Source of the DNA: an uncultured Bradyrhizobium sp.
Lineage (GTDB): Bacteria; Pseudomonadota; Alphaproteobacteria; Rhizobiales; Xanthobacteraceae
Assembly (NCBI RefSeq): GCF_947648125.1
Contig: NZ_CANSMR010000003.1
Location: 1 to 64,000 of the forward strand
Reading direction: 5' to 3'
Length of the DNA stretch: 64,000 bases
This document shows positions 1-64,000 of this stretch, piece by piece. Every line of letters begins with the position of its first letter. Position 1 is the stretch's first letter. A program made the position numbers and the translations under genes. Below the pieces are notes generated by a model. That model worked only from the letters and a program-made list of their open reading frames with translations, was not told where the DNA came from and did not search any database.

Positions 1-33
1 AACACCCGTCGGTCATGTCCCCGGGCTGAACAC

Positions 34-110
34 TTGACCGGGCGATCCAGTATTCGAGAGACGCCGGTGCTTGGAGCGAGAGGCCGCGGTGTACTGGATC
101 TCCCGGTCAA
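34..110. repeat. Intergenic inverted repeat, copy 1
   Basis: A 19-base arm at 34-52 is matched by its near-perfect reverse complement at 92-110, around a centre reading roughly GAGAGGCCGCGG. A closely related copy lies near 36480-36560, so this is a dispersed family rather than a local hairpin. The rest of bases 1-306 shows no convincing gene; open frames there have no ribosome site or recognisable protein. Confidence 0.7.
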
Positions 111-306
111 GCCGGGCGATGACAGTTTTGGTTGGGACGCAGCTCCGCATTCTCGCGACATGGGTTGCCCGAGCTGTGCTCTTCGTTCCGCCCCTCATCG
201 CGAGACCGCCCCCTCGGCCGCAGCCTGCCGGCGCGTTCCCGGCAAGGCCGCTTCGCATACGCATCATGCAATGGCGCGGCTGGGGAACGGGATGGCGGCG
301 TAGTAC

Positions 307-1743
307 ATGGCGATCCCGGAGACATTTTCAGGCATGCTCGAGAAGACCCCGACCACCGCAGCTGCTGCGCCGATCACCGATGGATTGCCAGATGGATTGC
401 CTTGGGAACGGCGGCGCTGGGCTGTAGCCGCGATCTTCACCGCGCTGGCGATGGCCTCGCTCGATACCGCGATCGCCAACATCGCGCTGCCCGCGATCGC
501 CAGCGATCTGCATGTCAGCCCTGCCGAGGTGGTCTGGGTCGTCAACGTCTACCAGATCGCCCTGGTCGCCACGCTGCTGCCGCTCGGTGCGCTCGGCGAA
601 ATCGTCGGCCACCAGCGGATCTACATCGGCGGTCTCCTGCTGTTCACATTGGCGTCACTCGGCTGTGCGCTGGCGTGGTCGCTGCCGAGCCTCCTGGTCG
701 CGCGCACCTTGCAGGGGCTCGGCGCCAGCGGCCTGATGAGCGTCAACACCGCGCTGGTCCGCTTCGTTTATCCGAGCCGGATGCTCGGCCGCGGCTTCGG
801 TCACAATGCGCTCGTCGTCGCGAGCGCCATGTCGCTCGGACCGACCATCGCCTCCGGCATCCTCGCGCTCGGGCCGTGGCCCTGGCTGTTCGCCGTCAAC
901 ATTCCCTTCGGCATCGTCGCATTGCTGATCGGCATGAAGACGCTGCCGAAGACGCCGCGCGCCACCCACGCCTTTGACTTCGCCGGCGCGGGACTGGCCT
1001 GCGCCTGCCTCGGGCTCTTCATCATCAGCATCGGCAGCGCCGCGCACAAGGCGGCGCCCGCGCTCGTCATCTCGGAGTTTGCCGGCGCCCTGCTGTTCGG
1101 CTGGATCCTGACCCGGCGGCATGCCGATCATCCGGCGCCGATGCTGCCGATCGACCTGTTCCGCCGTCCGATCTTCGCGCTGTCGGCTGCGACCGCCGTC
1201 TGCTCATTTGCTGTGCAAGGCCTCGCCTTCGTGTCGCTGCCGTTCTACTTCGAGGACATCTTGCACCGCTCGCAGGTCGAGACCGGCTTCTTCATGACGC
1301 CCTGGCCACTGGTGGTCGCCTTCATGGCGCCGATCGGCGGCCGGCTGTCGGATCGCTATCCGGCCGGCATCCTCGGCGGCATCGGCATGCTGCTGCTGGG
1401 CGTTGGCATGGTGCTGCTTGCGTCCCTGCCGGCCGAGCCCGGCATCGCCAACATCGTCTGGCGCACCATGATCTGCGGCATCGGCTTCGGTTTCTTCCAG
1501 ACCCCCAACATGAAGGCGATCATGTCGAGCGCGCCGTCGCATCGTAGCGGCAGCGCCAGCAGCATCGTTGCGACCGCACGGCTGACCGGGCAGACCACCG
1601 GCGCTGCGCTGGCCGCGCTCTGCTTCGCACTCGCCGATCGCGAGGGTGCCACCGTCGCGCTGGCGCTGGGCGCCGGATTTGCTGCGCTCGGCAGCGTCAT
1701 GAGCTTCCTGCGCCTGGCCGTCGCCTCACCGCAAAAGACATAA
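307..1743 (+). CDS. MFS transporter, DHA2 (EmrB/QacA-like) family
   Basis: A 478-residue integral membrane protein of about 14 hydrophobic segments, the length and layout of the DHA2 drug:H+ antiporters. The N-terminal half carries the family-typical stretch MASLDTAIANIALPAIA in helix 1 and a motif-C-like segment (SLGPTIASG) around residue 180. It should export small hydrophobic or cationic compounds across the inner membrane, but the substrate cannot be read from sequence. The start at 307 is uncertain: the upstream GGGATGG is a weak ribosome site, and an ATG at 334 would leave helix 1 intact. It stands alone, 154 bases before the molybdenum hydroxylase genes, with no adjacent regulator. Confidence 0.85.
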   Translation: MAIPETFSGMLEKTPTTAAAAPITDGLPDGLPWERRRWAVAAIFTALAMASLDTAIANIALPAIASDLHVSPAEVVWVVNVYQIALVATLLPLGALGEIVGHQRIYIGGLLLFTLASLGCALAWSLPSLLVARTLQGLGASGLMSVNTALVRFVYPSRMLGRGFGHNALVVASAMSLGPTIASGILALGPWPWLFAVNIPFGIVALLIGMKTLPKTPRATHAFDFAGAGLACACLGLFIISIGSAAHKAAPALVISEFAGALLFGWILTRRHADHPAPMLPIDLFRRPIFALSAATAVCSFAVQGLAFVSLPFYFEDILHRSQVETGFFMTPWPLVVAFMAPIGGRLSDRYPAGILGGIGMLLLGVGMVLLASLPAEPGIANIVWRTMICGIGFGFFQTPNMKAIMSSAPSHRSGSASSIVATARLTGQTTGAALAALCFALADREGATVALALGAGFAALGSVMSFLRLAVASPQKT

Positions 1744-1897
1744 CAGGCATGTAGCGCACGCAGGGGCGCGACCATACACCGCGCCATCAACTTTCTTCCG
1801 CACTGCAAGCGCATTTTCTTGATTTGAACCGTTCCAGTTTCAAGGCCAACATCGCGCTGAAGTCCAATCGGAGGATTGGACCATTCAGGGGAAAGCG

Positions 1898-2347
1898 ATG
1901 GCAAACCTCAAAATCAACGGCAAGACGATCAATGTGGACGTCGAGGACGACACGCCACTTTTGTGGGCGATTCGCGAGAATGTCGGACTGACGGGGACCA
2001 AATACGGCTGCGGCATTGCACAATGCGGTGCCTGCACGGTGCATATCGACGGCGTCGCGATGCGCTCCTGCGGCGTGACGGTGAGCGAAGTGGCCGGCAA
2101 GGACATCACTACCATCGAGGGCCTCGCGGCGGGCGGCGTGATGCACAAGGTGCAGCTCGCCTGGATCGCGAACGACGTGCCGCAATGCGGCTATTGCCAG
2201 AGCGGCATGATCATGGCCGTGGCGGCGCTGCTGAAAGAGAACCCGAAGCCGAGCGACGACGACATCAACGACGCCATCACCAATATCTGCCGCTGCGGCA
2301 CCTTCCAGCAGGTGCGCGAGGCGATCCATGCTGCCGCGAACGCGTGA
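1898..2347 (+). CDS. (2Fe-2S) small subunit of a xanthine dehydrogenase-family hydroxylase (IorA-like)
   Basis: A 149-residue electron-transfer subunit. The plant-type ferredoxin cluster is given by C38, C43, C46 and C58; the second cluster by C97, C100 (CGYC) and C131, C133 (CRC). This is the standard pattern of the small subunit of xanthine dehydrogenase, isoquinoline 1-oxidoreductase and aldehyde oxidoreductases. The large subunit follows 10 bases downstream. No FAD subunit is present, so electrons probably pass to a cytochrome or other periplasmic acceptor, as in two-subunit IorAB-type enzymes (inference). It has no signal of its own and would be co-exported with the Tat-bearing large subunit. 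Confidence 0.93.
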
Positions 2348-2357
2348 GGAGGCAGCA

Positions 2358-4544
2358 ATGAACCAACACATCATGCCAACACTCAATCGCCGCGCCTTCG
2401 TGATCGGCTCGGCAACCGCCGGCGCCGGTCTCGCGCTCGGCCTCGATCTGCCGTTCGGCGGCCCCTCCGTGGTGCGCGCAGCCGATGGCGCCCCCGAGGT
2501 CAACGCCTGGGTCGTGATCCGGCCCGACGACACCGTGGTGATCCGCATCGCCCGCTCCGAGATGGGCCAGGGCACACTCACCGGCCTCGCCCAGCTCGTC
2601 GCCGAAGAACTCGAATGCGACTGGTCGAAGGTCACCACCGAATATCCGACACCAGGTCAGAGCGTCGCCCGCAAGCGCGCCTGGGGCGATTTCTCCACCG
2701 GCGGCAGCCGCGGCATCCGCACTTCGCAAGACTACGTCCGCAAGGGCGGCGCCACCGCGCGCGTGATGCTGATCCAGGCCGCGGCCAATGAGTGGAAGGT
2801 GCCGGCCACCGAATGCAAGGCCGCCAACAGCGTCATCACCCACACACCGTCGGGCAAGACCACGACCTACGGCAAGGTCGCGGAAGCAGCCGCCAAGCTC
2901 GAGCCGCCGGCCGACGTCAAGCTGAAGGACCCGAAGGACTGGACCATCGCCGGCAAGGGCCTGAAGCGGCTCGATACATCAGACAAGACCACCGGCAAGA
3001 TGACCTATGGCATCGACGTCAAGCTGCCGGGCATGCTGAACGCCGCAATCAAGGACTGCCCGGTGTTCGGCGGCAAGGTGAAGAGCTTTGACGAAGCCAA
3101 GATCGCCGGCATGAAGGGCGTCAAGAAGGTGGTGCCGGTCGGCGACAGCGCCGTTGCCGTCGTCGCCGACACCTGGTGGCACGCCAAGACCGCGCTCGAT
3201 GCACTGCCGATCGTCTGGGACGAAGGCGACAACGCGAAGGTCTCCAGCGAGACGATTGCGAAGTGGCTCGCCGAAGGTCTCGACAATGCGCAGCCGGCCT
3301 ATGTCGGCAACCAGAACGGTGATGCAAAGGCGGCTATCGCCGGCGCCGCGAAGAAGGTCGAGGCTGTCTACAGCTATCCCTACCAGAACCACGCCACGAT
3401 GGAGCCGATGAACGCCACCGTGCTCTACACGCCTGACAAATGCGAGGTGTGGTGCGGCACGCAGAACGGCGAGGCCGCGTTCGCGGCGGCGCTCGAAGCC
3501 TCCGGCCTGCCGGCGGAGAAGGTCGACGTGCACAAGCTGATGCTCGGCGGCGGCTTCGGCCGGCGCGGCATGACCGACTATGTCCGACAGGCCGTGGCGA
3601 TCGCCAAGCAGATGCCGGGCACGCCGATCAAGCTGCTGTGGTCGCGCGAAGAGGACATGCAGCACGGCAAATATCACCCGGTCACGCAGTGCAAGCTGAC
3701 CGGCGCGTTCGATGCAGATAACAACCTGGTCGCGCTGCATTACCGCCTGTCGGGTCAATCCATCCTGTTCTCGGTACGCCCGGAAGCGCTGCAGAACGGC
3801 ATGGACCCGGCCGCGTTCCAGGGCGTCGCGCAATCCGGCGAGGCCGCGATCGGCTATACGGTGCCGAACCTCTTGGTCGAGCATGCGATGCGCAACCCGC
3901 ACGTCCCGCCGGGCTTCTGGCGCGGCGTCAACGTCAATCACAACGCGATCTACATGGAATGCTTCATGGACGAGCTGGCCCAGGCTGTCGGCCAGGACCC
4001 GCTCGAATTCCGCCGCAAGCTGATGGGCAAGCACCCCAAGCACCTCGCCGTGCTCAACGCCGTAGCCGAGAAGATCGGCTGGAGCACGCCGGCGCCGCAG
4101 GGCGTCTATCGCGGCATCGCGCAGGTGATGGGCTATGGCAGCTATGTCGCCGGCGCCGCCGAGATCTCGGTGACCGACGGCAGCAAGATCAAGGTGCATC
4201 GCATCGTCGCCTCCACCGATCCCGGCTATGTCGTCAATCCGGCGCAGGTGGAGCGGCAGATCGCGGGCTCCTTCGTCTACGGCCTCAGCGCACTGTTCTA
4301 CGGCGGCTGCACCGTGAAGGACGGCCGCATCGAGCAGACCAATTTCGACACCTACAACTCGATGCGCATCAACGAAATGCCGAAGGTGGAGTCGGTGATG
4401 ATGCCGAGCGGCGGGTTCTGGGGCGGCGTCGGCGAGCCGACCATCGGCGTTGCGGCGCCAGCGGTGCTCAACGCCTATTTCGCGGCGACTGGAAAGCGCA
4501 TACGTACTTTCCCGCAACGCACCCAGAACATCTCCTTGGCTTGA
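2358..4544 (+). CDS. Molybdopterin-binding large subunit, IorB-like, Tat-exported
   Basis: A 728-residue catalytic subunit. The start at 2358 follows GAGGAGGCAGCA and yields a Tat signal with the twin arginines at 11-12 (NRRAFVIGS) and a hydrophobic stretch, so the enzyme works in the periplasm. Near the C-terminus GVGEP supplies E693, the expected base at the molybdenum site. The glycine-rich GGGFGRRG near residue 400 matches the cofactor-binding region. The split into a 149-residue FeS subunit and one Mo subunit resembles isoquinoline 1-oxidoreductase and periplasmic aldehyde oxidoreductases. The substrate is unknown; many paralogues are annotated isoquinoline oxidoreductase by homology alone. 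A strong hairpin-plus-T-run follows the stop codon. Confidence 0.9.
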   Translation: MNQHIMPTLNRRAFVIGSATAGAGLALGLDLPFGGPSVVRAADGAPEVNAWVVIRPDDTVVIRIARSEMGQGTLTGLAQLVAEELECDWSKVTTEYPTPGQSVARKRAWGDFSTGGSRGIRTSQDYVRKGGATARVMLIQAAANEWKVPATECKAANSVITHTPSGKTTTYGKVAEAAAKLEPPADVKLKDPKDWTIAGKGLKRLDTSDKTTGKMTYGIDVKLPGMLNAAIKDCPVFGGKVKSFDEAKIAGMKGVKKVVPVGDSAVAVVADTWWHAKTALDALPIVWDEGDNAKVSSETIAKWLAEGLDNAQPAYVGNQNGDAKAAIAGAAKKVEAVYSYPYQNHATMEPMNATVLYTPDKCEVWCGTQNGEAAFAAALEASGLPAEKVDVHKLMLGGGFGRRGMTDYVRQAVAIAKQMPGTPIKLLWSREEDMQHGKYHPVTQCKLTGAFDADNNLVALHYRLSGQSILFSVRPEALQNGMDPAAFQGVAQSGEAAIGYTVPNLLVEHAMRNPHVPPGFWRGVNVNHNAIYMECFMDELAQAVGQDPLEFRRKLMGKHPKHLAVLNAVAEKIGWSTPAPQGVYRGIAQVMGYGSYVAGAAEISVTDGSKIKVHRIVASTDPGYVVNPAQVERQIAGSFVYGLSALFYGGCTVKDGRIEQTNFDTYNSMRINEMPKVESVMMPSGGFWGGVGEPTIGVAAPAVLNAYFAATGKRIRTFPQRTQNISLA

Positions 4545-4555
4545 TCAAACCGGAC

Positions 4556-4587
4556 GCGGCGGCCGGACCGGCCGCCGCTTCCTTTTT
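4556..4587 (+). terminator. Rho-independent terminator before soxF
   Basis: A perfect 9-base-pair GC stem (GCGGCGGCC at 4556-4564 with GGCCGCCGC at 4570-4578), a 5-base loop, then TTCCTTTTT. It begins 12 bases after the stop of the molybdenum subunit and ends only 13 bases before the soxF start codon. That leaves no room for an ordinary promoter between terminator and soxF, so sox transcription needs read-through or a promoter inside the upstream gene. Confidence 0.8.
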
Positions 4588-4600
4588 CGGATTCTCCTGC

Positions 4601-5875
4601 ATGACCGTCACGCGTCATCCGACGCGCAGGGATGTGATCAGTGGCGCCGCTGTCGTCGCAGCGGCGGCCGCGCTCGCGCGTCCATCGCTGGCGCAAGGCA
4701 CACCGCGCATCGCGGTGATTGGCGGCGGTTTTGGCGGCGCGGCCTGCGCACGGGCGCTGCGACGGCTCGATGCAAAGCTTCAGGTCACGCTGATCGAGCC
4801 GAACAGGACCTTCACCGCCTGCCCGTTCAGCAACGAGGTGATCGCAGGCCTGCGTGAACTCTCCGAGCAGCAATTCACCTATGACAAGGTTGCGGCCGAC
4901 GGCATCGCAGTCGCCGCACAGGCGGCGACCAAGGTCGACGCGCAGGCGCGCACCATCACGCTTTCCGATGGCACAACGCTACCCTATGACCGGCTTGTGC
5001 TCGCCCCCGGCATCGACATGCGCTTCGACGCCCTCTCTGGTTATAACGAGGCGGCCGCCGAGAAGATGCCGCACGCCTGGAAGGCCGGCGCGCAGACCAT
5101 GCTGCTGCGCAAGCAGCTCGAGGCCATGGACGATGGCGGCCTGGTCGTGATCGCGGTGCCGGCCGCGCCGTTGCGCTGTCCGCCGGCGCCTTACGAGCGC
5201 GCCAGCCTGATCGCGCATTACCTGAAGGCCAAGAAGCCGAAGTCGAAGATCCTGGTGCTTGACGCCAAGGACAGTTACTCGCAGCAGAAGCTGTTCGAGA
5301 AGGCCTGGGCGGAGCTCTATCCCGGCATGATCGAGCGGATCGCGCTGTCGCAAGGCGGACGGGTGACCTCGGTCGATCCGGCGACGAACGAGATCGTCAC
5401 CGATTTCGGCAACTACACCGCCGCGGTCGCCAATGTGATCCCGCCGCAGCGAGCCGGCCGCATCGCGGAGATCGCCGGCGCCGCCGACCGTACCGGCTGG
5501 TGCCCTATCGATCCGGTCAGCTTTGCCTCCAAGCTCGTGCCCAATATCCACGTGATCGGCGATGCCGCGATCGCCGGCGGCATCCCGAAATCCGCCTCCG
5601 CGGCGGCGGCGCAAGGCCGGGCCTGTGCGGCCGCGATCATCAACACACTTGCGGGCAAGGCGCCGGCGACGCCGCGGCTCGATGGCGCCTGCTATAACAC
5701 GGTCGCGCCGGGCTACGCCTTCTCGCTGAAGGGCATCTATCAGCCGAAGGAGGATCAGTACGCCGAGGCGGAGGTGACCACGAGCCCGGTCGACGCGCCG
5801 CGCGAGGTGCGCCAGCGCGAGGCCGACCAGGCGCTCGACTGGTTCAGAACCATCACGGGAGACGCCTTTGGCTAG
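4601..5875 (+). CDS. soxF: Sulfide dehydrogenase flavoprotein (FccB/SoxF family)
   Basis: A 424-residue periplasmic FAD protein related to the flavoprotein subunit of flavocytochrome c sulfide dehydrogenase. It has a Tat signal (RRDVISG at 9-15, cleavage near 31-32), a Rossmann GGGFGG at 41-46, and the family's CPFSNEVI segment at 74-81. Both redox-active cysteines of FccB are kept: C193 in RCPPAPYERAS and C301 in GWCPIDP. The C-terminal FAD-binding domain ends in the family-typical ITGDAFG. In Paracoccus, SoxF enhances Sox activity; FccB oxidises sulfide and passes electrons to a c-type cytochrome. The downstream TTG-initiated soxX overlaps its end by 8 bases. No clear ribosome site precedes the ATG; the start was chosen because it preserves the Tat signal. 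Confidence 0.93.
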   Translation: MTVTRHPTRRDVISGAAVVAAAAALARPSLAQGTPRIAVIGGGFGGAACARALRRLDAKLQVTLIEPNRTFTACPFSNEVIAGLRELSEQQFTYDKVAADGIAVAAQAATKVDAQARTITLSDGTTLPYDRLVLAPGIDMRFDALSGYNEAAAEKMPHAWKAGAQTMLLRKQLEAMDDGGLVVIAVPAAPLRCPPAPYERASLIAHYLKAKKPKSKILVLDAKDSYSQQKLFEKAWAELYPGMIERIALSQGGRVTSVDPATNEIVTDFGNYTAAVANVIPPQRAGRIAEIAGAADRTGWCPIDPVSFASKLVPNIHVIGDAAIAGGIPKSASAAAAQGRACAAAIINTLAGKAPATPRLDGACYNTVAPGYAFSLKGIYQPKEDQYAEAEVTTSPVDAPREVRQREADQALDWFRTITGDAFG

Positions 5876-6317
5876 GCTCGCTCTCGCAACGTTGCTCGCA
5901 GCGGCTCTGTTCGCAGCCTGCACGCCCGCCGGCGCCGAGGAGCCGCGCCCCTACACCGTGGTCGGCGATGCGATTCCCGCCTCGCTGACGGGAACCAAGG
6001 GTGACGTGACCCGCGGCCGCGCGTTGATCGTGGAGCGTTCCTCCACCTGCATCCTCTGTCACAGCGGCCCATTTCCCGAACAAGCCTTCCAGGGCGACCT
6101 CGCGCCGAACCTCACCGGCAGCGGCAGCCGCTGGTCGGAAGGACAATTGCGGCTCCGGCTGGTCGACGCGTCGCACCTCAATGCGGCGACGATCATGCCG
6201 TCTTACTATCGCATCGACGGCCTCGCGCGTGTCGGCGCCTCATGGCGCGGCAAGCCGATCCTGTCGGCGGAGCAGATCGAGGATATCGTGGCCTATCTGG
6301 TGACGTTGCGAGAATAG
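5868..6317 (+). CDS. soxX: Sulfur oxidation c-type cytochrome SoxX
   Basis: A 149-residue monohaem cytochrome with an N-terminal export signal and one haem site, CILCH, near residue 61. The likely methionine ligand lies in IMPSYY near residue 105. SoxX pairs with SoxA, which is encoded three genes downstream; SoxAX oxidatively joins sulfur compounds to the carrier SoxYZ. The start is a TTG inside the last codons of soxF, implying translational coupling. LFAAC near residue 18 looks lipobox-like, but phenylalanine at -3 is atypical, so ordinary signal cleavage is favoured. Confidence 0.92.
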   Translation: MARLALATLLAAALFAACTPAGAEEPRPYTVVGDAIPASLTGTKGDVTRGRALIVERSSTCILCHSGPFPEQAFQGDLAPNLTGSGSRWSEGQLRLRLVDASHLNAATIMPSYYRIDGLARVGASWRGKPILSAEQIEDIVAYLVTLRE

Positions 6318-6320
6318 AGC

Positions 6321-6785
6321 ATGGCTAATTCAAACCACACCACACGCCGCACGGTTCTGGGCCTCGCCGGAGGCGCCGCAGTGCTGGTGATCGTGCGCCC
6401 TGCCGACGCAACGCCGGCGATGCTGCAGGCCGCGATCCGCAATGTCGTCGGTGAAGCCAATGTGCGCACCGGCAAGGTCAAGCTCGACATCCCGCCGCTG
6501 GTCGAGAACGGCAATACGGTGCCGATGACGGTCAGTGTCACCAGCCCGATGACGACGGACGAGTATGTGAAGAGCATCCACGTCTTCAACGAGAAGAATC
6601 CGCAGCCGAACATCGGCAATTTCTATCTCGGACCCCGCGCCGGACGCGCCCAAATATCGACCCGCATCCGCCTCGCCGACAGCCAGAAGGTCACCGCGAT
6701 CGCGCGGCTGTCCGACGACACGTTCTGGTCGGCAACTGCCGATGTCGTGGTGACGCTCGCCGCCTGCACCGAGGAGGCGATCTGA
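6321..6785 (+). CDS. soxY: Thiosulfate oxidation carrier protein SoxY, variant C-terminus
   Basis: A 154-residue protein with a Tat-type leader (TRRTVLGLAGGAA) followed by a SoxY immunoglobulin-like domain. SoxY carries sulfur intermediates on the cysteine of a C-terminal GGCGG swinging arm. Here the end reads VVVTLAACTEEAI: the cysteine is in place, but the flanking glycines are replaced by alanine and a charged tail follows. The assignment is secure from overall similarity and from SoxZ immediately after (TGATG overlap of one base). Whether this arm is as mobile as in canonical SoxY is open. Confidence 0.88.
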   Translation: MANSNHTTRRTVLGLAGGAAVLVIVRPADATPAMLQAAIRNVVGEANVRTGKVKLDIPPLVENGNTVPMTVSVTSPMTTDEYVKSIHVFNEKNPQPNIGNFYLGPRAGRAQISTRIRLADSQKVTAIARLSDDTFWSATADVVVTLAACTEEAI

Positions 6786-7105
6786 TGCCGTCGGCCCTGA
6801 TCAACGTGCCGGCCAAGGCCAAGCGCGGCAGCGTCATCGAGATCAAGACGCTGATGTCGCATATCATGGAGACCGGCTATCGCCACACCGCTTCGGGCGA
6901 CGCGGTGCCGCGCGACATCATCACGAGCTTCACTTGCCGCTTCAACGGCACGGAGATCTTTCGCGCCGATCTTTATCCGGCGATCGCGGCCAATCCGTTC
7001 ATCACCTTCTTCACCACGGTGAACGAGAGCGGCAAGTTCGAGTTCGAGTGGATCGGCGACAAGGGATTTTCGGAGACCGCACAGGCTTCGATCACGGTCG
7101 AATGA
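6785..7105 (+). CDS. soxZ: Thiosulfate oxidation carrier complex protein SoxZ
   Basis: A 106-residue protein lacking a signal peptide, as usual for SoxZ, which is exported bound to SoxY. The conserved pattern MLSHxMETGYR appears as LMSHIMETGYRH near residue 24, followed by the beta-rich body ending in a C-terminal ASITVE strand. It overlaps soxY by one base and soxA by four (ATGA), so YZA are translationally coupled. Confidence 0.93.
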   Translation: MPSALINVPAKAKRGSVIEIKTLMSHIMETGYRHTASGDAVPRDIITSFTCRFNGTEIFRADLYPAIAANPFITFFTTVNESGKFEFEWIGDKGFSETAQASITVE

Positions 7106-7875
7106 GGATTGCGGCCTGCATCGCGCTGCTGACGGCGATGGCGGGCGCGGCGCTCGCCACCGAGATTCCGCGATCCGAGCGCCGCTCCGGCTATGGCTTC
7201 ATGAGCGCGGACACCAAAGCGATGCAGGACGAGGACACCGCCAATCCCGGCATGCTGTTCGTGCTCGACGGCGAAGCGCTGTGGACGCGCAAGGCCGGCA
7301 CCGCGGACAAGGCCTGCGCCGACTGCCACAACGATGCACGCGTCAGCATGAAGGGCGTCGCGGCGCACTACCCTGCCTTCGAGAAGGCGCTGGGAAGGCC
7401 GGTCGACCTCGAAGGACGGATCAACCTCTGCCGCACCAACCACCAGCATGCCTCACCGTTCGCCTATGAAAGTCGCGAGCTGCTGGCGCTGACCGCCTAT
7501 GTCGCGCAGCAATCACGGGGCATGCCGATCGCGGCCGGCGACGATCCGGAGCTGGCGCCCTTCGTCGAAAAGGGCCACGCCCTGTTCACGCAGCGGCAGG
7601 GCCAGCTCAATCTCGGCTGCGCCAACTGCCACGACGATAATTGGGACAAGAAGCTCGCAGGCAGCGCGATCACGCAGGGCCAGCCGACCGGCTATCCGCT
7701 GTATCGGCTCGAATGGCAATCGCTCGGATCGTTGCAACGGCGGCTGCGCGCCTGCATCACCGGCATCCGCGCGCAGGCCTATGATTATGGTTCGCCCGAG
7801 CTGGTCGCGCTCGAGCTCTATCTGATGTCGCGGGCGCGCGGCATGCCGATCGAGACGCCGGCGGTCAGGCCCTGA
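7102..7875 (+). CDS. soxA: Sulfur oxidation dihaem cytochrome SoxA
   Basis: A 257-residue periplasmic dihaem c-type cytochrome with a Sec signal (cleavage near ALAT at 17-20). Haem sites are CADCH at 72-76 and CANCH at 173-177. C110 in INLCRTNH matches the axial cysteine of the first haem, and C218 in RLRACITGIR matches the cysteine-persulfide ligand of the catalytic haem. It is the last gene of soxFXYZA. No soxB, soxC or soxD follows; the next gene is convergent fpr. Confidence 0.93.
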   Translation: MRIAACIALLTAMAGAALATEIPRSERRSGYGFMSADTKAMQDEDTANPGMLFVLDGEALWTRKAGTADKACADCHNDARVSMKGVAAHYPAFEKALGRPVDLEGRINLCRTNHQHASPFAYESRELLALTAYVAQQSRGMPIAAGDDPELAPFVEKGHALFTQRQGQLNLGCANCHDDNWDKKLAGSAITQGQPTGYPLYRLEWQSLGSLQRRLRACITGIRAQAYDYGSPELVALELYLMSRARGMPIETPAVRP

Positions 7876-7891
7876 CGCATCGGCTTGATCC

Positions 7892-7947
7892 AGCGGAGCG
7901 AAGCAATCCATTGCTCCCGGCTGTACCGGAAGATGGATCGCTTCCGC
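7892..7947. repeat. Imperfect inverted repeat between convergent genes
   Basis: The arm at 7892-7911 (containing GAAGCAATCCAT) is matched imperfectly by ATGGATCGCTTCCGC at 7933-7947. It belongs to the GCGAAGCAATCC repeat type also seen at 33244-33328. It lies between the stops of soxA and fpr and could serve as a bidirectional terminator; there is no T-run. Confidence 0.4.
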
Positions 7948-7961
7948 CCTCGCTGCGAAGA

Positions 7962-8735
7962 TCAGCGTTCGGCGAACGCCTTCTCCACCACGAACTGTGC
8001 GGGCTCGCCGTGATTGCCTTCGACGAAGCCACGGCCGCCCAGCAGCGTGCGGGTGTCGGCGACCAGCGCCGGCGAACCGCAGATCATGACGCGGTCATGC
8101 GCGGCATCGAGCGCCGGCAGGCCGATGTCGGCAAACAGCTTGCCCGAGGTGATGAGATCGGTGATGCGGCCGCGGTTGCGGAACGGATCGCGCGTCACGG
8201 TCGGATAGTAGATCAGCTGATCGCGCACCAGATCGCCGATCAATTCGTCCTGCGGCAGCTTCTCGGTGATCATCTCGCCATAGGCGAGCTCCTTGACGCG
8301 GCGGCAGCCGTGCAGCAGCACGACCTTCTCGAAACGGTCATAGGTCTCGGGATCCTTGATCACGCTGAGGAACGGCGCGAGGCCGGTGCCGGTGCCGATC
8401 AGATAGAGGTTGCGGCCGTCCTCGAGGTTGTCGATGACCAGCGTGCCGGTGGCCTTGCGGCTGACGATGATCTCGTCGCCTTCCTTCAGGTGCTGGAGCC
8501 GCGAGGTCAGCGGGCCATCCGGAACCTTGATCGAGAAGAATTCCAGCGTGTCCTCGTAGTTCGCGCTGGCGACGCTGTAGGCCCGCAGCAGCGGCTTCTC
8601 GCCGACCTTGAGCCCGATCATGGTGAACTCGCCGTTGCGGAAGCGGAACGACGGATTGCGGGTGGTTTTGAAGGAGAACAGCGTGTCGGTCCAGTGATGA
8701 ACGCTGAGGACGCTTTCCTGGTTGAAATTGCTCAT
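7962..8735 (-). CDS. fpr: Ferredoxin--NADP reductase
   Basis: A 257-residue cytosolic flavoprotein of the bacterial Fpr type. RAYSVAS near residue 51 binds FAD, GTGTGLAPF near residue 113 binds NADP, and the C-terminus VVEKAFAER is characteristic of subclass I bacterial reductases. It exchanges electrons between NADPH and ferredoxin or flavodoxin. It diverges from the enamidase gene across a region with a double GTATAC palindrome. In that context it may regenerate reduced ferredoxin for 6-hydroxynicotinate reductase (inference), though Fpr enzymes more often serve oxidative-stress roles. Confidence 0.95.
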   Translation of the reverse strand: MSNFNQESVLSVHHWTDTLFSFKTTRNPSFRFRNGEFTMIGLKVGEKPLLRAYSVASANYEDTLEFFSIKVPDGPLTSRLQHLKEGDEIIVSRKATGTLVIDNLEDGRNLYLIGTGTGLAPFLSVIKDPETYDRFEKVVLLHGCRRVKELAYGEMITEKLPQDELIGDLVRDQLIYYPTVTRDPFRNRGRITDLITSGKLFADIGLPALDAAHDRVMICGSPALVADTRTLLGGRGFVEGNHGEPAQFVVEKAFAER

Positions 8736-8797
8736 CGCACCAATCCCTGATTTGTGCTGCGGCGGAAAGGGACTTGAACCCCGTTGACCGGCCGGAT

Positions 8798-8827
8798 CGT
8801 TTGTATACGATCATTCGTATACAAACG
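8798..8827. promoter_or_regulatory. Double GTATAC palindromic operator between fpr and enamidase
   Basis: A perfect inverted repeat: 13-base arms (8798-8810 and 8815-8827) around TCAT. It contains two GTATAC cores (8803-8808 and 8817-8822), spaced 14 bases apart. Each core is flanked by TTT or TTC on one side, giving TTYGTATACRAA-like sites. The same core with the same flanks recurs at 21171 and 21302 in front of the other nicotinate genes. Such symmetry suits a dimeric GntR- or MarR-type repressor. Confidence 0.75.
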
Positions 8828-8833
8828 AATAAT

Positions 8834-8859
8834 CCGGCTTGATCCGAAAGTCAAGCCGG
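8834..8859 (+). repeat. Hairpin in the enamidase leader
   Basis: A 9-base-pair perfect stem, CCGGCTTGA (8834-8842) with TCAAGCCGG (8851-8859), and an 8-base loop, between the operator and the enamidase start. There is no T-run, so it is not a terminator; a leader-stability or translational role is possible but unproven. Confidence 0.5.
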
Positions 8860-8907
8860 GCTCAAATTCCCGGGCAATTTCGGAAAGAAGACAGAAGGAA
8901 AACACCC

Positions 8908-10104
8908 ATGGCTCACGACGCGCCCCAGGCCACCGGCCCCAGCAAGCTGGTGATCCGCAATATCGGGCTACTGCTGTCGGGGGCACTGGAAAGGCCGATC
9001 CTGGATGCCGATACCATCGTCGCCGAGAACGGCAAGATCACCGCGATCGGCCGCTTCAAGGACGTCGACACCGAAGGCGCCACCACGACCGTCGATGCCA
9101 ACGGCACGACGGTCGCGCCCGGCCTGATCGACAGCCACGTCCACCCCGTCGCCGGCGACTGGACGCCGCGGCAGAACCAGACCAGCTGGATCGACAGCTA
9201 TCTGCATGGCGGCGTCACCACCATGATCTCCGCGGGCGAAGTGCATATGCCCGGCCGGCCGCGCGATGTGGTCGGGTTGAAGGCGATGGCGATCTTCGCG
9301 CAGCGCGCGTTCTGGACGCTGCGGCCGGGCGGCGTGAAAGTGCATGCCGGCGCACCCGTGATTGAGTGCGAGATGGTCGAGGACGATTTCAAGGAAATGG
9401 CCGCCGCCGGCGTCAAGCTGCTCGGCGAAGTCGGGCTCGGCGGCGTCAAGGACGGCCCGACCGCGCGCAAGATGGTCGGCTGGGCACGCAAATACGGCAT
9501 TCAGAGCACGATCCACACCGGCGGTCCTTCGATTCCCGGCTCCGGCCTGATCGACAAGGACGTCGTGCTGGAAGCCGACACCGACGTGGTCGGCCACATC
9601 AATGGCGGCCACACCGCCCTGCCCGACGACCAGATCCGCTGCATCTGCGAGGGCTGCAAACGTGGTCTCGAGCTGGTGCACAACGGCAATGAGCGCTCGG
9701 CGCTGTTCACCTTGCGCATCGCGCGCGAGATGGGCGATTTGCATCGCGTCATCCTCGGCACCGATGCGCCGGCCGGCTCCGGCGTGCAGCCGCTCGGCAT
9801 CCTGCGGATGGTCTCGCTGCTGTCCTCGCTCGGCGAGCTACCCGCCGAGCTGGCATTCTGCCTTGCGACCGGCAACACCGCACGGATGCGCGAGCTCGAT
9901 TGCGGCCTGATCGAGGTCGGCCGTTCCGCCGATTTCGTGCTGATGGACAAGGCGCAGCATTCGCCGGGCAAAAACATCCTGGAGAGCGTCCAGCTCGGCG
10001 ATCTCCCAGGCATCGGCATGACCATCATCGACGGCATCGTCCGCACCCAGCGCAGCCGCAACACGCCGCCCGCAGGCAAGGTGCCGGAGATCGTGGCGAA
10101 GTAA
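8908..10104 (+). CDS. ena: Enamidase (6-oxo-1,4,5,6-tetrahydronicotinate hydrolase)
   Basis: A 398-residue amidohydrolase-superfamily enzyme that closely follows the Eubacterium barkeri enamidase. Shared features include an ISGD/LLSGAL-type N-terminus, DSHVH (H77, H79), LHGGVTTMISAG, GEVGLG with candidate bridging E174, IHTGGPSIPGS with H203, VGHINGG with H230, LGTDAPAG with D286, and the C-terminal SRNTPPA. The enzyme hydrolyses 1,4,5,6-tetrahydro-6-oxonicotinate, opening the ring to 2-formylglutarate with loss of ammonia. AAGGA lies eight bases before the ATG. A double operator and a hairpin lie upstream. The 6-hydroxynicotinate reductase that makes its substrate is encoded 10 kb downstream. 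Confidence 0.9.
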   Translation: MAHDAPQATGPSKLVIRNIGLLLSGALERPILDADTIVAENGKITAIGRFKDVDTEGATTTVDANGTTVAPGLIDSHVHPVAGDWTPRQNQTSWIDSYLHGGVTTMISAGEVHMPGRPRDVVGLKAMAIFAQRAFWTLRPGGVKVHAGAPVIECEMVEDDFKEMAAAGVKLLGEVGLGGVKDGPTARKMVGWARKYGIQSTIHTGGPSIPGSGLIDKDVVLEADTDVVGHINGGHTALPDDQIRCICEGCKRGLELVHNGNERSALFTLRIAREMGDLHRVILGTDAPAGSGVQPLGILRMVSLLSSLGELPAELAFCLATGNTARMRELDCGLIEVGRSADFVLMDKAQHSPGKNILESVQLGDLPGIGMTIIDGIVRTQRSRNTPPAGKVPEIVAK

Positions 10105-10124
10105 TCAGGTTCAACATCAGTCAT

Positions 10125-10378
10125 TCCGGGGCGCGCGACTGCGCGAGCCTGGAACGACTAGATCCGTGCAACACGCGCCATCTGATCACCGCACCGGAAC
10201 TCTAGCACGTCGTTCTTCCTTCTCCCCTTGTGGGAGAAGGTGGCGCGCAGAGCGCGCCGGATGAGGGGTTCTATCCGCGGATATAGTCATTCCGCAGCAA
10301 AGAGGAGCATCCGCGGAGGCGACCCCTCACCCGGCTTCGCTTTCAGCGAAGCCACCCTCTCCCACAAGGGGAGAGGGT
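10125..10378. repeat. Repeat-filled intergenic region after enamidase
   Basis: Bases 10105-10530 contain no gene. A short palindromic repeat beginning TCATTCCGGGGCGCGCGACT runs to about 10200. It is followed by a large mosaic palindrome with outer arms CTTCTCCCCTTGTGGGAGAAG (10219-10239) and CCTCTCCCACAAGGGGAGAG (10357-10377) around GATGAGGGG/CCCCTCACC. The second element is copy 1 of the window-wide CTCTCCC family. Confidence 0.8.
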
Positions 10379-10530
10379 GCACCGGTTTGCTTTCACCCGT
10401 CATCATTGAGGTGTATCGTGCCGCCTTGCGAACCTAGCCGGCGGCGCTCGCGAGAGCCACGCGACGATTAAGTTCCTGCCGCATGCCGCCGTGCCGTGTT
10501 GGTCCACACCAGCAAACAGGAGGCAGCACA

Positions 10531-11931
10531 ATGACGATGAGGCCAGATCCCACGTTTCACGCGTCGCCGAAGCTTGCGATGGAAGCTCCGGCCGAGAACT
10601 TCGCCTACACCGTGCTGCTCAGCCCGGACTTTTCCAAGCCCGACGCGCTCGCCGTGATCGACGTCAAGCCGGGCTCGCCGACCTACAGCAAGATCGTCCA
10701 CACCGTGACGATGCCCAACAAGGGCGACGAGTTTCACCATTTCGGCTGGAACGCGTGTTCGTCGGCATTGTCCCCGCTTGCGGGCCATGCCTTCATCGAG
10801 CGCCGCTATCTCATCGTTCCCGGCATGCGGTCGTCGCGGATCTACATCATCGACACCAAGCCGGATCCGACGCAGGCCAAGATCCACAAGATCATCGAGC
10901 CCGAGGAGGTCTTCAGGAAGACCGGCTACTCGCGGCCGCATACCATCCATTGCGGCCCGGACGGCATCTACGTCTCGACGCTCGGCGGCGGCGGCAAGAA
11001 CGGCACCGATGGGCCGCCCGGCGTCTTCATCATGGACTGCGAGACCTTCGAGGTGCTCGGCCGCTGGGAGATCGATCGCGGTCCGCAGACCAAGCACTAC
11101 GACTTCTGGTGGAACCTGCCGCGCGACTACATGGTGAGCAGCGAATGGGCGCTGCCGCCGCAATTCGAGAACGGCATCGTGCCGGAGGACCTGCTCTCGA
11201 ACAAATACGGCCATCGCATCCACTTCTGGGATCTTCGCGCGCGACGCAATGTCCAGACCATCGACCTCGGCGCCAACCATCAGATGGCGCTGGAGGTGCG
11301 TCCCGCGCACGATCCGGTTCGCGAATACGGCTTCGTCGGCGTCGTGGTCGATACCACGAACCTCGAGGGCTCGATCTGGACCTGGTGGCGCGAGGGCGGC
11401 GAGTTTCACATCGAGAAGACGGCGACGATCCCGCCCGAGCCCGCGCCAAAGGACCAGCTGCCGCCGCTGCTGCAGGGTTTCGGCGCCGTGCCGCCGCTGG
11501 TGACCGACATTGACCTGTCGATGGACGACAGGTTCCTTTACGTCTCCTGCTGGGCCACCGGCGAGATGCGCCAATACGACGTCAGTGATCCGCGCAAGCC
11601 GAAGCTCGCCGGATCGGTGCGCATCGGCGGCATTGCCAGCCGCACCCCGCATCCCAATGGACAGGCATTTGCCGGCGGTCCGCAGATGGTCGAGATCAGC
11701 CGCGACGGCAAGCGGGTCTACTGGACCAATTCGCTGTACTCGACCTGGGACGACCAGTTCTATCCGCACGGCATTCCCGGCGCCGAGGTGATGGCGAATG
11801 CCGGCCCGGGCGGCGGCCTTGAACTGGCAAAGGACTACTGGGTCGGTCTCCCCGACGGATACCGCGCGCACCAGATCCGGCTCGACGGCGGCGACTGCTC
11901 GACGGATTCGTTCTGCTATCCATCGGCCTGA
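10531..11931 (+). CDS. mtoX: Methanethiol oxidase / selenium-binding protein (SELENBP1/MtoX family)
   Basis: A 466-residue beta-propeller of the SBP56 family. The proteins oxidise methanethiol to formaldehyde, sulfide and hydrogen peroxide (shown for human SELENBP1 and Hyphomicrobium MtoX). Family hallmarks are GDEFHHFGWNACSSA near residue 69, SRPHTIHCGPDG near 131, KYGHRIHFWDL near 227, and the ending SFCYPSA. Unlike Hyphomicrobium MtoX it has no export signal. AGGAGGCAG precedes the ATG. The stop codon lies three bases before a GTG-initiated membrane protein gene, suggesting a two-gene unit. Sulfide released here could be used by SoxF or by the sulfhydrylase at 26803 (inference). Confidence 0.88.
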   Translation: MTMRPDPTFHASPKLAMEAPAENFAYTVLLSPDFSKPDALAVIDVKPGSPTYSKIVHTVTMPNKGDEFHHFGWNACSSALSPLAGHAFIERRYLIVPGMRSSRIYIIDTKPDPTQAKIHKIIEPEEVFRKTGYSRPHTIHCGPDGIYVSTLGGGGKNGTDGPPGVFIMDCETFEVLGRWEIDRGPQTKHYDFWWNLPRDYMVSSEWALPPQFENGIVPEDLLSNKYGHRIHFWDLRARRNVQTIDLGANHQMALEVRPAHDPVREYGFVGVVVDTTNLEGSIWTWWREGGEFHIEKTATIPPEPAPKDQLPPLLQGFGAVPPLVTDIDLSMDDRFLYVSCWATGEMRQYDVSDPRKPKLAGSVRIGGIASRTPHPNGQAFAGGPQMVEISRDGKRVYWTNSLYSTWDDQFYPHGIPGAEVMANAGPGGGLELAKDYWVGLPDGYRAHQIRLDGGDCSTDSFCYPSA

Positions 11932-11933
11932 AA

Positions 11934-12602
11934 GTGAGTGCAGCCGACTGGACAGCGTCTTGGCTGTGGCTGGCGGTCATCGCGAGCGGCCTCTACCACG
12001 GGATCAACCCGGGCATGGGCTGGCCGCTCGCGGTTTCGGCCGGATTGATGCAGAGGAGTACGCGTGCGCTGCTGGCCGCGCTCGGCCCGCTCGCAATCGG
12101 TCACCTGCTGGCGATGCTGCTCGTGATCCTTCCCTTCGCGCTGCTGATCACCCTCGTCGAATGGCAGCGCTCGATCCGGATCGGCGCCAGCCTGCTTGTG
12201 ATCGCCTTCGGTATCTATCGGCTGATCGACCGGCGCCATCCGCGGGCCCTGGCGCGGATACCGCCGACGCAACTCGCCTTGTGGTCCTTCGCGGTGGCGA
12301 TCGCCCACGGCGCGGCGCTGATGCTGGTGCCGATCTATCTGGGACTATGCCGCGCGGCTGGGCCGGACCAAGGCCATACGGCCGCCACCACCCTGATCGA
12401 TACCAGCCTCACCATGGCCGTGCTGGTTGCCATCGTCCATGCCGGCGCAATGATCGCCGCCGGCGGATGTCTGGCGTGGCTGGTCTACCGCTATCTCGGT
12501 CTCGAATTCGTGGCCCGGAGCTGGTTCAATCTGGACACGGTTTGGGCCGTCAGCCTGGTGCTGGTCGGCGCCGTCGCGCTGGCGCTTGGTGTTGCGACAT
12601 AG
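11934..12602 (+). CDS. Multi-pass membrane protein of unknown function, coupled to methanethiol oxidase
   Basis: A 222-residue protein with about six hydrophobic segments. Helix 1 ends in LYHGINPGMGWPLAV and a later helix has AIAHGAALMLVPIYLG; the paired HG motifs in membrane segments resemble metal or small-solute permease folds, but no named family is certain. The GTG start two bases after the methanethiol oxidase stop implies co-translation. A role in copper supply or in export of a product is only a guess. A mosaic palindrome follows. Confidence 0.75.
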   Translation: MSAADWTASWLWLAVIASGLYHGINPGMGWPLAVSAGLMQRSTRALLAALGPLAIGHLLAMLLVILPFALLITLVEWQRSIRIGASLLVIAFGIYRLIDRRHPRALARIPPTQLALWSFAVAIAHGAALMLVPIYLGLCRAAGPDQGHTAATTLIDTSLTMAVLVAIVHAGAMIAAGGCLAWLVYRYLGLEFVARSWFNLDTVWAVSLVLVGAVALALGVAT

Positions 12603-12632
12603 TCCGGATGCGACACGGTGGCACTTCTTCAT

Positions 12633-12812
12633 CCTCCCCTGGAGGGGGAGGATCGGTTCGCATGAAATGCGAACCGAGGTGGGGTGAACAGTCTCTCCAT
12701 ACAGAATTCTGCCCGTGTGAAGAGATCACCCCACCCCGGCTCGCGTCTCGCTTCGCTCGCTGCGATCCGACCCCAGAGCGAGCTTCGCTCGTCTCGACCC
12801 CTCCAGGGGAGG
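12633..12812. repeat. Mosaic palindrome, CTCTCCC family, copy 2
   Basis: The arm CCTCCCCTGGAGGGGGAGG (12633-12651) pairs with CCCCTCCAGGGGAGG (12798-12812). Internal smaller palindromes include GGTTCGCATGAAATGCGAACC and GCGAGCTTCGCTCG. It fills the gap between two convergent genes and may terminate both. Confidence 0.75.
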
Positions 12813-12818
12813 CTAAGA

Positions 12819-13274
12819 TCACCGCAGCCTGCCGAGCAGCGCCATCAAGGTTTCGCGCTCCTTGGCGTCCAGCGGCGCCAGCGTCTCCCTGGAGATCACG
12901 AGCGCGTTCGGCGCGGCCTTATCGGCCATCTGCTGACCGGCGCGCGTCAGGCTCACCATCAGCCGGCGGCCGTCGTCGGGATCGGGCGAGGTCTCGGTCA
13001 GGCCGCGCGCGGTCAGGCGATCGATCACGCCCTTGATGGTCGCGACGTCCATCGAAGTCAGCCGCCCGAGCTGGTTCTGCGAGCAAGGGCCAACCTCCGA
13101 CAGCTTCGACAGCGCCGCCCACTGCGTCGGCGTCAGGTTGATGCCGATCTCGCGGGCGAAGATCACCGCATGGCGCTGCGACACCTGGCGCAGGATGAAG
13201 CCGATCTGCTCGTCCAGCACGTAGCCGGGCTTCGCCGCCTTGACGCTTCGCTTCTGTGCAGCACTCCTCGCCAT
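12819..13274 (-). CDS. MarR-family regulator, candidate repressor of the nicotinate genes
   Basis: A 151-residue winged-helix protein. The recognition region reads TPTQWAALSKL...CSQNQLGRLTSMDVATIKGVIDRL (about residues 48-86), followed by the wing DPDDGRRLMVSLT. It is the last gene of the long minus-strand operon that starts with 6-hydroxynicotinate reductase, 15 bases after livF. In Pseudomonas putida, the MarR-type NicR represses nic genes and responds to 6-hydroxynicotinate; equivalence is likely but inferred from family and place only. It is the only transcription factor in the cluster, so it is the first candidate for the GTATAC palindromes. Confidence 0.88.
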   Translation of the reverse strand: MARSAAQKRSVKAAKPGYVLDEQIGFILRQVSQRHAVIFAREIGINLTPTQWAALSKLSEVGPCSQNQLGRLTSMDVATIKGVIDRLTARGLTETSPDPDDGRRLMVSLTRAGQQMADKAAPNALVISRETLAPLDAKERETLMALLGRLR

Positions 13275-13289
13275 CGTTTCACCCCACCT

Positions 13290-13994
13290 TTACAGCGACA
13301 GATGCGCGTCGCGGACATCCGGACGCGCATCAAGTTCCGCCATGGTGCCGCCAAAACAGATCCGGCCGCGCTCGATGATGTAGGCGCGATCCGAGATCAG
13401 CCGGGCGAAATGCAAATTCTGCTCGGAGACGACGATGCTGACGCCCTCTTTCTTCATCGCCAGGATCGCATCGACCATCTGCTCGACGATCTTCGGCGAC
13501 AGGCCTTCCGACGGCTCGTCGAGCAGCACCAGCGACGGATTGCCCATCAGCGTGCGCGCGATCGTCAGCATCTGCTGCTCGCCGCCGCTCATGCGCCCGC
13601 CGGGCCGGCCGCGCATCTCGCCGAGATTGGGGAACAGCTTGAACAGTTTTTCGCGGTCCCATTGCGGCGCGCCCGCCCGCTTCGGCTGGCGGCCGACCTC
13701 GAGATTCTCCTCGACCGTCAAGTCCGTGAAGATGCGCCGCTCCTCCGGCACGTAGCCGAGCCCGCCGCGCACGATCGCATGCGTCGGCAGCTCCGAAACG
13801 TCCCTGCCCTCGAACATGACGCGGCCGGAGCGGTTCTCGACCAGGCCGACGATGGAGCGGAACGTGGTCGACTTGCCGGCGCCGTTGCGGCCGAGCAATG
13901 CCACCACCTCGCCCTCGCCGACCTCGAGCGCGATGTCGAACAGGATATGCGCCGGGCCGTAGAAGCTGTTGAGGTCCTTCACCGTGAGCTTCAT
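13290..13994 (-). CDS. livF: ABC transporter ATPase, branched-chain type (LivF)
   Basis: A 234-residue ATPase: Walker A GRNGAGKS near residue 35, signature MSGGEQQ near 136, Walker B LVLLDEPSEGLSP near 156, and the LivF-typical VSEQNLHFA. Its ATG overlaps the livG stop by four bases (ATGA). With LivG and the fused permease it forms an importer. The position inside the nicotinate operon points to nicotinate or a derivative as substrate (inference). Confidence 0.93.
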   Translation of the reverse strand: MKLTVKDLNSFYGPAHILFDIALEVGEGEVVALLGRNGAGKSTTFRSIVGLVENRSGRVMFEGRDVSELPTHAIVRGGLGYVPEERRIFTDLTVEENLEVGRQPKRAGAPQWDREKLFKLFPNLGEMRGRPGGRMSGGEQQMLTIARTLMGNPSLVLLDEPSEGLSPKIVEQMVDAILAMKKEGVSIVVSEQNLHFARLISDRAYIIERGRICFGGTMAELDARPDVRDAHLSL

Positions 13995-14782
13995 GCCGAT
14001 GCTCCCTCGCGGTGCCGGGCGTCGTAGAGGAGGCCTTCGCCGAGATAGATCGCCCGCACCTGGGCGTTGCCGCGAACCTCCTCCGGCGAGCCTTCGGCGA
14101 TCAGCGTGCCGCGGTTCAGCACCAGGATGCGGTCGGCGTGCTCGAACACCACGTCCATGTCGTGCTCGGTGAAGAGAACACCGATCGACTGCTCGCGCGC
14201 GATCCGCGCCGTCAGCCGCATCAGCTCGACGCGCTCGCGCGGCGCCATGCCGGCGGTCGGCTCGTCCATCAACAGCAGCGTCGGCTGGTTGGCGAGCGCG
14301 ATCGCAAGTTCCAGCCGCTTGACGTCGCCATAGGCGAGCTCGCCGCAGGGCCGCTCCGCATAGGCGCCCATGCCGACCAGATCGAGCAGCCGCCCGGCCT
14401 CGTCGCGGGCCTGGCGCGCGGTCGAGGCCCACAGGTTGAACAATTGCCCGCCATGCGAGACCAGCGCGACCTGCACGTTCTCGCGCACCGTCATGGTCGG
14501 GAATGTCGCCGCGATCTGGAAGGTACGGCCGACGCCCATCCGCCAGATCACGCGCGGTTTCTTGCCGGTGGTCTCCGCGCCCAGCACGCGGATACGGCCG
14601 CTATCGGGAATGTTCTGGCCGTTGAGCATGTCGAAGCAGGTGCTTTTTCCGGCGCCGTTCGGCCCGATCAGCGCCAGGATCTCGCCGGCGCGCAGTTCGA
14701 ACGAGACGCCGCGCACGGCATGCACGCCGCCATAGGATTTGGTCAGCCCCTCGACCGACAGCAATGTTGGAACCATGCTCAT
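13991..14782 (-). CDS. livG: ABC transporter ATPase, branched-chain type (LivG)
   Basis: A 263-residue ATPase with Walker A GPNGAGKS near residue 38, the LivG-type long insertion after it, signature region CGELAYGDVKRLE near 151, Walker B LLLMDEPTAGMAP near 171 and the H-loop FTEHDMD near 207. Signature LAYGD replaces the usual LSYGQ, as is common in LivG proteins. The ATG at 14782 overlaps the permease stop (ATGA); a second ATG six bases inside is possible. Confidence 0.92.
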   Translation of the reverse strand: MSMVPTLLSVEGLTKSYGGVHAVRGVSFELRAGEILALIGPNGAGKSTCFDMLNGQNIPDSGRIRVLGAETTGKKPRVIWRMGVGRTFQIAATFPTMTVRENVQVALVSHGGQLFNLWASTARQARDEAGRLLDLVGMGAYAERPCGELAYGDVKRLELAIALANQPTLLLMDEPTAGMAPRERVELMRLTARIAREQSIGVLFTEHDMDVVFEHADRILVLNRGTLIAEGSPEEVRGNAQVRAIYLGEGLLYDARHREGASA

Positions 14783-16668
14783 TCGGCAGTCTCGATGCGG
14801 GAGGTGAGCAAAGGCGACGCCGCTGACGACGATTTACGCCGGCGATGCATGAGGGCATCCAGCGTGCCGACGATGCCCTTCGGGAAGCCGACCACAATCA
14901 GCACGACGAAGCCGCCGAGCACAAGTTTCGAGAGATCGGTCTGGCTGACCAGCCAGATGTTGAGCGCCTTGTAGACGATCGCACCGACCACCGCGCCCGA
15001 CACTGTCTCGACGCCGCCGAGCAGCACCATCACCAGCGCATCGACCGACAGCGAGATGCCCATATTGTCGGGGAAGACGCTGCCCTTGAGGTAGGCGAAC
15101 AGCGCGCCGGCAAGACCGGCGACCGTGCCCGCGATCACGAAGGCGGTCCACTGGATGCGCTTGCCGTTGATGCCGACGGCTTCGCTGCGCAGCGGCGAGT
15201 CGCGTGTGGCGCGCAGCGCGAAGCCGAACGGCGAGAACACGATGACGCGGAGGATCACGACCGCGAGCGCGGCGATGCCGAGCGACAGCCAGTAGAAATG
15301 CGACGGGCTCGCCGCCCATTTTTCCGGCCAGACACCGAGGATGCCGTTGTCGCCGCCGGTCACCGACACCCACTGGAATGCGATCGACCAGACGATCTGG
15401 GCGAAGGCCAGCGTCAGCATCGCGAAATAGACACCCGAGAGCTGCACCGCGAAGAAGCCGAACACGGCGGCGCCGAGCAGCCCGAGCAGCGGGCCGAGCA
15501 GCAGGCAGGCGATCATCGGCAAGCCGGCCATCTTGGCGAGCAGCGCCACACCATAGGCGCCAAGGCCGAAATAGGCGGCATGGCCGAACGAGGCGAGCCC
15601 GCCGACCGACATCAGGAAATGCAGGCTGACCGCGAAGATCACGAAGATCGCGATCTCCGAGCCGACGGTGAGCACGTAGTTGCCGGCGACGAACGGCAGC
15701 GCGGCGGCGACCACGAGCACGGCGATCGCGGCAAGCCGCTCATTCATTGTCAGCGGCCGCCACGGATTGACCGTGAGGCCCGGCGTACGCCGCGCCGGCG
15801 CTTCCGGCTTGCCGAACAGCCCCCACGGACGGACGATCAGCACCACCGCCATCACCAGGAACACCAGGATGATGGAGATCTTCGGGAAGATCAGGATGCC
15901 GAAGGCGTTGAGCTCCGACACCAGCACCGCCGCAACGAAGGCGCCGATGATGCTGCCGAGGCCGCCGATCACGACCACGACGAAGACCTCGACAATGACG
16001 CGCAGATCCATCGCGTGGTTGACCGCATCGCGCGGAATCTGCAGCGCGCCGCCGAGCGCGGCGAGGAAGACACCGAGCGCGAACACGCTGGTGAACAGCC
16101 ATTTCTGATTGACGCCGAGCGCGGCGACCATGTCGCGGTCCTGCGTCGCCGCGCGCACCAGCACGCCCCAGCGGGTGCGCTGGAACAACAGCCAGAGCAC
16201 ACCGAGCACGACCGGCCCGAGCACGATCAGGAAAAGATCGTAGCTCGGAATATTCTGGCCGAAGAAATCGATCGCCCCTTTGAAGCCCGGCGCCCGGCGG
16301 CCGACCAGATCGTCCGGCCCCCAGATCAGCACCACGAGGTCCTCGACCATCAGCGTGAGGCCGAAGGTGGCGAGCAGCTGGAACAGCTCCGGCGAATGGT
16401 AGATCCGCCGCAGCAGCACCATCTCGACCAACACACCGATCGCAGCAACCGCCAGCGCCGCGACGACGATGCCGCCCCAGAAGCCGAACGCGCCGGAAAA
16501 CCGCTCGGTCAGCGTGAACGCGACGTAGGCACCGAGCATGTAGAACGCGCCATGCGCGAAATTCACGATCCGCGTCACGCCGAAGATGATCGACAGGCCC
16601 GAAGCGACCAGGAACAGCGACGCCGCGCTGGCGAGACCGGTCAGGAACTGGACGACATAGAAGGCCAT
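14779..16668 (-). CDS. Fused LivH-LivM permease of a branched-chain-type ABC transporter
   Basis: One 629-residue polypeptide holds both permease subunits that are usually separate. Residues 1-290 match LivH (FGVTRIVNFAHGAFYMLGAYVA at the start, VVVVIGGLGSIIGA near 230). Residues about 310-629 match LivM (SVGGLASFGHAAYFGLGAYG near 353, GGVETVSGAVVGA near 550). There is no stop or frameshift between them. Fused LivHM permeases occur in other alphaproteobacteria. The binding-protein gene is 135 bases upstream, separated by an inverted repeat. Confidence 0.93.
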   Translation of the reverse strand: MAFYVVQFLTGLASAASLFLVASGLSIIFGVTRIVNFAHGAFYMLGAYVAFTLTERFSGAFGFWGGIVVAALAVAAIGVLVEMVLLRRIYHSPELFQLLATFGLTLMVEDLVVLIWGPDDLVGRRAPGFKGAIDFFGQNIPSYDLFLIVLGPVVLGVLWLLFQRTRWGVLVRAATQDRDMVAALGVNQKWLFTSVFALGVFLAALGGALQIPRDAVNHAMDLRVIVEVFVVVVIGGLGSIIGAFVAAVLVSELNAFGILIFPKISIILVFLVMAVVLIVRPWGLFGKPEAPARRTPGLTVNPWRPLTMNERLAAIAVLVVAAALPFVAGNYVLTVGSEIAIFVIFAVSLHFLMSVGGLASFGHAAYFGLGAYGVALLAKMAGLPMIACLLLGPLLGLLGAAVFGFFAVQLSGVYFAMLTLAFAQIVWSIAFQWVSVTGGDNGILGVWPEKWAASPSHFYWLSLGIAALAVVILRVIVFSPFGFALRATRDSPLRSEAVGINGKRIQWTAFVIAGTVAGLAGALFAYLKGSVFPDNMGISLSVDALVMVLLGGVETVSGAVVGAIVYKALNIWLVSQTDLSKLVLGGFVVLIVVGFPKGIVGTLDALMHRRRKSSSAASPLLTSRIETAE

Positions 16669-16702
16669 GGGCGGTCCGCGTTGGAGATCACAAGCGTCAC
16701 TT

Positions 16703-16788
16703 CGTAGGGCGGGTTAGCGCAAGCGTAACCCGCCGTCAGTTCGCCTAAGCAAGGTGGTGGGTTACGCCTGCGGCTAACCCACCCTACG
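16703..16788. repeat. Inverted repeat inside the transporter operon
   Basis: Outer arms CGTAGGGCGGGTTAGC (16703-16718) and GCTAACCCACCCTACG (16773-16788), with internal GCGGGTTAGCGCAAGCGTAACCCGC-type palindromes. It lies between the genes for the binding protein and the permease, where such structures often stabilise the upstream message and set unequal subunit levels. Confidence 0.75.
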
Positions 16789-16803
16789 CGACGAGGAGAA
16801 GCT

Positions 16804-18018
16804 TCAATCCTTCGGCCGCAGCTTCTCGATTTCGGCGTCACTCGGCAGATAGTCCGAGCCCTTGCGATAGGCCGTGTCCACCATGATGCCCTTGCCGTCC
16901 TTCAGCGCGGTCTTGCCGGTGAAGGCCCCGAGCGTCGACTGGTGATCGATCTTGCGGAAGGTGATCTCGCCGAACGGCGACGGCACCGAGATGCCTTCCG
17001 CAGCCGCGATCAGCTTCTCCGGATCGCTCGAGCCGGCTTTCGCGAGGATCGCTGCCGCCGCCTTGATGGTCTGGTAGCCGACGATCGAGCCGAGCCGCGG
17101 ATAGTCGTTGTACTTGGCCTGGTAGGCCTTCAGGAACGCGTCGTGCTCCGGCGTCTTGATCGAATACCAGGGATAGCCGGTGACGATCCAGCCCTCCGGC
17201 GTCTCGTCCTTCAGAGGATCGAGATATTCCGGTTCGCCGGTCAGGAAGCTCACCACCGTACGGCCCTTGAACAGGCCGCGGGTGTTGCCTTCGCGCACGA
17301 GTTTCACAAGGTCGGCACCGAAGGTGACGTTGAGGATCGCTTCCGGGTTCGCCGCGGCAACCGCCTGTATCACCGGGCCGGCGTCGATCTTGCCCTGCGG
17401 CGGCCACTGCTCGTCGACCCACTGGATATCGGGCCGCTTCTCCGACATCAGCTTCTTGAACACCGCGACCGCCGACTGGCCGTATTCGTAGTTCGGTGCG
17501 ATCGTCGCCCAGCGCTTGGCCGGCAGTTTTGCGGCTTCTTCCACCAGCATCGCCGCCTGCATGTAATTCGACGGCCGCAGGCGGAAGGTATAGCGGTTGC
17601 CCTTCGACCAGGTGATGGCATCCGTCAAAGGCTCGGCGGCGAGAAAGAATACCTTCTTCTGGTTGGCGAAATCGCTGACGGCGAGGCCGATATTGGAGAG
17701 GAAGGTGCCGGTGAGCATCGCGACGTTTTCGCTCGACACCAGCTCGTTCGCCGCGGTCTGCGCATCGGCCGGCTTGCCGCCGTCATCCTTGGAAATGACG
17801 ACGAGCTTCTTGCCGTTGATGCCGCCGGCCGCGTTGATCTCTTCCACCGCAAGCTGCCAGCCCTTGCGATAGGGCTCGGTGAACGCCGGCAACAAGGAAT
17901 AAGAATTGATCTCGCCGATCTTGACTTCGCTCTGCGCCAACGCGTGCGTCGTCATGGCGCTCGTTGCCATGGTCGCGACCGCGATCGCCAATCCCGCCCC
18001 TACGAAATAACCACGCAT
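16804..18018 (-). CDS. ABC transporter substrate-binding protein, branched-chain type
   Basis: A 404-residue periplasmic protein of the Peripla_BP_6 class, with a Sec signal ending near residue 28 (THALAQ) and the family-opening VKIGEINSYSLL...YRKGWQLAVEEINAAGGINGKKL. It would capture the solute for the LivHM/LivG/LivF importer downstream. Ligand specificity cannot be read directly; operon membership suggests nicotinate or another pyridine carboxylate. Only 28 bases separate it from the preceding DUF1185 gene, so no separate promoter is likely. Confidence 0.92.
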   Translation of the reverse strand: MRGYFVGAGLAIAVATMATSAMTTHALAQSEVKIGEINSYSLLPAFTEPYRKGWQLAVEEINAAGGINGKKLVVISKDDGGKPADAQTAANELVSSENVAMLTGTFLSNIGLAVSDFANQKKVFFLAAEPLTDAITWSKGNRYTFRLRPSNYMQAAMLVEEAAKLPAKRWATIAPNYEYGQSAVAVFKKLMSEKRPDIQWVDEQWPPQGKIDAGPVIQAVAAANPEAILNVTFGADLVKLVREGNTRGLFKGRTVVSFLTGEPEYLDPLKDETPEGWIVTGYPWYSIKTPEHDAFLKAYQAKYNDYPRLGSIVGYQTIKAAAAILAKAGSSDPEKLIAAAEGISVPSPFGEITFRKIDHQSTLGAFTGKTALKDGKGIMVDTAYRKGSDYLPSDAEIEKLRPKD

Positions 18019-18046
18019 CCCGTCCTCCAGTTTTTCTTCAAAGAGA

Positions 18047-18631
18047 TTATCGCAATCCGTCTTCGCCCTTGACCTCGTCGACCGTCAACCCGCCAACGCG
18101 CGGCAGCGGCCGTCCGCTGTCGGTCACCGCCACCGCGACCATGATCTCGTTGGCCCGCGGCGCGTCGTTGATCTGCACCTCCATGCCGTCGAAATGGCTG
18201 CGCACGAAAGCCGCGTCCTTGTGCCCGAGCGGAATGTCCAGCGTGGTGCCGGGACCCGAGCGCTTCTTCGACGACGGGATCAGCGCCGCACCCTTGGAGA
18301 GCACCTTGCGCACCGGGGCGCCCATCTTCGGATGCAGGATCGCAGCCGCGTGCTCGAGTTCGCCATTCTCGCCGACCGCGGCGGCCTTGCCGTAGCTGTG
18401 CGCCCTGGCGCCGTCGATACCGAGCGCGGCGACTGCCCGCTTGGAAAGCAATTCGCCAAGTTCCTCGCCGATCGCGATCAGTGGCGACAGATCCTCGACA
18501 TAGCGGCCGGCAAAGGGATTTTCGATCACGGCGATCGCGGCGGCGCGCCGGGTCGGCGGTGCAATGGTCTTGCCCATCTCCAGATGGGTTTCCTCGACCA
18601 CGGTGACGATCTTGCGAATGACGGCGCTCAT
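18047..18631 (-). CDS. DUF1185 / 'amino acid synthesis' family protein
   Basis: A 194-residue protein of the PF06684 family, cytosolic, with the family segments VEETHLEMG near the N-terminus, ENPFAGRYVEDLSPLI and GKAAAVGENGELEHAAAILHPKMGAPVRKVL. No reaction is established for the family despite its name. The ATG at 18631 is preceded by GGGGAGCGAGG; an ATG at 18652, overlapping the UPF0280 stop, would add seven residues. It is locked into the 6-hydroxynicotinate reductase operon, which suggests a part in pyridine breakdown or in handling its ring-opened products (inference). Confidence 0.85.
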   Translation of the reverse strand: MSAVIRKIVTVVEETHLEMGKTIAPPTRRAAAIAVIENPFAGRYVEDLSPLIAIGEELGELLSKRAVAALGIDGARAHSYGKAAAVGENGELEHAAAILHPKMGAPVRKVLSKGAALIPSSKKRSGPGTTLDIPLGHKDAAFVRSHFDGMEVQINDAPRANEIMVAVAVTDSGRPLPRVGGLTVDEVKGEDGLR

Positions 18632-18648
18632 CTTGCCTCGCTCCCCGG

Positions 18649-19659
18649 TCATGCCTGCAGTATGTATTCTGTCGCTTTTGCCTGAAACGCGTGCGACGCC
18701 GGCGTCCCGTTCCCAGTTGCACCGACAAGGCGTGTTTCGCCCAGTAGACGCAATGCCGCGCCCTCGATCAATCCCGACGTCAGGAGGTCGCGCGCCCGCG
18801 CCGCCCCCGCCTCGAGCGCCTGCTCGATCTCATGTTCCGCCAGCGGCCCGACATCGCGGGTCACCAGCCGTGCGCCAAGATCGCTGTCGGGCTGCAATTC
18901 GCTCGCCGGAACGCGCAGGACCGCGGGATGATTGGGCAAATCGACCGCATTGGCGATCACGGTCGCGGCTGCATCGGCTTGCGACGCCGTCCGCGCCAGC
19001 ACGGTGACCGCATCGGCAATGCCGAGCGAGAAGCTGCGGCCGTGGCGGCCGCTGGTCGCGATGCCGCGGACCGGCATGTCGGCATCGACAGTCATGGTGC
19101 GCATCACGCCATGACTGTCCGGCCGGTCCATCAGACCGACGGTGAATTGCTCGCCATCGCCGAGATGCAGGGCGATGTCGCCGCCATTGTTGACATAGGT
19201 GCGGTCGAGCGTTGCCGCCTCCAGCATCGCGCCCAGGATTTCCTCGGCGACCGAGCCTGCGACCGCCGCCATCGGCGTGATGAAGCAGTCGGCGGCAAAC
19301 GGCGCGACCGCCGCATGCATGCGCCGCGCGACTACACCTCTCAGCGCGCAGCGCCGTGGATCGGCCGCACTGCGTAACTCGGCCAGTTCCGCGCAGAGTT
19401 CGTCAAGCAAGCCGGTGAAACGCTCCGCGGCCGCCTGATAAGCGGCACCGACGTCCGCATACCTGCCCTTGGCTTCAATGACCAGATCAATCGGGCCGTC
19501 CTGCAAATGCAGCCGCTTGCCGTCGGGAAGAAGCGCGATTTGCGGGAGCCTAGAGCCTTTTCCGTTCCGATGAAATCGGAACGGGGCTCTAGATTCTTGT
19601 TTTGACGCGTTTTCTTTGCGCGAACCGGTATCCACTTCGCTGGAAAACGCTTTAGTCAT
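18649..19659 (-). CDS. UPF0280 family protein with a repeat-derived N-terminus
   Basis: A 336-residue protein. From about residue 40 (PDGKRLHLQDGPIDLVIEAKG) it matches UPF0280, a family with an ApbE-like fold; conserved points include FITPMAAVAGSVAEEIL, YVNNGGDIALHL and GIATSGRHGRSFSLG. The last motif resembles the threonine/serine-rich flavin-transfer region of ApbE, but no activity is proven. The first 36 codons lie entirely in a palindromic repeat (19551-19653), so they are not ancestral family sequence. The ATG overlaps the upstream stop by four bases. The true start may be further in if the repeat is only spacer. Confidence 0.82.
   Translation of the reverse strand: MTKAFSSEVDTGSRKENASKQESRAPFRFHRNGKGSRLPQIALLPDGKRLHLQDGPIDLVIEAKGRYADVGAAYQAAAERFTGLLDELCAELAELRSAADPRRCALRGVVARRMHAAVAPFAADCFITPMAAVAGSVAEEILGAMLEAATLDRTYVNNGGDIALHLGDGEQFTVGLMDRPDSHGVMRTMTVDADMPVRGIATSGRHGRSFSLGIADAVTVLARTASQADAAATVIANAVDLPNHPAVLRVPASELQPDSDLGARLVTRDVGPLAEHEIEQALEAGAARARDLLTSGLIEGAALRLLGETRLVGATGNGTPASHAFQAKATEYILQA
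19551..19653. repeat. Palindromic repeat overlapping the 5' end of the UPF0280 gene
   Basis: Nested stems TAGAGCC/GGCTCTA (19551-19557 and 19585-19591) and CCGTTCCGAT/ATCGGAACGG (19562-19571 and 19575-19584, loop GAA). They are followed by TTCTTGTTTTGACGCGTTTT and CGAACCGGTATCCACTTCG, a module typical of rhizobial intergenic repeats. Here it is read through in frame at the start of the UPF0280 gene. Confidence 0.75.
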
Positions 19660-21104
19660 GCGCGCCGCCCCGGAAGATAAGGCATCGGCCGGACCTCGGC
19701 GCTGTCCCGCAGCGACGACAACGGCCGGACAAAATCCATATGTCCGCCGAGCGCCGCGTAGTCCGACAGCCGCATCGTGAATTCGATCGGCGCCACCAGC
19801 GCCGGCGTCGGCACGTAGCCGAAGGCGCCGGCCGGCATCTGCGTGACATCGACCATGAAGGTGATGCCGCCGCCCGGCCAGACATAGACCGGCGCGCCGC
19901 CGCTGGTCACCCGCGTCAACGCGTCTTTGACCGAGCGGGTCAGCCGCACCGGATTATCGGTCACGCCGGCGCGCAACGAGCCGCCCGCGCCGCCCATGAA
20001 CAGCACGGTGCACAGCGCCGGCTCGCAATTCTCCTGGATGCGCTCGACCGAGAATTTCAGGTCGGCAGGCATCTCGGTCTCGACCGGGTTTAGCGCCTCG
20101 TCGAGCACGTAATAAGAAGCATGCTCGCCAGTCGTCGAGACCATCAGCATGGTGAGCCCCGGCCGCGCTTCCTTGGCATTGAAGGGACCGAGGATCGACA
20201 GCGGATCGGAGATGTTGGTGCCGCCCCATCCGGTGCCGGGATCGGCGACCTGGAAATAGCGGCCGGGGGTCGAACGGCGCCCCTTCATCTTGATGCCGGT
20301 GTCGGCGATGTCGAGCAGCTTGCCGGCCTGGTGCTCGCTGAGCACCCCGGTGATATGATCGTCGACCACCACGACCTCATCGACCTTGCCGTGCCACTGC
20401 TTGGCGAACATGCCGATGGTCGCCGAGCCGCAGCCGACCCGCATCCGCTCTTCCGCCATGCCATTGACGATCGGCGGCTTGCCCGCCTGCACCACGACGG
20501 TGGCGCCGCCATCGATGGTCAGCTCCACCGCCTTGCAGTTGGAGAGATCCATCAGCGTGTCGCAGGTGACGCGGCCTTCCTTCTTGGAGCCGCCGGTCAG
20601 ATGATGCACGCCGCCGAGCGAGAGCATCTGCGAGCCATATTCGCTGGTCGTGACATGGCCGACCGCCTCGCCCTCCGCGCGGACGATCGCAGTCTCGGGA
20701 CCGAGATAGCGGTCGGTGTCGATCTTCAGCTTGACGCCGCAATAGGAGAAAATGCCCTCGGTCACCACGGTGACCATGTCGACGCCGTCGACTTCCGACG
20801 ACACGATGAAGGGCGCCGGCTTGTAGTCCGGATAGGTGGTTCCGGCGCCGATCGCGGTGACGAACAGTTCGGGCTGGCGGACGATCTTGCCGTCCCAGTC
20901 GCCGCTCGCCTGGAACGGCACCAGCTTGCCGCCGTGCGAGACCGTACGCTCCAGCACGACATGCGGATCGACGCGCACCAGCGTGCCGTCGTGATTGGCA
21001 TAACGGTCACATGCGCCGGCCGCGCCCGGCTTGATGTAGCACATCACCGGACAGGCATCGCAGCGGATCTTGTCGCCGGCGGCGACGGTCATTGTGTCAG
21101 CCAT
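19656..21104 (-). CDS. hnr: 6-hydroxynicotinate reductase
   Basis: A 482-residue protein assigned as the iron-sulfur flavoprotein that reduces 6-hydroxynicotinate to 1,4,5,6-tetrahydro-6-oxonicotinate with reduced ferredoxin (known from Eubacterium barkeri). The N-terminus holds C15-x2-C18-x3-C22 and C32 (CDACPVMC...CDRY), a probable cluster site. Glycine-rich MGGAGGSLRAGV and WPGGGITFMVD follow in the C-terminal half. The assignment rests on recognised family resemblance plus the enamidase and nicAB genes in the same cluster. ATG 21104 was chosen; a TTG at 21113 and an ATG at 21092 are alternatives. It leads an eight-gene operon, with a GTATAC palindrome 67 bases upstream. Confidence 0.85.
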   Translation of the reverse strand: MADTMTVAAGDKIRCDACPVMCYIKPGAAGACDRYANHDGTLVRVDPHVVLERTVSHGGKLVPFQASGDWDGKIVRQPELFVTAIGAGTTYPDYKPAPFIVSSEVDGVDMVTVVTEGIFSYCGVKLKIDTDRYLGPETAIVRAEGEAVGHVTTSEYGSQMLSLGGVHHLTGGSKKEGRVTCDTLMDLSNCKAVELTIDGGATVVVQAGKPPIVNGMAEERMRVGCGSATIGMFAKQWHGKVDEVVVVDDHITGVLSEHQAGKLLDIADTGIKMKGRRSTPGRYFQVADPGTGWGGTNISDPLSILGPFNAKEARPGLTMLMVSTTGEHASYYVLDEALNPVETEMPADLKFSVERIQENCEPALCTVLFMGGAGGSLRAGVTDNPVRLTRSVKDALTRVTSGGAPVYVWPGGGITFMVDVTQMPAGAFGYVPTPALVAPIEFTMRLSDYAALGGHMDFVRPLSSLRDSAEVRPMPYLPGRRA

Positions 21105-21170
21105 CGTGACCAAGCCTGGACTTGTGGCGGCGGTCGATCATACTGCGCTTCCGCCTCCCTGCCTATATCG

Positions 21171-21182
21171 TTCGTATACGAA
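21171..21182. promoter_or_regulatory. GTATAC palindrome upstream of hnr
   Basis: The perfect 12-base palindrome TTCGTATACGAA extends with one mismatch per arm to 20 bases (ATCGTTCGTATACGAATGAT, 21167-21186). It lies 67 bases before the hnr start codon in the divergent hnr/nicA region and shares core and flanks with the sites at 8798 and 21302. Confidence 0.75.
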
Positions 21183-21301
21183 TGATCCTGCGCGCAGGTC
21201 TCAAACCTGTCAAGCGGGCTTTGCGATCAAAAGCTGCCATTCGCTTGCGCACCCTGTTCATAAAGCGTGCACTCGCTGCAGCGCGGCATGCCGCCGCTTG
21301 C

Positions 21302-21319
21302 ACGTTTGTATACAAACGT
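21302..21319. promoter_or_regulatory. GTATAC palindrome upstream of nicA
   Basis: The perfect 18-base palindrome ACGTTTGTATACAAACGT lies 63 bases before the nicA start. Its arm CGTTTGTATAC is identical to the outer arms of the double site at 8798-8827. Together with 21171 it gives each divergent transcript of this region its own site. Confidence 0.78.
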
Positions 21320-21381
21320 TATCCTCATCGACGGATTTGACGCTGACGCTGCAGCGCAAACATCAGGGGAGAACCAGGGCA

Positions 21382-21849
21382 ATGCGCCTGACCGTGAACG
21401 GCAGGAATCATGATGTCGACGCCGCCCCCGACACCGCATTGCTTTACGTGCTGCGCAACGATCTCGAATTGAACGGACCGAAATATGGTTGCGGGCTCGG
21501 CGAGTGCGGTGCCTGCGCGGTGCTGATCGACGGCGTCGCCGCGCGCGCCTGCGTGATTCCGATCGAGGGTTGCGCCGGGCGCGACATCGTCACACTCGAA
21601 GGACTCGGCACGCGCGAGCATCCCGATCCGGTACAGGATGCCTTCATTCGCGAACAGGCCGCGCAGTGCGGCTACTGCCTCAACGGCATGATCATCACCA
21701 CCAAGGCGTTGCTGACGCGCAATCCCCATCCGTCCGAGCATGAGGTGCTGGAAGCGCTGCGCTACAATCTTTGCCGCTGCGGCGCGCATATCGAAATCGT
21801 CCGCGCGGCGATGCGCGCCGCTGGCCACGTGCTCGAGGCGCGCGATTGA
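21382..21849 (+). CDS. nicA: Nicotinate dehydrogenase small (2Fe-2S) subunit
   Basis: A 155-residue two-cluster ferredoxin subunit: C37, C42, C45, C57 for the plant-type cluster; C96, C99 and C131, C133 for the second. Length and pairing with a cytochrome-fused large subunit match NicA of Pseudomonas putida, which with NicB hydroxylates nicotinate to 6-hydroxynicotinate. The nicB ATG overlaps its stop codon by one base. A GTATAC operator lies 63 bases upstream. Confidence 0.9.
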   Translation: MRLTVNGRNHDVDAAPDTALLYVLRNDLELNGPKYGCGLGECGACAVLIDGVAARACVIPIEGCAGRDIVTLEGLGTREHPDPVQDAFIREQAAQCGYCLNGMIITTKALLTRNPHPSEHEVLEALRYNLCRCGAHIEIVRAAMRAAGHVLEARD

Positions 21850-24800
21850 TGACGGACGCACGGTCCTCAGAGCAACGCAAGCGCGGCTCGCTGTCAGTCG
21901 TTCGCCCCGCCGTGCTGGGCGCGGAAGGCGCGTTCGAGACCTTCATCACCATCACATCAGACGGTTCGGTCAATGCCTATAACGGCCACGTCGATCTCGG
22001 CACCGGCATCCGCACCGCGCTCGGGCAGATCGTCGCCGAAGAGCTCGACGTCTCCTTTGCCCGCGTTGTCGTGATCCTCGGCGACACCGCCGTGGTGCCG
22101 AACCAGGGCGCGACGATCGCGAGCGAGACCATCCAGATCACCGCCGTTCCCCTGCGCAAGGCCGCCGCGCAGGCGCGGCATTTCCTGCTTGCCCGCGCGG
22201 CCGAACGACTCGAATTGCCGGCCAATGATCTCACGATCGAGGACGGCCTGATCCGCGGCCACGACAACCGCAGCGTCAGCTATGGCGAGCTGATCGCGGA
22301 TGAGACCATCCGGCTCGAGCTTGCCGACGACGTTGCGGTCAAGGCCGTCAGCGCCTATTCCGTCGTCGGACAGTCGGTGCCGCGCGTCGACCTGCCGGCC
22401 AAGGCCACCGGCGAACTCGTCTACGTCCACGATGTGCGCGTACCCGGGATGCTGCATGGCCGCGTCGTCCGTCCCCCTTACGCCGGCGTCGATGCCGGAC
22501 CGTTCGTCGGCACCAGCCTGATCGCGGTTGATGAAGCTTCGGTGCGCGACATCCCCGGCCTCGTCGCGGTGGTGCGGATCGGCGACTTCGTCGGCGTCGT
22601 CGCCGAGCGCGAGGAGAACGCGATCAAGGCCGCCGCGCAGCTCAAGGTGAGCTGGAAGCCGGGACCTGTTCTGACCGACCTCTCCGACATCGAGAAAGCG
22701 CTGCGCGCCAATCCGTCGACGCCGCGCCAGCTGATCGACAGAGGCGACGTCGATGCCGCGATCAAGGCGGCGGCCAAGCCGATGCAGCGGACTTATGTCT
22801 GGCCCTACCAGATGCACGGCTCGATCGGCCCGTCCTGCGCGGTTGCCGACTACGGAGACGGAGCAATCCGGGTCTGGTCCGGCACGCAGAACCCGCACAT
22901 CCTGCGCGGCGATCTGGCGCTGTTGGTCCAGCGGCCGGAATCCGAGATCGACGTGATCAGGATGGAAGCCGCCGGCTGCTACGGCCGCAACTGCGCCGAC
23001 GACGTCAGCGCAGACGCGCTGCTGCTGTCGCGTGCGGTCCGCCGCCCGGTGCGCGTCCAGCTCACCCGCGAGCAGGAACATGCGTGGGAGCCGAAGGGCA
23101 CCGCGCAGCTGATGGACGTCAATGGCGGGCTCAATACCGACGGCAGCGTCGCCGGCTACGACTTCGTTGCGCGCTATCCCTCGAACGGCGCGCCGACCTT
23201 GGCGCTGCTGCTTACCGGGCGGATCGCGCCTGAAGCTGCGGTGTTCGAGATGGGCGACCGCACCGCGATCCCGCCCTACGACTACGAAAATCTGCGCGTC
23301 GTCGCCAACGACATGCCGCCGATCGTGCGCGCCTCCTGGCTTCGCGGCGTTTCGGCGCTGCCCAACACGTTCGCGCATGAATCCTATATCGACGAGCTTG
23401 CCGCCGAGGCCGAGGTCGATCCGATCGAGTACCGGCTGCGTTATTTGAAGGACAAGCGCGCGATCGATCTCGTCAACGCGGTCGCCGAGCGCGCCGGCTG
23501 GACGCCGCGCCCGGTGTGGAAAGAGCCCGAGGCAGACGGCGATATCGTGCGCGGCCGCGGCTTTGCCTATGCGCTTTACGTGCACAGCAAGTTTCCCGGC
23601 TACGGCGCGGCATGGTCAGCCTGGATCGCCGACGTCGCCGTCAACAAGACGACCGGCGATGTCAGCGTGACCCGCGTCGTCGCCGGGCAGGATTCCGGGT
23701 TGATGATCAATCCGGAGGGCGTGCGGCACCAGATCGAAGGCAATGTGATCCAGTCGACCAGCCGCGCGCTGATGGAGGAAGTCTCGTTCGAGCGCGGGGC
23801 GGTGACGGCAAGGGAATGGGGTGCCTATCCCATCATCAAATTCCCCGAGCTGCCCGAGATCGATGTGCTGATGCTGCCGCGGCAGGATCAGCCGCCGCTC
23901 GGCGTCGGTGAATCCGCCTCGGTGCCGAGCGCGGCCGCGATCGCCAATGCGATCTATGATGCGACCGGCGTGCGCTTTCGCGAGCCGCCGTTCACACCGG
24001 AACGCATTCTAAAGGGACTGCACGGAGAGCAGCCCGTGGCGCCTGCGGCGCTTCCCTCACCCGCTCCGCCGGCTGACCTCAGCAGGTGGCAGAATCCCTT
24101 CGCCAAGCGCGGTGGCGTGCTCGCCGGCATTGCGGCGCTCTGCGCCGCGGCGATCGGGATCGGTGCCGCCGTGCTGCCGTGGCGCGCGATCGCGCCGATC
24201 GCCCGGCCGGATGCCTCGGTCTATTCCGCCGCGACGATCGCGCGCGGCAAGGAGCTTGCGGCACTCGGCGCTTGCGCCGTCTGCCACACCTCGGAGCATG
24301 GCATCGTGAACGCCGGCGGCCGACCGCTCGAGACGCCGTTCGGCACCGTCTACACGACCAACATCACGCCCGATATCGACAGCGGCATCGGCTCCTGGTC
24401 CTACCCCGCCTTTGAGCGCGCAATGCGCGAGGGCATTCATCGCGACGGCCGCCATCTCTATCCGGCGTTCCCATACACGCATTTTGCCAGGACCAGTGAT
24501 GCCGACCTGCAGGCGCTCTACGCCCATCTGATGGCGCAGACGCCGGTGCGCGCCGAGACGCCGGCCAACACGCTCGCCTTTCCGTTCAACCTGCGGCCGC
24601 TGCTCGCGGGTTGGAATGCGCTGTTCCACCAGCCGCAGCCATTGCAGCCCGATCCATCGAAGTCGGCGATCTGGAATCGCGGCGCCTACCTAGTCGAGGG
24701 GCTCGGCCATTGCAGCGCGTGTCACTCGCCGCGCAATGCGCTCGGCGCCGAGCGGCAAGGCGCCTATCTCGCCGGTGGCTTCGCCGAGGGCTGGGAGGCG

Positions 24801-25391
24801 CCGGCGCTGACGTCGCTGTCCAAGGCGCCGATCCCCTGGAGCGAGGACGAGCTGTACGCCTATCTGCGCAGCGGCGAGTCCCGCTTGCACGGTGTCGCCG
24901 CGGGCCCGATGGCGCCGGTCGTGCAGGAGCTCGCCGCGCTGCCCGATCAGGACATCCGCGCGATGGCGGTCTACCTCGCCTCGTTCAACGAGACCGCCGA
25001 TCGGCCCGCGCATGATGCCTTGGCTGCCAAGCTCGAAGCCGCCACGGCCGTCGCCACCGCTGCCTCGGCGGGCGCGCGGATCTATCAGGGCGCCTGCGCC
25101 GTCTGCCACGAGGTCGGCGGCCCGCCGCTGTTCGGTAGCCGGCCGTCGCTGGCGCTGAACAGCAATCTGCACAGCGACGCCCCCGACAATCTGATCCAGG
25201 TGATCCTGCACGGCATCGCCAAGCCGGCCGTGACCGATCTGGGCTACATGCCGGCCTTCAAGGACAGCATGAGCGACGGCCAGGTCGCCGAGCTCGCCTC
25301 CTTCCTGCGGCAGCAATTTGCCCCGGGCAAGCCGGCCTGGACCGATGTCGCCGCCACGGTCGGCCGTATACGGCAGACCATAGCGCGCTGA
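21849..25391 (+). CDS. nicB: Nicotinate dehydrogenase large subunit: Mo domain fused to three cytochrome c domains
   Basis: An 1180-residue fusion matching P. putida NicB in length and order. Residues 1-740 form the molybdopterin-binding hydroxylase, with GVGES at 685-689 giving the catalytic E688. A single hydrophobic segment near 755-778 should anchor the protein. Three c-haem sites follow: CAVCH at 809-813, CSACH at 955-959 and CAVCH at 1083-1087. Electrons from nicotinate hydroxylation would thus go through the haems to the respiratory chain rather than to NAD. In the P. putida enzyme the haem part faces the periplasm. The start at 21849 overlaps nicA (TGATG). Confidence 0.92.
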   Translation: MTDARSSEQRKRGSLSVVRPAVLGAEGAFETFITITSDGSVNAYNGHVDLGTGIRTALGQIVAEELDVSFARVVVILGDTAVVPNQGATIASETIQITAVPLRKAAAQARHFLLARAAERLELPANDLTIEDGLIRGHDNRSVSYGELIADETIRLELADDVAVKAVSAYSVVGQSVPRVDLPAKATGELVYVHDVRVPGMLHGRVVRPPYAGVDAGPFVGTSLIAVDEASVRDIPGLVAVVRIGDFVGVVAEREENAIKAAAQLKVSWKPGPVLTDLSDIEKALRANPSTPRQLIDRGDVDAAIKAAAKPMQRTYVWPYQMHGSIGPSCAVADYGDGAIRVWSGTQNPHILRGDLALLVQRPESEIDVIRMEAAGCYGRNCADDVSADALLLSRAVRRPVRVQLTREQEHAWEPKGTAQLMDVNGGLNTDGSVAGYDFVARYPSNGAPTLALLLTGRIAPEAAVFEMGDRTAIPPYDYENLRVVANDMPPIVRASWLRGVSALPNTFAHESYIDELAAEAEVDPIEYRLRYLKDKRAIDLVNAVAERAGWTPRPVWKEPEADGDIVRGRGFAYALYVHSKFPGYGAAWSAWIADVAVNKTTGDVSVTRVVAGQDSGLMINPEGVRHQIEGNVIQSTSRALMEEVSFERGAVTAREWGAYPIIKFPELPEIDVLMLPRQDQPPLGVGESASVPSAAAIANAIYDATGVRFREPPFTPERILKGLHGEQPVAPAALPSPAPPADLSRWQNPFAKRGGVLAGIAALCAAAIGIGAAVLPWRAIAPIARPDASVYSAATIARGKELAALGACAVCHTSEHGIVNAGGRPLETPFGTVYTTNITPDIDSGIGSWSYPAFERAMREGIHRDGRHLYPAFPYTHFARTSDADLQALYAHLMAQTPVRAETPANTLAFPFNLRPLLAGWNALFHQPQPLQPDPSKSAIWNRGAYLVEGLGHCSACHSPRNALGAERQGAYLAGGFAEGWEAPALTSLSKAPIPWSEDELYAYLRSGESRLHGVAAGPMAPVVQELAALPDQDIRAMAVYLASFNETADRPAHDALAAKLEAATAVATAASAGARIYQGACAVCHEVGGPPLFGSRPSLALNSNLHSDAPDNLIQVILHGIAKPAVTDLGYMPAFKDSMSDGQVAELASFLRQQFAPGKPAWTDVAATVGRIRQTIAR

Positions 25392-25452
25392 CCTGCCATG
25401 TTCCGCCCGATACCCACTGGGCGGGCGGCGCCCGGCAGGCTAAGGTTCCCGC

Positions 25453-26757
25453 ATGACCGTGACAGATATCGCGACCCGGACCTACAACCACGGCTGGCGG
25501 CTCGACCCGATCGTGCGCAGCCTGCTGGACACCGATTTCTACAAGCTGTTGATGCAGCAGATGATCCGGGAAAGCTATCCGGACACGCGCACGACCTTTT
25601 CGGTGATCAACCGGTCGACCCATATCCGGCTTGCCGAGGTCATCGACGAGGGCGAGCTGCGCGCCCAGCTCGACCACGCCCGCACCATCCGCTTCACCAA
25701 GAAGGAACTGATCTGGCTCGCCGGCAACACGTTCTACGGCAAGACCCAGATGTTCTCGCCCGATTTCATCAACTGGCTTTCGAACTTCCGCCTGCCCGAA
25801 TACGAGCTGTACAAGGTCGACGGCCAGTATGAGCTGCACTTCCACGGGCCGTGGACCCACACCACGATGTGGGAGATCCCGGCACTCGCGATCCTCAACG
25901 AGCTGCGCTCGCGCGCCGCGACCAAGACCTACGGCCGCTTCGCGCTCGACGTGCTTTACGCCCGCGCCAAGGCCAAGCTGTGGGCCAAGGTCGAGCGGCT
26001 GCGCAAGCTGGACGGCTTGCGGTTGTCCGATTTCGGCACGCGCCGCCGCCACGGCTTCCTCTGGCAGCGCTGGTGCGTCGAGGCGGTGAAGGAAGGCCTC
26101 GGCCCGTCCTTCACCGGAACGTCGAACGTGCTGCTCGCGATGGACAACGACCTCGAGGCGATCGGCACCAACGCGCACGAGCTGCCGATGGTGGCCGCCG
26201 CGCTCGCCAACGACGACCAGGAGCTGCGCTGGGCGCCCTATCGCATCCTCGACCAGTGGCGCCACGCCTATGGCGGCAACCTCCTGATCGCGCTGCCCGA
26301 TGCGTTCGGCACCAAGCCGTTCCTGCGCGATGCGCCGGACTGGGTCGCCGACTGGACCGGCTTTCGTCCCGACAGCGCACCGCCGATCACCGCCGGCGAA
26401 GAGATCATCAAGTGGTGGAAGCAGAAGGGCCGCGACCCCAAGGAGAAGCTGCTGGTGTTCTCCGACGCGATGGACGTCGGCTCGATCGAGGAGACGTTCC
26501 ACCACTTCAAGGGACGCGTGCGCGTCAGCTTCGGCTGGGGCACCAACCTCACCAACGATTTCGTCGGCTGCGCGCCCGATGGCACCGCCGAACTCGATCC
26601 GATCTCGATCGTGTGCAAGGTGACGTCAGTCGACGGACGCCCGGCCGTCAAACTCTCCGACAATCCGGAGAAGGCGACCGGCATCCCGTCCGAGGTCGAG
26701 CGCTATTTGCGCGTGTTCGGCAATGTCGGCCGTGTCCGCACCGCAGTTCACGTCTAA
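25453..26757 (+). CDS. pncB: Nicotinate phosphoribosyltransferase
   Basis: A 434-residue cytosolic enzyme that joins nicotinate to phosphoribosyl pyrophosphate, feeding NAD salvage. Family marks are [15 protein letters not shown] near residue 24, [10 protein letters not shown], the catalytic-histidine region RRRHGFLWQ near 200, [20 protein letters not shown], and [15 protein letters not shown]. It starts 61 bases after nicB on the same strand, so the same imported nicotinate can go to catabolism or to NAD synthesis. Whether it is cotranscribed with nicAB is uncertain. Confidence 0.95.
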
Positions 26758-26802
26758 ACCAACGCACCGATCACTCCGATCGACTGACCTGACGAGCTTC
26801 GC

Positions 26803-28098
26803 ATGCCCGCACCCAAGCCGCCTGCCTTCGAAACCCTGAGCCTGCACGCCGGCCAGCGCCCCGATCCCGCAACCGGCGCGCGCGCGGTTCCAATCTATCA
26901 GACCACGTCCTACGTGTTCCAGGACGCCGATCACGCCGCGGCGCTGTTCAACCTCGAACGCGCCGGCCACATCTACACCCGCATCTCCAATCCGACCACG
27001 GCCGTGCTGGAAGAGCGCATCGCCGCGCTCGAATGCGGCGTCGGCGCGATCTGCACCGCCAGCGGCATGGCGGCGATGCATCTGGCGATCGCGACGCTGC
27101 TCAATGCCGGCGACCATATCGTCGCCTCCGCCTCGCTCTACGGCGGCACGATCAACATTTTGGCGCACACGCTGCCGCGCTTCGGCATCACCACGACCTT
27201 CGTGAAGCCCCGCGCGCTGGACGAATTCCGTGCCGCGATCAAGCCGAATACCCGGCTCGTGATCGGCGAGACCATCGGCAATCCCGGCCTCGAGGTGCTC
27301 GACATCCCGGCGGTGGCTAGAATCGCGCATGATGCGAAGATTCCGCTGCTGATCGACAACACCTTCGCGACGCCCTATCTGAGCCAGCCGATCGAGCTCG
27401 GCGCCGACATCACGATGAACTCGGCGACCAAATGGATGGGCGGCCATGGCATCGCGATCGGCGGCGTCATCGTCGACGGCGGCCGGTTCGACTGGCGCGC
27501 CTCCGGCAAATTCCCGCAGCTCACCGAGCCCTATGCCGGCTATCACGGCATCGTCTTCGACGAGCAGTTCGGCAAGGCCGCCTTCATCATGCGCGCACGC
27601 ACCGAGGGCCTGCGCGATTTCGGCGCCTGCCTGTCGCCGACCAACGCCTTCCAGCTATTGCAAGGTATCGAGACGCTCGGCGTCCGCATGGACCGCCACG
27701 TCAGCAACACCCATGCGGTGCTCGACTTCCTCACCACGAACAAGGCGGTCGAGTGGGTGCTGCATCCGTCGCTGGAGACGCATCCGGACTACGCACTGGC
27801 GAAGAAGCTGTTGCCGCGCGGCGCCGGCTCGATCGTCAGCTTCGGCATCAAGGGCAGCCGCGCCGCCGGCAAGAAGTTCATCGAGTCCTTGAAGCTAATC
27901 AGCCATCTCGCCAATGTCGGCGACGCCAAGACGCTGGTGATCCATCCGGCCAGCACCACGCACCAGCAGATGGACGCCGAGCAGCTCAAGGCCGCCGGCA
28001 TCGGCGAGGAGCTGGTGCGGCTGTCGGTCGGCATCGAGACCGCGCAGGACATCATCGACGATCTCGGCCAGGCGCTGCGCGCCTCGCAAAGGACTTAG
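26803..28098 (+). CDS. metY: O-acetylhomoserine sulfhydrylase (MetY type)
   Basis: A 431-residue PLP enzyme of the Cys/Met-metabolism class. It has the opening TLSLHAGQRPD, YTRISNPT near residue 58, the PLP phosphate region ASGMAAMHLA near 86, and the lysine K210 in SATKWMGGHG. MetY makes homocysteine from O-acetylhomoserine and sulfide, or methionine directly with methanethiol. The length (about 430) favours O-acetylhomoserine sulfhydrylase over shorter cystathionine enzymes. An alpha/beta hydrolase gene follows after four bases. Confidence 0.92.
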   Translation: MPAPKPPAFETLSLHAGQRPDPATGARAVPIYQTTSYVFQDADHAAALFNLERAGHIYTRISNPTTAVLEERIAALECGVGAICTASGMAAMHLAIATLLNAGDHIVASASLYGGTINILAHTLPRFGITTTFVKPRALDEFRAAIKPNTRLVIGETIGNPGLEVLDIPAVARIAHDAKIPLLIDNTFATPYLSQPIELGADITMNSATKWMGGHGIAIGGVIVDGGRFDWRASGKFPQLTEPYAGYHGIVFDEQFGKAAFIMRARTEGLRDFGACLSPTNAFQLLQGIETLGVRMDRHVSNTHAVLDFLTTNKAVEWVLHPSLETHPDYALAKKLLPRGAGSIVSFGIKGSRAAGKKFIESLKLISHLANVGDAKTLVIHPASTTHQQMDAEQLKAAGIGEELVRLSVGIETAQDIIDDLGQALRASQRT

Positions 28099-28102
28099 GG
28101 CC

Positions 28103-28882
28103 ATGCAGCTTTCCGTCAACGGGTCAGACACCTTCATCGCGACCGGCGGCAAGCCGTTCGATGCATCGCTGCCGGCGGTGGTGATGATCCACGGCGCCGG
28201 CTTCGATTCTTCGACCTGGGCGCTGCACAGCCGCTGGTTCGCCCATCACGGCTATTCCGTGCTGGCGCCGGATCTGCCCGGCCACGGCCGCTCCGCCGGC
28301 AAGCCGCTTGCGAGCATCGCCGAGTTGGCCGACTGGGTCGCCGCGCTGATCACCGCGGCCGGCGCGTCGAAGGCCCGGCTGATCGGCCATTCGATGGGCT
28401 CGCTGATCGCGATCGAGACCTCGGCACGGCATCCCGACAAGGTCTCCGGCCTGGCGCTGATCGGCACCGCCGCGACCATGACGGTCGGTCCCGATCTGTT
28501 GAAGGCCGCCGAGGCCAATGACGTCGCCGCGATCGACATGGTTTCGATCTGGGGCCTCGGCTTCAAGGCCGAGCTCGGCGGCAGCCTCGCGCCCGGCCTC
28601 TGGATGCACCAGGGCGCGCAGCGGGTGCTGCAGGAGGCGAAGCCCGGCGTGCTGTACAACGACCTCAACGCCTGCAACGCCTACCAGAACGCGCTCACCG
28701 CCGCGGCCGCGGTCAAGGTGCCCGCGACGTTCGTGCTCGGCGAGCGCGACATGATGACCCCCGCCAAGGCCGGCAAGGCGCTCGCCGCCGCGACGCCGAA
28801 TGCGCGGACCGTAGTGCTTCCAGGCGCAGGCCACATGATGATGGTCGAGCAGCCCGACGAGCTGCTGGCGGCGCTGCAGTAG
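28103..28882 (+). CDS. Alpha/beta-fold hydrolase
   Basis: A 259-residue soluble hydrolase: oxyanion region MIHGAGFDSSTW near residue 28, nucleophile elbow GHSMGS with S97, an acid in the GERDMMTP segment, and the histidine in LPGAGHMMMVEQ near 241. The natural substrate is unknown. The four-base spacing to metY suggests cotranscription; a role in acyl-homoserine chemistry is conceivable, but homoserine O-acetyltransferases are longer, so this is not claimed. Confidence 0.88.
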   Translation: MQLSVNGSDTFIATGGKPFDASLPAVVMIHGAGFDSSTWALHSRWFAHHGYSVLAPDLPGHGRSAGKPLASIAELADWVAALITAAGASKARLIGHSMGSLIAIETSARHPDKVSGLALIGTAATMTVGPDLLKAAEANDVAAIDMVSIWGLGFKAELGGSLAPGLWMHQGAQRVLQEAKPGVLYNDLNACNAYQNALTAAAAVKVPATFVLGERDMMTPAKAGKALAAATPNARTVVLPGAGHMMMVEQPDELLAALQ

Positions 28883-28896
28883 CGACGTCCCTCTTC

Positions 28897-28974
28897 CCTT
28901 CTCCCCTTGTGGGAGAAGGTGGCGCGAAGCGCCGGATGAGGGGTCTCTATCCGCGGAGACAGACCCCTCAGCCG
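28897..28974. repeat. Truncated mosaic palindrome, CTCTCCC family, copy 3
   Basis: The left arm CCTTCTCCCCTTGTGGGAGAAGG (28897-28919), GGATGAGGGGTCT and AGACCCCTC are present, but the usual right outer arm is missing. The remainder of the gap to 29247 holds no gene; it contains a candidate promoter at 29103. Confidence 0.7.
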
Positions 28975-29102
28975 GGCTCCGATGCTTTCGCATTCCAAGT
29001 GCCCTTTGCAGCCACTACTGCTGGCGACGTTGGAGAACCCAAAATATCGAAAACAACCCCATGCAAAGTAGCAGGGCGGTCGCCGGCACACGGACAAGCA
29101 AC

Positions 29103-29132
29103 TTGACGTGTCGGGCAAATCAGCGCTATCTT
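29103..29132 (+). promoter_or_regulatory. Candidate sigma-70-type promoter for the small secreted protein
   Basis: TTGACG at 29103-29108 and TATCTT at 29127-29132 with an 18-base spacer, about 115 bases before the start at 29248. This local stretch is more A/T-rich than its surroundings. Identified by eye only. Confidence 0.4.
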
Positions 29133-29247
29133 CTATTATTCCGAAGTCCTACGAACACCACGAGCACCTACGCAACAGCGTAGTCAAGAGCGAATTAGCT
29201 TGCCTTGCTTTGAGTCCTTTTGCACTCTCAGGTTAGGAGGCCGATGC

Positions 29248-29532
29248 ATGAAGATGAAGATTATGACCATCGTGTGCGCTTTCGGAGTGGCCCTGGTGCT
29301 GTGTAACCTCGGGACGTCCGCTGCGGAAGCCCGGACGCGAAAGGCACAAGTCGTTCATGAACGAACGAGGGTCGTTATCCCGACGCCGGTGATAAGGCCG
29401 ACTCCGTGGGATTATTATCTTGTTCCACGATATCGCTATCGCCCTGAAGACGACCGGGTCGATCCATACGGGCCGCCGGTGGTGTCGTCTTGGTACCTCT
29501 ATGAGGGGTGGCGGTGGCCGTACTGGTGGTGA
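29248..29532 (+). CDS. Small exported protein of unknown function, Tyr/Trp/Pro-rich
   Basis: A 94-residue protein with a clear Sec signal (MKMKIMTIVCAFGVALVL, cleavage likely after SAAEA near residue 27). The mature part is basic, then rich in proline, tyrosine and tryptophan, ending WYLYEGWRWPYWW. TAGGAGG lies seven bases before the ATG. No enzyme motif is visible. It sits alone between two repeat-filled gaps. A cell-envelope or surface-associated role is plausible from composition only. Confidence 0.72.
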   Translation: MKMKIMTIVCAFGVALVLCNLGTSAAEARTRKAQVVHERTRVVIPTPVIRPTPWDYYLVPRYRYRPEDDRVDPYGPPVVSSWYLYEGWRWPYWW

Positions 29533-29624
29533 ACAGCGATCAGGCCGAACAGATCGCATTCCGACGAACTGCTGGCGGCGTTGCGGTAGGGTGTGTGGCT
29601 CACGAGCGGCACCAAGTACTCAGT

Positions 29625-29746
29625 GTCGTCCCGGCGAAAGCCGGGACCCATAACCACTGAAAGCCATTGTTACGCAACGCTGGGGCCACAGCCTTTCTCA
29701 ACAATCCAACCCTGTGGTTATAGGTCCCGGCTTTCGCCGGGACGAC
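29625..29746. repeat. Inverted repeat, GTCGTCCCGG family, copy 1
   Basis: Arms of about 30 bases starting GTCGTCCCGGCGAAAGCCGG (29625) and ending CCGGCTTTCGCCGGGACGAC (29746), with an internal ATAACCAC/GTGGTTAT pair. It recurs at 49441-49562 with the same length. No gene is visible between 29533 and 29839. Confidence 0.85.
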
Positions 29747-29839
29747 ACCGGGTATGTTGCACCGATTTTCAACCCATCATCCTAAGGAGCGCGGAACGCG
29801 CGCGCCTCACCATGAGGGGTTGATATTAGCGCGCGCCCC

Positions 29840-30862
29840 TCACTGCTTCGCCGGCTTCCTCCCGATCGGGTGGATGTCGATCGCACGCAGGCGGCCGAGG
29901 CGGAGCACGTCCATCGACAGGGTGCGGTCGATCCGGCTGTGATCGAGCGCGCGGATCAGATCGTCGACACCGTGGATCTCGACGCCGTCGAGTTTGATCA
30001 CGACGTCGCCCGGCAACAGGCTCGCGCGCGCGGCCGGACTGTCCGGCTCGATCTGCATCAAGAGCGCACCCATCTTGTTCTCGACGCCGGCCAGCACCGC
30101 ATGCCGCCGCGGCACCGGCGCGGTTTGTCCGGCGACGCCGATATAGGCGCGGCGGACATAGCCGTGGCGGATGATCTCCGACAGCACGAACTGCGCGGTA
30201 TTGCTGGCGACCGCAAAGCAGATGCCCTGCGCGCCGTTGATGATCGCCGTATTGATGCCGATCACCTCGCCCTTCGATGACACCAGCGGCCCGCCGGAAT
30301 TTCCGGGATTGAGCGCGGCGTCGGTCTGGATCACGTCCTCGATGGTCCGCCCGCTGACCGAGCGGATCGAGCGGCCGAGCGCCGACACCACGCCGGCGGT
30401 GACCGTCGATTCAAAGCCGAGCGGATTGCCGATCGCAACCACGAGCTGACCGCGCCGCAAGGTCTTGGAGTTGCCGAGCGAGGCATAGGGCAGATCGCGC
30501 GCGCCATCGGCCCGCAGCAGCGCGAGATCGGTGTCGGGGTCGACGCCGAGCACATGGGCGTCGGTGACGAAACCTTCGGTGTCGCGCAGGCGGATCTCCT
30601 TCGACGATCCGACCACATGGCTGTTGGTCAGCACGAGGCCGTCGGGCGAGATCACGATGCCCGAGCCGAGCCCGCCGCGCTCGCGCGCATTGCGCACCTT
30701 CGGCCCGGTCTCGACGCGGACCACGGCGGGGCCGACGCGGTCGGTGACGTCGATCACGGCATTGGAATAGGCATCCAGCAAAACCCGGTCATCATCCCGG
30801 GCAGCATCAGCCGCCCGCGATGACGGCGTGTCAGCGGCGGTATCTGAGGTAAAATCCAGCAT
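29840..30862 (-). CDS. Trypsin-like serine protease with PDZ domain (HtrA-like, S1C)
   Basis: A 340-residue protein. The trypsin-like domain holds the full triad: H82 in LTNSHVVG, D112 in PDTDLALL and S189 in NPGNSGGP. One PDZ domain follows at about 245-330 (DSPAARASLLPGDVVIKLDG). Most HtrA/Deg proteases are exported, but here the N-terminus (MLDFTSDTAADTPSS) is acidic and lacks a hydrophobic signal, so a cytosolic location is predicted. It has one PDZ domain, as DegS does, but without a membrane anchor. It is a single gene flanked by repeats. Confidence 0.92.
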   Translation of the reverse strand: MLDFTSDTAADTPSSRAADAARDDDRVLLDAYSNAVIDVTDRVGPAVVRVETGPKVRNARERGGLGSGIVISPDGLVLTNSHVVGSSKEIRLRDTEGFVTDAHVLGVDPDTDLALLRADGARDLPYASLGNSKTLRRGQLVVAIGNPLGFESTVTAGVVSALGRSIRSVSGRTIEDVIQTDAALNPGNSGGPLVSSKGEVIGINTAIINGAQGICFAVASNTAQFVLSEIIRHGYVRRAYIGVAGQTAPVPRRHAVLAGVENKMGALLMQIEPDSPAARASLLPGDVVIKLDGVEIHGVDDLIRALDHSRIDRTLSMDVLRLGRLRAIDIHPIGRKPAKQ

Positions 30863-30990
30863 GGCGAGAGTCCTTTGGTCTCCTCAGATGGTGACCGGTT
30901 CCCGCTGCCGCAAGTGGTTACGCTCGGCGCCTGCCCGACCGGCTAGGGCATGATGAGACAAGGTTGATCTGGCACGGCGGCGGAAGTTCA

Positions 30991-31109
30991 CCTCTCCCTT
31001 GGGAGAGGTCGGCGCGCAGCGCCGGGTGAGGGGTTACGCTCTTTCCTAGGAGCCGCGGCCCCTCACCCGATTTGCTGCGCAAATCGACCTCTCCCCATTG
31101 GGGAGAGGT
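30991..31109. repeat. Mosaic palindrome, CTCTCCC family, copy 4
   Basis: Outer arms CCTCTCCCTTGGGAGAGG (30991-31008) and CCTCTCCCCATTGGGGAGAGG (31088-31108) surround GGTGAGGGG and CCCCTCACCCGATTTGC segments. It fills most of the 290-base gap between the protease and the next minus-strand gene. Confidence 0.8.
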
Positions 31110-31152
31110 AAATCCAGTCCGCGGATCCGATTCAGCCCGAACTCATCCCGCT

Positions 31153-31602
31153 TTAGGGTGCCCGCCGCAGCGTGCCGCCGCGCGCTTTGACCGGATCGAG
31201 CAGCGACCAGTCGCCGTCCGGCAGCACGTGGCCCTTCGGGAACGGCGCGCGCAGCTCGAGCCCGAGCGAGCGCAGCACGCGGTCGTCGCGGTAGTAGCAT
31301 TGCAGCACGACGCGGACGAGCGTGGCCGCAGCAGCGCCGCCACGGCTACGAAACTCCAGCGCCACCGCATCGCGCCTGGAATCGTCGAGCTCGGCGAGCG
31401 GCTTGCCGGCAAGCTGCGCCAGATGATCCAGCGCCTGCGCGACCAGCGCGGTGTCGCGGCCGAGCGTGGCGATCATGTCGGCCTGGATCACGGCATCATC
31501 AGCCCCTGGCACCTTGTACTCGGCGCTTTCGGGAACGATCATCGCGGCGACTGTGCGGAGATCGGCGCGCTGGGCTGCGGTCAGTTGTTTGCTATCGGAC
31601 AT
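31153..31602 (-). CDS. Gluconate 2-dehydrogenase subunit 3-like partner of the GMC oxidoreductase
   Basis: A 149-residue protein weakly resembling gluconate 2-dehydrogenase subunit 3, the small partner of membrane GMC dehydrogenases (LTAAQRADLRTVAAMIVPES at the start, CYYRDDRVLRSLG near residue 105). Unlike the classical subunit it has no Tat signal. It starts 18 bases after the stop of the GMC gene and so forms a two-gene unit. Its assignment leans on that pairing. Confidence 0.75.
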   Translation of the reverse strand: MSDSKQLTAAQRADLRTVAAMIVPESAEYKVPGADDAVIQADMIATLGRDTALVAQALDHLAQLAGKPLAELDDSRRDAVALEFRSRGGAAAATLVRVVLQCYYRDDRVLRSLGLELRAPFPKGHVLPDGDWSLLDPVKARGGTLRRAP

Positions 31603-31620
31603 ATCGGTCTCTGGGCGGTC

Positions 31621-33222
31621 TCAGTCGAACAGATTGGCGAGGCGCTGCTTCATCTGGTCGGCGATGTAGAGCGCAAGGGCCTGGATGGTGGAGGTCGGGT
31701 TCACGCCGCCCGAGGTGACGAAGATGCTGCCGTCGACGATGAAGAGGTTCTTCACGTCATGCGAGCGGCCCCATTCATTGACCACGGAGCGCGCCGGATC
31801 GGTGCCCATCCGCGCGGTGCCGAGCAGATGCCATCCGCCCCATGGGATCGGATCGTTGATGCAGATGTCGGTGGCGCCGGCGGCCTCGAGGATCTCCCGG
31901 CCGCGCGCCAGGCTATGGTCCATCATCTTCCGGCTGTTCGCACTGATCGTGTAGTCGATCTTCGGCGCCGGGATGCCGTGGCTGTCCTTCAGCACGGGAT
32001 CAAGCGTGACGCGGTTGTGCTCTTCCGGCAGATCCTCGCAGATCGCGGATACCGCAAGGCGATGGCCATTGAGCTTGCGGAAGACGCGGTGATGATCCTT
32101 GCCCCACGGCAGAATGCCCTTCTGCTCGCTCGCAACCGCCTCGAACACCGGCCCGGCGCCGCGGCCGAACTGGATGCCGTAACCGCGGACGAAGCCGCGC
32201 GACAGATCGGTGTCGTAGAATTCCTTGCTCCACAGGCAGGTCGGCGGAGCGCGGTTGCTATCGGTCGGCTCCTTCACGAAGCCGTAGACCTGCGCATAGG
32301 GGTGGAACATCAGGTTCTTGCCGACCAGGCCCGATGAATTGGCGAGGCCGTTCGGATATTTCCCCGACACCGAATTGAGCAGCAGCCGCGGCGTGCCGAC
32401 CCCGTTGCAGGCGATGATGACGACCTCGGCAGGCTGGAATTGCTCGACGCCGTCCTTGTCGTAGTAGACGACGCCGGAGGCCATGCCGTGCTCGTTGGTC
32501 AGGATCTCGCGCACCCGGCAATGGGTCTTGAGCTCGACCCCGGCGCGGATCGCATGCGGCCAGTAGGTGATGTCGGTCGAGGCCTTGGCGCCCTGCGCGC
32601 ACGCCGGCGTGCAGTGACCGAGATTGATGCAGCGCGCCCTGCCCTCGTAATCCATCGTCGCAACTGTCGTGTCCGACGGCCACCAGTGCCAGCCGAGCTT
32701 GTTCATGGCCTTGCCGATCAACGGGCCGGACAGCCCGAGCGGCTGCTGCGGCATCGGCGGATGGCTGAGCGGCGACAGCGGATCGCCGGACAGGCCCGAG
32801 ACGCCCATCATGCGATCGTTCTCCTCGAAGAACGGCGTGAGCGCGTCGTAATCGATCGGCCAGTCGTCGGCGACGCCGTCGAGCGTCTTCACCTTGAAGT
32901 CGGAGGGATGCAGCCGCGGCCAGTGCGCGGTGTACATCACGGTCGAGCCGCCGACGGCGTTGAAATTGACGACCTTGATCGGCGAATTGTCGTCATTGAT
33001 CGGGTAGTCTTCCGGCCGCCTGCGGACGTTCGGGCTGGATGACCACTCGCCATAGAATTTCGCCTCCCAGTCGCGCCCGGTGCTCGGATATTCGGCAGGA
33101 TTCATCCAGCCGCCCTGATCGAGGCAGAGGATATGCATCTTGGTATCGGCGAGGCTCCAGGCTATCGCGGCGCCGGAGGCCCCGGCGCCGATGATCAGGA
33201 CGTCAACGGGTTCGTTCTTCAT
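31621..33222 (-). CDS. GMC-family FAD oxidoreductase
   Basis: A 533-residue glucose-methanol-choline-type flavoprotein. The FAD-binding GAGASGAAIA is near residue 12, MYTAHWPRLHPSDF near 97, the catalytic histidine region GGWHLLGTARMG near 462, and the C-terminal VVDGSIFVTSGGVNPTSTIQALALYIAD. Related enzymes oxidise sugars, polyols or alcohols; the substrate is unknown. There is no signal peptide, so it is either cytosolic or exported by other means. The subunit-3-like gene follows it, and the next upstream gene is a P450 on the same strand. Confidence 0.92.
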   Translation of the reverse strand: MKNEPVDVLIIGAGASGAAIAWSLADTKMHILCLDQGGWMNPAEYPSTGRDWEAKFYGEWSSSPNVRRRPEDYPINDDNSPIKVVNFNAVGGSTVMYTAHWPRLHPSDFKVKTLDGVADDWPIDYDALTPFFEENDRMMGVSGLSGDPLSPLSHPPMPQQPLGLSGPLIGKAMNKLGWHWWPSDTTVATMDYEGRARCINLGHCTPACAQGAKASTDITYWPHAIRAGVELKTHCRVREILTNEHGMASGVVYYDKDGVEQFQPAEVVIIACNGVGTPRLLLNSVSGKYPNGLANSSGLVGKNLMFHPYAQVYGFVKEPTDSNRAPPTCLWSKEFYDTDLSRGFVRGYGIQFGRGAGPVFEAVASEQKGILPWGKDHHRVFRKLNGHRLAVSAICEDLPEEHNRVTLDPVLKDSHGIPAPKIDYTISANSRKMMDHSLARGREILEAAGATDICINDPIPWGGWHLLGTARMGTDPARSVVNEWGRSHDVKNLFIVDGSIFVTSGGVNPTSTIQALALYIADQMKQRLANLFD

Positions 33223-33243
33223 TCTTATTTCCTGGTGATTCTC

Positions 33244-33328
33244 CCGTCATTGCGAGCGAAGCGAAGCAATCCATCCTTCCCGCGTTGCGAGGTGGATTGC
33301 TTCGTCGCTTCGCTCCTCGCAATGACGG
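33244..33328. repeat. Inverted repeat with GCGAAGCAATCC arms
   Basis: The arm CCGTCATTGCGAGCGAAGCG... (33244-33272) is matched by ...CGCTCCTCGCAATGACGG (33294-33328), with internal GGATTGCTTCG. It separates the P450 gene from the GMC gene downstream; a diverged relative lies at 7892. Confidence 0.85.
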
Positions 33329-33339
33329 CCGGGGCTGGC

Positions 33340-34563
33340 TCAATTCACGATTCTCACCGGCAAGCTTCGTATACCGCGGATAAAATTGGAATAGAGCCTT
33401 TGCGGCGGGCCCATCAGCTCAAAACGCAGATCACGCGCCAAAACCTCCTCCCAGAGGATGCGCAATTGCTGCTCGGCGAGACGGTCGCCGACGCAGCGGT
33501 GGATGCCGGCGCCGAAGGCGAGATGCTGGCGCGGCTTGGCGCGTTCGATGATGAATTCATCGGCCCGTTCGATCTTGCCCTCGTCGCGGTTGCCGGAGAT
33601 GTACCACATCACGACCTTCTCGCCCTTTTTGATCCGGCGGCCCGCAAGCTCGACATCGTTGCGCGCGGTGCGGCGCATGTGCAGCACCGGCGTGTGGTAG
33701 CGGATGGTTTCGGACACCAGGTTCGGGATCAGCTCGCGGCGGGCGCGGACCAGCTCGAACTGCTCCGGATTCTCGCACAGCGCCATCAGCCCGGCCGACA
33801 TCGAATTGCGCGTGGTGTCGTTGCCACCGACGATCAAAAGCCCGATCGTGCCGATGAACTCGCGCGGCTCCAGATTCCGCGTCGCTTCCGAATGCGCCAG
33901 CATCGAGATCAGGTCGAAGGTCGGCGGCGCATCGACCCGCGCGTTCCACAGCTTGCGGAAATATTCTCCCATCTTGATCAGCTCGGCGGTGCGTTCAGCC
34001 TCCGAATGCACAACGGCGTCGGGGGACTCGATGTTGGCGATTGCGACATCCGACCACCAGGTCAGCTTGGCGCGGTCCTCAGCGGGAAAATCGAACAGCG
34101 TCGCCAGCATCATGTTGGTGAGGTCGACCGAGACCCGCTCGGCCCAGTCGAAGGTCTCGTTGCGCGGCAGCGCGTCGAGCACGACCGAGGTGCGTTTACG
34201 GATCAGCGCATCGAAATTGGCGAGGTTCGACGGCGCCACGATCGGCGCGACCGTGCGGCGCTGCGCGGTGTGGCCGGGCGGGTCCATGCGGATGAAACTT
34301 GGCCGCTCCTGCCCCTTCGGCTGGTCAGCGACCTGGATACCGCCGAGCTCGGAGGCCGACGAATAGTTCTGGTGATCCAGCTCGACCGCAAAGATGTCGT
34401 CGTAGCGCGTCACCGACCAGTACGGACCGTAGGCCGAGGCCTCGCAATAATGTACCGGATCGTCGCGGCGGAGCTGCGCGAACAGCGGCCGCCAGGTGTC
34501 ATCCTGATAAAGCCGGGGGTTGCTGACGTCTGTTGACGTTGGCCTGCGCAGCGCCTCTCCCAT
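33340..34563 (-). CDS. Cytochrome P450, CYP153-like
   Basis: A 407-residue soluble P450. The oxygen-activation helix has GGNDTTRNS at 246-254, the ExxR motif is E285-R288, and the haem thiolate is C357 in FGAGIHRCVG. The segments DVSNPRLYQDDTWRPLF, MRRTA, VVMWYISGNRDE and IRSLPVRI resemble CYP153 enzymes, which hydroxylate terminal carbons of alkanes and fatty acids. ATG 34563 matches the family N-terminus. It needs ferredoxin and a reductase, neither of which is adjacent. It diverges from a Baeyer-Villiger monooxygenase gene across 233 bases. Confidence 0.9.
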   Translation of the reverse strand: MGEALRRPTSTDVSNPRLYQDDTWRPLFAQLRRDDPVHYCEASAYGPYWSVTRYDDIFAVELDHQNYSSASELGGIQVADQPKGQERPSFIRMDPPGHTAQRRTVAPIVAPSNLANFDALIRKRTSVVLDALPRNETFDWAERVSVDLTNMMLATLFDFPAEDRAKLTWWSDVAIANIESPDAVVHSEAERTAELIKMGEYFRKLWNARVDAPPTFDLISMLAHSEATRNLEPREFIGTIGLLIVGGNDTTRNSMSAGLMALCENPEQFELVRARRELIPNLVSETIRYHTPVLHMRRTARNDVELAGRRIKKGEKVVMWYISGNRDEGKIERADEFIIERAKPRQHLAFGAGIHRCVGDRLAEQQLRILWEEVLARDLRFELMGPPQRLYSNFIRGIRSLPVRIVN

Positions 34564-34796
34564 CGCTTCACTCCCGCTGGTTCCGTCGCCGCTTGGCGGG
34601 CGATCGTCCTTGTCGGGCCGACGATAGAGGAAATCCCGCGGCTGAGTAAAGCCGCGGAACGGACCGTCCGCCGCGCGGAATGCGCGCAGGCTGGCGCACC
34701 CCGGCAAATCGCGATGGCTGCCCCGCTGTTCGATGTTTGTCGGCAGCGGTCAGACCGGTTAGCCTTGCCGGCAATCAACCGATCAGGGAGCGACGA

Positions 34797-36431
34797 GTGG
34801 CCGCATTGCGCCAGGACAACAGCCCGCAGACGGCTGCGCTGGACTACGACGTCATCATCATCGGCGCCGGCCTGTCCGGCATGTATCAGCTCTACCGGCT
34901 GCGCGAGCTCGGCCTCTCGGCGCGCGTGTTCGAGGCCGGCACCGGCGTCGGCGGCACCTGGTACTGGAATCGCTATCCCGGCGCGCGCTTCGATTCCGAA
35001 AGCTACTCCTACGGCTACTCGTTCTCGAAGCAGCTGCTCGAGGAATGGGAATGGTCGGAGCATTTCGCCGGCCAGCCCGAGACGCTGCGCTACTGCAACT
35101 ACGTCGCCGACAAGTTCGATCTGCGCCGCGACATCCAGTTCGAGAGCCGCGTCACGTCGGCGATTTACCAGGACGACACGCGGAGCTGGCAGATCACGCT
35201 GGAGAACGGCACCCGACACAGCTGCCGCTTCCTGATCACCGCGATCGGCCCGCTGTCGACGCCGACCCTGCCGCGCATCGAGGGGCGTGACGATTTCAAG
35301 GGGCAATCGTTCCACACCGCGCGCTGGCCGAAGGAGAAGGTGGATTTCACCGGCAAGCGCGTTGCCGTAATCGGCACCGGCGCGACCGGCATCCAGGCCA
35401 TCCAGACCATCGCTGGCGAGGTCGGACACCTCACCGTGTTCCAGCGCACCGCCAATTGGGCGGCGCCGCTGCACAACGGCAAGATCGACGCCGAGACGCA
35501 AGCCAGGATCAAGGCCGGCTATCCCGAGATTTTTGCGCGCTGCAAGGAGACCTTTGCCTGCTTCGTGCATACGCCCGACCCGCGCGGTGCGTTCGAGGTG
35601 AGCGATGCCGAGCGCGAGGCGTTCTACGAGAAACTTTACGGCGAGCGCGGCTTCGGCATCTGGCAGGGCAATTTTAGGGATATCCTGATCGACCGCGAGG
35701 CGAATGCGACGATCAGCGATTTCGTTGCGCGCAAGATCCGCGAGCGCGTCAAGGATCCCAGGGTTGCCGAGATGCTGATCCCGACAAATCACGGCTTCGG
35801 CACACGGCGACTGCCGCTCGAGACCTTCTATTACGAGGTCTACAACCGCGACAATGTCGAGCTTGTGGATCTGAAGGCGACGCCGATCGAGCGGATCACG
35901 CCCGAGGGTATCAGCACCAGCGACAAGGACTACGCCTTCGACATCATCATCTACGCCACCGGCTTCGACGCCATCACCGGCAGCTTCGACAAGATCGATC
36001 TCCGTGGTACCGGAGGCGCAAGGCTGAAGCAGAAGTGGACCCACGGCCCGGAAACCTATCTCGGGCTGATGGTCGACGGCTTCCCCAACATGATGATGCT
36101 GATGGGCCCACACACCGCGCTCGGCAACATCCCGCGCAGCATCGAATACAGCGTCGACTGGGTCACCGGCCTGCTCCGCTTCGCGAAAGCGAACGGCCTG
36201 ACCTTCCTCGACGCCACGCCCGAAGGCACCGCCGACTGGACCGATCATGTCAAGGCGCTCGGTGTCGGCCTGCTCTCCAACGAGGTCGATTCCTGGATGA
36301 CCGGCATCAACCGCAACGTCGAGGGCAAGCAGAGGCGCATCATCGCCCGCTACAGCGGCAGCGCGCCGGCCTATCGTGCGCGGTGCGATGAGGTCGCGGC
36401 GCAGGGGTATGCGGAGTTGAGGTTGGGGTAG
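34797..36431 (+). CDS. Type I Baeyer-Villiger flavin monooxygenase
   Basis: A 544-residue FAD/NADPH enzyme that inserts oxygen next to a ketone, giving an ester or lactone. It has two Rossmann motifs (GAGLSG at 23-28, GTGATG at 193-198), GGTWYWNRYPGARFD near 52, and the Baeyer-Villiger fingerprint FKGQSFHTARWP at 167-178. The GTG start at 34797 follows AGGGAG by six bases and gives the family's usual length. Divergence from a P450 suggests stepwise oxidation of a hydrocarbon or cyclic ketone (inference). Confidence 0.92.
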   Translation: MAALRQDNSPQTAALDYDVIIIGAGLSGMYQLYRLRELGLSARVFEAGTGVGGTWYWNRYPGARFDSESYSYGYSFSKQLLEEWEWSEHFAGQPETLRYCNYVADKFDLRRDIQFESRVTSAIYQDDTRSWQITLENGTRHSCRFLITAIGPLSTPTLPRIEGRDDFKGQSFHTARWPKEKVDFTGKRVAVIGTGATGIQAIQTIAGEVGHLTVFQRTANWAAPLHNGKIDAETQARIKAGYPEIFARCKETFACFVHTPDPRGAFEVSDAEREAFYEKLYGERGFGIWQGNFRDILIDREANATISDFVARKIRERVKDPRVAEMLIPTNHGFGTRRLPLETFYYEVYNRDNVELVDLKATPIERITPEGISTSDKDYAFDIIIYATGFDAITGSFDKIDLRGTGGARLKQKWTHGPETYLGLMVDGFPNMMMLMGPHTALGNIPRSIEYSVDWVTGLLRFAKANGLTFLDATPEGTADWTDHVKALGVGLLSNEVDSWMTGINRNVEGKQRRIIARYSGSAPAYRARCDEVAAQGYAELRLG

Positions 36432-36474
36432 TTCGCAATTCAACGCGTCGAACAGCTCGGTGTCATCACCCGCG

Positions 36475-36562
36475 CATGCGGGTGATCCAGTATTCCAGAG
36501 ACATCCGTGCTTGAATCGAGAGGCCGCGGCGTACTGGATCGCCCGGTCGAGCCGGGCGATGA
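36475..36562. repeat. Intergenic inverted repeat, copy 2 of the element at 34-110
   Basis: GGTGATCCAGTATTCCAGAG... at 36481 and GTACTGGATCGCCCGGTCGA at 36531 form the arms, around GAGAGGCCGCGG. The centre and arms match the element at the left end of the window. The gap 36432-36659 contains no gene. Confidence 0.75.
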
Positions 36563-36620
36563 CAGCGTTGACACATCAACACATCATCTCTCGCACCGCA
36601 CCCGGGGCCACTCCTCTCCC

Positions 36621-36643
36621 CACCCTCTCCCACAAGGGGAGAG
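36621..36643. repeat. Half mosaic palindrome, CTCTCCC family, copy 5
   Basis: Only one outer hairpin (ACCCTCTCCCACAAGGGGAGAG type) is present, without the partner half. It lies just downstream of the acyl-CoA carboxylase stop and may act as its terminator. Confidence 0.65.
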
Positions 36644-36659
36644 GCGTGCTCACTTCACA

Positions 36660-39600
36660 TCACCACGCATCGATGCACGGCCGCTTGCGATGCGTCCGCG
36701 GCTCTACCTTCGGCACCGAGCGGAGGCCAGCCATGATCCAGTGCCTGGTGTCTGCGGGATCGATCACCTCGTCGATCTCGAGCACCGAGGCAATCGAGAC
36801 CGCTTTGCCGTTGGCGTAGAGCTCGGCGACCTTGGTCTGGAAATATTTCTCGCGCTCGACCGGGTCCGCGATCGCCTCCATCTCCTTGCGGAAGCCAAGG
36901 CGGACATAGCCTTCCAGGCCCATGCCGCCGAACTCGCCGGTCGGCCACGCCACCGTGAAGAACGAAGCGTGGAAGCCACCGCCGATCATCGATTGGGCGC
37001 CGAGGCCGTAGCCCTTGCGCAGCACGACACCGAACAGCGGCACCGTGATGCTGGCGCCGGTGACGAACATCCGCGCGACATGACGTACGATCGCGGTCTT
37101 CTCGGCCTCGGGTCCGACCATGAAGCCCGGCGTATCGCACAGCGAGACGATCGGGATGTCGAAGGCATCGCACAACTGCATGAAGCGCGCAGCCTTGTCG
37201 CCGGCCGCCGCGTCGATCGCACCACCGAGATGCTTTGGATTGTTGGCGATCAGGCCGAACGGCTTGCCCTCGATGCGGATGAAGGCCGTGATCATGCCGA
37301 CGCCGAAATCCCTGCGGATCTCCAGCACCGAGCCCTCGTCGGCCATCAGGTCGATCACGTTGCGGATGTCATACACCCGCAGGCGATTTTCCGGGATCGC
37401 GCGGCGCAGCAGCCGCTGGTCCGGCGCCTTCCAGTCCGCCACTGCGCCCTGGAAGTAGGACAGATATTTCTGCGCCACCGTCGTCGCCTCTTCCTCGTCC
37501 TCGACCAGGATGTCGATCACGCCGTTCGGCGACTGGAACGAGACCGGGCCGACCTCGGCCGGATGATAGACGCCGAGCCCGCCGCCCTCGATCATCGCCG
37601 GGCCGCCCATGCCGATCGAGGCATTCTTGGTGGCGATGATGACGTCGCAGACGCCGAGCATCGCAGCGTTGCCGGCGAAGCAATAGCCCGAGACCACGCC
37701 GATGACAGGCACGAGGCCCGAGAGCTTGGCGAACTGCACGAAGGACGGGCCGTCGAGACCGGTCATGCCGAGCCGGTCGGTATCGCCGGGACGGCCGCCG
37801 CCGCCCTCGGCATAGAACACCAGCGGCATTCGCCACTGCTCAGCGAGGCCGAGCATGCGGTCGATCTTCTTGTGGTTCATATGGCCCTGGGTGCCGGCGA
37901 GCACGGTGTAGTCGTAGGAGATCACCATGCAGCGCGCGTCATCGGCGCCGAAATCCCTGGCGTTGACGGTGGCAACGCCCGCGATCAGGCCGTCGGCCGG
38001 CGTATTCTTGATGAGGTCCTCTACCTTGCGGCGGCGGCGCTGTGCCGCGATCGCAAGCGAGCCGTATTCGACGAACGAGCCTTCATCGACCAACTGGGCG
38101 ACGTTCTCGCGCGCGGTGCGCTGGTTGGTCTTGCGGCGACGCTCCACCGAGGCCGGGCGGTTCTCGTCCAGCGTGATCGCCTTGCGCGCGATCAGCTCGG
38201 CCAGATCAGGGCGAATGTGATCGAGATCGATCGTGGCCTCTTCCGCCGCGGAATGGCTATCGACCTCAGCGGGCTCGAGGAACAGGATCGGCTCGCCATG
38301 CATCAGGGTGACGCCGGGGCCACCGGCGATCTTCGTCACCCGGCCGCCATGCGGCGCGGTGACGAGATGCTCCATCTTCATCGATTCCAGCACCGCAATC
38401 TGCTGGCCGGGACGGACCAGATCGCCCTCCGCGACCTCGATCGCCACGATGGTGCCCTGCAACGGCGCCGGCACCGGGAGCGATCCCTCCGGAGCCGCCT
38501 CGGCAGCGACGGACTTGGTCGTGGCCGCCTCGCTCACCTCGAGCAGCGGCGCGGCATGCTCCTGCGCGGCACCGACCAGCGCCGCGACATGGGTATCGAT
38601 GAAGTTGGTGCTGATCTTGTTCCGCCCAAAACTCTGGTGCGCCAGGATTGCGCCGAGGAACGGGATGTTGGTGGCGACGCCGCCGATGCGGAATTCACGC
38701 AAGGTGCGCGCCGCCTTGTGCACCACGTCGGTCCATTTCGGGCTCGGCGAATGCACGATGACCTTTGCCAGCAGCGAGTCGAACGCGGCGCTGGTCCGGT
38801 AGCCGGAATAGCCGAAGGTATCGACGCGGACGCCGGGGCCGGACGGCAGGTCGAACACGGCCAGTGTACCGCCGGTCGGTTTTGTCACGCCCTTCTCGTC
38901 CATTACCTCCATGTTGACGCGCAGCTGCATGGCATAGCCGCGCGGCAGCGGCACCGCAGACTGTGCCAGCCCGAGCGAAGCCAGCGGCGCGCCGGCGGCG
39001 ACCGCGAGCTGTGACCGCACGAGGTCGATGCCGAGCACCGCCTCGGTGACGGTATGCTCGACCTGCAGCCGCGGATTGGCCTCGATGAAGGCGAAGGCGC
39101 CCTCGCCCTCCCCTGCCCCATCATCAACCAGGAATTCGAAGGTGCCGAGATTGTCGTAGCGCGCGGCCGACGCAAGCTGCTTTGCCGCCTCGATGATGCG
39201 CGCGCGCAGGCCATCGCTCAGCGACGGGCTCGGCGCCACCTCGATCAGTTTCTGGTTGCGGCGCTGGATGGTGCATTCGCGCTCCCAGAGATGGCTGATC
39301 GCGCCATGGCGGTCGCCGATGATCTGCACCTCGATATGGCGCGCCTTGCGGATCAACCGCTCGACATAGACCGCGTCATTGCCGAACGCCGCCTTGGCCT
39401 CCGACTGGCAGCGCGCATAGGCTTCATCGAGCTTGGCCAAGTCCTCGACCACCCGCATCCCGCGCCCGCCGCCGCCGGCGATCGCCTTGACCATCACGGC
39501 AGCGTTCGCGCCAAGCGAGGCGAAGAAGGCCTTTGCCTCATCGAGCGTCGTCGCTCCCGAGGTCCCGGCAATGATCGGCACGCCGCATTTTTTCGCCAGT

Positions 39601-39962
39601 GCCTTCGCCTTGGCCTTGTCGCCGAACAGATCGAGCGCTTCCGGGGACGGGCCGACGAAAATGATCTTCTCCTCGGCGCAGCGCCGCGCCAGCTGGGTGT
39701 TCTCGCTGAGGAAGCCGTAGCCCGGATGCAGCGCATCGCAGCCGGTGGCCTTCGCCGCCGCGATGACCGCCTCGATGTCCAGATACGCCCGCGCGCCATG
39801 GCCGGTGATCTCGTGGCTCGCATCGGCGGATCGGACGTGCAGCGATGCGGCATCGTCGGCGGGATAGATCGCGACAGTCGCGATGCCGCTCTCGGCCGCG
39901 GCGCGGGCAATGCGGATCGCGATCTCACCGCGGTTGGCAATCAGCAGTTTCTTGAACGACAT
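36660..39962 (-). CDS. Single-chain biotin-dependent acyl-CoA carboxylase (LCC type)
   Basis: An 1100-residue enzyme with all functions in one chain. Residues 1-450 are biotin carboxylase (KKLLIANRGEIAIRIARAA at the start, AGGGGRGMRVV near 165). A biotin carrier domain carries K529 in ESMKMEH. About 590-1100 is the carboxyltransferase (MVISYDYTVLAGTQGHMNHKK near 690, DTPGFMVG near 945). The order and length match the single-chain long-chain acyl-CoA carboxylases described from Mycobacterium and Rhodopseudomonas, which accept acetyl- to long acyl-CoA. It is the last gene of the CoA-transferase/peptide-transporter cluster, after a 76-base gap with a repeat. Confidence 0.92.
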   Translation of the reverse strand: MSFKKLLIANRGEIAIRIARAAAESGIATVAIYPADDAASLHVRSADASHEITGHGARAYLDIEAVIAAAKATGCDALHPGYGFLSENTQLARRCAEEKIIFVGPSPEALDLFGDKAKAKALAKKCGVPIIAGTSGATTLDEAKAFFASLGANAAVMVKAIAGGGGRGMRVVEDLAKLDEAYARCQSEAKAAFGNDAVYVERLIRKARHIEVQIIGDRHGAISHLWERECTIQRRNQKLIEVAPSPSLSDGLRARIIEAAKQLASAARYDNLGTFEFLVDDGAGEGEGAFAFIEANPRLQVEHTVTEAVLGIDLVRSQLAVAAGAPLASLGLAQSAVPLPRGYAMQLRVNMEVMDEKGVTKPTGGTLAVFDLPSGPGVRVDTFGYSGYRTSAAFDSLLAKVIVHSPSPKWTDVVHKAARTLREFRIGGVATNIPFLGAILAHQSFGRNKISTNFIDTHVAALVGAAQEHAAPLLEVSEAATTKSVAAEAAPEGSLPVPAPLQGTIVAIEVAEGDLVRPGQQIAVLESMKMEHLVTAPHGGRVTKIAGGPGVTLMHGEPILFLEPAEVDSHSAAEEATIDLDHIRPDLAELIARKAITLDENRPASVERRRKTNQRTARENVAQLVDEGSFVEYGSLAIAAQRRRRKVEDLIKNTPADGLIAGVATVNARDFGADDARCMVISYDYTVLAGTQGHMNHKKIDRMLGLAEQWRMPLVFYAEGGGGRPGDTDRLGMTGLDGPSFVQFAKLSGLVPVIGVVSGYCFAGNAAMLGVCDVIIATKNASIGMGGPAMIEGGGLGVYHPAEVGPVSFQSPNGVIDILVEDEEEATTVAQKYLSYFQGAVADWKAPDQRLLRRAIPENRLRVYDIRNVIDLMADEGSVLEIRRDFGVGMITAFIRIEGKPFGLIANNPKHLGGAIDAAAGDKAARFMQLCDAFDIPIVSLCDTPGFMVGPEAEKTAIVRHVARMFVTGASITVPLFGVVLRKGYGLGAQSMIGGGFHASFFTVAWPTGEFGGMGLEGYVRLGFRKEMEAIADPVEREKYFQTKVAELYANGKAVSIASVLEIDEVIDPADTRHWIMAGLRSVPKVEPRTHRKRPCIDAW

Positions 39963-39990
39963 AACGGTTTCACCTGAGGCTCTTTTGTTT

Positions 39991-40039
39991 GAGCATGATC
40001 TGATCGGAAAACCGGTGCCCACTTTTCCGGATCATGCTC
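39991..40039. repeat. Rhizobial-type hairpin repeat touching the dppC stop
   Basis: GAGCATGAT (39991-39999) pairs with ATCATGCTC (40031-40039), and CGGAAAACCGGTGCCCACTTTTCCG lies inside. This is the common rhizobial GAGCATGATC repeat. Its end overlaps the TAG stop of the permease gene at 40039-40041. Confidence 0.8.
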
Positions 40040-40923
40040 TAGCGATCCTTCATGGTCGGATCGAGCACGACACGCAAGGACTCCCCGAGCGCATTGAACG
40101 CCAGGGAGACGACGAGAATAGCAAGGCCCGGCGCATACATCTGCTCCGGGGCGATTTCCATATATTGATAGGCGCGCGCCAGCATGGCGCCCCAGCTCGG
40201 GTCCGGCGGCTGGATGCCGAGGCCGAGGAACGACAGGCTGGCCTCCGCCAGCAGCGCCGCGGCGAGCAGCAACGTCACCTGCACGATCACCGGCTGCAGC
40301 GTATTCGGCAGCACGTGGCGCCACAGCACATGCCAGGTCGGCGCGCCAAAGCCCCTGGAGGCGTCGACATAGAGCTCCTGCCGCACGATCAGCGTGCGGG
40401 CGCGGACGATGCGCGCCAGCGCCGGGAACATCGTGATGCCGATCGCGATCATGCCGTCGGTTAGCCCGATGCCGAGCGCGCCGGTGACTGCGATTGCCAG
40501 CACGATGGCGGGGAACGACAGGAACGTGTCGATGATGCGGCTGATGATGTCGTCGATCCAGCCGCCGAAATAGCCGGCGATCAGACCCACCGGTAGCCCG
40601 ATCAGAACCGCGACGCCGACCGCAAGCAGGCTGGCGTAGACGGTGGCCGGTGCGCCGTAGATCAGGCGGGAGAAGATGTCGCGGCCGAGGTCGTCGGTAC
40701 CGAGCAGATGCAAGGGCCCCGGCGGCGCCAGCATGTTGTTGACGTCCTGCGCGGTCGGCGCGTAGGGCGCGATCCAGGGCGCGCCGATTGCGACGACAAC
40801 CAGCACCGACAGCACCAGGATCGACAGTGCGGCGCGCAGATCGCCGGCGAGCCAGCGCACGAGCCGGCGGAGCCGGGTCGGCCTGGCGTGTACCTTGAGC
40901 GGAGCAAGTGCCGTGTCGGTCAT
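40039..40923 (-). CDS. Peptide-type ABC transporter permease (DppC-like)
   Basis: A 294-residue inner-membrane protein with about six helices and the OppC N-terminal domain (VLVVVAIGAPWIAPYAPTAQDVN, HLLGTDDLGRDIFSRLIYG near 70-88). The coupling loop reads MFPALARIVRARTL. It overlaps the dppB-like stop by four bases (ATGA). A rhizobial repeat covers its stop codon. Confidence 0.92.
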   Translation of the reverse strand: MTDTALAPLKVHARPTRLRRLVRWLAGDLRAALSILVLSVLVVVAIGAPWIAPYAPTAQDVNNMLAPPGPLHLLGTDDLGRDIFSRLIYGAPATVYASLLAVGVAVLIGLPVGLIAGYFGGWIDDIISRIIDTFLSFPAIVLAIAVTGALGIGLTDGMIAIGITMFPALARIVRARTLIVRQELYVDASRGFGAPTWHVLWRHVLPNTLQPVIVQVTLLLAAALLAEASLSFLGLGIQPPDPSWGAMLARAYQYMEIAPEQMYAPGLAILVVSLAFNALGESLRVVLDPTMKDR

Positions 40924-41876
40924 TGCTCGATCCTCGGATCGACCGCGGCACACAGCAGATCGGTGATCAAATTCACCGCGATAACGACGACCACCATGGT
41001 TAAGACGACGCCCTGCACGATCGGGAAATCGCGCTGGATCGCGCCGCGCACGATCAGGCTGCCGAGGCCGGGAATCGCGAACACCGCCTCGATCACGACG
41101 GTTGCCGCCAGCATGCGGTTGACCAAAAGGCTGATGATCGTGAGCAGATTGACGCCGACATTCTTCAGGCCGTGCTGCCAGAGGATGCGGGACATCGACA
41201 GCCCCTTGGCGTGCAGCGTGCGGACATATTGCGAGGACAGCACCTCCAGCAGCGCGCCGCGCAGCTGGCGCGCAACCTCGGCCATGCCATAGGCCGCGAT
41301 CGCGATCCCCGGCAACAGCGCGTGCCTGACCGCATCGATCGGCGAGGCGTTGAAGGATTTTGCGCCGGTCGCCGGCAGCCAGTTCAGCTTCAGCGAGAAT
41401 TCCGCCACCAGGATCATCGCAAGCCAGAAGCCGGGCACCGCGACGCCGAGCGAAGCAATCATGCTGATCAGCTTGTCGACCCAGCCATTCGGCTTGATCG
41501 CCGCCATCACGCCCATCGGAATCCCCGTGACCAGCGCCAGAGCCAGCGCGATCACGACAATCAGCAGCGTGTTCGGAAAGGCGCGGCCGATCGAGACCGC
41601 GACCTTCTCGCCGGTCAACAGCGATTGCGAGAGATCGCCCTGCGCGACATGGCCGAGCCAGGCGCCATATTGCAGCAGGAACGGCCGGTCGAGGCCGTAG
41701 ATCTTCCTGATCTCGGTGATCCGCGCATCCGTCGCGTTGTCGCCCGCCAAGGTCACGGCAATGTCGCCGGGCACCAGCTTGAGCAGCGCGAACACCATGA
41801 AGGTCGCGAGCAGGATCACGGGCAGCGCCTGCAACAGGCGGCTGCCGATGACCTTGACTGGTGACCGTCGCGCCAT
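40920..41876 (-). CDS. Peptide-type ABC transporter permease (DppB-like)
   Basis: A 318-residue permease with the DppB/OppB opening LLQALPVILLATFMVFALLKLVPGD and the coupling loop AEVARQLRGALLEVLSSQYVRTLHAKG near 200-226. It starts five bases after the binding-protein stop, so the operon is tight. Partners are the DppC-like permease and two ATPases upstream in the operon. Confidence 0.93.
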   Translation of the reverse strand: MARRSPVKVIGSRLLQALPVILLATFMVFALLKLVPGDIAVTLAGDNATDARITEIRKIYGLDRPFLLQYGAWLGHVAQGDLSQSLLTGEKVAVSIGRAFPNTLLIVVIALALALVTGIPMGVMAAIKPNGWVDKLISMIASLGVAVPGFWLAMILVAEFSLKLNWLPATGAKSFNASPIDAVRHALLPGIAIAAYGMAEVARQLRGALLEVLSSQYVRTLHAKGLSMSRILWQHGLKNVGVNLLTIISLLVNRMLAATVVIEAVFAIPGLGSLIVRGAIQRDFPIVQGVVLTMVVVVIAVNLITDLLCAAVDPRIEQ

Positions 41877-41881
41877 CGTTC

Positions 41882-43429
41882 TCAGCTCTCCAGCCAGACG
41901 TCGTCGTATTTCGGCTTGCCGAGCAGGTTCGGCCGATAGCCCTGCACCTTCTTATTCATGGCGACCAGCTCGAACTGGAACGCCAGCGGCACCACGAAGG
42001 CGTTCTCCATCACCAGCCGCTGCACGGTGGCGAACGCCTTGCGCCTGACCTCGATATCTTCAGATGCGCGCGACTCCTTGATCGCGGCCTCGAGCTCGGC
42101 CGGGACCGGCGCCCGTCCGGCGTTGTAGTAGGCTTCCTTGGTGAACATCAGCGAGTAAGTCAGACTAGGATCGGGCCGCCCGGTCCAGGCCGAGAGCAGG
42201 CCGGCGCCCTTCTTCTCCGCGCCGAAGAAGGCCGCGGAAGCTTCCGCGATCGGGGCATTGACGAAACGCACGCCGATGCCGGCCTTGCGCAATTGCTCGA
42301 TCAGGATCTCCTGACGCTGCACCGAATCCTGGTCCGGATAGCCGCCGAGCTCGATCTGGGTGCCCTCCTTGAAGCCGGCCTCGGCGAGCAGCTTGCGCGC
42401 CTTGTCGGGATCATAGGGATAGAGTTTTGCCACCTCCGCGTCGTACGCCCAATGCGACTTCGGCAGGTTCATGTAGGCGGGCTCCGCAAGACCGGCGAGC
42501 GCGGCCTTGACGAAGGACTCGCGATCGATCGCGAAGTTGAGCGCCTGACGGACCTTGAGATTGTCGAACGGCGGCTTGGCCCAGTTGAGGAAGATCTGGA
42601 GCACGTAGAGCGTCGGGCCGTGCACCACCTTGACGCTCGGGGCGCGCTCGATGATCACCTTCTGCCGCGGCGGCAGCTGGTAGATCAGATCGTTCTGGCC
42701 CGCGGTGACCGAGCGGGCGCCGGTGGTGAGCTCAGGAATGATCGAGAACTCGATGCCGTCGGGAAGAGGCCGGTCCGGCTTCCAGTATTTCTCGTTGCGC
42801 TTGACCACGATCTTCTCGCCGTCGGCCCAGCTGACGAAAGCATAGGCGCCGGCGCCGACCGGCTTGCGGGTTACGACGCCGCCCTCAGCCGCCTTTACCG
42901 CGGTGGGCGACACCATCATGCCGGCGCGATCGGAGAGAATGCCGGGCAGCGCGGTATCCGGCGTCTTCAGCTTCAGGGTCACCTGCTGCGGCCCGGTGAC
43001 CTCGACCGAGGCGACCGACAGCAGATCGGCCTTGATGTTCGACTTCGCATCGCCCCGGTTGCGATCGAGGTTGAACTTGACAGCTTCCGCATCGAGCGGC
43101 GTGCCGTCGTGGAAGGTGACACCAGCGCGGATGTTGAGCACCAGCGTATTGGGATCGGTGAACTTCCAGCTCTCGGCAAGGCCCGGCTTCGGCTTCAGCG
43201 TGTCGAACTCCCATTCCACCAGCGTGTCGTACATCGTGAACAGGAAGGCGTGGTCGGAGCCGGCGCCGCCGGTCGCCGGGTCGAGGCTCGACGGGTTGGC
43301 CGGCGCCGAGATCCGCAAGGTACCGCCCTTCTTCGGCGCGCCTTGCGCGAATGCACTGCCGCCAAGCGTGGTGCTCGCCAGCGCACCCGAGATCAGCGCC
43401 ATGGCTTCGCGTCGTGTCGTCATCGTCAT
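41882..43429 (-). CDS. Peptide-type ABC transporter substrate-binding protein
   Basis: A 515-residue periplasmic protein of the SBP_bac_5 class. ATG 43429 follows GGAGA by seven bases and gives a twin-arginine-like leader (TTRREAMALISGALAST, cleavage after SAFAQ). The mature protein opens with the family sequence GGTLRISAPANPSSLDPATG. Such proteins bind peptides, nickel, glutathione or other amphipathic compounds, so the solute is open. The ATG overlaps the upstream ATPase stop (ATGA). Confidence 0.92.
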   Translation of the reverse strand: MTMTTRREAMALISGALASTTLGGSAFAQGAPKKGGTLRISAPANPSSLDPATGGAGSDHAFLFTMYDTLVEWEFDTLKPKPGLAESWKFTDPNTLVLNIRAGVTFHDGTPLDAEAVKFNLDRNRGDAKSNIKADLLSVASVEVTGPQQVTLKLKTPDTALPGILSDRAGMMVSPTAVKAAEGGVVTRKPVGAGAYAFVSWADGEKIVVKRNEKYWKPDRPLPDGIEFSIIPELTTGARSVTAGQNDLIYQLPPRQKVIIERAPSVKVVHGPTLYVLQIFLNWAKPPFDNLKVRQALNFAIDRESFVKAALAGLAEPAYMNLPKSHWAYDAEVAKLYPYDPDKARKLLAEAGFKEGTQIELGGYPDQDSVQRQEILIEQLRKAGIGVRFVNAPIAEASAAFFGAEKKGAGLLSAWTGRPDPSLTYSLMFTKEAYYNAGRAPVPAELEAAIKESRASEDIEVRRKAFATVQRLVMENAFVVPLAFQFELVAMNKKVQGYRPNLLGKPKYDDVWLES

Positions 43430-44444
43430 GGCGTTGTCTCCGGTATGTTGTTCGAAAAATTCGGACGGTCGGCGAAATGGCAGGCCACCCAGTGATCGGG
43501 CTTCAGCTCGCGCCACTCCGGCACACGGTCGGTGCACAGCGGCTGCGCATGCGGACAGCGGGTGCGGAAGCGGCAGCCCGAGGGCGGATCGATCGGGCTC
43601 GGCACTTCGCCCTGCAGCACAACACGGCTCTCCTGCCGCATCGCCGACGGCAGCGGCCGCGGCTCGGCAGAGAGCAGTGCGATCGTGTAGGGATGCAGCG
43701 GCCGCTCGGCGACTTCTTCGGTCGGCCCGAGCTCGACGAACTGGCCGAGATACATCACCGCGACGCGCTCGCTGATATGGGAGACCACGGCGAGATCGTG
43801 GGTAATGAAGACGTAGGTCAGCCCGAGATCGCGCTGCAGATCGGCAAACAGGTTGAGCACGTCGCCGCGGATCGACATGTCGAGCGCGGCCACCACCTCG
43901 TCGCAGACGATCAGTTTCGGCTTGAGCGTCAGCGCGCGGGCGATCACCACGCGCTGCTTCTGGCCGCCGGAGAGTTGATGCGGATAGCGCTCGCCGAACT
44001 CCTGCGGCAGGCCGACCCGCTCCAGTGCCTCCCTCGCCTGCCGCTCGCGCTCGGTGCGGCTGCCGACACGGGCAAGCTCCAGCGGCTCCAGCACCGAGGC
44101 CAGGATCGTCATCCGAGGATTCAGCGCCGCGTTCGGATCCTGGAAGATGATCTGGTAGTCGCGGCGATGGCTCTGGAATTCCCTGCGCGACAGTGCCGTC
44201 GGGTCGATGCCGTCATGCAGGATGGCCCCGGCGCTGGGCTTCAGCAGGAACACGAGCGCTCGGCCGATCGTGGTCTTGCCCGAACCGGACTCGCCGATGA
44301 TGCCAAACGTCTCGCCGCGGCGGACGTCGAAATTGACGCCGTCGACCGCCTTCACGGTGGCGCGGCGGTCCGAGGTCTGGAAGCGGACCTGGAGGTCGCG
44401 CACCGAGACGATGGGCTGGCCGCGCTGTTCGGCGGATGCTGCGG

Positions 44445-44448
<4 letters not shown>
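43426..44448 (-). CDS. Peptide-type ABC transporter ATPase (OppF-like)
   Basis: A 340-residue ATPase with Walker A GESGSGKT near residue 53, signature LSGGQKQR near 160, Walker B KLIVCDEVVAALD, and the C-terminal oligopeptide-ATPase cysteine region CRFRTRCPHAQPLC. Walker B reads CDEVVAALD instead of CDEPVSALD, with the catalytic glutamate kept. It overlaps its neighbours by four bases on both sides. Confidence 0.92.
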
Positions 44449-45520
<1,072 letters not shown>

Positions 45521-45521
<1 letters not shown>

Positions 45522-47953
45522 CAGCCCGCCGCCCGCTTCTTCTCTTTCACCAGCTGCTCCTCCATCAGCATCTCGGTGCCGATAATGCCCTCACGCGCGA
45601 GCTCTTCCAGTTCGGCGTCGGAGAGGCCGAGCATGCCGGACAAGATCTCGCGATTGTGCTCGCCGAGCGTCGGCGGCACCGAGCGGATCGCAAACGGCGC
45701 ATCGCCCTCGCGGAACGGCATCGATGGCTGCGGATGCTTGCCGATGAAGGCACGGTCGACCTGCTGGATGAAGCCGCGGGCGTGGAGCTGCGGGTCGTCA
45801 AGGAGATCGATCGGCAGCCGCGCGACGCCGGAGGCGATTCCTTCAGCCTGCAGCGCAGCCATCGCCGCATCGGCATCGCGTGCCGAGGTCCAGGCGGTGA
45901 TCGCAGCCTCGATCTCGGCCTCGACGGCGCGGCGGCCCGCGGCGGTCTTGAGCGCTGCGTCCGTTGCCCAGTCCTCGCGGCCGAGCAGCCGCGCTAGTCT
46001 TGGCCACATCGCGTCATCCGACACCGCGACCACGACCCAGTTGTCCTCGCCATCGCAGCGAAAGCAACCGTGCGGCACGAAATCAGGATGGCGATTGCCA
46101 TGTTTCGTGGGTGGCTTGCCATCGATCGAATGCGCCACGATCCAGGGTGCGGCGAACGGCATCATGCACTCGATCTGCGCGAGATCGATGAACTGGCCCT
46201 GCCCCGTCAGCCTGGCATGGATCAGCGCGGTCAGCACCGCAACCGCACCGTTGAGGCCACCGACGGCGTCCCCGAACGCGGTGTGGCTCATCACAGGCGG
46301 GCCGTCGGGATCGCCGACCACACTAGGCAAGCCGGAGCCCTGCTCCAGCGTCGAGCCATAGGCGCGGCAGTCGCGATGCACGCTGCCGGCGCCGAACGCC
46401 GACATCGACATCATCACGAGCTTCGGATTGATCTTGCTCAGCACGTCATAGCCGAGGCCGAGCTTGGGCAGCACCTCGACCGAATAATTATCGACCACGA
46501 GGTCGGCATCGGCGAGCAGGCGTTTTGCAAGCGCAAGCCCCTTCGGCCGGGTCAGATCGAGCGTGATGCCGCGCTTGTTGCGGTTCATGATGCAGTAGCG
46601 CACCGACTTTTCGTACATCTGCTCCAGCACATAGGCCGGGCGGCGGTCGACGCCGCGCCACCAGTCCGGATACTGGGTCGCCTCGATCTTGATGACGTCG
46701 GCGCCGAGATCGGCGAGCGTGCGGGTGCAGATCGGCCCGGCCCAGCCCATCGAGAAGTCGACCACGCGGATGCCCTCGAGCGGCAGGCGATCGGTCGGAG
46801 CCGGCTTCGGCGCCGGCACGCGCGGCGCGGCTTCACGCCTCGCCTGCTGCTCGCCAAGATCAGGCACGCGGCCACCGCGCAGCGGCGGCGTTCCCGTCAA
46901 TCGCTGCATCGTGCCGGCGGAAAAGCCGGTCTCGTCACCGACCGTGATCGGGACGATCGCACCGCGGGCGCGCTTCTCTTCGTCGGCGATGAGATCCGCG
47001 ATCTCCGGCACCGGCACGATCGGGATCTTGCGCTTGAGACCCTCGGCGAACCATTCCTGCGCGGTGCGCTGCTTCAGCTTCGGCAGGATCTTGCCTTCGA
47101 TCTCGGCGACGCGTTGCAGCCGGTCGACGCCCATGACGAGCGTCGGATCGTCGCGCAGATCGGTGAGCCCAAGCATCTCGCAGAACGCGCGCCACTGCGC
47201 CGGGGTCACCGTGGTGACGCCGAGCCAGCCCTGCTTGGTCTCGTAGATGCCAACCGGAAAGGTCGGCCAGAACCGGTTGACGCCGATCCGCCGCATGATG
47301 TCGCCGCGCTGGAACGCCTCGAACATGATATATTCGGTGACGGCGATAGAGGCCTCGAACAGGCTGAGATGGCTTTCGCGCCCGCGCCCGTCCTGCATGC
47401 GGCCGAGCACCGACGAGACCGCCGCGACGAAGCCCCACAGCCCGCCGAGAATCCCGGTCTGGAAATCCGGCGCGTGCATCGGCGGTCCCTGCTCGGGTCC
47501 GACCAGCTTCACGAGCCCGGTGAGTGCACGGATCGTGGAATCGGTCGCGGCGAAATCGGCATAGGGACCGCGATCGCCGAACCAGGTGAGGTCGAGATGG
47601 ATCAGGCCCGGATTGTTCCGCTTGATCGCATCGAGATCGATGCCGGGACAATTGGCCGCATCGATGCCGCGCCCATCGAGCAGGATATCGCAGCCGGCGA
47701 TCAGCTCGCGCAGGCGCAACGTGGCGCTTGCGTCGTCCTTGTCGAGGACGACACTCGATTTGTTGAAGTTCAGGAACGCAAACCAGGCGCTGTGCCCCTG
47801 CGGCGTCAGCGGCGCCGTGCGGCGAAGCGGATCGCCCGCTGGCGGCTCGACCTTCTGCACATCGGCGCCGAAATCGGCAAACAGCCGCGCGCAATAGCTC
47901 GTCGCCGCAGCACTTCCGATCTCGACTATCCGCAGATGCGACAACGCGCCCAT
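45521..47953 (-). CDS. Tandem CaiB/BaiF (class III) CoA-transferase, N-terminal half lacking the catalytic Asp
   Basis: An 810-residue fusion of two CaiB/BaiF domains: about 1-375 (MGALSHLRIVEIGSAAATSYCARLFADFGADV) and 385-810 (LEGIRVVDFSMGWAGPICTRTLADLGADVIKIE). Class III transferases form an aspartyl-CoA intermediate. In the second half D590 is present in GQGQFIDLAQIE. At the equivalent place in the first half, GRGRESHLSLFE has H195 instead. The fused protein may therefore fold as an internal pseudo-dimer with one active site. ATG 47953 follows GAGGAAGC; a TTG at 47971 is less likely. It leads the transporter operon and probably activates the imported acid to its CoA ester. Confidence 0.88.
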
Positions 47954-48133
47954 CACGCTTCCTCGCGACAAAATGACCAGCCGATGCCATCGGCTGATTC
48001 AGTTTCTTGTTGCCTGAACTTGAAGCCGCGCCGACTGTGTGATGCAAGTGGAATTTTCTTCCGCTTGACGGAATTCACTGGATTGCCGCAGCACTTTGCA
48101 ACAAGCGTGCGTTGACGGTCTGCCGCCGTGCAG

Positions 48134-48160
48134 TTGACGCATTGCTCGATCCGCTATTGT
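48134..48160 (+). promoter_or_regulatory. Candidate promoter for the enolase-superfamily gene
   Basis: TTGACG at 48134-48139 and TATTGT at 48155-48160 with a short 15-base spacer, about 40 bases upstream of the start at 48198. The spacing is not ideal, so this is tentative. The 244-base divergent region shows no palindrome. Confidence 0.3.
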
Positions 48161-48197
48161 GCTCTCTCCAACATCAACAAACGCCGGGCAGGAAACC

Positions 48198-49412
48198 ATG
48201 AGCAAATCCACCACAATCAAAAGCGTCGAGACACTCGCCTGCGATGCCGGCTGGCGGAATTATCATTTCGTCAAGGTGACGACGTCAGACGGGCTGGTCG
48301 GCTGGAGCGAATACGACGAAGGTTTCGGTGCGCCCGGCGTGACGGCGGCGATCGAACGACTGTCGGCGCGGGTGGTCGGCAAGAACGCGTTCGAGCACGA
48401 GCGGATCTATGTCGAGCTGTTCGCCGCGACGCGCCCCGCCGCCGGCGGCGTGGTGGCGCTGGCGCTCGGGGCGATCGAGAACGCGCTGCTCGACGTCAAG
48501 GCCAAGGCGCTCGGCGTGCCCTGCTACGATCTGCTCGGCGGCAAGATCCGCGACCGCGTGCGGGTCTATTGGTCGCATTGTGCGACCTGGCGCATCAATC
48601 ATCCGGATTGGTACAAGCCCGCAATCACGGATCTCGACGGCGTCAAGGCGATCGGGGCCGAGGTGCGCGAGAAGAAATTCTCGGCGATGAAGACCAACAT
48701 CTTCGTCTACACCGACGGCAAACCGCAAGGCTGGCGCCCCGGGTTCGGCGCGCCGTTCCAGCCCGAGATCAATGTCGACCGCAATGTGCTGCGCAATCTC
48801 TGCATGCATCTGGAGGCGATCCGCGACGGCGCGGGGCCGGATGTCGATCTCCTGCTCGACCTCAACTTCAACGCCAAGACCGAAGGCTATCTCAAGATCC
48901 TGCGCGCCATCGAGAAGATGGACATGTTCTGGGTCGAGATCGACACCTTCAACCCGCAGGCGCTCGGCTATATCCGGCGCCAGAGCCCGCACCCGATCTC
49001 GTCCTGCGAGACGCTTTTGGGCCTGCGCGAATTCCTGCCCTATTTCACCGAGCAGGCGATGGATGTCGCGATCATCGACACGCCGTGGAACGGCGTCTGG
49101 CAGTCGATGAAGATCGCCGCGGCCGCCGAGCATTTCGAGGTCAACGTCGCACCGCATAATTTCTACGGCCATCTCTGCACCATGATGAACGCGCATTTCT
49201 GCGCCGCGGTGCCGAACCTTAGGATCATGGAGACCGATATCGATCGGCTGGCCTGGGACCACGAGCTGTTCACCCACGTGCCGGAGTTCGTCGACGGCCA
49301 TCTCGTGATCCCGGATCGCCCGGGCTGGGGCACCGAGCCGAACGAGGAAGGCCTGCGCGCGCATCCGCCGAAGGACAAGGGCGGGCTGCTGAATTACGGG
49401 CTGAAGAAGTAG
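48198..49412 (+). CDS. Mandelate racemase/muconate lactonizing-family enzyme
   Basis: A 404-residue enolase-superfamily enzyme. The three metal ligands are visible as D221 (LLLDLNFN), E247 (FWVEIDTFN) and E271 (SSCETLLG), with a capping domain before residue 115. The usual KxK pair on the second barrel strand reads K165-T-N167, so the second lysine is replaced by asparagine, and H352-like general acid/base residues cannot be placed with certainty. Family members racemise, dehydrate or cyclise acid substrates. It diverges from the CoA-transferase/transporter operon and may act on the same compound. Confidence 0.88.
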   Translation: MSKSTTIKSVETLACDAGWRNYHFVKVTTSDGLVGWSEYDEGFGAPGVTAAIERLSARVVGKNAFEHERIYVELFAATRPAAGGVVALALGAIENALLDVKAKALGVPCYDLLGGKIRDRVRVYWSHCATWRINHPDWYKPAITDLDGVKAIGAEVREKKFSAMKTNIFVYTDGKPQGWRPGFGAPFQPEINVDRNVLRNLCMHLEAIRDGAGPDVDLLLDLNFNAKTEGYLKILRAIEKMDMFWVEIDTFNPQALGYIRRQSPHPISSCETLLGLREFLPYFTEQAMDVAIIDTPWNGVWQSMKIAAAAEHFEVNVAPHNFYGHLCTMMNAHFCAAVPNLRIMETDIDRLAWDHELFTHVPEFVDGHLVIPDRPGWGTEPNEEGLRAHPPKDKGGLLNYGLKK

Positions 49413-49440
49413 GGATTGTTGTGCCGATCCTCACCCCATC

Positions 49441-49562
49441 GTCGTCCCGGCGAAAGCCGGGACCCATAACCACCGCTCTGCGGCTTATGAACGCGGCTGC
49501 GGCCCCAGTGACGTGAAGCAACAATAGCTGTGGTAATGGGTCCCGGCCTTCGCCGGGACGAC
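49441..49562. repeat. Inverted repeat, GTCGTCCCGG family, copy 2
   Basis: Arms GTCGTCCCGGCGAAAGCCGG (49441) and CCGGCCTTCGCCGGGACGAC (ending 49562) with internal ATAACCACC. It has the same length and design as 29625-29746 and lies between two convergent genes. Confidence 0.85.
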
Positions 49563-49582
49563 GCATACTCAACCACCGCCCC

Positions 49583-50824
49583 TCAATTATCCTCCCGCAC
49601 CGGCGTGAACGCGCTCTCGATCACGTCGCCGATCGGCTGCCAGGCGTTGCCGTCGAACTGCACCAGCCGCATCTGCTTGATCGGCCGGAAATCCTTCGGC
49701 CCGGTGTTGATCACGATCCCGGGCAGCGCGATCGGGCTTTGGTAGTCCTTCAGCGAGGCGGCCTGCCGCATGATGTTCTCGCGCGACAGGTCGTCGCCGC
49801 ACTGGCGCAGCACCTGCATCAGCGTGTCGGCGGCGGCGTAGCCGAACACGGCGTAGATGTCGTCCTTGTCGCCGTCGGGGTAATACTTGTCCATGAAGGC
49901 GTCCCACGCCTTGATCTGCGGATCGTTCTTCCAGGAGGCATCGCCGGCGTCCTTCAGGAACGAGGTCGAGATCACGCCGAGCGAATTCTGCAGGCCCGCC
50001 GGCCGCAATGCGCTGGCGATCGAGGCAGACGCGTTGTCGAGGATGAACACCGGATGCCAGTCGAGGTCGGCGGCCACGCGGATCGCGCGCGCCGCGATCG
50101 CCGGGGCGCCGTCGAACACCAAAATGTCGGCGCCGGAGCCTTTCAGGATTCCGATCTGGTTCTGGATCGCGGTCTCCGACGCGTCGAAGGCGAGATCGGC
50201 AACGATCATGCCTGCGGTGTCGCCGAGCCCTTCCTGCAATCCCCGGAACAGATCTCGGCCGAACTGGTCGTTCTGCCAGAGCACCGCGATCTTGCGGGAG
50301 GGATAGGCGGCTTGGATGTAATTGGCATAGATCCGGCCCTCGGCGCGGAAGGTCGGCTGCCAGCCCATGGTCCAGGGAAAGGTTTTCGGATGCGCCCACT
50401 CCTCGTCGCCGGAGGCGACGAACAGCTGCGGGATATTCTTCTCGTTGAGGTACTTCCGGACGGCGAGGTTGCTCGGCGTGCCGAACGAGCCGAACATCAA
50501 CAGCACGTCCTGCTTCTCGACGAGATCGCGGGTCTGCTCGATTGCGGTCTTCGGATTGGAGCTGTCATCGACCGAGACGAACCTGACCTTGCGGCCGTTG
50601 ATGCCGCCATGCTCGTTGACCATGTCGAAATAGGCCGCTTCCGCCCGCCCGATGGTCGCGAACGCGGCGAGCGGCCCGGTGTAGGGCATGACGTTGCCGA
50701 CACGGATCTCGCTGTCCGTCTTCGCTTCCGGCCCCTGCTGCGCACGCAACGGCGACGCCGCGAGAACCGCTGCGAAGACAAGGGATATCGAAAGCACGGT
50801 TTGTCGTTTTGTTTGCATCAACAT
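49583..50824 (-). CDS. ABC transporter substrate-binding protein, branched-chain type, without nearby permease
   Basis: A 413-residue periplasmic protein. The signal peptide ends near SPLRAQ, followed by the Peripla_BP_6 body (RVGNVMPYTGPLAAFATIGRAEAAYFDMVNEHGGINGRKV). ATG 50824 was chosen; GTG 50830 and ATG 50818 are alternatives, and none has a strong ribosome site. No permease or ATPase is adjacent. It lies downstream of hyuAB, separated by a mosaic palindrome, so a link to hydantoin or lactam uptake is possible only. Confidence 0.9.
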   Translation of the reverse strand: MLMQTKRQTVLSISLVFAAVLAASPLRAQQGPEAKTDSEIRVGNVMPYTGPLAAFATIGRAEAAYFDMVNEHGGINGRKVRFVSVDDSSNPKTAIEQTRDLVEKQDVLLMFGSFGTPSNLAVRKYLNEKNIPQLFVASGDEEWAHPKTFPWTMGWQPTFRAEGRIYANYIQAAYPSRKIAVLWQNDQFGRDLFRGLQEGLGDTAGMIVADLAFDASETAIQNQIGILKGSGADILVFDGAPAIAARAIRVAADLDWHPVFILDNASASIASALRPAGLQNSLGVISTSFLKDAGDASWKNDPQIKAWDAFMDKYYPDGDKDDIYAVFGYAAADTLMQVLRQCGDDLSRENIMRQAASLKDYQSPIALPGIVINTGPKDFRPIKQMRLVQFDGNAWQPIGDVIESAFTPVREDN

Positions 50825-50933
50825 CGCCACAACGCCGGCACCAGGCCAGCGCTCCCTCCCAGCGCGCGGAGCTTATCGCCCAAGGCAATGCCGGGAAAAT
50901 GAAATGTTGATGGCGGAGGCCAGCTTCCCCTCA

Positions 50934-51061
50934 CCTCTCCCGCTTGCGGGGGAGGTCGGATTGCATCGAAGATGCAATCCGGGTGGGGGCTGTTTCCACA
51001 TGATGATAGTCGACTTGTGGCGAGACCCCCACCCCAACCCTCCCCCGCAAGCGGGAGAGGG
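50934..51061. repeat. Mosaic palindrome, CTCTCCC family, copy 6
   Basis: Outer arms CCTCTCCCGCTTGCGGGGGAGG (50934-50955) and CTCCCCCGCAAGCGGGAGAGG (51041-51061), inner GGATTGCATC/GATGCAATCC and GGTGGGGG/CCCCCACC. It lies between hyuA and the binding-protein gene. Confidence 0.85.
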
Positions 51062-51082
51062 AGCGCAGTTTCCGCATGGCGA

Positions 51083-53122
51083 TCAACGCAATGTTATGTC
51101 GAGCCAGCCCAGCGGGTTGACCGCGACACGATCGCCGCTGTCGACCAGAACCGTCGTGGTTTCGGCCTCGATGATCGCTGGACCGGCGAGTGAGTGCCCG
51201 GGCTTGAGATCGTCGAGCGCATAGACCGGCACCTCGCGCCAGGCACCGAACCAGGCCTGCCGCTTGCCGCGCGGCGCGCAGGGTGCGGCCGACGCGGCCT
51301 CGCCGGCATCGCTGCTCCGCCGCGCGACCTTGCCGACCGCGGCGACACGGGCGTTGACGAACACCACCTCCTGCCCGCGCGAGGCATAGGTGTAGAGTTC
51401 CTCGTGGCGGCGATGGAAGCGCTCCTCGATCTGTGCCACGAGATCCGCGGCGCCGAGATCGAGGTCGCCGAGCGGCACGTCGATCTCGAACACCTGCTCG
51501 CCATAGCGCATCTCGGCCGAGCGCTCGATCGCGATGTCGCCCTTGAACCAGTCGCGCAAACGGCCGGCCGCCTGCTCCTCCAGCGCGGCGAACAGCGCCC
51601 GCACTTCGTCCGCGGAAATGCGGCCGGTGCCGTAATGGGTACGGCTGACCTCGTAGCGCAGATCGCTGGTCAGCATGCCCCAGGCCGACAGCACGGAAGC
51701 GACCGTCGGCACGATAATACGCTTGATCTCGAGCTCGCGCGCGACCTCGGCGGCGTGCATGCCGGCGGCCCCGCCAAAGCTGAGCAGCGCAAACTTGCGG
51801 GGATCGACACCGCGGCGCAGCGTCATCAGGCGGATGCCGTCGGCCATCTTCAGATTGATCATCTTGTAGATGCCGGCGGCCGCCTCGATCCGCGACAGCT
51901 CGAGCGCTTCGGCGATCCGGTCGACCGCGGCTTCCGACGCCGCGCGATCGAGCGGCCGCGCGCCGCCCATGAAGGCTGCGGCATCGAGATAGCCGAGCAC
52001 GACATTGGCGTCGGTGACGGTGGCAGCCAGGCCGCCATTGCCGTAGCACGCCGGCCCCGGCACCGAGCCCGCGCTCTCCGGCCCGACCCGCAGCGTGCGG
52101 CTGCCGTCGACACCGGCGATCGAGCCGCCGCCCGCCGCGATGCTGGCGATGTCGAGGCTGCGCAGTGCAATGCGCTGGCCGGCCAGCATGCCGTCGGCCG
52201 ACAGCGAGGCCTCGCCATCTGCGATCAGCGAGATGTCGGTCGAGGTCCCGCCCATGTCGAACGGCACGAGATCGGGAATCCCGAGCATCTCGGCACAGCG
52301 GCGGCTGCCGGAGATGCCGCCGGCAGGGCCCGACAGCACCGTGCCTGCCGCAAGCCGCGAGGCCTCCTCCACCGGCGCCATGCCGCCATGCGACAGCACG
52401 ACGAACAGCGAGCCCGCAAAGCCGGCCTCATGCAGGCTGCGCTCGAGATTGGTGAGATAGCGCCGCACCGTCGGCGCGACATAGGCGTTCACGATCGTGG
52501 TCGAGACGCGCTCATATTCCTTGATCTGCGGCAGCACGTCGCTCGAGCGTGACACGCTGACATCGGGCAATTCCTTCGCCAGCCGTTCGACCGCGACGAG
52601 TTCATGCGCCGGATTGAGATAGGCGTGCAGGAAGCAGACCGCGACCGAATTCGCGCCGGACCGTTTCACCTCGGCGATGACATCGCCGAGCGCTGCGGCA
52701 TCGAGCGCGATCGCCGCGCTGCCGTCGGCCTTCAGCCGCTCGCGCACGCCGAAGCGGCGCTCGCGCGGCACCAAGGGCTCGGGCGGCGGCGTGCGCAGAT
52801 CGTAGCGATCCGGCTTCAACCCCTCGCGCATCTCGACGACGTCGCGATGGCCCTCGGTGGTCAGCAGCGCAACTTTGGCGCCCTTGCGCTCCAGCAGCGC
52901 ATTGGTCGCAACCGTCGTGCCGTGCACCAGGCGATCGGTCGCCGCGAGCATCGCCGCGCGCGTGACGCCGAGGCGGCGCGCCAACTCCTCAAGTCCCGCC
53001 ATGACGCCGATCGACTGATCGGCCGGCGTGGACGGTGATTTCGCGAACACAGTTCGCCCGGTTTGATCGGTCGCAACCAGGTCGGTGTAGGTGCCGCCGA
53101 CGTCAACCCCAATCGTGTACAT
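51083..53122 (-). CDS. hyuA: Hydantoinase/oxoprolinase subunit A
   Basis: A 679-residue ATP-dependent amidohydrolase subunit. The ATPase-fold start reads YTIGVDVGGTYTDLVATD, with VHGTTVATNALLERKGA near 66 and the second domain's DMGGTSTDISLI near 290. With HyuB it hydrolyses cyclic amides such as hydantoins, 5-oxoproline or N-methylhydantoin using ATP, or acts as an acetone-carboxylase-like enzyme; sequence alone does not decide. There is no gamma subunit nearby, which argues against acetone carboxylase. The start lies seven bases after the hyuB stop. Confidence 0.92.
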   Translation of the reverse strand: MYTIGVDVGGTYTDLVATDQTGRTVFAKSPSTPADQSIGVMAGLEELARRLGVTRAAMLAATDRLVHGTTVATNALLERKGAKVALLTTEGHRDVVEMREGLKPDRYDLRTPPPEPLVPRERRFGVRERLKADGSAAIALDAAALGDVIAEVKRSGANSVAVCFLHAYLNPAHELVAVERLAKELPDVSVSRSSDVLPQIKEYERVSTTIVNAYVAPTVRRYLTNLERSLHEAGFAGSLFVVLSHGGMAPVEEASRLAAGTVLSGPAGGISGSRRCAEMLGIPDLVPFDMGGTSTDISLIADGEASLSADGMLAGQRIALRSLDIASIAAGGGSIAGVDGSRTLRVGPESAGSVPGPACYGNGGLAATVTDANVVLGYLDAAAFMGGARPLDRAASEAAVDRIAEALELSRIEAAAGIYKMINLKMADGIRLMTLRRGVDPRKFALLSFGGAAGMHAAEVARELEIKRIIVPTVASVLSAWGMLTSDLRYEVSRTHYGTGRISADEVRALFAALEEQAAGRLRDWFKGDIAIERSAEMRYGEQVFEIDVPLGDLDLGAADLVAQIEERFHRRHEELYTYASRGQEVVFVNARVAAVGKVARRSSDAGEAASAAPCAPRGKRQAWFGAWREVPVYALDDLKPGHSLAGPAIIEAETTTVLVDSGDRVAVNPLGWLDITLR

Positions 53123-53129
53123 CGCTGCC

Positions 53130-54782
53130 CTATACCGCCTTCGAAACCAGACCTTGCGCGGCGTCGCGCGCCCGCGCCTCCGCCGATCGCTTCTCGGATG
53201 GACCCCAGCCGCCCCCGCCGGACGAGCGGATCTCGAGGCAGTCGCCGGGGCGCAACTCGATGCCGACCTCCTTGGTCTTCAGCACGCGCGGCTCGCGGCC
53301 TTCCGACAAGAGGCGATAGTGATGCGGCTCGCCGTCCTTGCCGCCGAGCATGCCGCAAGGGCCGTGCCGCGCGCCGTCGCCCGCGGTGTTGCCCTTGGCC
53401 GGCTTTGCCGTCTCCAGCACCATGTCGAGCGCCACGCCGAGCCCGCCGCGATGCTGGCCATCGCCGCCGGAATCCGGCCGGAATTCGTGCTGGCGGAAGT
53501 GCAGCGGAAAGCGCACCTCGGCAACCTCGATGCTACCGAATTTGAGTCCGCCGACCGAATGCCACTCGCCGATCGAGGAATAGCCATCGCCGCCGGGCGA
53601 TGCGCCGCCGCCGGGCCGCGCCTGGAACATGTGCCAGATGAAATTGCGCCCGTTGCGCGGATCCTCGCCCTGGATCGCGATGCGGAAGCGGCGACCCCAG
53701 CCGCCCATCACGCGATCCGGACAGGAGGCCGACATCGCCTTGATGATGGCCTCGACGATCTCGTTGGAGGGATGGCTGGTGCACAAGGTCACCGGCCTGC
53801 CGGGATCAGCCCACACGATGGTGCCCTGCTTCGCCACCACCTTCAGCGGCCGCAGCGCGCCGGTGTTCTTCGGAATATCGGCATCGATCAGATAGGCAAA
53901 CGCCATCGCAACCGCCGCCTGCATGTTGGCGTGCGACGAGTTGACGAAGCTCGTCGACTGCGGATCGGAGCCGGTGAGATCGACCTCGATGTCACTGCCC
54001 GTTTTGGTCACCTTGGCCGCGATCTTGATGTCGGTGCGGCCGTGGCCGTCGTCGTCGAGCAAGGCCTCACCATAGAACACGCCGTCCTTCCATGTGGACA
54101 CCACGGCGCGGGTCTGCTGCTCGGTAGCATCGAGAATGGCCTCGATCGCGGCCTCGACGGTCTCCGCGCCGAACTCGCTGAACAGTTTTGCGACGCGGCG
54201 TTCGCCGAGATGCGCCGCACCCAGCATCGCCGCAAGGTCGCCGCGGAATTCGCGGGGGTTGCGGATGTTGAGCGCCAGCAGGTCGAGCAGGTCCTCACGC
54301 GGCTTGCCGGCCTCGTAGAGCTTGATCGGCGGAATGCGAATGCCTTCCTGATAGATTTCAGTCGCGGCCGGATTGTAGGCCCCATGGGTGGCACCGCCGA
54401 TGTCGCTCTGATGCGCGCGCACGATGGTCCAGAGCAATCGCTTGCCGCCGTCGAACACCGGCACGAAGGCGGTGAGATCAGGCAGATGGCTGCCGCCCTG
54501 ATAGGGATCGTTGAGCAGGATGACGTCGCCGGGCGCGACATCCTTGAAGCGTTCCTCGACCGCGAGCGTCGCCCACGGCAAGGCGCCGACATGCACCGGG
54601 ATGTGGTCGGCCTGCGCGATCAGCCGCCCGCTTGTGTCGCAGATCGCCAGCGAGAAATCGCGGCTGGAATTGAGGATCTGCGAATAGGAGGTGCGAAGCA
54701 TGGCCTCGCCCATCTCCTTCACGATCGACGACAGGCGGTGCTGGACGACGGAACGGGTGATCGGATCGATCTTGGCGGACAT
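53130..54782 (-). CDS. hyuB: Hydantoinase/oxoprolinase subunit B
   Basis: A 550-residue subunit, first gene of the hyuBA pair. Family segments include DPITRSVVQHRLSSIVKEMGEAMLRTSYSQILNSSRDFSLAICD at the N-terminus, PGDVILLNDPYQGGSHLPDLT near 90, SSHANMQAAVAMAFAYL near 281, and the C-terminal SSGGGGWG. The missing hydrophobic leader places it in the cytosol. The promoter should lie in 54783-55047, a gap of 265 bases to the divergent gene where no clear motif was found. Confidence 0.92.
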   Translation of the reverse strand: MSAKIDPITRSVVQHRLSSIVKEMGEAMLRTSYSQILNSSRDFSLAICDTSGRLIAQADHIPVHVGALPWATLAVEERFKDVAPGDVILLNDPYQGGSHLPDLTAFVPVFDGGKRLLWTIVRAHQSDIGGATHGAYNPAATEIYQEGIRIPPIKLYEAGKPREDLLDLLALNIRNPREFRGDLAAMLGAAHLGERRVAKLFSEFGAETVEAAIEAILDATEQQTRAVVSTWKDGVFYGEALLDDDGHGRTDIKIAAKVTKTGSDIEVDLTGSDPQSTSFVNSSHANMQAAVAMAFAYLIDADIPKNTGALRPLKVVAKQGTIVWADPGRPVTLCTSHPSNEIVEAIIKAMSASCPDRVMGGWGRRFRIAIQGEDPRNGRNFIWHMFQARPGGGASPGGDGYSSIGEWHSVGGLKFGSIEVAEVRFPLHFRQHEFRPDSGGDGQHRGGLGVALDMVLETAKPAKGNTAGDGARHGPCGMLGGKDGEPHHYRLLSEGREPRVLKTKEVGIELRPGDCLEIRSSGGGGWGPSEKRSAEARARDAAQGLVSKAV

Positions 54783-55047
54783 TTTTGCCCTTGTGGGCGC
54801 ATGGGACTGCGCAGAGAGGATCGCGGAACCGGTCGATCAGGACCGGAATTCCCTCTTATAGCCAGAGACTTGCCGATCGCAAATCGGCCGGTTCGGCCGT
54901 AACGGGGTATTCCATCGATCAGCAAGTCGTGATCGACAAGAAGCCACCCGGCGACGGAATAGAACTCACGCCACCGCGTCCCACCCATGCAAGCCGGCCC
55001 CGAGGCCGGGCCGCTCGGGCTTCCCCGACAACCCCCAGGGTGACGCA

Positions 55048-55539
55048 ATGCTTCCTCGACTCCTCAGACCCGGCCTCGCGCCGCTCGGCGTATCCGTCCT
55101 GCTCGCTGTTGCCGCGGCCGCGTTCGCGCATGACGGCGATCATCATCCGACACAGACCGCGCTGTCGGCCGACGAGAGCGCCTTCCTCGCCGAGAACGAC
55201 GCCGCGATGACCAGGATGATGAACGACATGGCCGCCAAGCCGAGCGGCGATATCGATCGCGATTTCGTCGCGATGATGACCCCGCACCATCAGGGTGCAA
55301 TCGACATGGCCGTGATCGAGCTGCGCTACGGCAAGAACGAGCGGCTGCGCCGGATCGCACAGGAGATCATCGTCGAGCAGCGCCAGGAGATCGACGCCAT
55401 GAAGCTCGCGCTCGGCGAACAGGTCACGGACACGACACCCGCCCCGACACAACAACCCGGCGCGAAAGCCGCCCCGGCGGCGACCAGTCACGATCACATG
55501 AACATGCACCACGACATGATGAAGCAGGAGACCAAGTGA
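55048..55539 (+). CDS. DUF305 secreted protein with His/Met-rich tail
   Basis: A 163-residue exported protein (signal ending near AAAFAHD). The DUF305 four-helix domain is recognised by MMTPHHQGAIDMAVIELRYG near 90 and IIVEQRQEIDAMK. The C-terminal tail HDHMNMHHDMM is rich in histidine and methionine, a composition typical of periplasmic copper handling. It is the first gene of a four-gene coupled operon ending in a sigma/anti-sigma pair. No reaction is known for the family. Confidence 0.88.
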   Translation: MLPRLLRPGLAPLGVSVLLAVAAAAFAHDGDHHPTQTALSADESAFLAENDAAMTRMMNDMAAKPSGDIDRDFVAMMTPHHQGAIDMAVIELRYGKNERLRRIAQEIIVEQRQEIDAMKLALGEQVTDTTPAPTQQPGAKAAPAATSHDHMNMHHDMMKQETK

Positions 55540-56996
55540 TGACGAGCCAGTTCATGAAGGGCCTGTTGGCCACCAGCATGATCGCGCTGTCGACGTCGGC
55601 GTTTGCCGGGCAGGCGCCGGGCGCCGTGTCCTCACCCGACATCCCGATCAGCCATCATGACCGCGTCTACGCCGCCGAGCAGTTCTCCAACACGGTGTCG
55701 GTCACCGATCCCGTCGACAACAAGCTCATCGGCGTGATCCGGCTCGGCGACCCGCAGCCCGGCAATTTCAGCCCGCTCTACAAGGGACAGGTATTGGTGC
55801 ACGGCATGGGCTATTCGCCCGACCACCACACCCTCGCCATCGTCTCGATCGGCTCGAATTCGGTGACCTTCATCGACACGGCAACCAACGCGGTCAAGCA
55901 TGTCACCTATGTCGGGCGTTCGCCGCACGAGGCGTTCTTCACGCCCGACGGCAAGGAGGTCTGGGTCACCGTGCGCGGCGAGAACTACATCTCGGTGATC
56001 GACGCGCAGAGCTTCAAGGAAACGATGCGGATCGAGGTGCCGGCGGGACCTGGCATGCAGATCTTCTCGCCCGACGGCAAGTACGGCTACATCTGCTCCT
56101 CGTTCAATCCGGAGACCGACGTGGTCTCGGTGGCCGACCATCAGATCGTCGCCAAGGTGAAGCAGGAAAGCCCGTTCTGCCCCAACATCGCGGCGACGCC
56201 GGACGGCGAGCAGGTGTGGTTCACGCTGAAGGATGTCGGCAGGACGCAGGTCTTCAACGCCAAGCCGCCGTTCAACCTGATCAAGACGATCAACACCGGC
56301 CCGATTACCAACCACGTCAACTTCGCGAAGACGGCCAAGGGGACCTTCGCCTATGTGACCATCGGCGGCACCAACGAGGTCAAGGTGTTTCGCACCGACG
56401 ACTTCTCCGAGGTCGCGACCATTCCCGTCGGCAATCTGCCGCATGGCATCTGGCCGTCCGGCGACGGCACCCGGGTCTATGTCGGCCTGGAAAATGCCGA
56501 TGCCCTGGCCGCGATCGACACCGCGACCAACAAGGTGATTGCCAACATCCCGATCGGCCAGGCGCCGCAGGCTATCGCCTACGTGCCGAACGCCGCGCCG
56601 AACCCTGACGACCGCCAGAACCTGCAGGCGCTTGGCGTCGCCGGCCAGGCTGCCCACCTCGCGCTCGCGGCGAAGAAGGACGCCAAGAGCGACAAGCCGC
56701 CGACCAGCGTCTCGCTGTTCGATCAGGGCCTGATCCAGGTGGTGCAGGCATCGGTCACCGGGCTCGAACCCAAGCAGCACTACGTGCTAGGATTGGCCGA
56801 ACATGCTGACGGGACCGGATCGGTGGAGCCTCTGGCAGCCTTCATGACCAATCCCGCCGGCTCTGCGATCGTCAACGCTGCCGGTCCGATCCGCCAGCTC
56901 GTGCAGAGCGCGGCCAAGACGGAGCGACGCTATCTCGTCATCGCATCAGGCGAACCGGCGAAACTCGGTGCGGTCATCCAGGTGCAAACGCCATGA
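55539..56996 (+). CDS. Secreted YncE-like beta-propeller protein
   Basis: A 485-residue exported protein: signal to about residue 24 (STSAFAG), then repeated strands of the YVTN/YncE type (FSNTVSVTDPVDNKLIGVI, VTFIDTATNAVKHVTYVG, DALAAIDTATNKVIANI) building a seven-bladed propeller to about residue 345. The last 130 residues form a separate beta-rich domain (LFDQGLIQVVQASVTGLEP...). The ATG overlaps the DUF305 stop (TGATG), and its own stop overlaps the sigma factor start (ATGA). Confidence 0.88.
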   Translation: MTSQFMKGLLATSMIALSTSAFAGQAPGAVSSPDIPISHHDRVYAAEQFSNTVSVTDPVDNKLIGVIRLGDPQPGNFSPLYKGQVLVHGMGYSPDHHTLAIVSIGSNSVTFIDTATNAVKHVTYVGRSPHEAFFTPDGKEVWVTVRGENYISVIDAQSFKETMRIEVPAGPGMQIFSPDGKYGYICSSFNPETDVVSVADHQIVAKVKQESPFCPNIAATPDGEQVWFTLKDVGRTQVFNAKPPFNLIKTINTGPITNHVNFAKTAKGTFAYVTIGGTNEVKVFRTDDFSEVATIPVGNLPHGIWPSGDGTRVYVGLENADALAAIDTATNKVIANIPIGQAPQAIAYVPNAAPNPDDRQNLQALGVAGQAAHLALAAKKDAKSDKPPTSVSLFDQGLIQVVQASVTGLEPKQHYVLGLAEHADGTGSVEPLAAFMTNPAGSAIVNAAGPIRQLVQSAAKTERRYLVIASGEPAKLGAVIQVQTP

Positions 56997-57520
56997 ACGA
57001 CATGCTGCGCCTGGTCGAACCGCTGATACCCGCCTTGCGGCGGTATGCGCGGGCTCTCGTCCGCGATCACGCGGCGGCCGACGACCTGGTGCAGGACTGC
57101 CTGGAACGCGCCGTCATTCATTGGGAGCAGCGGCGGTCGGACAATCCGCGGCCGTGGCTGTTCGCCATCTTGCACAACCTCGCCATCAACCAGTTTCGCC
57201 GCGCAACGACGCGCGGCGTCCATGTCGCGATCGACGAAACCAACGAGGATGCATTCGGCCAGGACGCAGAGCAGGAGCACAAGGTGACGTACCGCGACGT
57301 CATGGCGAAGCTCGCAAGGCTTCCGCATGACCAGCGCGCCGTCCTGCTGCTCGTCGGCGTCGAGGACCTGTCCTATGCCGATGCCGCGAAGGTGCTCGGT
57401 GTGCCGATCGGTACGGTGATGTCGCGCCTGGCGCGCGCCCGCGAGCGGCTCCATCAAGAGTTGGAGGGCACTGCCGGCCAACTGGACAACAATGTTGTGC
57501 AATTGCGGAACAAGACATGA
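56993..57520 (+). CDS. ECF-type RNA polymerase sigma factor
   Basis: A 175-residue two-domain sigma factor. Region 2 reads VRDHAAADDLVQDCLERAV...RPWLFAILHNLAINQFRR, and region 4 reads LSYADAAKVLGVPIGTVMSRLARARERL. It overlaps the propeller gene and the anti-sigma gene by four bases each. Coupling to secreted DUF305 and propeller proteins suggests that the sigma factor drives its own operon in response to an envelope or metal stress (inference). Confidence 0.93.
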   Translation: MNDMLRLVEPLIPALRRYARALVRDHAAADDLVQDCLERAVIHWEQRRSDNPRPWLFAILHNLAINQFRRATTRGVHVAIDETNEDAFGQDAEQEHKVTYRDVMAKLARLPHDQRAVLLLVGVEDLSYADAAKVLGVPIGTVMSRLARARERLHQELEGTAGQLDNNVVQLRNKT

Positions 57521-58281
57521 GCAATCGACCCATTACCGAAGACGATCTGCATGCCTATGTGGATCGCGCACTCGAGCCGGAACGCGAGGCCGAAGTCGCG
57601 GCCTATCTGGAAAAGCATCCGGACGTCGCCAAACGCATCACCGCCTACTCCGATGAGCGTAACCTGCTGCGATCGGCATTGCTGCCGATTGCCGAGGAAC
57701 CGCTGCCGCCGCAGCTCAACCTCGCCAGGATGATCGAGCGCCCGCGCCGCCGCCCCTCATCATTGCGCTGGGCCATCGCAGCGATGCTGATGCTCTCGAT
57801 CGGCGGCCTCGGCGGATGGGTGATCCGCGGCGCGACATCGGCGCCGGCCGGCGGGCTTGCGGCGCTGGCCGAAGAAGCAAGCGATTCCTACAAGGTCTAC
57901 GCCTCGGACCACACCCGGCCGGTCGAGTTGCGCGACAGCGCCGAGCTTGTGCAATGGGTCTCCAACCGGCTGCGTCAGCCGGTCAAGCTGCCGGATCTGA
58001 GCAAGTCGGGATATCGCTTGATGGGCGGACGGGTGGTGCCGACCGCTCACGGTCCGGCGGCGATGTTCATGTACGACGACGATCACGGCGAGCGGCTTGT
58101 GGTCCTCACCCGTCCGATGACGTCGGATCAGAACGCACCGATGGCCGCGCATTCGGGCGGCGACGTCGCGGGTGTCTCCTGGGCGGACGGCGGCACGGGC
58201 TATAGCCTCGTCGGGCCGCGCGGGGTCGATTCACTGCGGCCGCTTGCCAACGAAATCCGCAAGCAGGCCCAGACGATCTAG
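57517..58281 (+). CDS. Transmembrane anti-sigma factor
   Basis: A 254-residue protein. The cytosolic N-terminus (ITEDDLHAYVDRALEPEREAEVAAYLEKHPD) is the anti-sigma helix bundle. A single membrane segment follows at about residues 87-104 (LRWAIAAMLMLSIGGLGGWVI), then a periplasmic domain of about 150 residues. The HxxxCxxC zinc motif of the ZAS group is absent, so sensing probably occurs in the periplasmic part. The stop overlaps the convergent MFS stop by three bases. Confidence 0.9.
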   Translation: MSNRPITEDDLHAYVDRALEPEREAEVAAYLEKHPDVAKRITAYSDERNLLRSALLPIAEEPLPPQLNLARMIERPRRRPSSLRWAIAAMLMLSIGGLGGWVIRGATSAPAGGLAALAEEASDSYKVYASDHTRPVELRDSAELVQWVSNRLRQPVKLPDLSKSGYRLMGGRVVPTAHGPAAMFMYDDDHGERLVVLTRPMTSDQNAPMAAHSGGDVAGVSWADGGTGYSLVGPRGVDSLRPLANEIRKQAQTI

Positions 58282-59531
58282 ACAGCAGCAGCCCTGGTAT
58301 AGATCAGGAACAGCACAACGCCGATCACCAGCGCACCTGCGATGAACAGCAGCACCGCGGGCAGGCCGAACAGCGCCGCGACGCCCGCGGTGCTCGATTG
58401 CAGCAGCGCAGCGCCGAGGAAGAACGCGAGATTGACCGACGACAACGCCTTGCCGGTGTCCTTAGCGGCGACGAGCTGCCGCGTCATGCCGTAGATCAGC
58501 GGCTGCGCCGACGTCGCAAGCCCGATCAGGATCAGCAGGACCAGGTCATATCGCGTCGGCATCACGGCAACGCCGAACAGGTTCGAGACCGGGAAATGCG
58601 GCGCGCCGGCGGCCATCAGCACCAGCAGCAGCGCGGCGACGGCATGGGTCGACGCCACCATGGTGCGGCGATGCCCGAACTTGCGATCGATGGCGCCGAT
58701 GCAGGCCGGGCCGATGATCATCGCCAGCGTGAACAGGCCGAGCAGATTGCCGGCTTCGATGCGGCTCAGCCCCTTCACATCCATCAGCCACGGCCCGCCC
58801 CACAGGCCGCGCAGCACCAGCGATGCGCCGAGCGATACCAGCGACAGCGCGATCAGTCCGCGCAGGCCGCGCGACAGGCCGAGCCGCAGCACCTCGGCCA
58901 TCTGCTGCAAGGGTGAGGAATCATCGGCATGCGCCGCCGGCTGCCGCGGCACCAGCGCGAACACCGCGATCAGCACGACAATGCCGAAGCCGGCCGAGCC
59001 CCAGAAGCCGGCGCGCCAGCCGAACTGATCGACCACGAAGGCCAGCGGGCTGGCCGACAGCAGCATGCCGACATTGCCGATCGAGAGGATCAGGCCGGAC
59101 CACAGGCCGAACTTCGCCGCCGACATCTGCTTGGCCGCCAGCGTCATCGGGCACATCAGCATGCCCGAGGTGGCGATGCCGAGCATCAGTTGCCCGAGCA
59201 CGAAGCTCGCGGGCCCCGTAGCGAGCGCCGAAACCACCGTCCCGACCACGGTACCTCCGAGCAGGCTCAGCGACACCGGCCGCACGCCAAAGCGGTCCAT
59301 CGCGGCGCCGACCGGGATTTGCGAAGCGGCAAAGGAGAAATGATAGATCGCGGTGAGGCTCGCCAGCGCCTGCGGCGAGGTGCCGAAATCTCGCGCCATC
59401 AGATCGAGGCTGATCGCGGGGATCGTGCGCAGCAGCGTCGACAGCATGTGGCCAGAGGCCAATGCCAGAAGTGCAAGGACCAGGGCGCGGAACCCGATCC
59501 CCGCTGCTTCCTTCGTCACCACGCCGTCCAT
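58278..59531 (-). CDS. MFS transporter
   Basis: A 417-residue permease with about 12 hydrophobic segments and the MFS loop motif GAAMDRFGVRPV near residue 78, repeated as GAIDRKFGHRRT near 268. ATG 59531 follows GGGAAAGGG. The substrate is unknown. It could export a product of the adjacent CmcJ-like gene on the same strand, but a repeat lies between them. Confidence 0.88.
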   Translation of the reverse strand: MDGVVTKEAAGIGFRALVLALLALASGHMLSTLLRTIPAISLDLMARDFGTSPQALASLTAIYHFSFAASQIPVGAAMDRFGVRPVSLSLLGGTVVGTVVSALATGPASFVLGQLMLGIATSGMLMCPMTLAAKQMSAAKFGLWSGLILSIGNVGMLLSASPLAFVVDQFGWRAGFWGSAGFGIVVLIAVFALVPRQPAAHADDSSPLQQMAEVLRLGLSRGLRGLIALSLVSLGASLVLRGLWGGPWLMDVKGLSRIEAGNLLGLFTLAMIIGPACIGAIDRKFGHRRTMVASTHAVAALLLVLMAAGAPHFPVSNLFGVAVMPTRYDLVLLILIGLATSAQPLIYGMTRQLVAAKDTGKALSSVNLAFFLGAALLQSSTAGVAALFGLPAVLLFIAGALVIGVVLFLIYTRAAAV

Positions 59532-59627
59532 GAATCGCCCTTTCCCCGAGCAGTTGGGGGACGGGCGTAACATCATTGGGATAGGGGTGCCAAGTTTGAG
59601 AGCAAAGCCCTGTCGCGGGCCAAATCT

Positions 59628-59714
59628 CGTCATCGCCGGGCTTGTCCCGGCGATCCACGTCTTCTTCGAGGAGCCCCAAAGTCGTGGATGCCCGGGACAA
59701 GCCCGGGCATGACG
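59628..59714. repeat. Inverted repeat with CGTCATCGCCGGGCTTGTCC arms
   Basis: The arm at 59628-59659 pairs with 59683-59714 (CCCGGGACAAGCCCGGGCATGACG end), with CCACG/CGTGG inside. It lies between two minus-strand genes. Confidence 0.8.
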
Positions 59715-59740
59715 AACTCGTGGAAGAGTCGTCGTGACTG

Positions 59741-60586
59741 CTACTGCTTGTGAAACACCAGCGTGCGCAGCTCGATGCTCTCGCGCGGCGCGGCGTCCGC
59801 AGGCGTGGTCGGATCGACGAAGGCGGTATGCGGTCCAAACCGCGTCCGGCCGTCGGTCGCCGAGTCGTAGCATTTCAGCAGGATCGCCTCGTCCGGCGTC
59901 ATCTCGGGAATGTAGAACCAGCGATGATTCGGATTGTACTTCACCGAATAGGTCTCGCCGCTGCGGTTCGGGTAGATCAGGTCGGAGGCGATCAGATCCT
60001 CCGGGGCAACCGTGGTGCCGTCGGCCATCGCGAGCGGTGAATCGCGCAAGGGACCGCGGATCGGGCGCCAAAGATTGATCACCTGGACGCGACCCTTGAC
60101 GAGTTGCTCGGCCTCGTCAGGCAAATGCTCAAACACACGGTTGTGGCCGGAGACGGCAGTCTGGTCGACATGGACGCGGGTCGCGGGCTGGCGCGGTCCG
60201 CCGCCGCGGATATCAGCTGCGCCCTCGACGCGCTTGCGCACGGTGTGATCGAAGATGAAGACACGGTCCGCCTTCAGCGTCGCTTTCAGGAAGGCTTCGA
60301 CGGCCGGGTAGTAGACCTTGCGGACTTCGTTGTCGTCGTAATAGTCCTTCACGATAGTCGGATGCTTGACCAGCGCAAAGCCCTCGCGATCGAGCGAGAA
60401 GCTGTCGGCGATCAGGCGCCCATCGAAGATCGGGACATTGTGCGCTTCGGGCAGTGCGGTGGATTTGGGCTCGCCGGGCGGCGGATCGAAAGCATAAGTC
60501 CGGGGCTTGCCCGGCGTCGGCGCGAGATAATTCAGTTCAGCGGTCACAAACGGCAGCGACTCGATACGAGTTTGTTGAAGGCCCAC
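59741..60586 (-). CDS. CmcJ/NvfI-family non-haem iron oxidoreductase-like protein
   Basis: A 281-residue soluble protein resembling the CmcJ/NvfI (AsaB) family. A likely iron site is H139-x-D141 in RVHVDQT with H253 in GPHTAFVDP. Other family blocks are QVINLWRPIRGPLRDSPLA near 168, KYNPNHRWFYIPEMTPDEAILLKCYDS near 216-242 and ESIELRTLVFHK at the end. Members act in secondary metabolism as hydroxylases, endoperoxidases or dehydrogenases. No biosynthetic cluster surrounds this copy, so its substrate is unknown. Confidence 0.85.
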   Translation of the reverse strand: MGLQQTRIESLPFVTAELNYLAPTPGKPRTYAFDPPPGEPKSTALPEAHNVPIFDGRLIADSFSLDREGFALVKHPTIVKDYYDDNEVRKVYYPAVEAFLKATLKADRVFIFDHTVRKRVEGAADIRGGGPRQPATRVHVDQTAVSGHNRVFEHLPDEAEQLVKGRVQVINLWRPIRGPLRDSPLAMADGTTVAPEDLIASDLIYPNRSGETYSVKYNPNHRWFYIPEMTPDEAILLKCYDSATDGRTRFGPHTAFVDPTTPADAAPRESIELRTLVFHKQ

Positions 60587-60788
60587 GGTGATCTCCCGGA
60601 CTCGATTGTTCGTGTGTTTGATCTTGGCGGTGCAGGAGAGCGCGGCAAGGGTGCGGCGAAAATAGCAACGTTGCGGTTTTGGAAGGCGCCTCGCGGGGAA
60701 AATCCTTGCTGGAGGTAGGCGCGCCGACGAATAGATGTTTTGGCGATCACGGATTCGTTAGCGGTGCGGCAACGCCACGCTTCCTTCG

Positions 60789-60904
60789 CCTCTCCCGCTT
60801 GCGGGGGAGGCCGACGCGCGTAGCGCGTCGGGTGGGGGCTCTCTCCGCGGTATGACTCGTGGAGAGAGCCCCCACCCCACCCCTCCCCCGCAAGCGGGAG
60901 AGGG
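60789..60904. repeat. Mosaic palindrome, CTCTCCC family, copy 7
   Basis: Outer arms CCTCTCCCGCTTGCGGGGGAGG (60789-60810) and CCTCCCCCGCAAGCGGGAGAGG (to 60903), almost identical to those at 50934. The middle contains GACGCGCGTAGCGCGTC and GGTGGGGGCTCTCTCC with its complement. The gap 60587-60937 holds no gene. Confidence 0.88.
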
Positions 60905-60937
60905 AGCCCACTGCCGATGCGGCGCTTGTCCGCCTAG

Positions 60938-61879
60938 CTAAAGCCCCGCACCCTTCTCGACTGCCGCTCCAAACGACCGGTCGACGACATCGGCGGCGTT
61001 GATCTTCTGCCGGATCAGGCCCCAGCGGTCGTAGAGGTCGATGGTCTTCTGCTCGTCGGCCACCACGCTGTCGTCGATCGGCGCGATGCGGATCTTGGCG
61101 CGCGTCAGCCAGTTCAGCGGCACCGCGGGCGGGATGTTCATCAGCCTGCCCCACGTCGCGGCATAACCTTCGACATTGTTCTGCGACCATGCGCGCGCGG
61201 CCGCGAGGCGACGCACGAAATCCTCGAGCTCGGCACGCTTGTCCTTGATCGCGTCCGGCGTCGCGACCTGAAAGCCGAGGCCGGGCGTGATGCCGTCGGC
61301 CGTGATGACGCGGCGCGCCTTGAACAGTACCTCTTCCTGGCTGACATAAGGCTCCCAGGTCGACCAGGCATCGACAGCGCCTTGCGTGTACGCGACCTTG
61401 GCATCCGACGGTGCCAGGAACACGATCTGCACGTCGCTCGCCTGCCACCCCTTGGATTCCAGCGCGGCCAGGATCAGCTGATGGCCGATCGAGCCGCGGC
61501 CGGTTGCGATCTTCTTGCCGCGCAGATCGTCGAAGCTCTTGATCGGGGAATTTTCCGGCACCACGACCGCGAGCCCGTCGCGCGACTGCCGCACGGCCGC
61601 GATCGCCTTGACCGGGATCCTGGCGGCGGCCGCGAACGTGAACGGCGCGTCACCGACGAGACCAGTGTCGATCGCGCCGGCTCCAAGCGCCTCCAGCAGC
61701 GGCGCCGCGGCGGCGAACTCCTTCCACTCGATCCTGTAGGGAACGTCCTTGAGCACGCCGGCCGCTTCCATCACGGCCTGCGAATTGCCCTTCTGGTCGC
61801 CGACGCGCAGCGTTGACTGCGCGAAGGCCGGTTCGATGGCGGCGAGCGCGAGCGCCGCCGCAACAATGAGACGGATCAT
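60938..61879 (-). CDS. Aliphatic sulfonate-type ABC substrate-binding protein (SsuA-like)
   Basis: A 313-residue periplasmic binding protein with a Sec signal (cleavage after AFAQ near 21) and the SsuA/NMT1-like body (LRVGDQKGNSQAVMEAAGVL, GAIDTGLVGDAPFTFAAAA near 70, SPIKSFDDLRGKKIATGRGS near 111). It would capture alkanesulfonates or similar organosulfur compounds. Its ATG overlaps the upstream flavin monooxygenase stop (ATGA). No permease or ATPase follows; any would lie outside the window or elsewhere. Confidence 0.9.
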   Translation of the reverse strand: MIRLIVAAALALAAIEPAFAQSTLRVGDQKGNSQAVMEAAGVLKDVPYRIEWKEFAAAAPLLEALGAGAIDTGLVGDAPFTFAAAARIPVKAIAAVRQSRDGLAVVVPENSPIKSFDDLRGKKIATGRGSIGHQLILAALESKGWQASDVQIVFLAPSDAKVAYTQGAVDAWSTWEPYVSQEEVLFKARRVITADGITPGLGFQVATPDAIKDKRAELEDFVRRLAAARAWSQNNVEGYAATWGRLMNIPPAVPLNWLTRAKIRIAPIDDSVVADEQKTIDLYDRWGLIRQKINAADVVDRSFGAAVEKGAGL

Positions 61880-62970
61880 TCGGCGGCGATCCCCCGCTGC
61901 TGGTCGCGCGCTTCGATCAGCTTGCGGGTCAGCGGGATCAGCTCGCGGCCATAGTCGATGGCATCGACCAGCGGATCGAAGCCGCGGATCAGGAAATGGC
62001 TGACGCCGAGATCGTAGTAATCGGCGAACACTTCGGCGACCTGCTCGGGCGTACCGACCAGCGCGGTGGTGTTACTGTTGGCGCCGGTGAGCTTGGCGAT
62101 CTCGGTCCACAGCCGCTTGTCGATCCGCGTGCCCTGATCCGCCAGCGCCAGCAGCCGCTTGGCGCCGTCGGTCGCGTGATTGGGGCGGCGGTAGCCGGTC
62201 TGATCCTGCAACGCGGTGGCGCGCTCGAGGATATGCTCCGCCTTCGCCCACGCCTTCTCCTCCGTGTCGGCCAGGATCGGCCGCACCGAGAGGCTGAAGC
62301 GCGGCGTCGGGCGGCCGTGCTTGGCCGCGGCGGCGCGCACCCGCGCCGTGACGTCACGCACCTGCGCGTAGGATTCACCCCACAGCGCGAACGTATCGGC
62401 GTGCTTGCCCGCGACCTCGACCGCGGCATCCGAGCCGCCGCCGACGAAGGTATAGATGCCGCCCTTCTGCAACGGCTTCACTTGCGAGAAGCCGTTCTCG
62501 ACGTTGTAATACTTGCCGCTGTAGTTGAACGGCTTCTCGCTGGTCCATTCCAGCCGTACCACGTCGAGGAATTCGCTGGTGCGGGCGTAGCGCTCGTCCT
62601 TGTCGTCGAGCGTGTTGCCGTCCTGGCGCAGCTCGATGGCGTTGCCGCCGGTGATGACGTGAAGCGAGACGCGGCCGCCATAGAACTGATCCAGCGTCGC
62701 AAGCTGCCGCGCCAGCAGCGTCGGCGCGGTGAAGCCCGGGCGCTGCGCGATCATCACCTTGAGCTGCTTGGTGATGGTCAGGACATGCTGCGCGACCTGC
62801 AATGCGTCCGGCGTGGTCGAGTGGAACGCCAGCAGCGCGCGATCGAAGCCGGCCAGCTCATGGGCCTTGGCGACGGTCTCGATATAGGGCGGGTCGAGCA
62901 CCGGGCCGGAGCGGACGATGGTCTCGGAGGCATTGTTGTTGGTGATGAAGCCGATGAACTCGACCGGCAT
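61876..62970 (-). CDS. FMN-dependent alkanesulfonate-type monooxygenase (LLM class, SsuD-like)
   Basis: A 364-residue flavin enzyme of the bacterial luciferase-like class. SsuD-type features are VEFIGFITNN at the start, FDRALLAFHSTTPDALQVAQHV near 45, RPGFTAPTLLARQLATLDQFYGGRVSLHVITGGN near 78, and VGTPEQVAEVFADYYDLGVSHFLIRGFDP. It would cleave a carbon-sulfur bond with reduced FMN and oxygen. ATG 62970 is preferred over TTG 62979, since GGAG sits 10 bases upstream of the former. Confidence 0.9.
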   Translation of the reverse strand: MPVEFIGFITNNNASETIVRSGPVLDPPYIETVAKAHELAGFDRALLAFHSTTPDALQVAQHVLTITKQLKVMIAQRPGFTAPTLLARQLATLDQFYGGRVSLHVITGGNAIELRQDGNTLDDKDERYARTSEFLDVVRLEWTSEKPFNYSGKYYNVENGFSQVKPLQKGGIYTFVGGGSDAAVEVAGKHADTFALWGESYAQVRDVTARVRAAAAKHGRPTPRFSLSVRPILADTEEKAWAKAEHILERATALQDQTGYRRPNHATDGAKRLLALADQGTRIDKRLWTEIAKLTGANSNTTALVGTPEQVAEVFADYYDLGVSHFLIRGFDPLVDAIDYGRELIPLTRKLIEARDQQRGIAAE

Positions 62971-63003
62971 GACTGACAACTCCGTTGTTGTTGGCTGTTG
63001 TTT

Positions 63004-64000
63004 TCAGACGCCCAGCGCGAAGCGTCCGGCGGAGACACGGGTGGCATCGTCTTGCGGGGTATGCACGCGGCCGCACAGCACGTCGCGGTAATGCCGCTCC
63101 AGCGGATTGGTTCGCGACAGGCCGTGATTGCTGGTCAGCGACAAGGCATCCTCCACCACTGCTGCGGCGTTATTGGTCACCGTCAGCTTGATGATGTTAG
63201 ACTCGATCGCGGACAGCGGGAAGCCGTTATCGAAATCGGCGGCGAAGCTGTCGATCAGGCGGGCATTGACGGCGAGCCGCGCTTCGATCCCGCCAACGAC
63301 CTCCTGCATGCGCGGCAGCGTCGCCAGCGGCGCGCCGAGATTGGCGGGCACCCGCTCCTTCAGGAATTTGACCAGCCAGTCGCGGGCCGCGCGGGCGATG
63401 CCGTCATAGATCGCGGCGACGAAGATCGCATGCACGGTCGCCTGGGTGACGTCAGGAACCTTCCAGTCGTCGGGCCTGCGGACGTCGATCTCATAGTCCA
63501 GCGGAAACACCACGTCGTCGAAGATCACGGTGTGGCTGCCGCTGGCGCGCAGGCCGAGATGATCCCAGGTCTCTTCGATCCGCGTTCCCGGCAGACCGGC
63601 CGGAACCAGAAACAAGCCGACACGGGTCTCCAGCTCGTCGGTTTTCGCCCAGACCGAATACCATTTCAGGATCGGCGCGCCGGTCGAATAGATCTTGCGG
63701 CCGGTCAGCCGCCATCCGGTCTCGGTGCGGCGCGCCGTGGTCGCCGGCAGGCCGCCGCGCGCGGGCGAGCCGAGTTCGGGCTCGACGCGCAATGCGTTGA
63801 TCAGCGCCACGCCCTCGACCGTCTCCTTCGCGAGCTTGCGCGAAAGACGTGCAGGCCAGCGCGCGCTGCGCGCCATCACCAGATGCTGGATGTAATGCAT
63901 CGACAGTACCAGCGCGGTCGACGGATCGGCCTTGCCGATGATGCCGAGTACGCGGATGGCATCGCGCGCGCCCGCCCCGCCTCCGCCGAGCGCCACGGGC
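63004..64000 (-). CDS. Acyl-CoA dehydrogenase-like monooxygenase (DszC/SfnB type), 5' end missing
   Basis: The coding frame runs off the right edge, so the N-terminus is not in the window; at least 332 residues are seen. The visible part has LSMHYIQHLVMARSARW, LTGRKIYSTGAPILKWYSVWAKTDE, HLGLRASGSHTVIFDDVVFP and the C-terminal SLTSNHGLSRTNPLERHYRDVLCGRVHTPQDD. This pattern is shared with FMN-dependent DszC and SfnB proteins of sulfur-acquisition operons rather than true acyl-CoA dehydrogenases. It is 33 bases upstream of the SsuD-like gene. Confidence 0.85.
   Translation of the reverse strand, partial: PVALGGGGAGARDAIRVLGIIGKADPSTALVLSMHYIQHLVMARSARWPARLSRKLAKETVEGVALINALRVEPELGSPARGGLPATTARRTETGWRLTGRKIYSTGAPILKWYSVWAKTDELETRVGLFLVPAGLPGTRIEETWDHLGLRASGSHTVIFDDVVFPLDYEIDVRRPDDWKVPDVTQATVHAIFVAAIYDGIARAARDWLVKFLKERVPANLGAPLATLPRMQEVVGGIEARLAVNARLIDSFAADFDNGFPLSAIESNIIKLTVTNNAAAVVEDALSLTSNHGLSRTNPLERHYRDVLCGRVHTPQDDATRVSAGRFALGV

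Follow-up and report, generated by a model that had tools for sequence, protein, structure and literature searches.

How does an Fe-S reductase of an anaerobic type obtain its electrons and its cofactor in an aerobe? The question can now be put to the test at a nicotinate gene cluster in an uncultured Bradyrhizobium sp., which lies in the 64,000-nucleotide stretch of DNA analysed here (the window). We propose that the cluster encodes the aerobic reductive nicotinate pathway in its Bradyrhizobium form, and we put the probability that this is the best explanation of the whole at about 85%. The pathway itself is already known from biochemistry, and the gene cluster from work published in 2012. 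What is new is a common operator palindrome, together with strong clues to two helper proteins: a ferredoxin-NADP(+) reductase (FNR) and a UPF0280 protein.

The predicted pathway and its precedents

A scan of open reading frames and homologies placed NicAB, 6-hydroxynicotinate reductase (Hnr), enamidase (Ena), a Liv-type transporter, a MarR-family regulator and the nicotinate phosphoribosyltransferase PncB within positions 8798–26757. This was the span given in the first-pass annotation, and all the genes that it named do lie inside; the unit, however, starts further left, at the divergent gene fnr (7962–8735, minus strand), which had been overlooked. The same annotation spoke of an island. 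Of the 25 genomes searched in the genus (this one included), 24 encode Hnr, and GC content is flat across the window; because the reductase is nearly genus-wide and base composition is unchanged, the cluster is not an acquired island.

NicA (21382–21849, plus strand) has the Fer2_2 and Fer2 domains of the 2 x [2Fe-2S] subunit of nicotinate dehydrogenase. NicB (21849–25391, plus strand) combines MoCoBD domains with Cytochrom_C, as a Mo-binding subunit fused to a three-haem cytochrome c: CxxCH motifs lie at residues 809, 955 and 1083, one predicted membrane helix (757–775) joins the two parts, and the protein matches two subunits of 8gy3, the large one and the cytochrome one. By its Mo domains, helix and three CxxCH motifs, NicB resembles the cytochrome-linked nicotinate hydroxylase expected of an Azorhizobium-type pathway. 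The enamidase expected of such a pathway is represented by Ena (8908–10104, plus strand), which matches the Eubacterium barkeri enzyme 2vun over its full length (E 5.3e-107; residues 35–418 of the 421-residue reading frame against 2–385). The assignment of Hnr (19656–21113, minus strand) draws on annotated relatives and a published homologue. Among the 26 plasmid records that hold a relative 66–74% identical to it, 17 name that relative a 6-hydroxynicotinate reductase, and the homologue in strain SG-6C is reported to be 42% identical to the E. barkeri enzyme (PMC3511419). The suggestion of a hybrid locus, one that joins a cytochrome-linked Mo hydroxylase (NicAB) to Hnr and an enamidase, is borne out. 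With NicAB, Hnr and Ena together, nicotinate is predicted to follow the aerobic reductive route for which biochemical evidence was reported in Azorhizobium. We regard this core assignment, with enzyme activities predicted from sequence, as highly probable.

Uptake of nicotinate would fall to the Liv-type ABC transporter (13290–18018, minus strand throughout). Its parts are a LivF-type ATPase (13290–13994, positioned by homology from a Pfam ABC_tran match on the 13290–14432 reading frame), a LivG-type ATPase (13991–14782), a fused LivH-LivM-type permease with two BPD_transp_2 stretches (14779–16668) and a periplasmic substrate-binding protein (16804–18018; Peripla_BP_6; 3i45, E 6.8e-154). NicAB would then convert nicotinate to 6-hydroxynicotinate and hand the electrons on to the respiratory chain by way of its three c-type haems, Hnr would reduce the ring to 1,4,5,6-tetrahydro-6-oxonicotinate, and Ena would hydrolyse this product to 2-formylglutarate and ammonia. 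By analogy with Azorhizobium, enzymes encoded elsewhere would finish the ring-opening product along a glutarate route: among the reading frames scanned (7962–28882), no gene was recognised for decarboxylation of 2-formylglutarate, for oxidation to glutarate or for glutaryl-CoA formation. The first-pass description of a full gene set was therefore too generous, as no step after Ena is represented among these reading frames and fnr, the likely electron-supply gene, lies outside 8798–26757. Its mention of members with no assigned step was accurate, and there are two such proteins: UPF0280 (18649–19659, minus strand) and an AA_synth (DUF1185) protein of the type 2 copy (18047–18652, minus strand; PF06684, E 1.4e-74; 2qtp, E 3.8e-88). 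The AA_synth protein has invariant polar residues across 109 sequences, and its most likely place in the pathway is at or near ring opening. Kinship with cyanuric acid hydrolase/barbiturase (AtzD) was ruled out for it on sequence, with an hhalign probability of 0.1 for the 109 AA_synth sequences against 20 proteins from PF09663 loci.

What precedents does this arrangement have? The pathway has reportedly been known biochemically since about 1990, from studies by Kitts in 1989 and 1992, and Alhapel is said to have described the nicotinate fermentation cluster of E. barkeri in 2006. Hnr and the enamidase (2vun) are common to E. barkeri and the locus described here. In E. barkeri the dehydrogenase has four subunits (3hrd) and 2-formylglutarate is fermented; similarity of that dehydrogenase to NicB is partial, and NicB here has three haems for respiration. 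The nic cluster of Pseudomonas putida also has a NicAB-type hydroxylase but follows it with the oxidative NicC/NicX route, in place of which Hnr and Ena are found here. The closest precedent is that of Shettigar et al. (2012), who reported the cluster in Azorhizobium caulinodans ORS571 (AZC_2804–2790), B. japonicum USDA110 (blr3818–blr3830), R. palustris HaA2 and SG-6C (PMC3511419). The same cluster and the same reading were thus in print for Azorhizobium and three Bradyrhizobiaceae, B. japonicum among them, and the novelty first claimed for the locus falls away. The clusters in that report include the first three steps, the ABC transporter and a pair of conserved proteins without known function, as here; nothing essential differs, apart from an SBP56 gene and a membrane-protein reading frame apparently inserted in our locus. 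SG-6C is reported to grow on nicotinate and 6-hydroxynicotinate with transient 6-hydroxynicotinate, and the reductive route is reported for Azorhizobium and, by inference from genes, for SG-6C (PMC3511419). The text sections of that article, its figure aside, make no mention of FNR, of operators or of UPF0280 by name.

A common operator and a candidate repressor

The palindrome TTYGTATACRAA is found without mismatch three times in the 8.57-Mb genome, each time in the cluster. Two lie between hnr and nicA (21171–21182, before hnr, and 21305–21316, before nicA) and one lies in the divergent region between ena and fnr (8814–8825). With up to one mismatch allowed, there are four sites in the window, against 0.03 expected; the fourth (8800–8811, one mismatch) pairs with the exact site before ena. 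Position 8798 falls just ahead of this pair (8800–8825).

We compared the locus with 84 related loci, which comprise the best 80 of at least 592 genome-contig relatives (all at least 71% identical) and four of 26 plasmid matches. These loci are not independent, because 32 of them bear the name Bradyrhizobium, and a gene called absent is absent from the stretch examined, because flanks were no longer than 10 kb, or 14 kb in the case of plasmids. The operator was found at 66 sites in the 84 loci, against about 0.04 expected for an assumed 65% GC; none was found in 39 of the loci.

The MarR-family regulator (12819–13274, minus strand; Pfam MarR; 2nnn, E 1.8e-47) is probably the repressor of this regulon, to judge from its homology. 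It aligns over nearly its full length with BpsR (6pcp, E 1e-21), the 6-hydroxynicotinate-responsive MarR protein of Bordetella. Three of the four residues reported to contact 6-hydroxynicotinate in BpsR (PMC6837509) are kept, with Tyr15, Arg26 and His32 corresponding to Tyr18, Arg29 and His35; the fourth, His23, is replaced by Phe26, and the complete set of contacts is not conserved. A MarR repressor binding TTYGTATACRAA would control hnr-upf0280-aa_synth-liv-marR, nicAB(-pncB), ena and fnr, and would be released by a pathway intermediate, both the binder and its ligand being predictions. The value of an operator unique in the genome is that it names the members of the regulon, fnr included.

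Candidate helpers of the reductase

FNR was assigned by phmmer against solved FNRs, of which 6rr3 matches best (E 3e-116); a second copy, 63% identical, is encoded elsewhere in the genome. fnr and ena have a common operator region, and FNR looks like a member of the regulon. Low-potential electrons for Hnr would come from NADPH via FNR and a ferredoxin, and we consider it likely that FNR is the electron supplier of Hnr. Of the 84 related loci, 35 encode an FNR. In 32 of the 45 Ena loci it lies no more than 3 kb from Ena; in other arrangements it lies beside Hnr, UPF0280 or NicB. The FNRs of Hnr clusters form at least three well-supported separate groups in a tree that leaves out most Bradyrhizobium copies and any of fewer than 220 residues. 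Linkage of FNR is not general: in 10 of the 45 Ena loci, all with flanks of 2 kb or more on either side, no FNR lies within 3 kb of Ena (three more loci are too short), and a search of 16 genomes at E 1e-40 found no FNR in one Hnr genome, G178.

The clue to the second helper is its partnership with the reductase. Of 398 genomes, 32 encode Hnr, and the same 32 encode UPF0280 (COG2122); the two adjoin in 32 of 32, with 8 to 542 bases between the match ends. These distances come from match coordinates, with two Hnr pieces in genome G056 treated as one span. The other 366 genomes have no UPF0280 match over the family cut-off used for this count, and two further genomes matched below it. Hnr and UPF0280 are also neighbours on the same strand in 81 of the 84 related loci, the exceptions being L083, L088 and L107, and this arrangement is far beyond chance. 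Among the papers listed by full-text literature searches, with many journals outside their coverage, none was seen to link UPF0280 with nicotinate.

What might UPF0280 do for Hnr? Its predicted fold is that of the ApbE flavin transferases. Residues D229 and T233 are invariant in 35 of 35 sequences; their equivalence to ApbE positions comes from a weak, below-cut-off match to PF02424 (E 2.2e-4), and they would correspond to the Asp and Thr of ADxxxT, the metal-site pair of ApbE. The E. barkeri Hnr contains covalent flavin and Fe-S. ApbE flavin transferases, such as Ftp (4xdr) and FmnB (7esa), differ from the pair described here: they have an HxxDP motif, which is in none of the 35 UPF0280 sequences, and their partner proteins have the acceptor motif D..[ST]GA[TS], which is in none of 44 Hnr sequences. 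Two ordinary ApbE proteins are also encoded in the genome. The 32-of-32 partnership points to UPF0280 as a helper, and we think it somewhat more probable than not that it is a maturation factor of Hnr, most likely installing or loading flavin or another cofactor. That it attaches flavin to Hnr covalently is a more tentative suggestion.

The missing motifs also agree with a different role, in which UPF0280 would see to the trafficking of sulfur or Fe-S, or would belong to the structure of Hnr as a subunit, by analogy with its DUF39-partnered relatives in methanogens and Desulfovibrio. COG2122 and DUF39 are reported to be needed for homocysteine formation in D. vulgaris, where persulfide modification or sulfur trafficking has been proposed, and Hnr has invariant cysteines in 44 sequences (four N-terminal residues and those at 184, 228 and 363). 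The known homocysteine role was ruled out here, because the genome has no DUF39/HcyS match. We consider sulfur or Fe-S trafficking, or a structural role, a serious possibility, if not an even bet. Models of Hnr itself point to no particular fold: an AlphaFold model from the 44 sequences has a mean pLDDT of 59.8 and gave no Foldseek match in the PDB at E 0.001 or below, and 16 Hnr members scanned against Pfam showed weak matches only, the commonest being GCV_T_C (15 of 16, best E 0.0022).

Returning to maturation by UPF0280, we tentatively suggest that COG2122 could represent a new lineage within the ApbE superfamily, one that matures redox enzymes of anaerobe type. In Proteobacteria it would be dedicated to Hnr, with flavin loaded or covalently attached without HxxDP or the acceptor motif, and the same logic would tie the protein to its DUF39 partners in methanogens and sulfate reducers. 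If this is true, maturation by UPF0280 and NADPH electrons delivered to Hnr by a regulon-controlled FNR would be the means by which a strict-anaerobe enzyme runs in air-breathing soil bacteria. Two irregular copies were seen among the 32 genomes: Hnr is split over two frames in G056, and the UPF0280 match has an internal stop in G424.

Variable steps and optional neighbours

The relatives differ in their type of hydroxylase and in how the ring is opened (by Ena or by HyuAB), whereas the Hnr-UPF0280 pair is nearly constant. The hydroxylase is of the cytochrome type in 50 of the 84 related loci, of the FAD type in 22, of both types in none and of neither in 12. Among the 56 loci of at least 20 kb, 41 have Ena and six have HyuAB, including one with both, and 10 have neither. 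The apparent swap between Ena and ATP-dependent HyuAB in some relatives predicts that two chemistries open the same reduced ring. Oxoprolinases of the family to which HyuAB belongs are reported to act on six-membered lactams by opening them (PMC11033972). The HyuAB genes in our own window (51083–54782) were rejected as part of the pathway: this HyuA and the Hnr-linked HyuA of locus L125 share only 36% identity, and the genes lie about 24 kb from PncB.

Variation of this kind would also be expected if the Hnr module reduced hydroxylated pyridine carboxylates in general and sat with nicotinate genes here by chance. Ena has no match at E 1e-30 in 14 of the 32 Hnr genomes (scored on the best four candidates per genome, with surroundings examined in four of the 14), and some Hnr may therefore serve another substrate or another ring-opening enzyme. 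Nonetheless, SG-6C, which has the same cluster, is reported to grow on nicotinate and 6-hydroxynicotinate (PMC3511419). Moreover, the operators, NicAB, Ena and PncB in the window all point to nicotinate, and we judge a general reducer unlikely at this locus. NicAB and a MarR regulator are common to the oxidative P. putida route as well. Breakdown of nicotinate by that route, with NicC acting and Hnr and Ena as accessories, is very improbable, since no NicC-like gene was recognised among the reading frames scanned (7962–28882) and the reductive route is the one reported both for Azorhizobium and, by inference from its genes, for SG-6C (PMC3511419).

Within the aerobic reductive pathway that we favour, three genes of the window are not core members. 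PncB (25453–26757, plus strand; NF003704, E 1.6e-150) is present in 17 of the 84 related loci, whose flanks vary in length, and is treated as an optional neighbour. SBP56 (10483–11931) and the membrane-protein reading frame that follows it (11934–12602) were ruled out as core, SBP56 being present in five of the 84 loci, all Bradyrhizobium, beside the MarR gene. In one of these five Ena is visible beyond SBP56; the other four end before that point. The SBP56 gene and the following reading frame look like an insertion in this Bradyrhizobium subclade.

Gene content of a published hybrid pathway

The first-pass annotation described 8798..26757 as a nicotinate island in which an aerobic first enzyme is joined to a reductive ring-opening route. 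All of the genes that it named are present, encoding nicotinate dehydrogenase (NicAB), 6-hydroxynicotinate reductase (Hnr), enamidase (Ena), a transporter, MarR and PncB, and its main reading, a hybrid pathway, is right. The hybrid is already known, because the retrieved text of Shettigar et al. 2012 (PMC3511419) describes the same cluster for SG-6C and for R. palustris HaA2, as well as for B. japonicum USDA110 (blr3818-blr3830) and Azorhizobium (AZC_2804-2790). The term "island" does not hold: a search of 25 Bradyrhizobium genomes, this one among them, found Hnr in 24, and GC content is flat across the window. The window spans the opening 64 kb of contig 3 in an 8.57 Mb assembly, and its nearest named relatives are Bradyrhizobium among the matches listed (the best 80 of at least 592).

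The protein encoded at 8908-10104 gives a full-length match to the E. barkeri enamidase of solved structure (E 5.3e-107). NicA has two [2Fe-2S] domains. NicB carries molybdopterin domains and three haem-binding CxxCH motifs, and residues 757-775 are predicted to form its single membrane helix. It matches two subunits of the membrane aldehyde dehydrogenase 8gy3, the large one and the cytochrome one. The ABC transporter is of the Liv type, and its permease is a fusion protein. PncB, also encoded in the cluster, occurs in 17 of 84 related Hnr loci. Searches with Hnr itself gave no match in Pfam at E 0.001 or in the PDB at E 1. Nonetheless, of the 26 plasmid records that have a relative (66-74% identical), 17 annotate it as "6-hydroxynicotinate reductase", and 42% identity between the E. 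barkeri enzyme and an Hnr homologue is reported in the retrieved text of PMC3511419.

Constant and variable parts of related loci

Hnr and UPF0280, a COG2122 protein with a predicted ApbE fold encoded beside hnr, are the nearly constant core of these loci, because both the hydroxylase type and the ring-opening enzyme vary. Cytochrome-type NicB is found in 50 of the 84 loci, an FAD-type hydroxylase in 22, neither in 12 and both in none. Among the 56 loci of at least 20 kb, 41 have Ena, six have HyuAB, an ATP-dependent ring-opening candidate, and ten have neither in the stretch covered; in the one locus with both, HyuA is of a different subtype (~42% identical). The window is the variant with NicAB-cytochrome and Ena.

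In a set of 398 genomes, 14 of the 32 with Hnr have no Ena match at E 1e-30. Four of these were inspected: in G206 and G178 the same gene group also encodes a HyuA of the Hnr-linked type, and G313 and G372 have neither Ena nor HyuA within 20 kb. Seven related loci have HyuA linked to Hnr and no enamidase in the stretch covered, with HyuB in six (L114, L118, L121, L124, L125 and L178) and a HyuA match only in L180. HyuA(B) is a possible replacement for the ring-opening enzyme in these loci.

The DUF1185 gene AA_synth follows UPF0280 in 72 of the 75 loci with room for it, 31 of which have two copies; the window has a single copy, of the second type. AA_synth is present in 31 of 32 Hnr genomes, as against 28 of the other 366. 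When the best four Ena candidates per genome were scored, only two of the 398 genomes had an Ena relative (41-42% identical) without Hnr, and AA_synth directly precedes it in both. Many polar residues are invariant among 109 AA_synth sequences. Our best guess is a predicted role around the ring-opening step.

Two loci, L083 (Acidisphaera) and L107, have Hnr without UPF0280 in a 21-kb stretch; L083 retains AA_synth, and L107 retains ferredoxin-NADP reductase (FNR) and MarR. Among 72,556 plasmid records, 26 carry Hnr, at 66-74% identity, including 12 from Sulfitobacter and four from Rhizobium. Hnr-UPF0280 is also found at 74-78% identity in Acidobacteria-named MAGs (L091, L096, L097, L098, L102, L106 and L108), where the hydroxylase is divergent from NicB; either transfer between phyla or binning error may account for this.

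A shared putative operator and the likely electron supply to Hnr

Reading the two divergent intergenic regions of the cluster revealed a common palindrome, TTYGTATACRAA. The 8.57 Mb genome has exactly three exact sites, all inside the cluster: one between fnr and ena (8814-8825) and two between hnr and nicA (21171-21182 and 21305-21316). With at most one mismatch there are four matches in the window, against 0.03 expected, and the control, the pattern read backwards, has one genome match per strand. Of the 84 related loci, 45 have the palindrome, with 66 sites in total; for a GC content taken as 65%, ~0.04 would be expected. The palindrome was not found in the other 39, 34 of which are more distant (L081 onward, Hnr at most 84% identical) and may use another operator sequence. 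We infer that the cluster MarR is the natural candidate to bind the palindrome. According to the retrieved text of PMC6837509, 6-hydroxynicotinate relieves DNA binding by its relative BpsR; of the four BpsR ligand contacts given there, the cluster MarR keeps three and has Phe in place of His23.

The fnr gene (7962-8735, minus strand; 6rr3 match, E 3e-116) lies left of ena, outside 8798..26757, and looks like a member of the cluster regulon. FNR is found in 35 of the 84 loci. Of the 45 that have Ena, 32 encode FNR no more than 3 kb away from it. Its position differs: it adjoins Hnr in a Comamonadaceae plasmid and in L107, UPF0280 in Kaistia (L082), and NicB in Neorhizobium. In a tree of 34 FNR sequences, which left out most Bradyrhizobium copies and any below 220 residues, cluster copies split into three or more separate groups, each well supported, non-cluster copies fall between these groups, and the window copy is separate from other copies of the genus. 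The genome has a second FNR, 63% identical to that of the cluster. Together, the repeated linkage in differing arrangements and the common operator suggest that electrons likely reach Hnr from NADPH through FNR and ferredoxin. However, no FNR lies near Ena in ten loci that are long enough to show it (three more are too short), and one Hnr genome (G178), among 16 genomes searched, has no FNR match at E 1e-40. What the analysis adds to the published cluster, on the operator, FNR, UPF0280 and other ways of opening the ring, is inferred from sequence.

Other genes in the window

Between ena and marR (10483-12602) are an SBP56/methanethiol-oxidase-like gene and a gene for a membrane protein predicted to have four helices; SBP56 occurs in five of the 84 loci, all Bradyrhizobium. 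Directly left of fnr (2328-7875) is a sulfur-oxidation group (flavocytochrome c sulfide dehydrogenase, cytochrome c, SoxY, SoxZ and SoxA), which includes a second MoCo-binding protein (2328-4544). A single 1120-aa ORF (36660-40022) has biotin carboxylase, biotin-carrier and carboxyltransferase domains, with GMC oxidoreductase, P450 and FMO-like genes nearby. The window also has a HyuA/HyuB pair (51083-54782), close to a periplasmic binding protein (49583-50830), and this HyuA shares 36% identity with its Hnr-linked counterpart in Neorhizobium.
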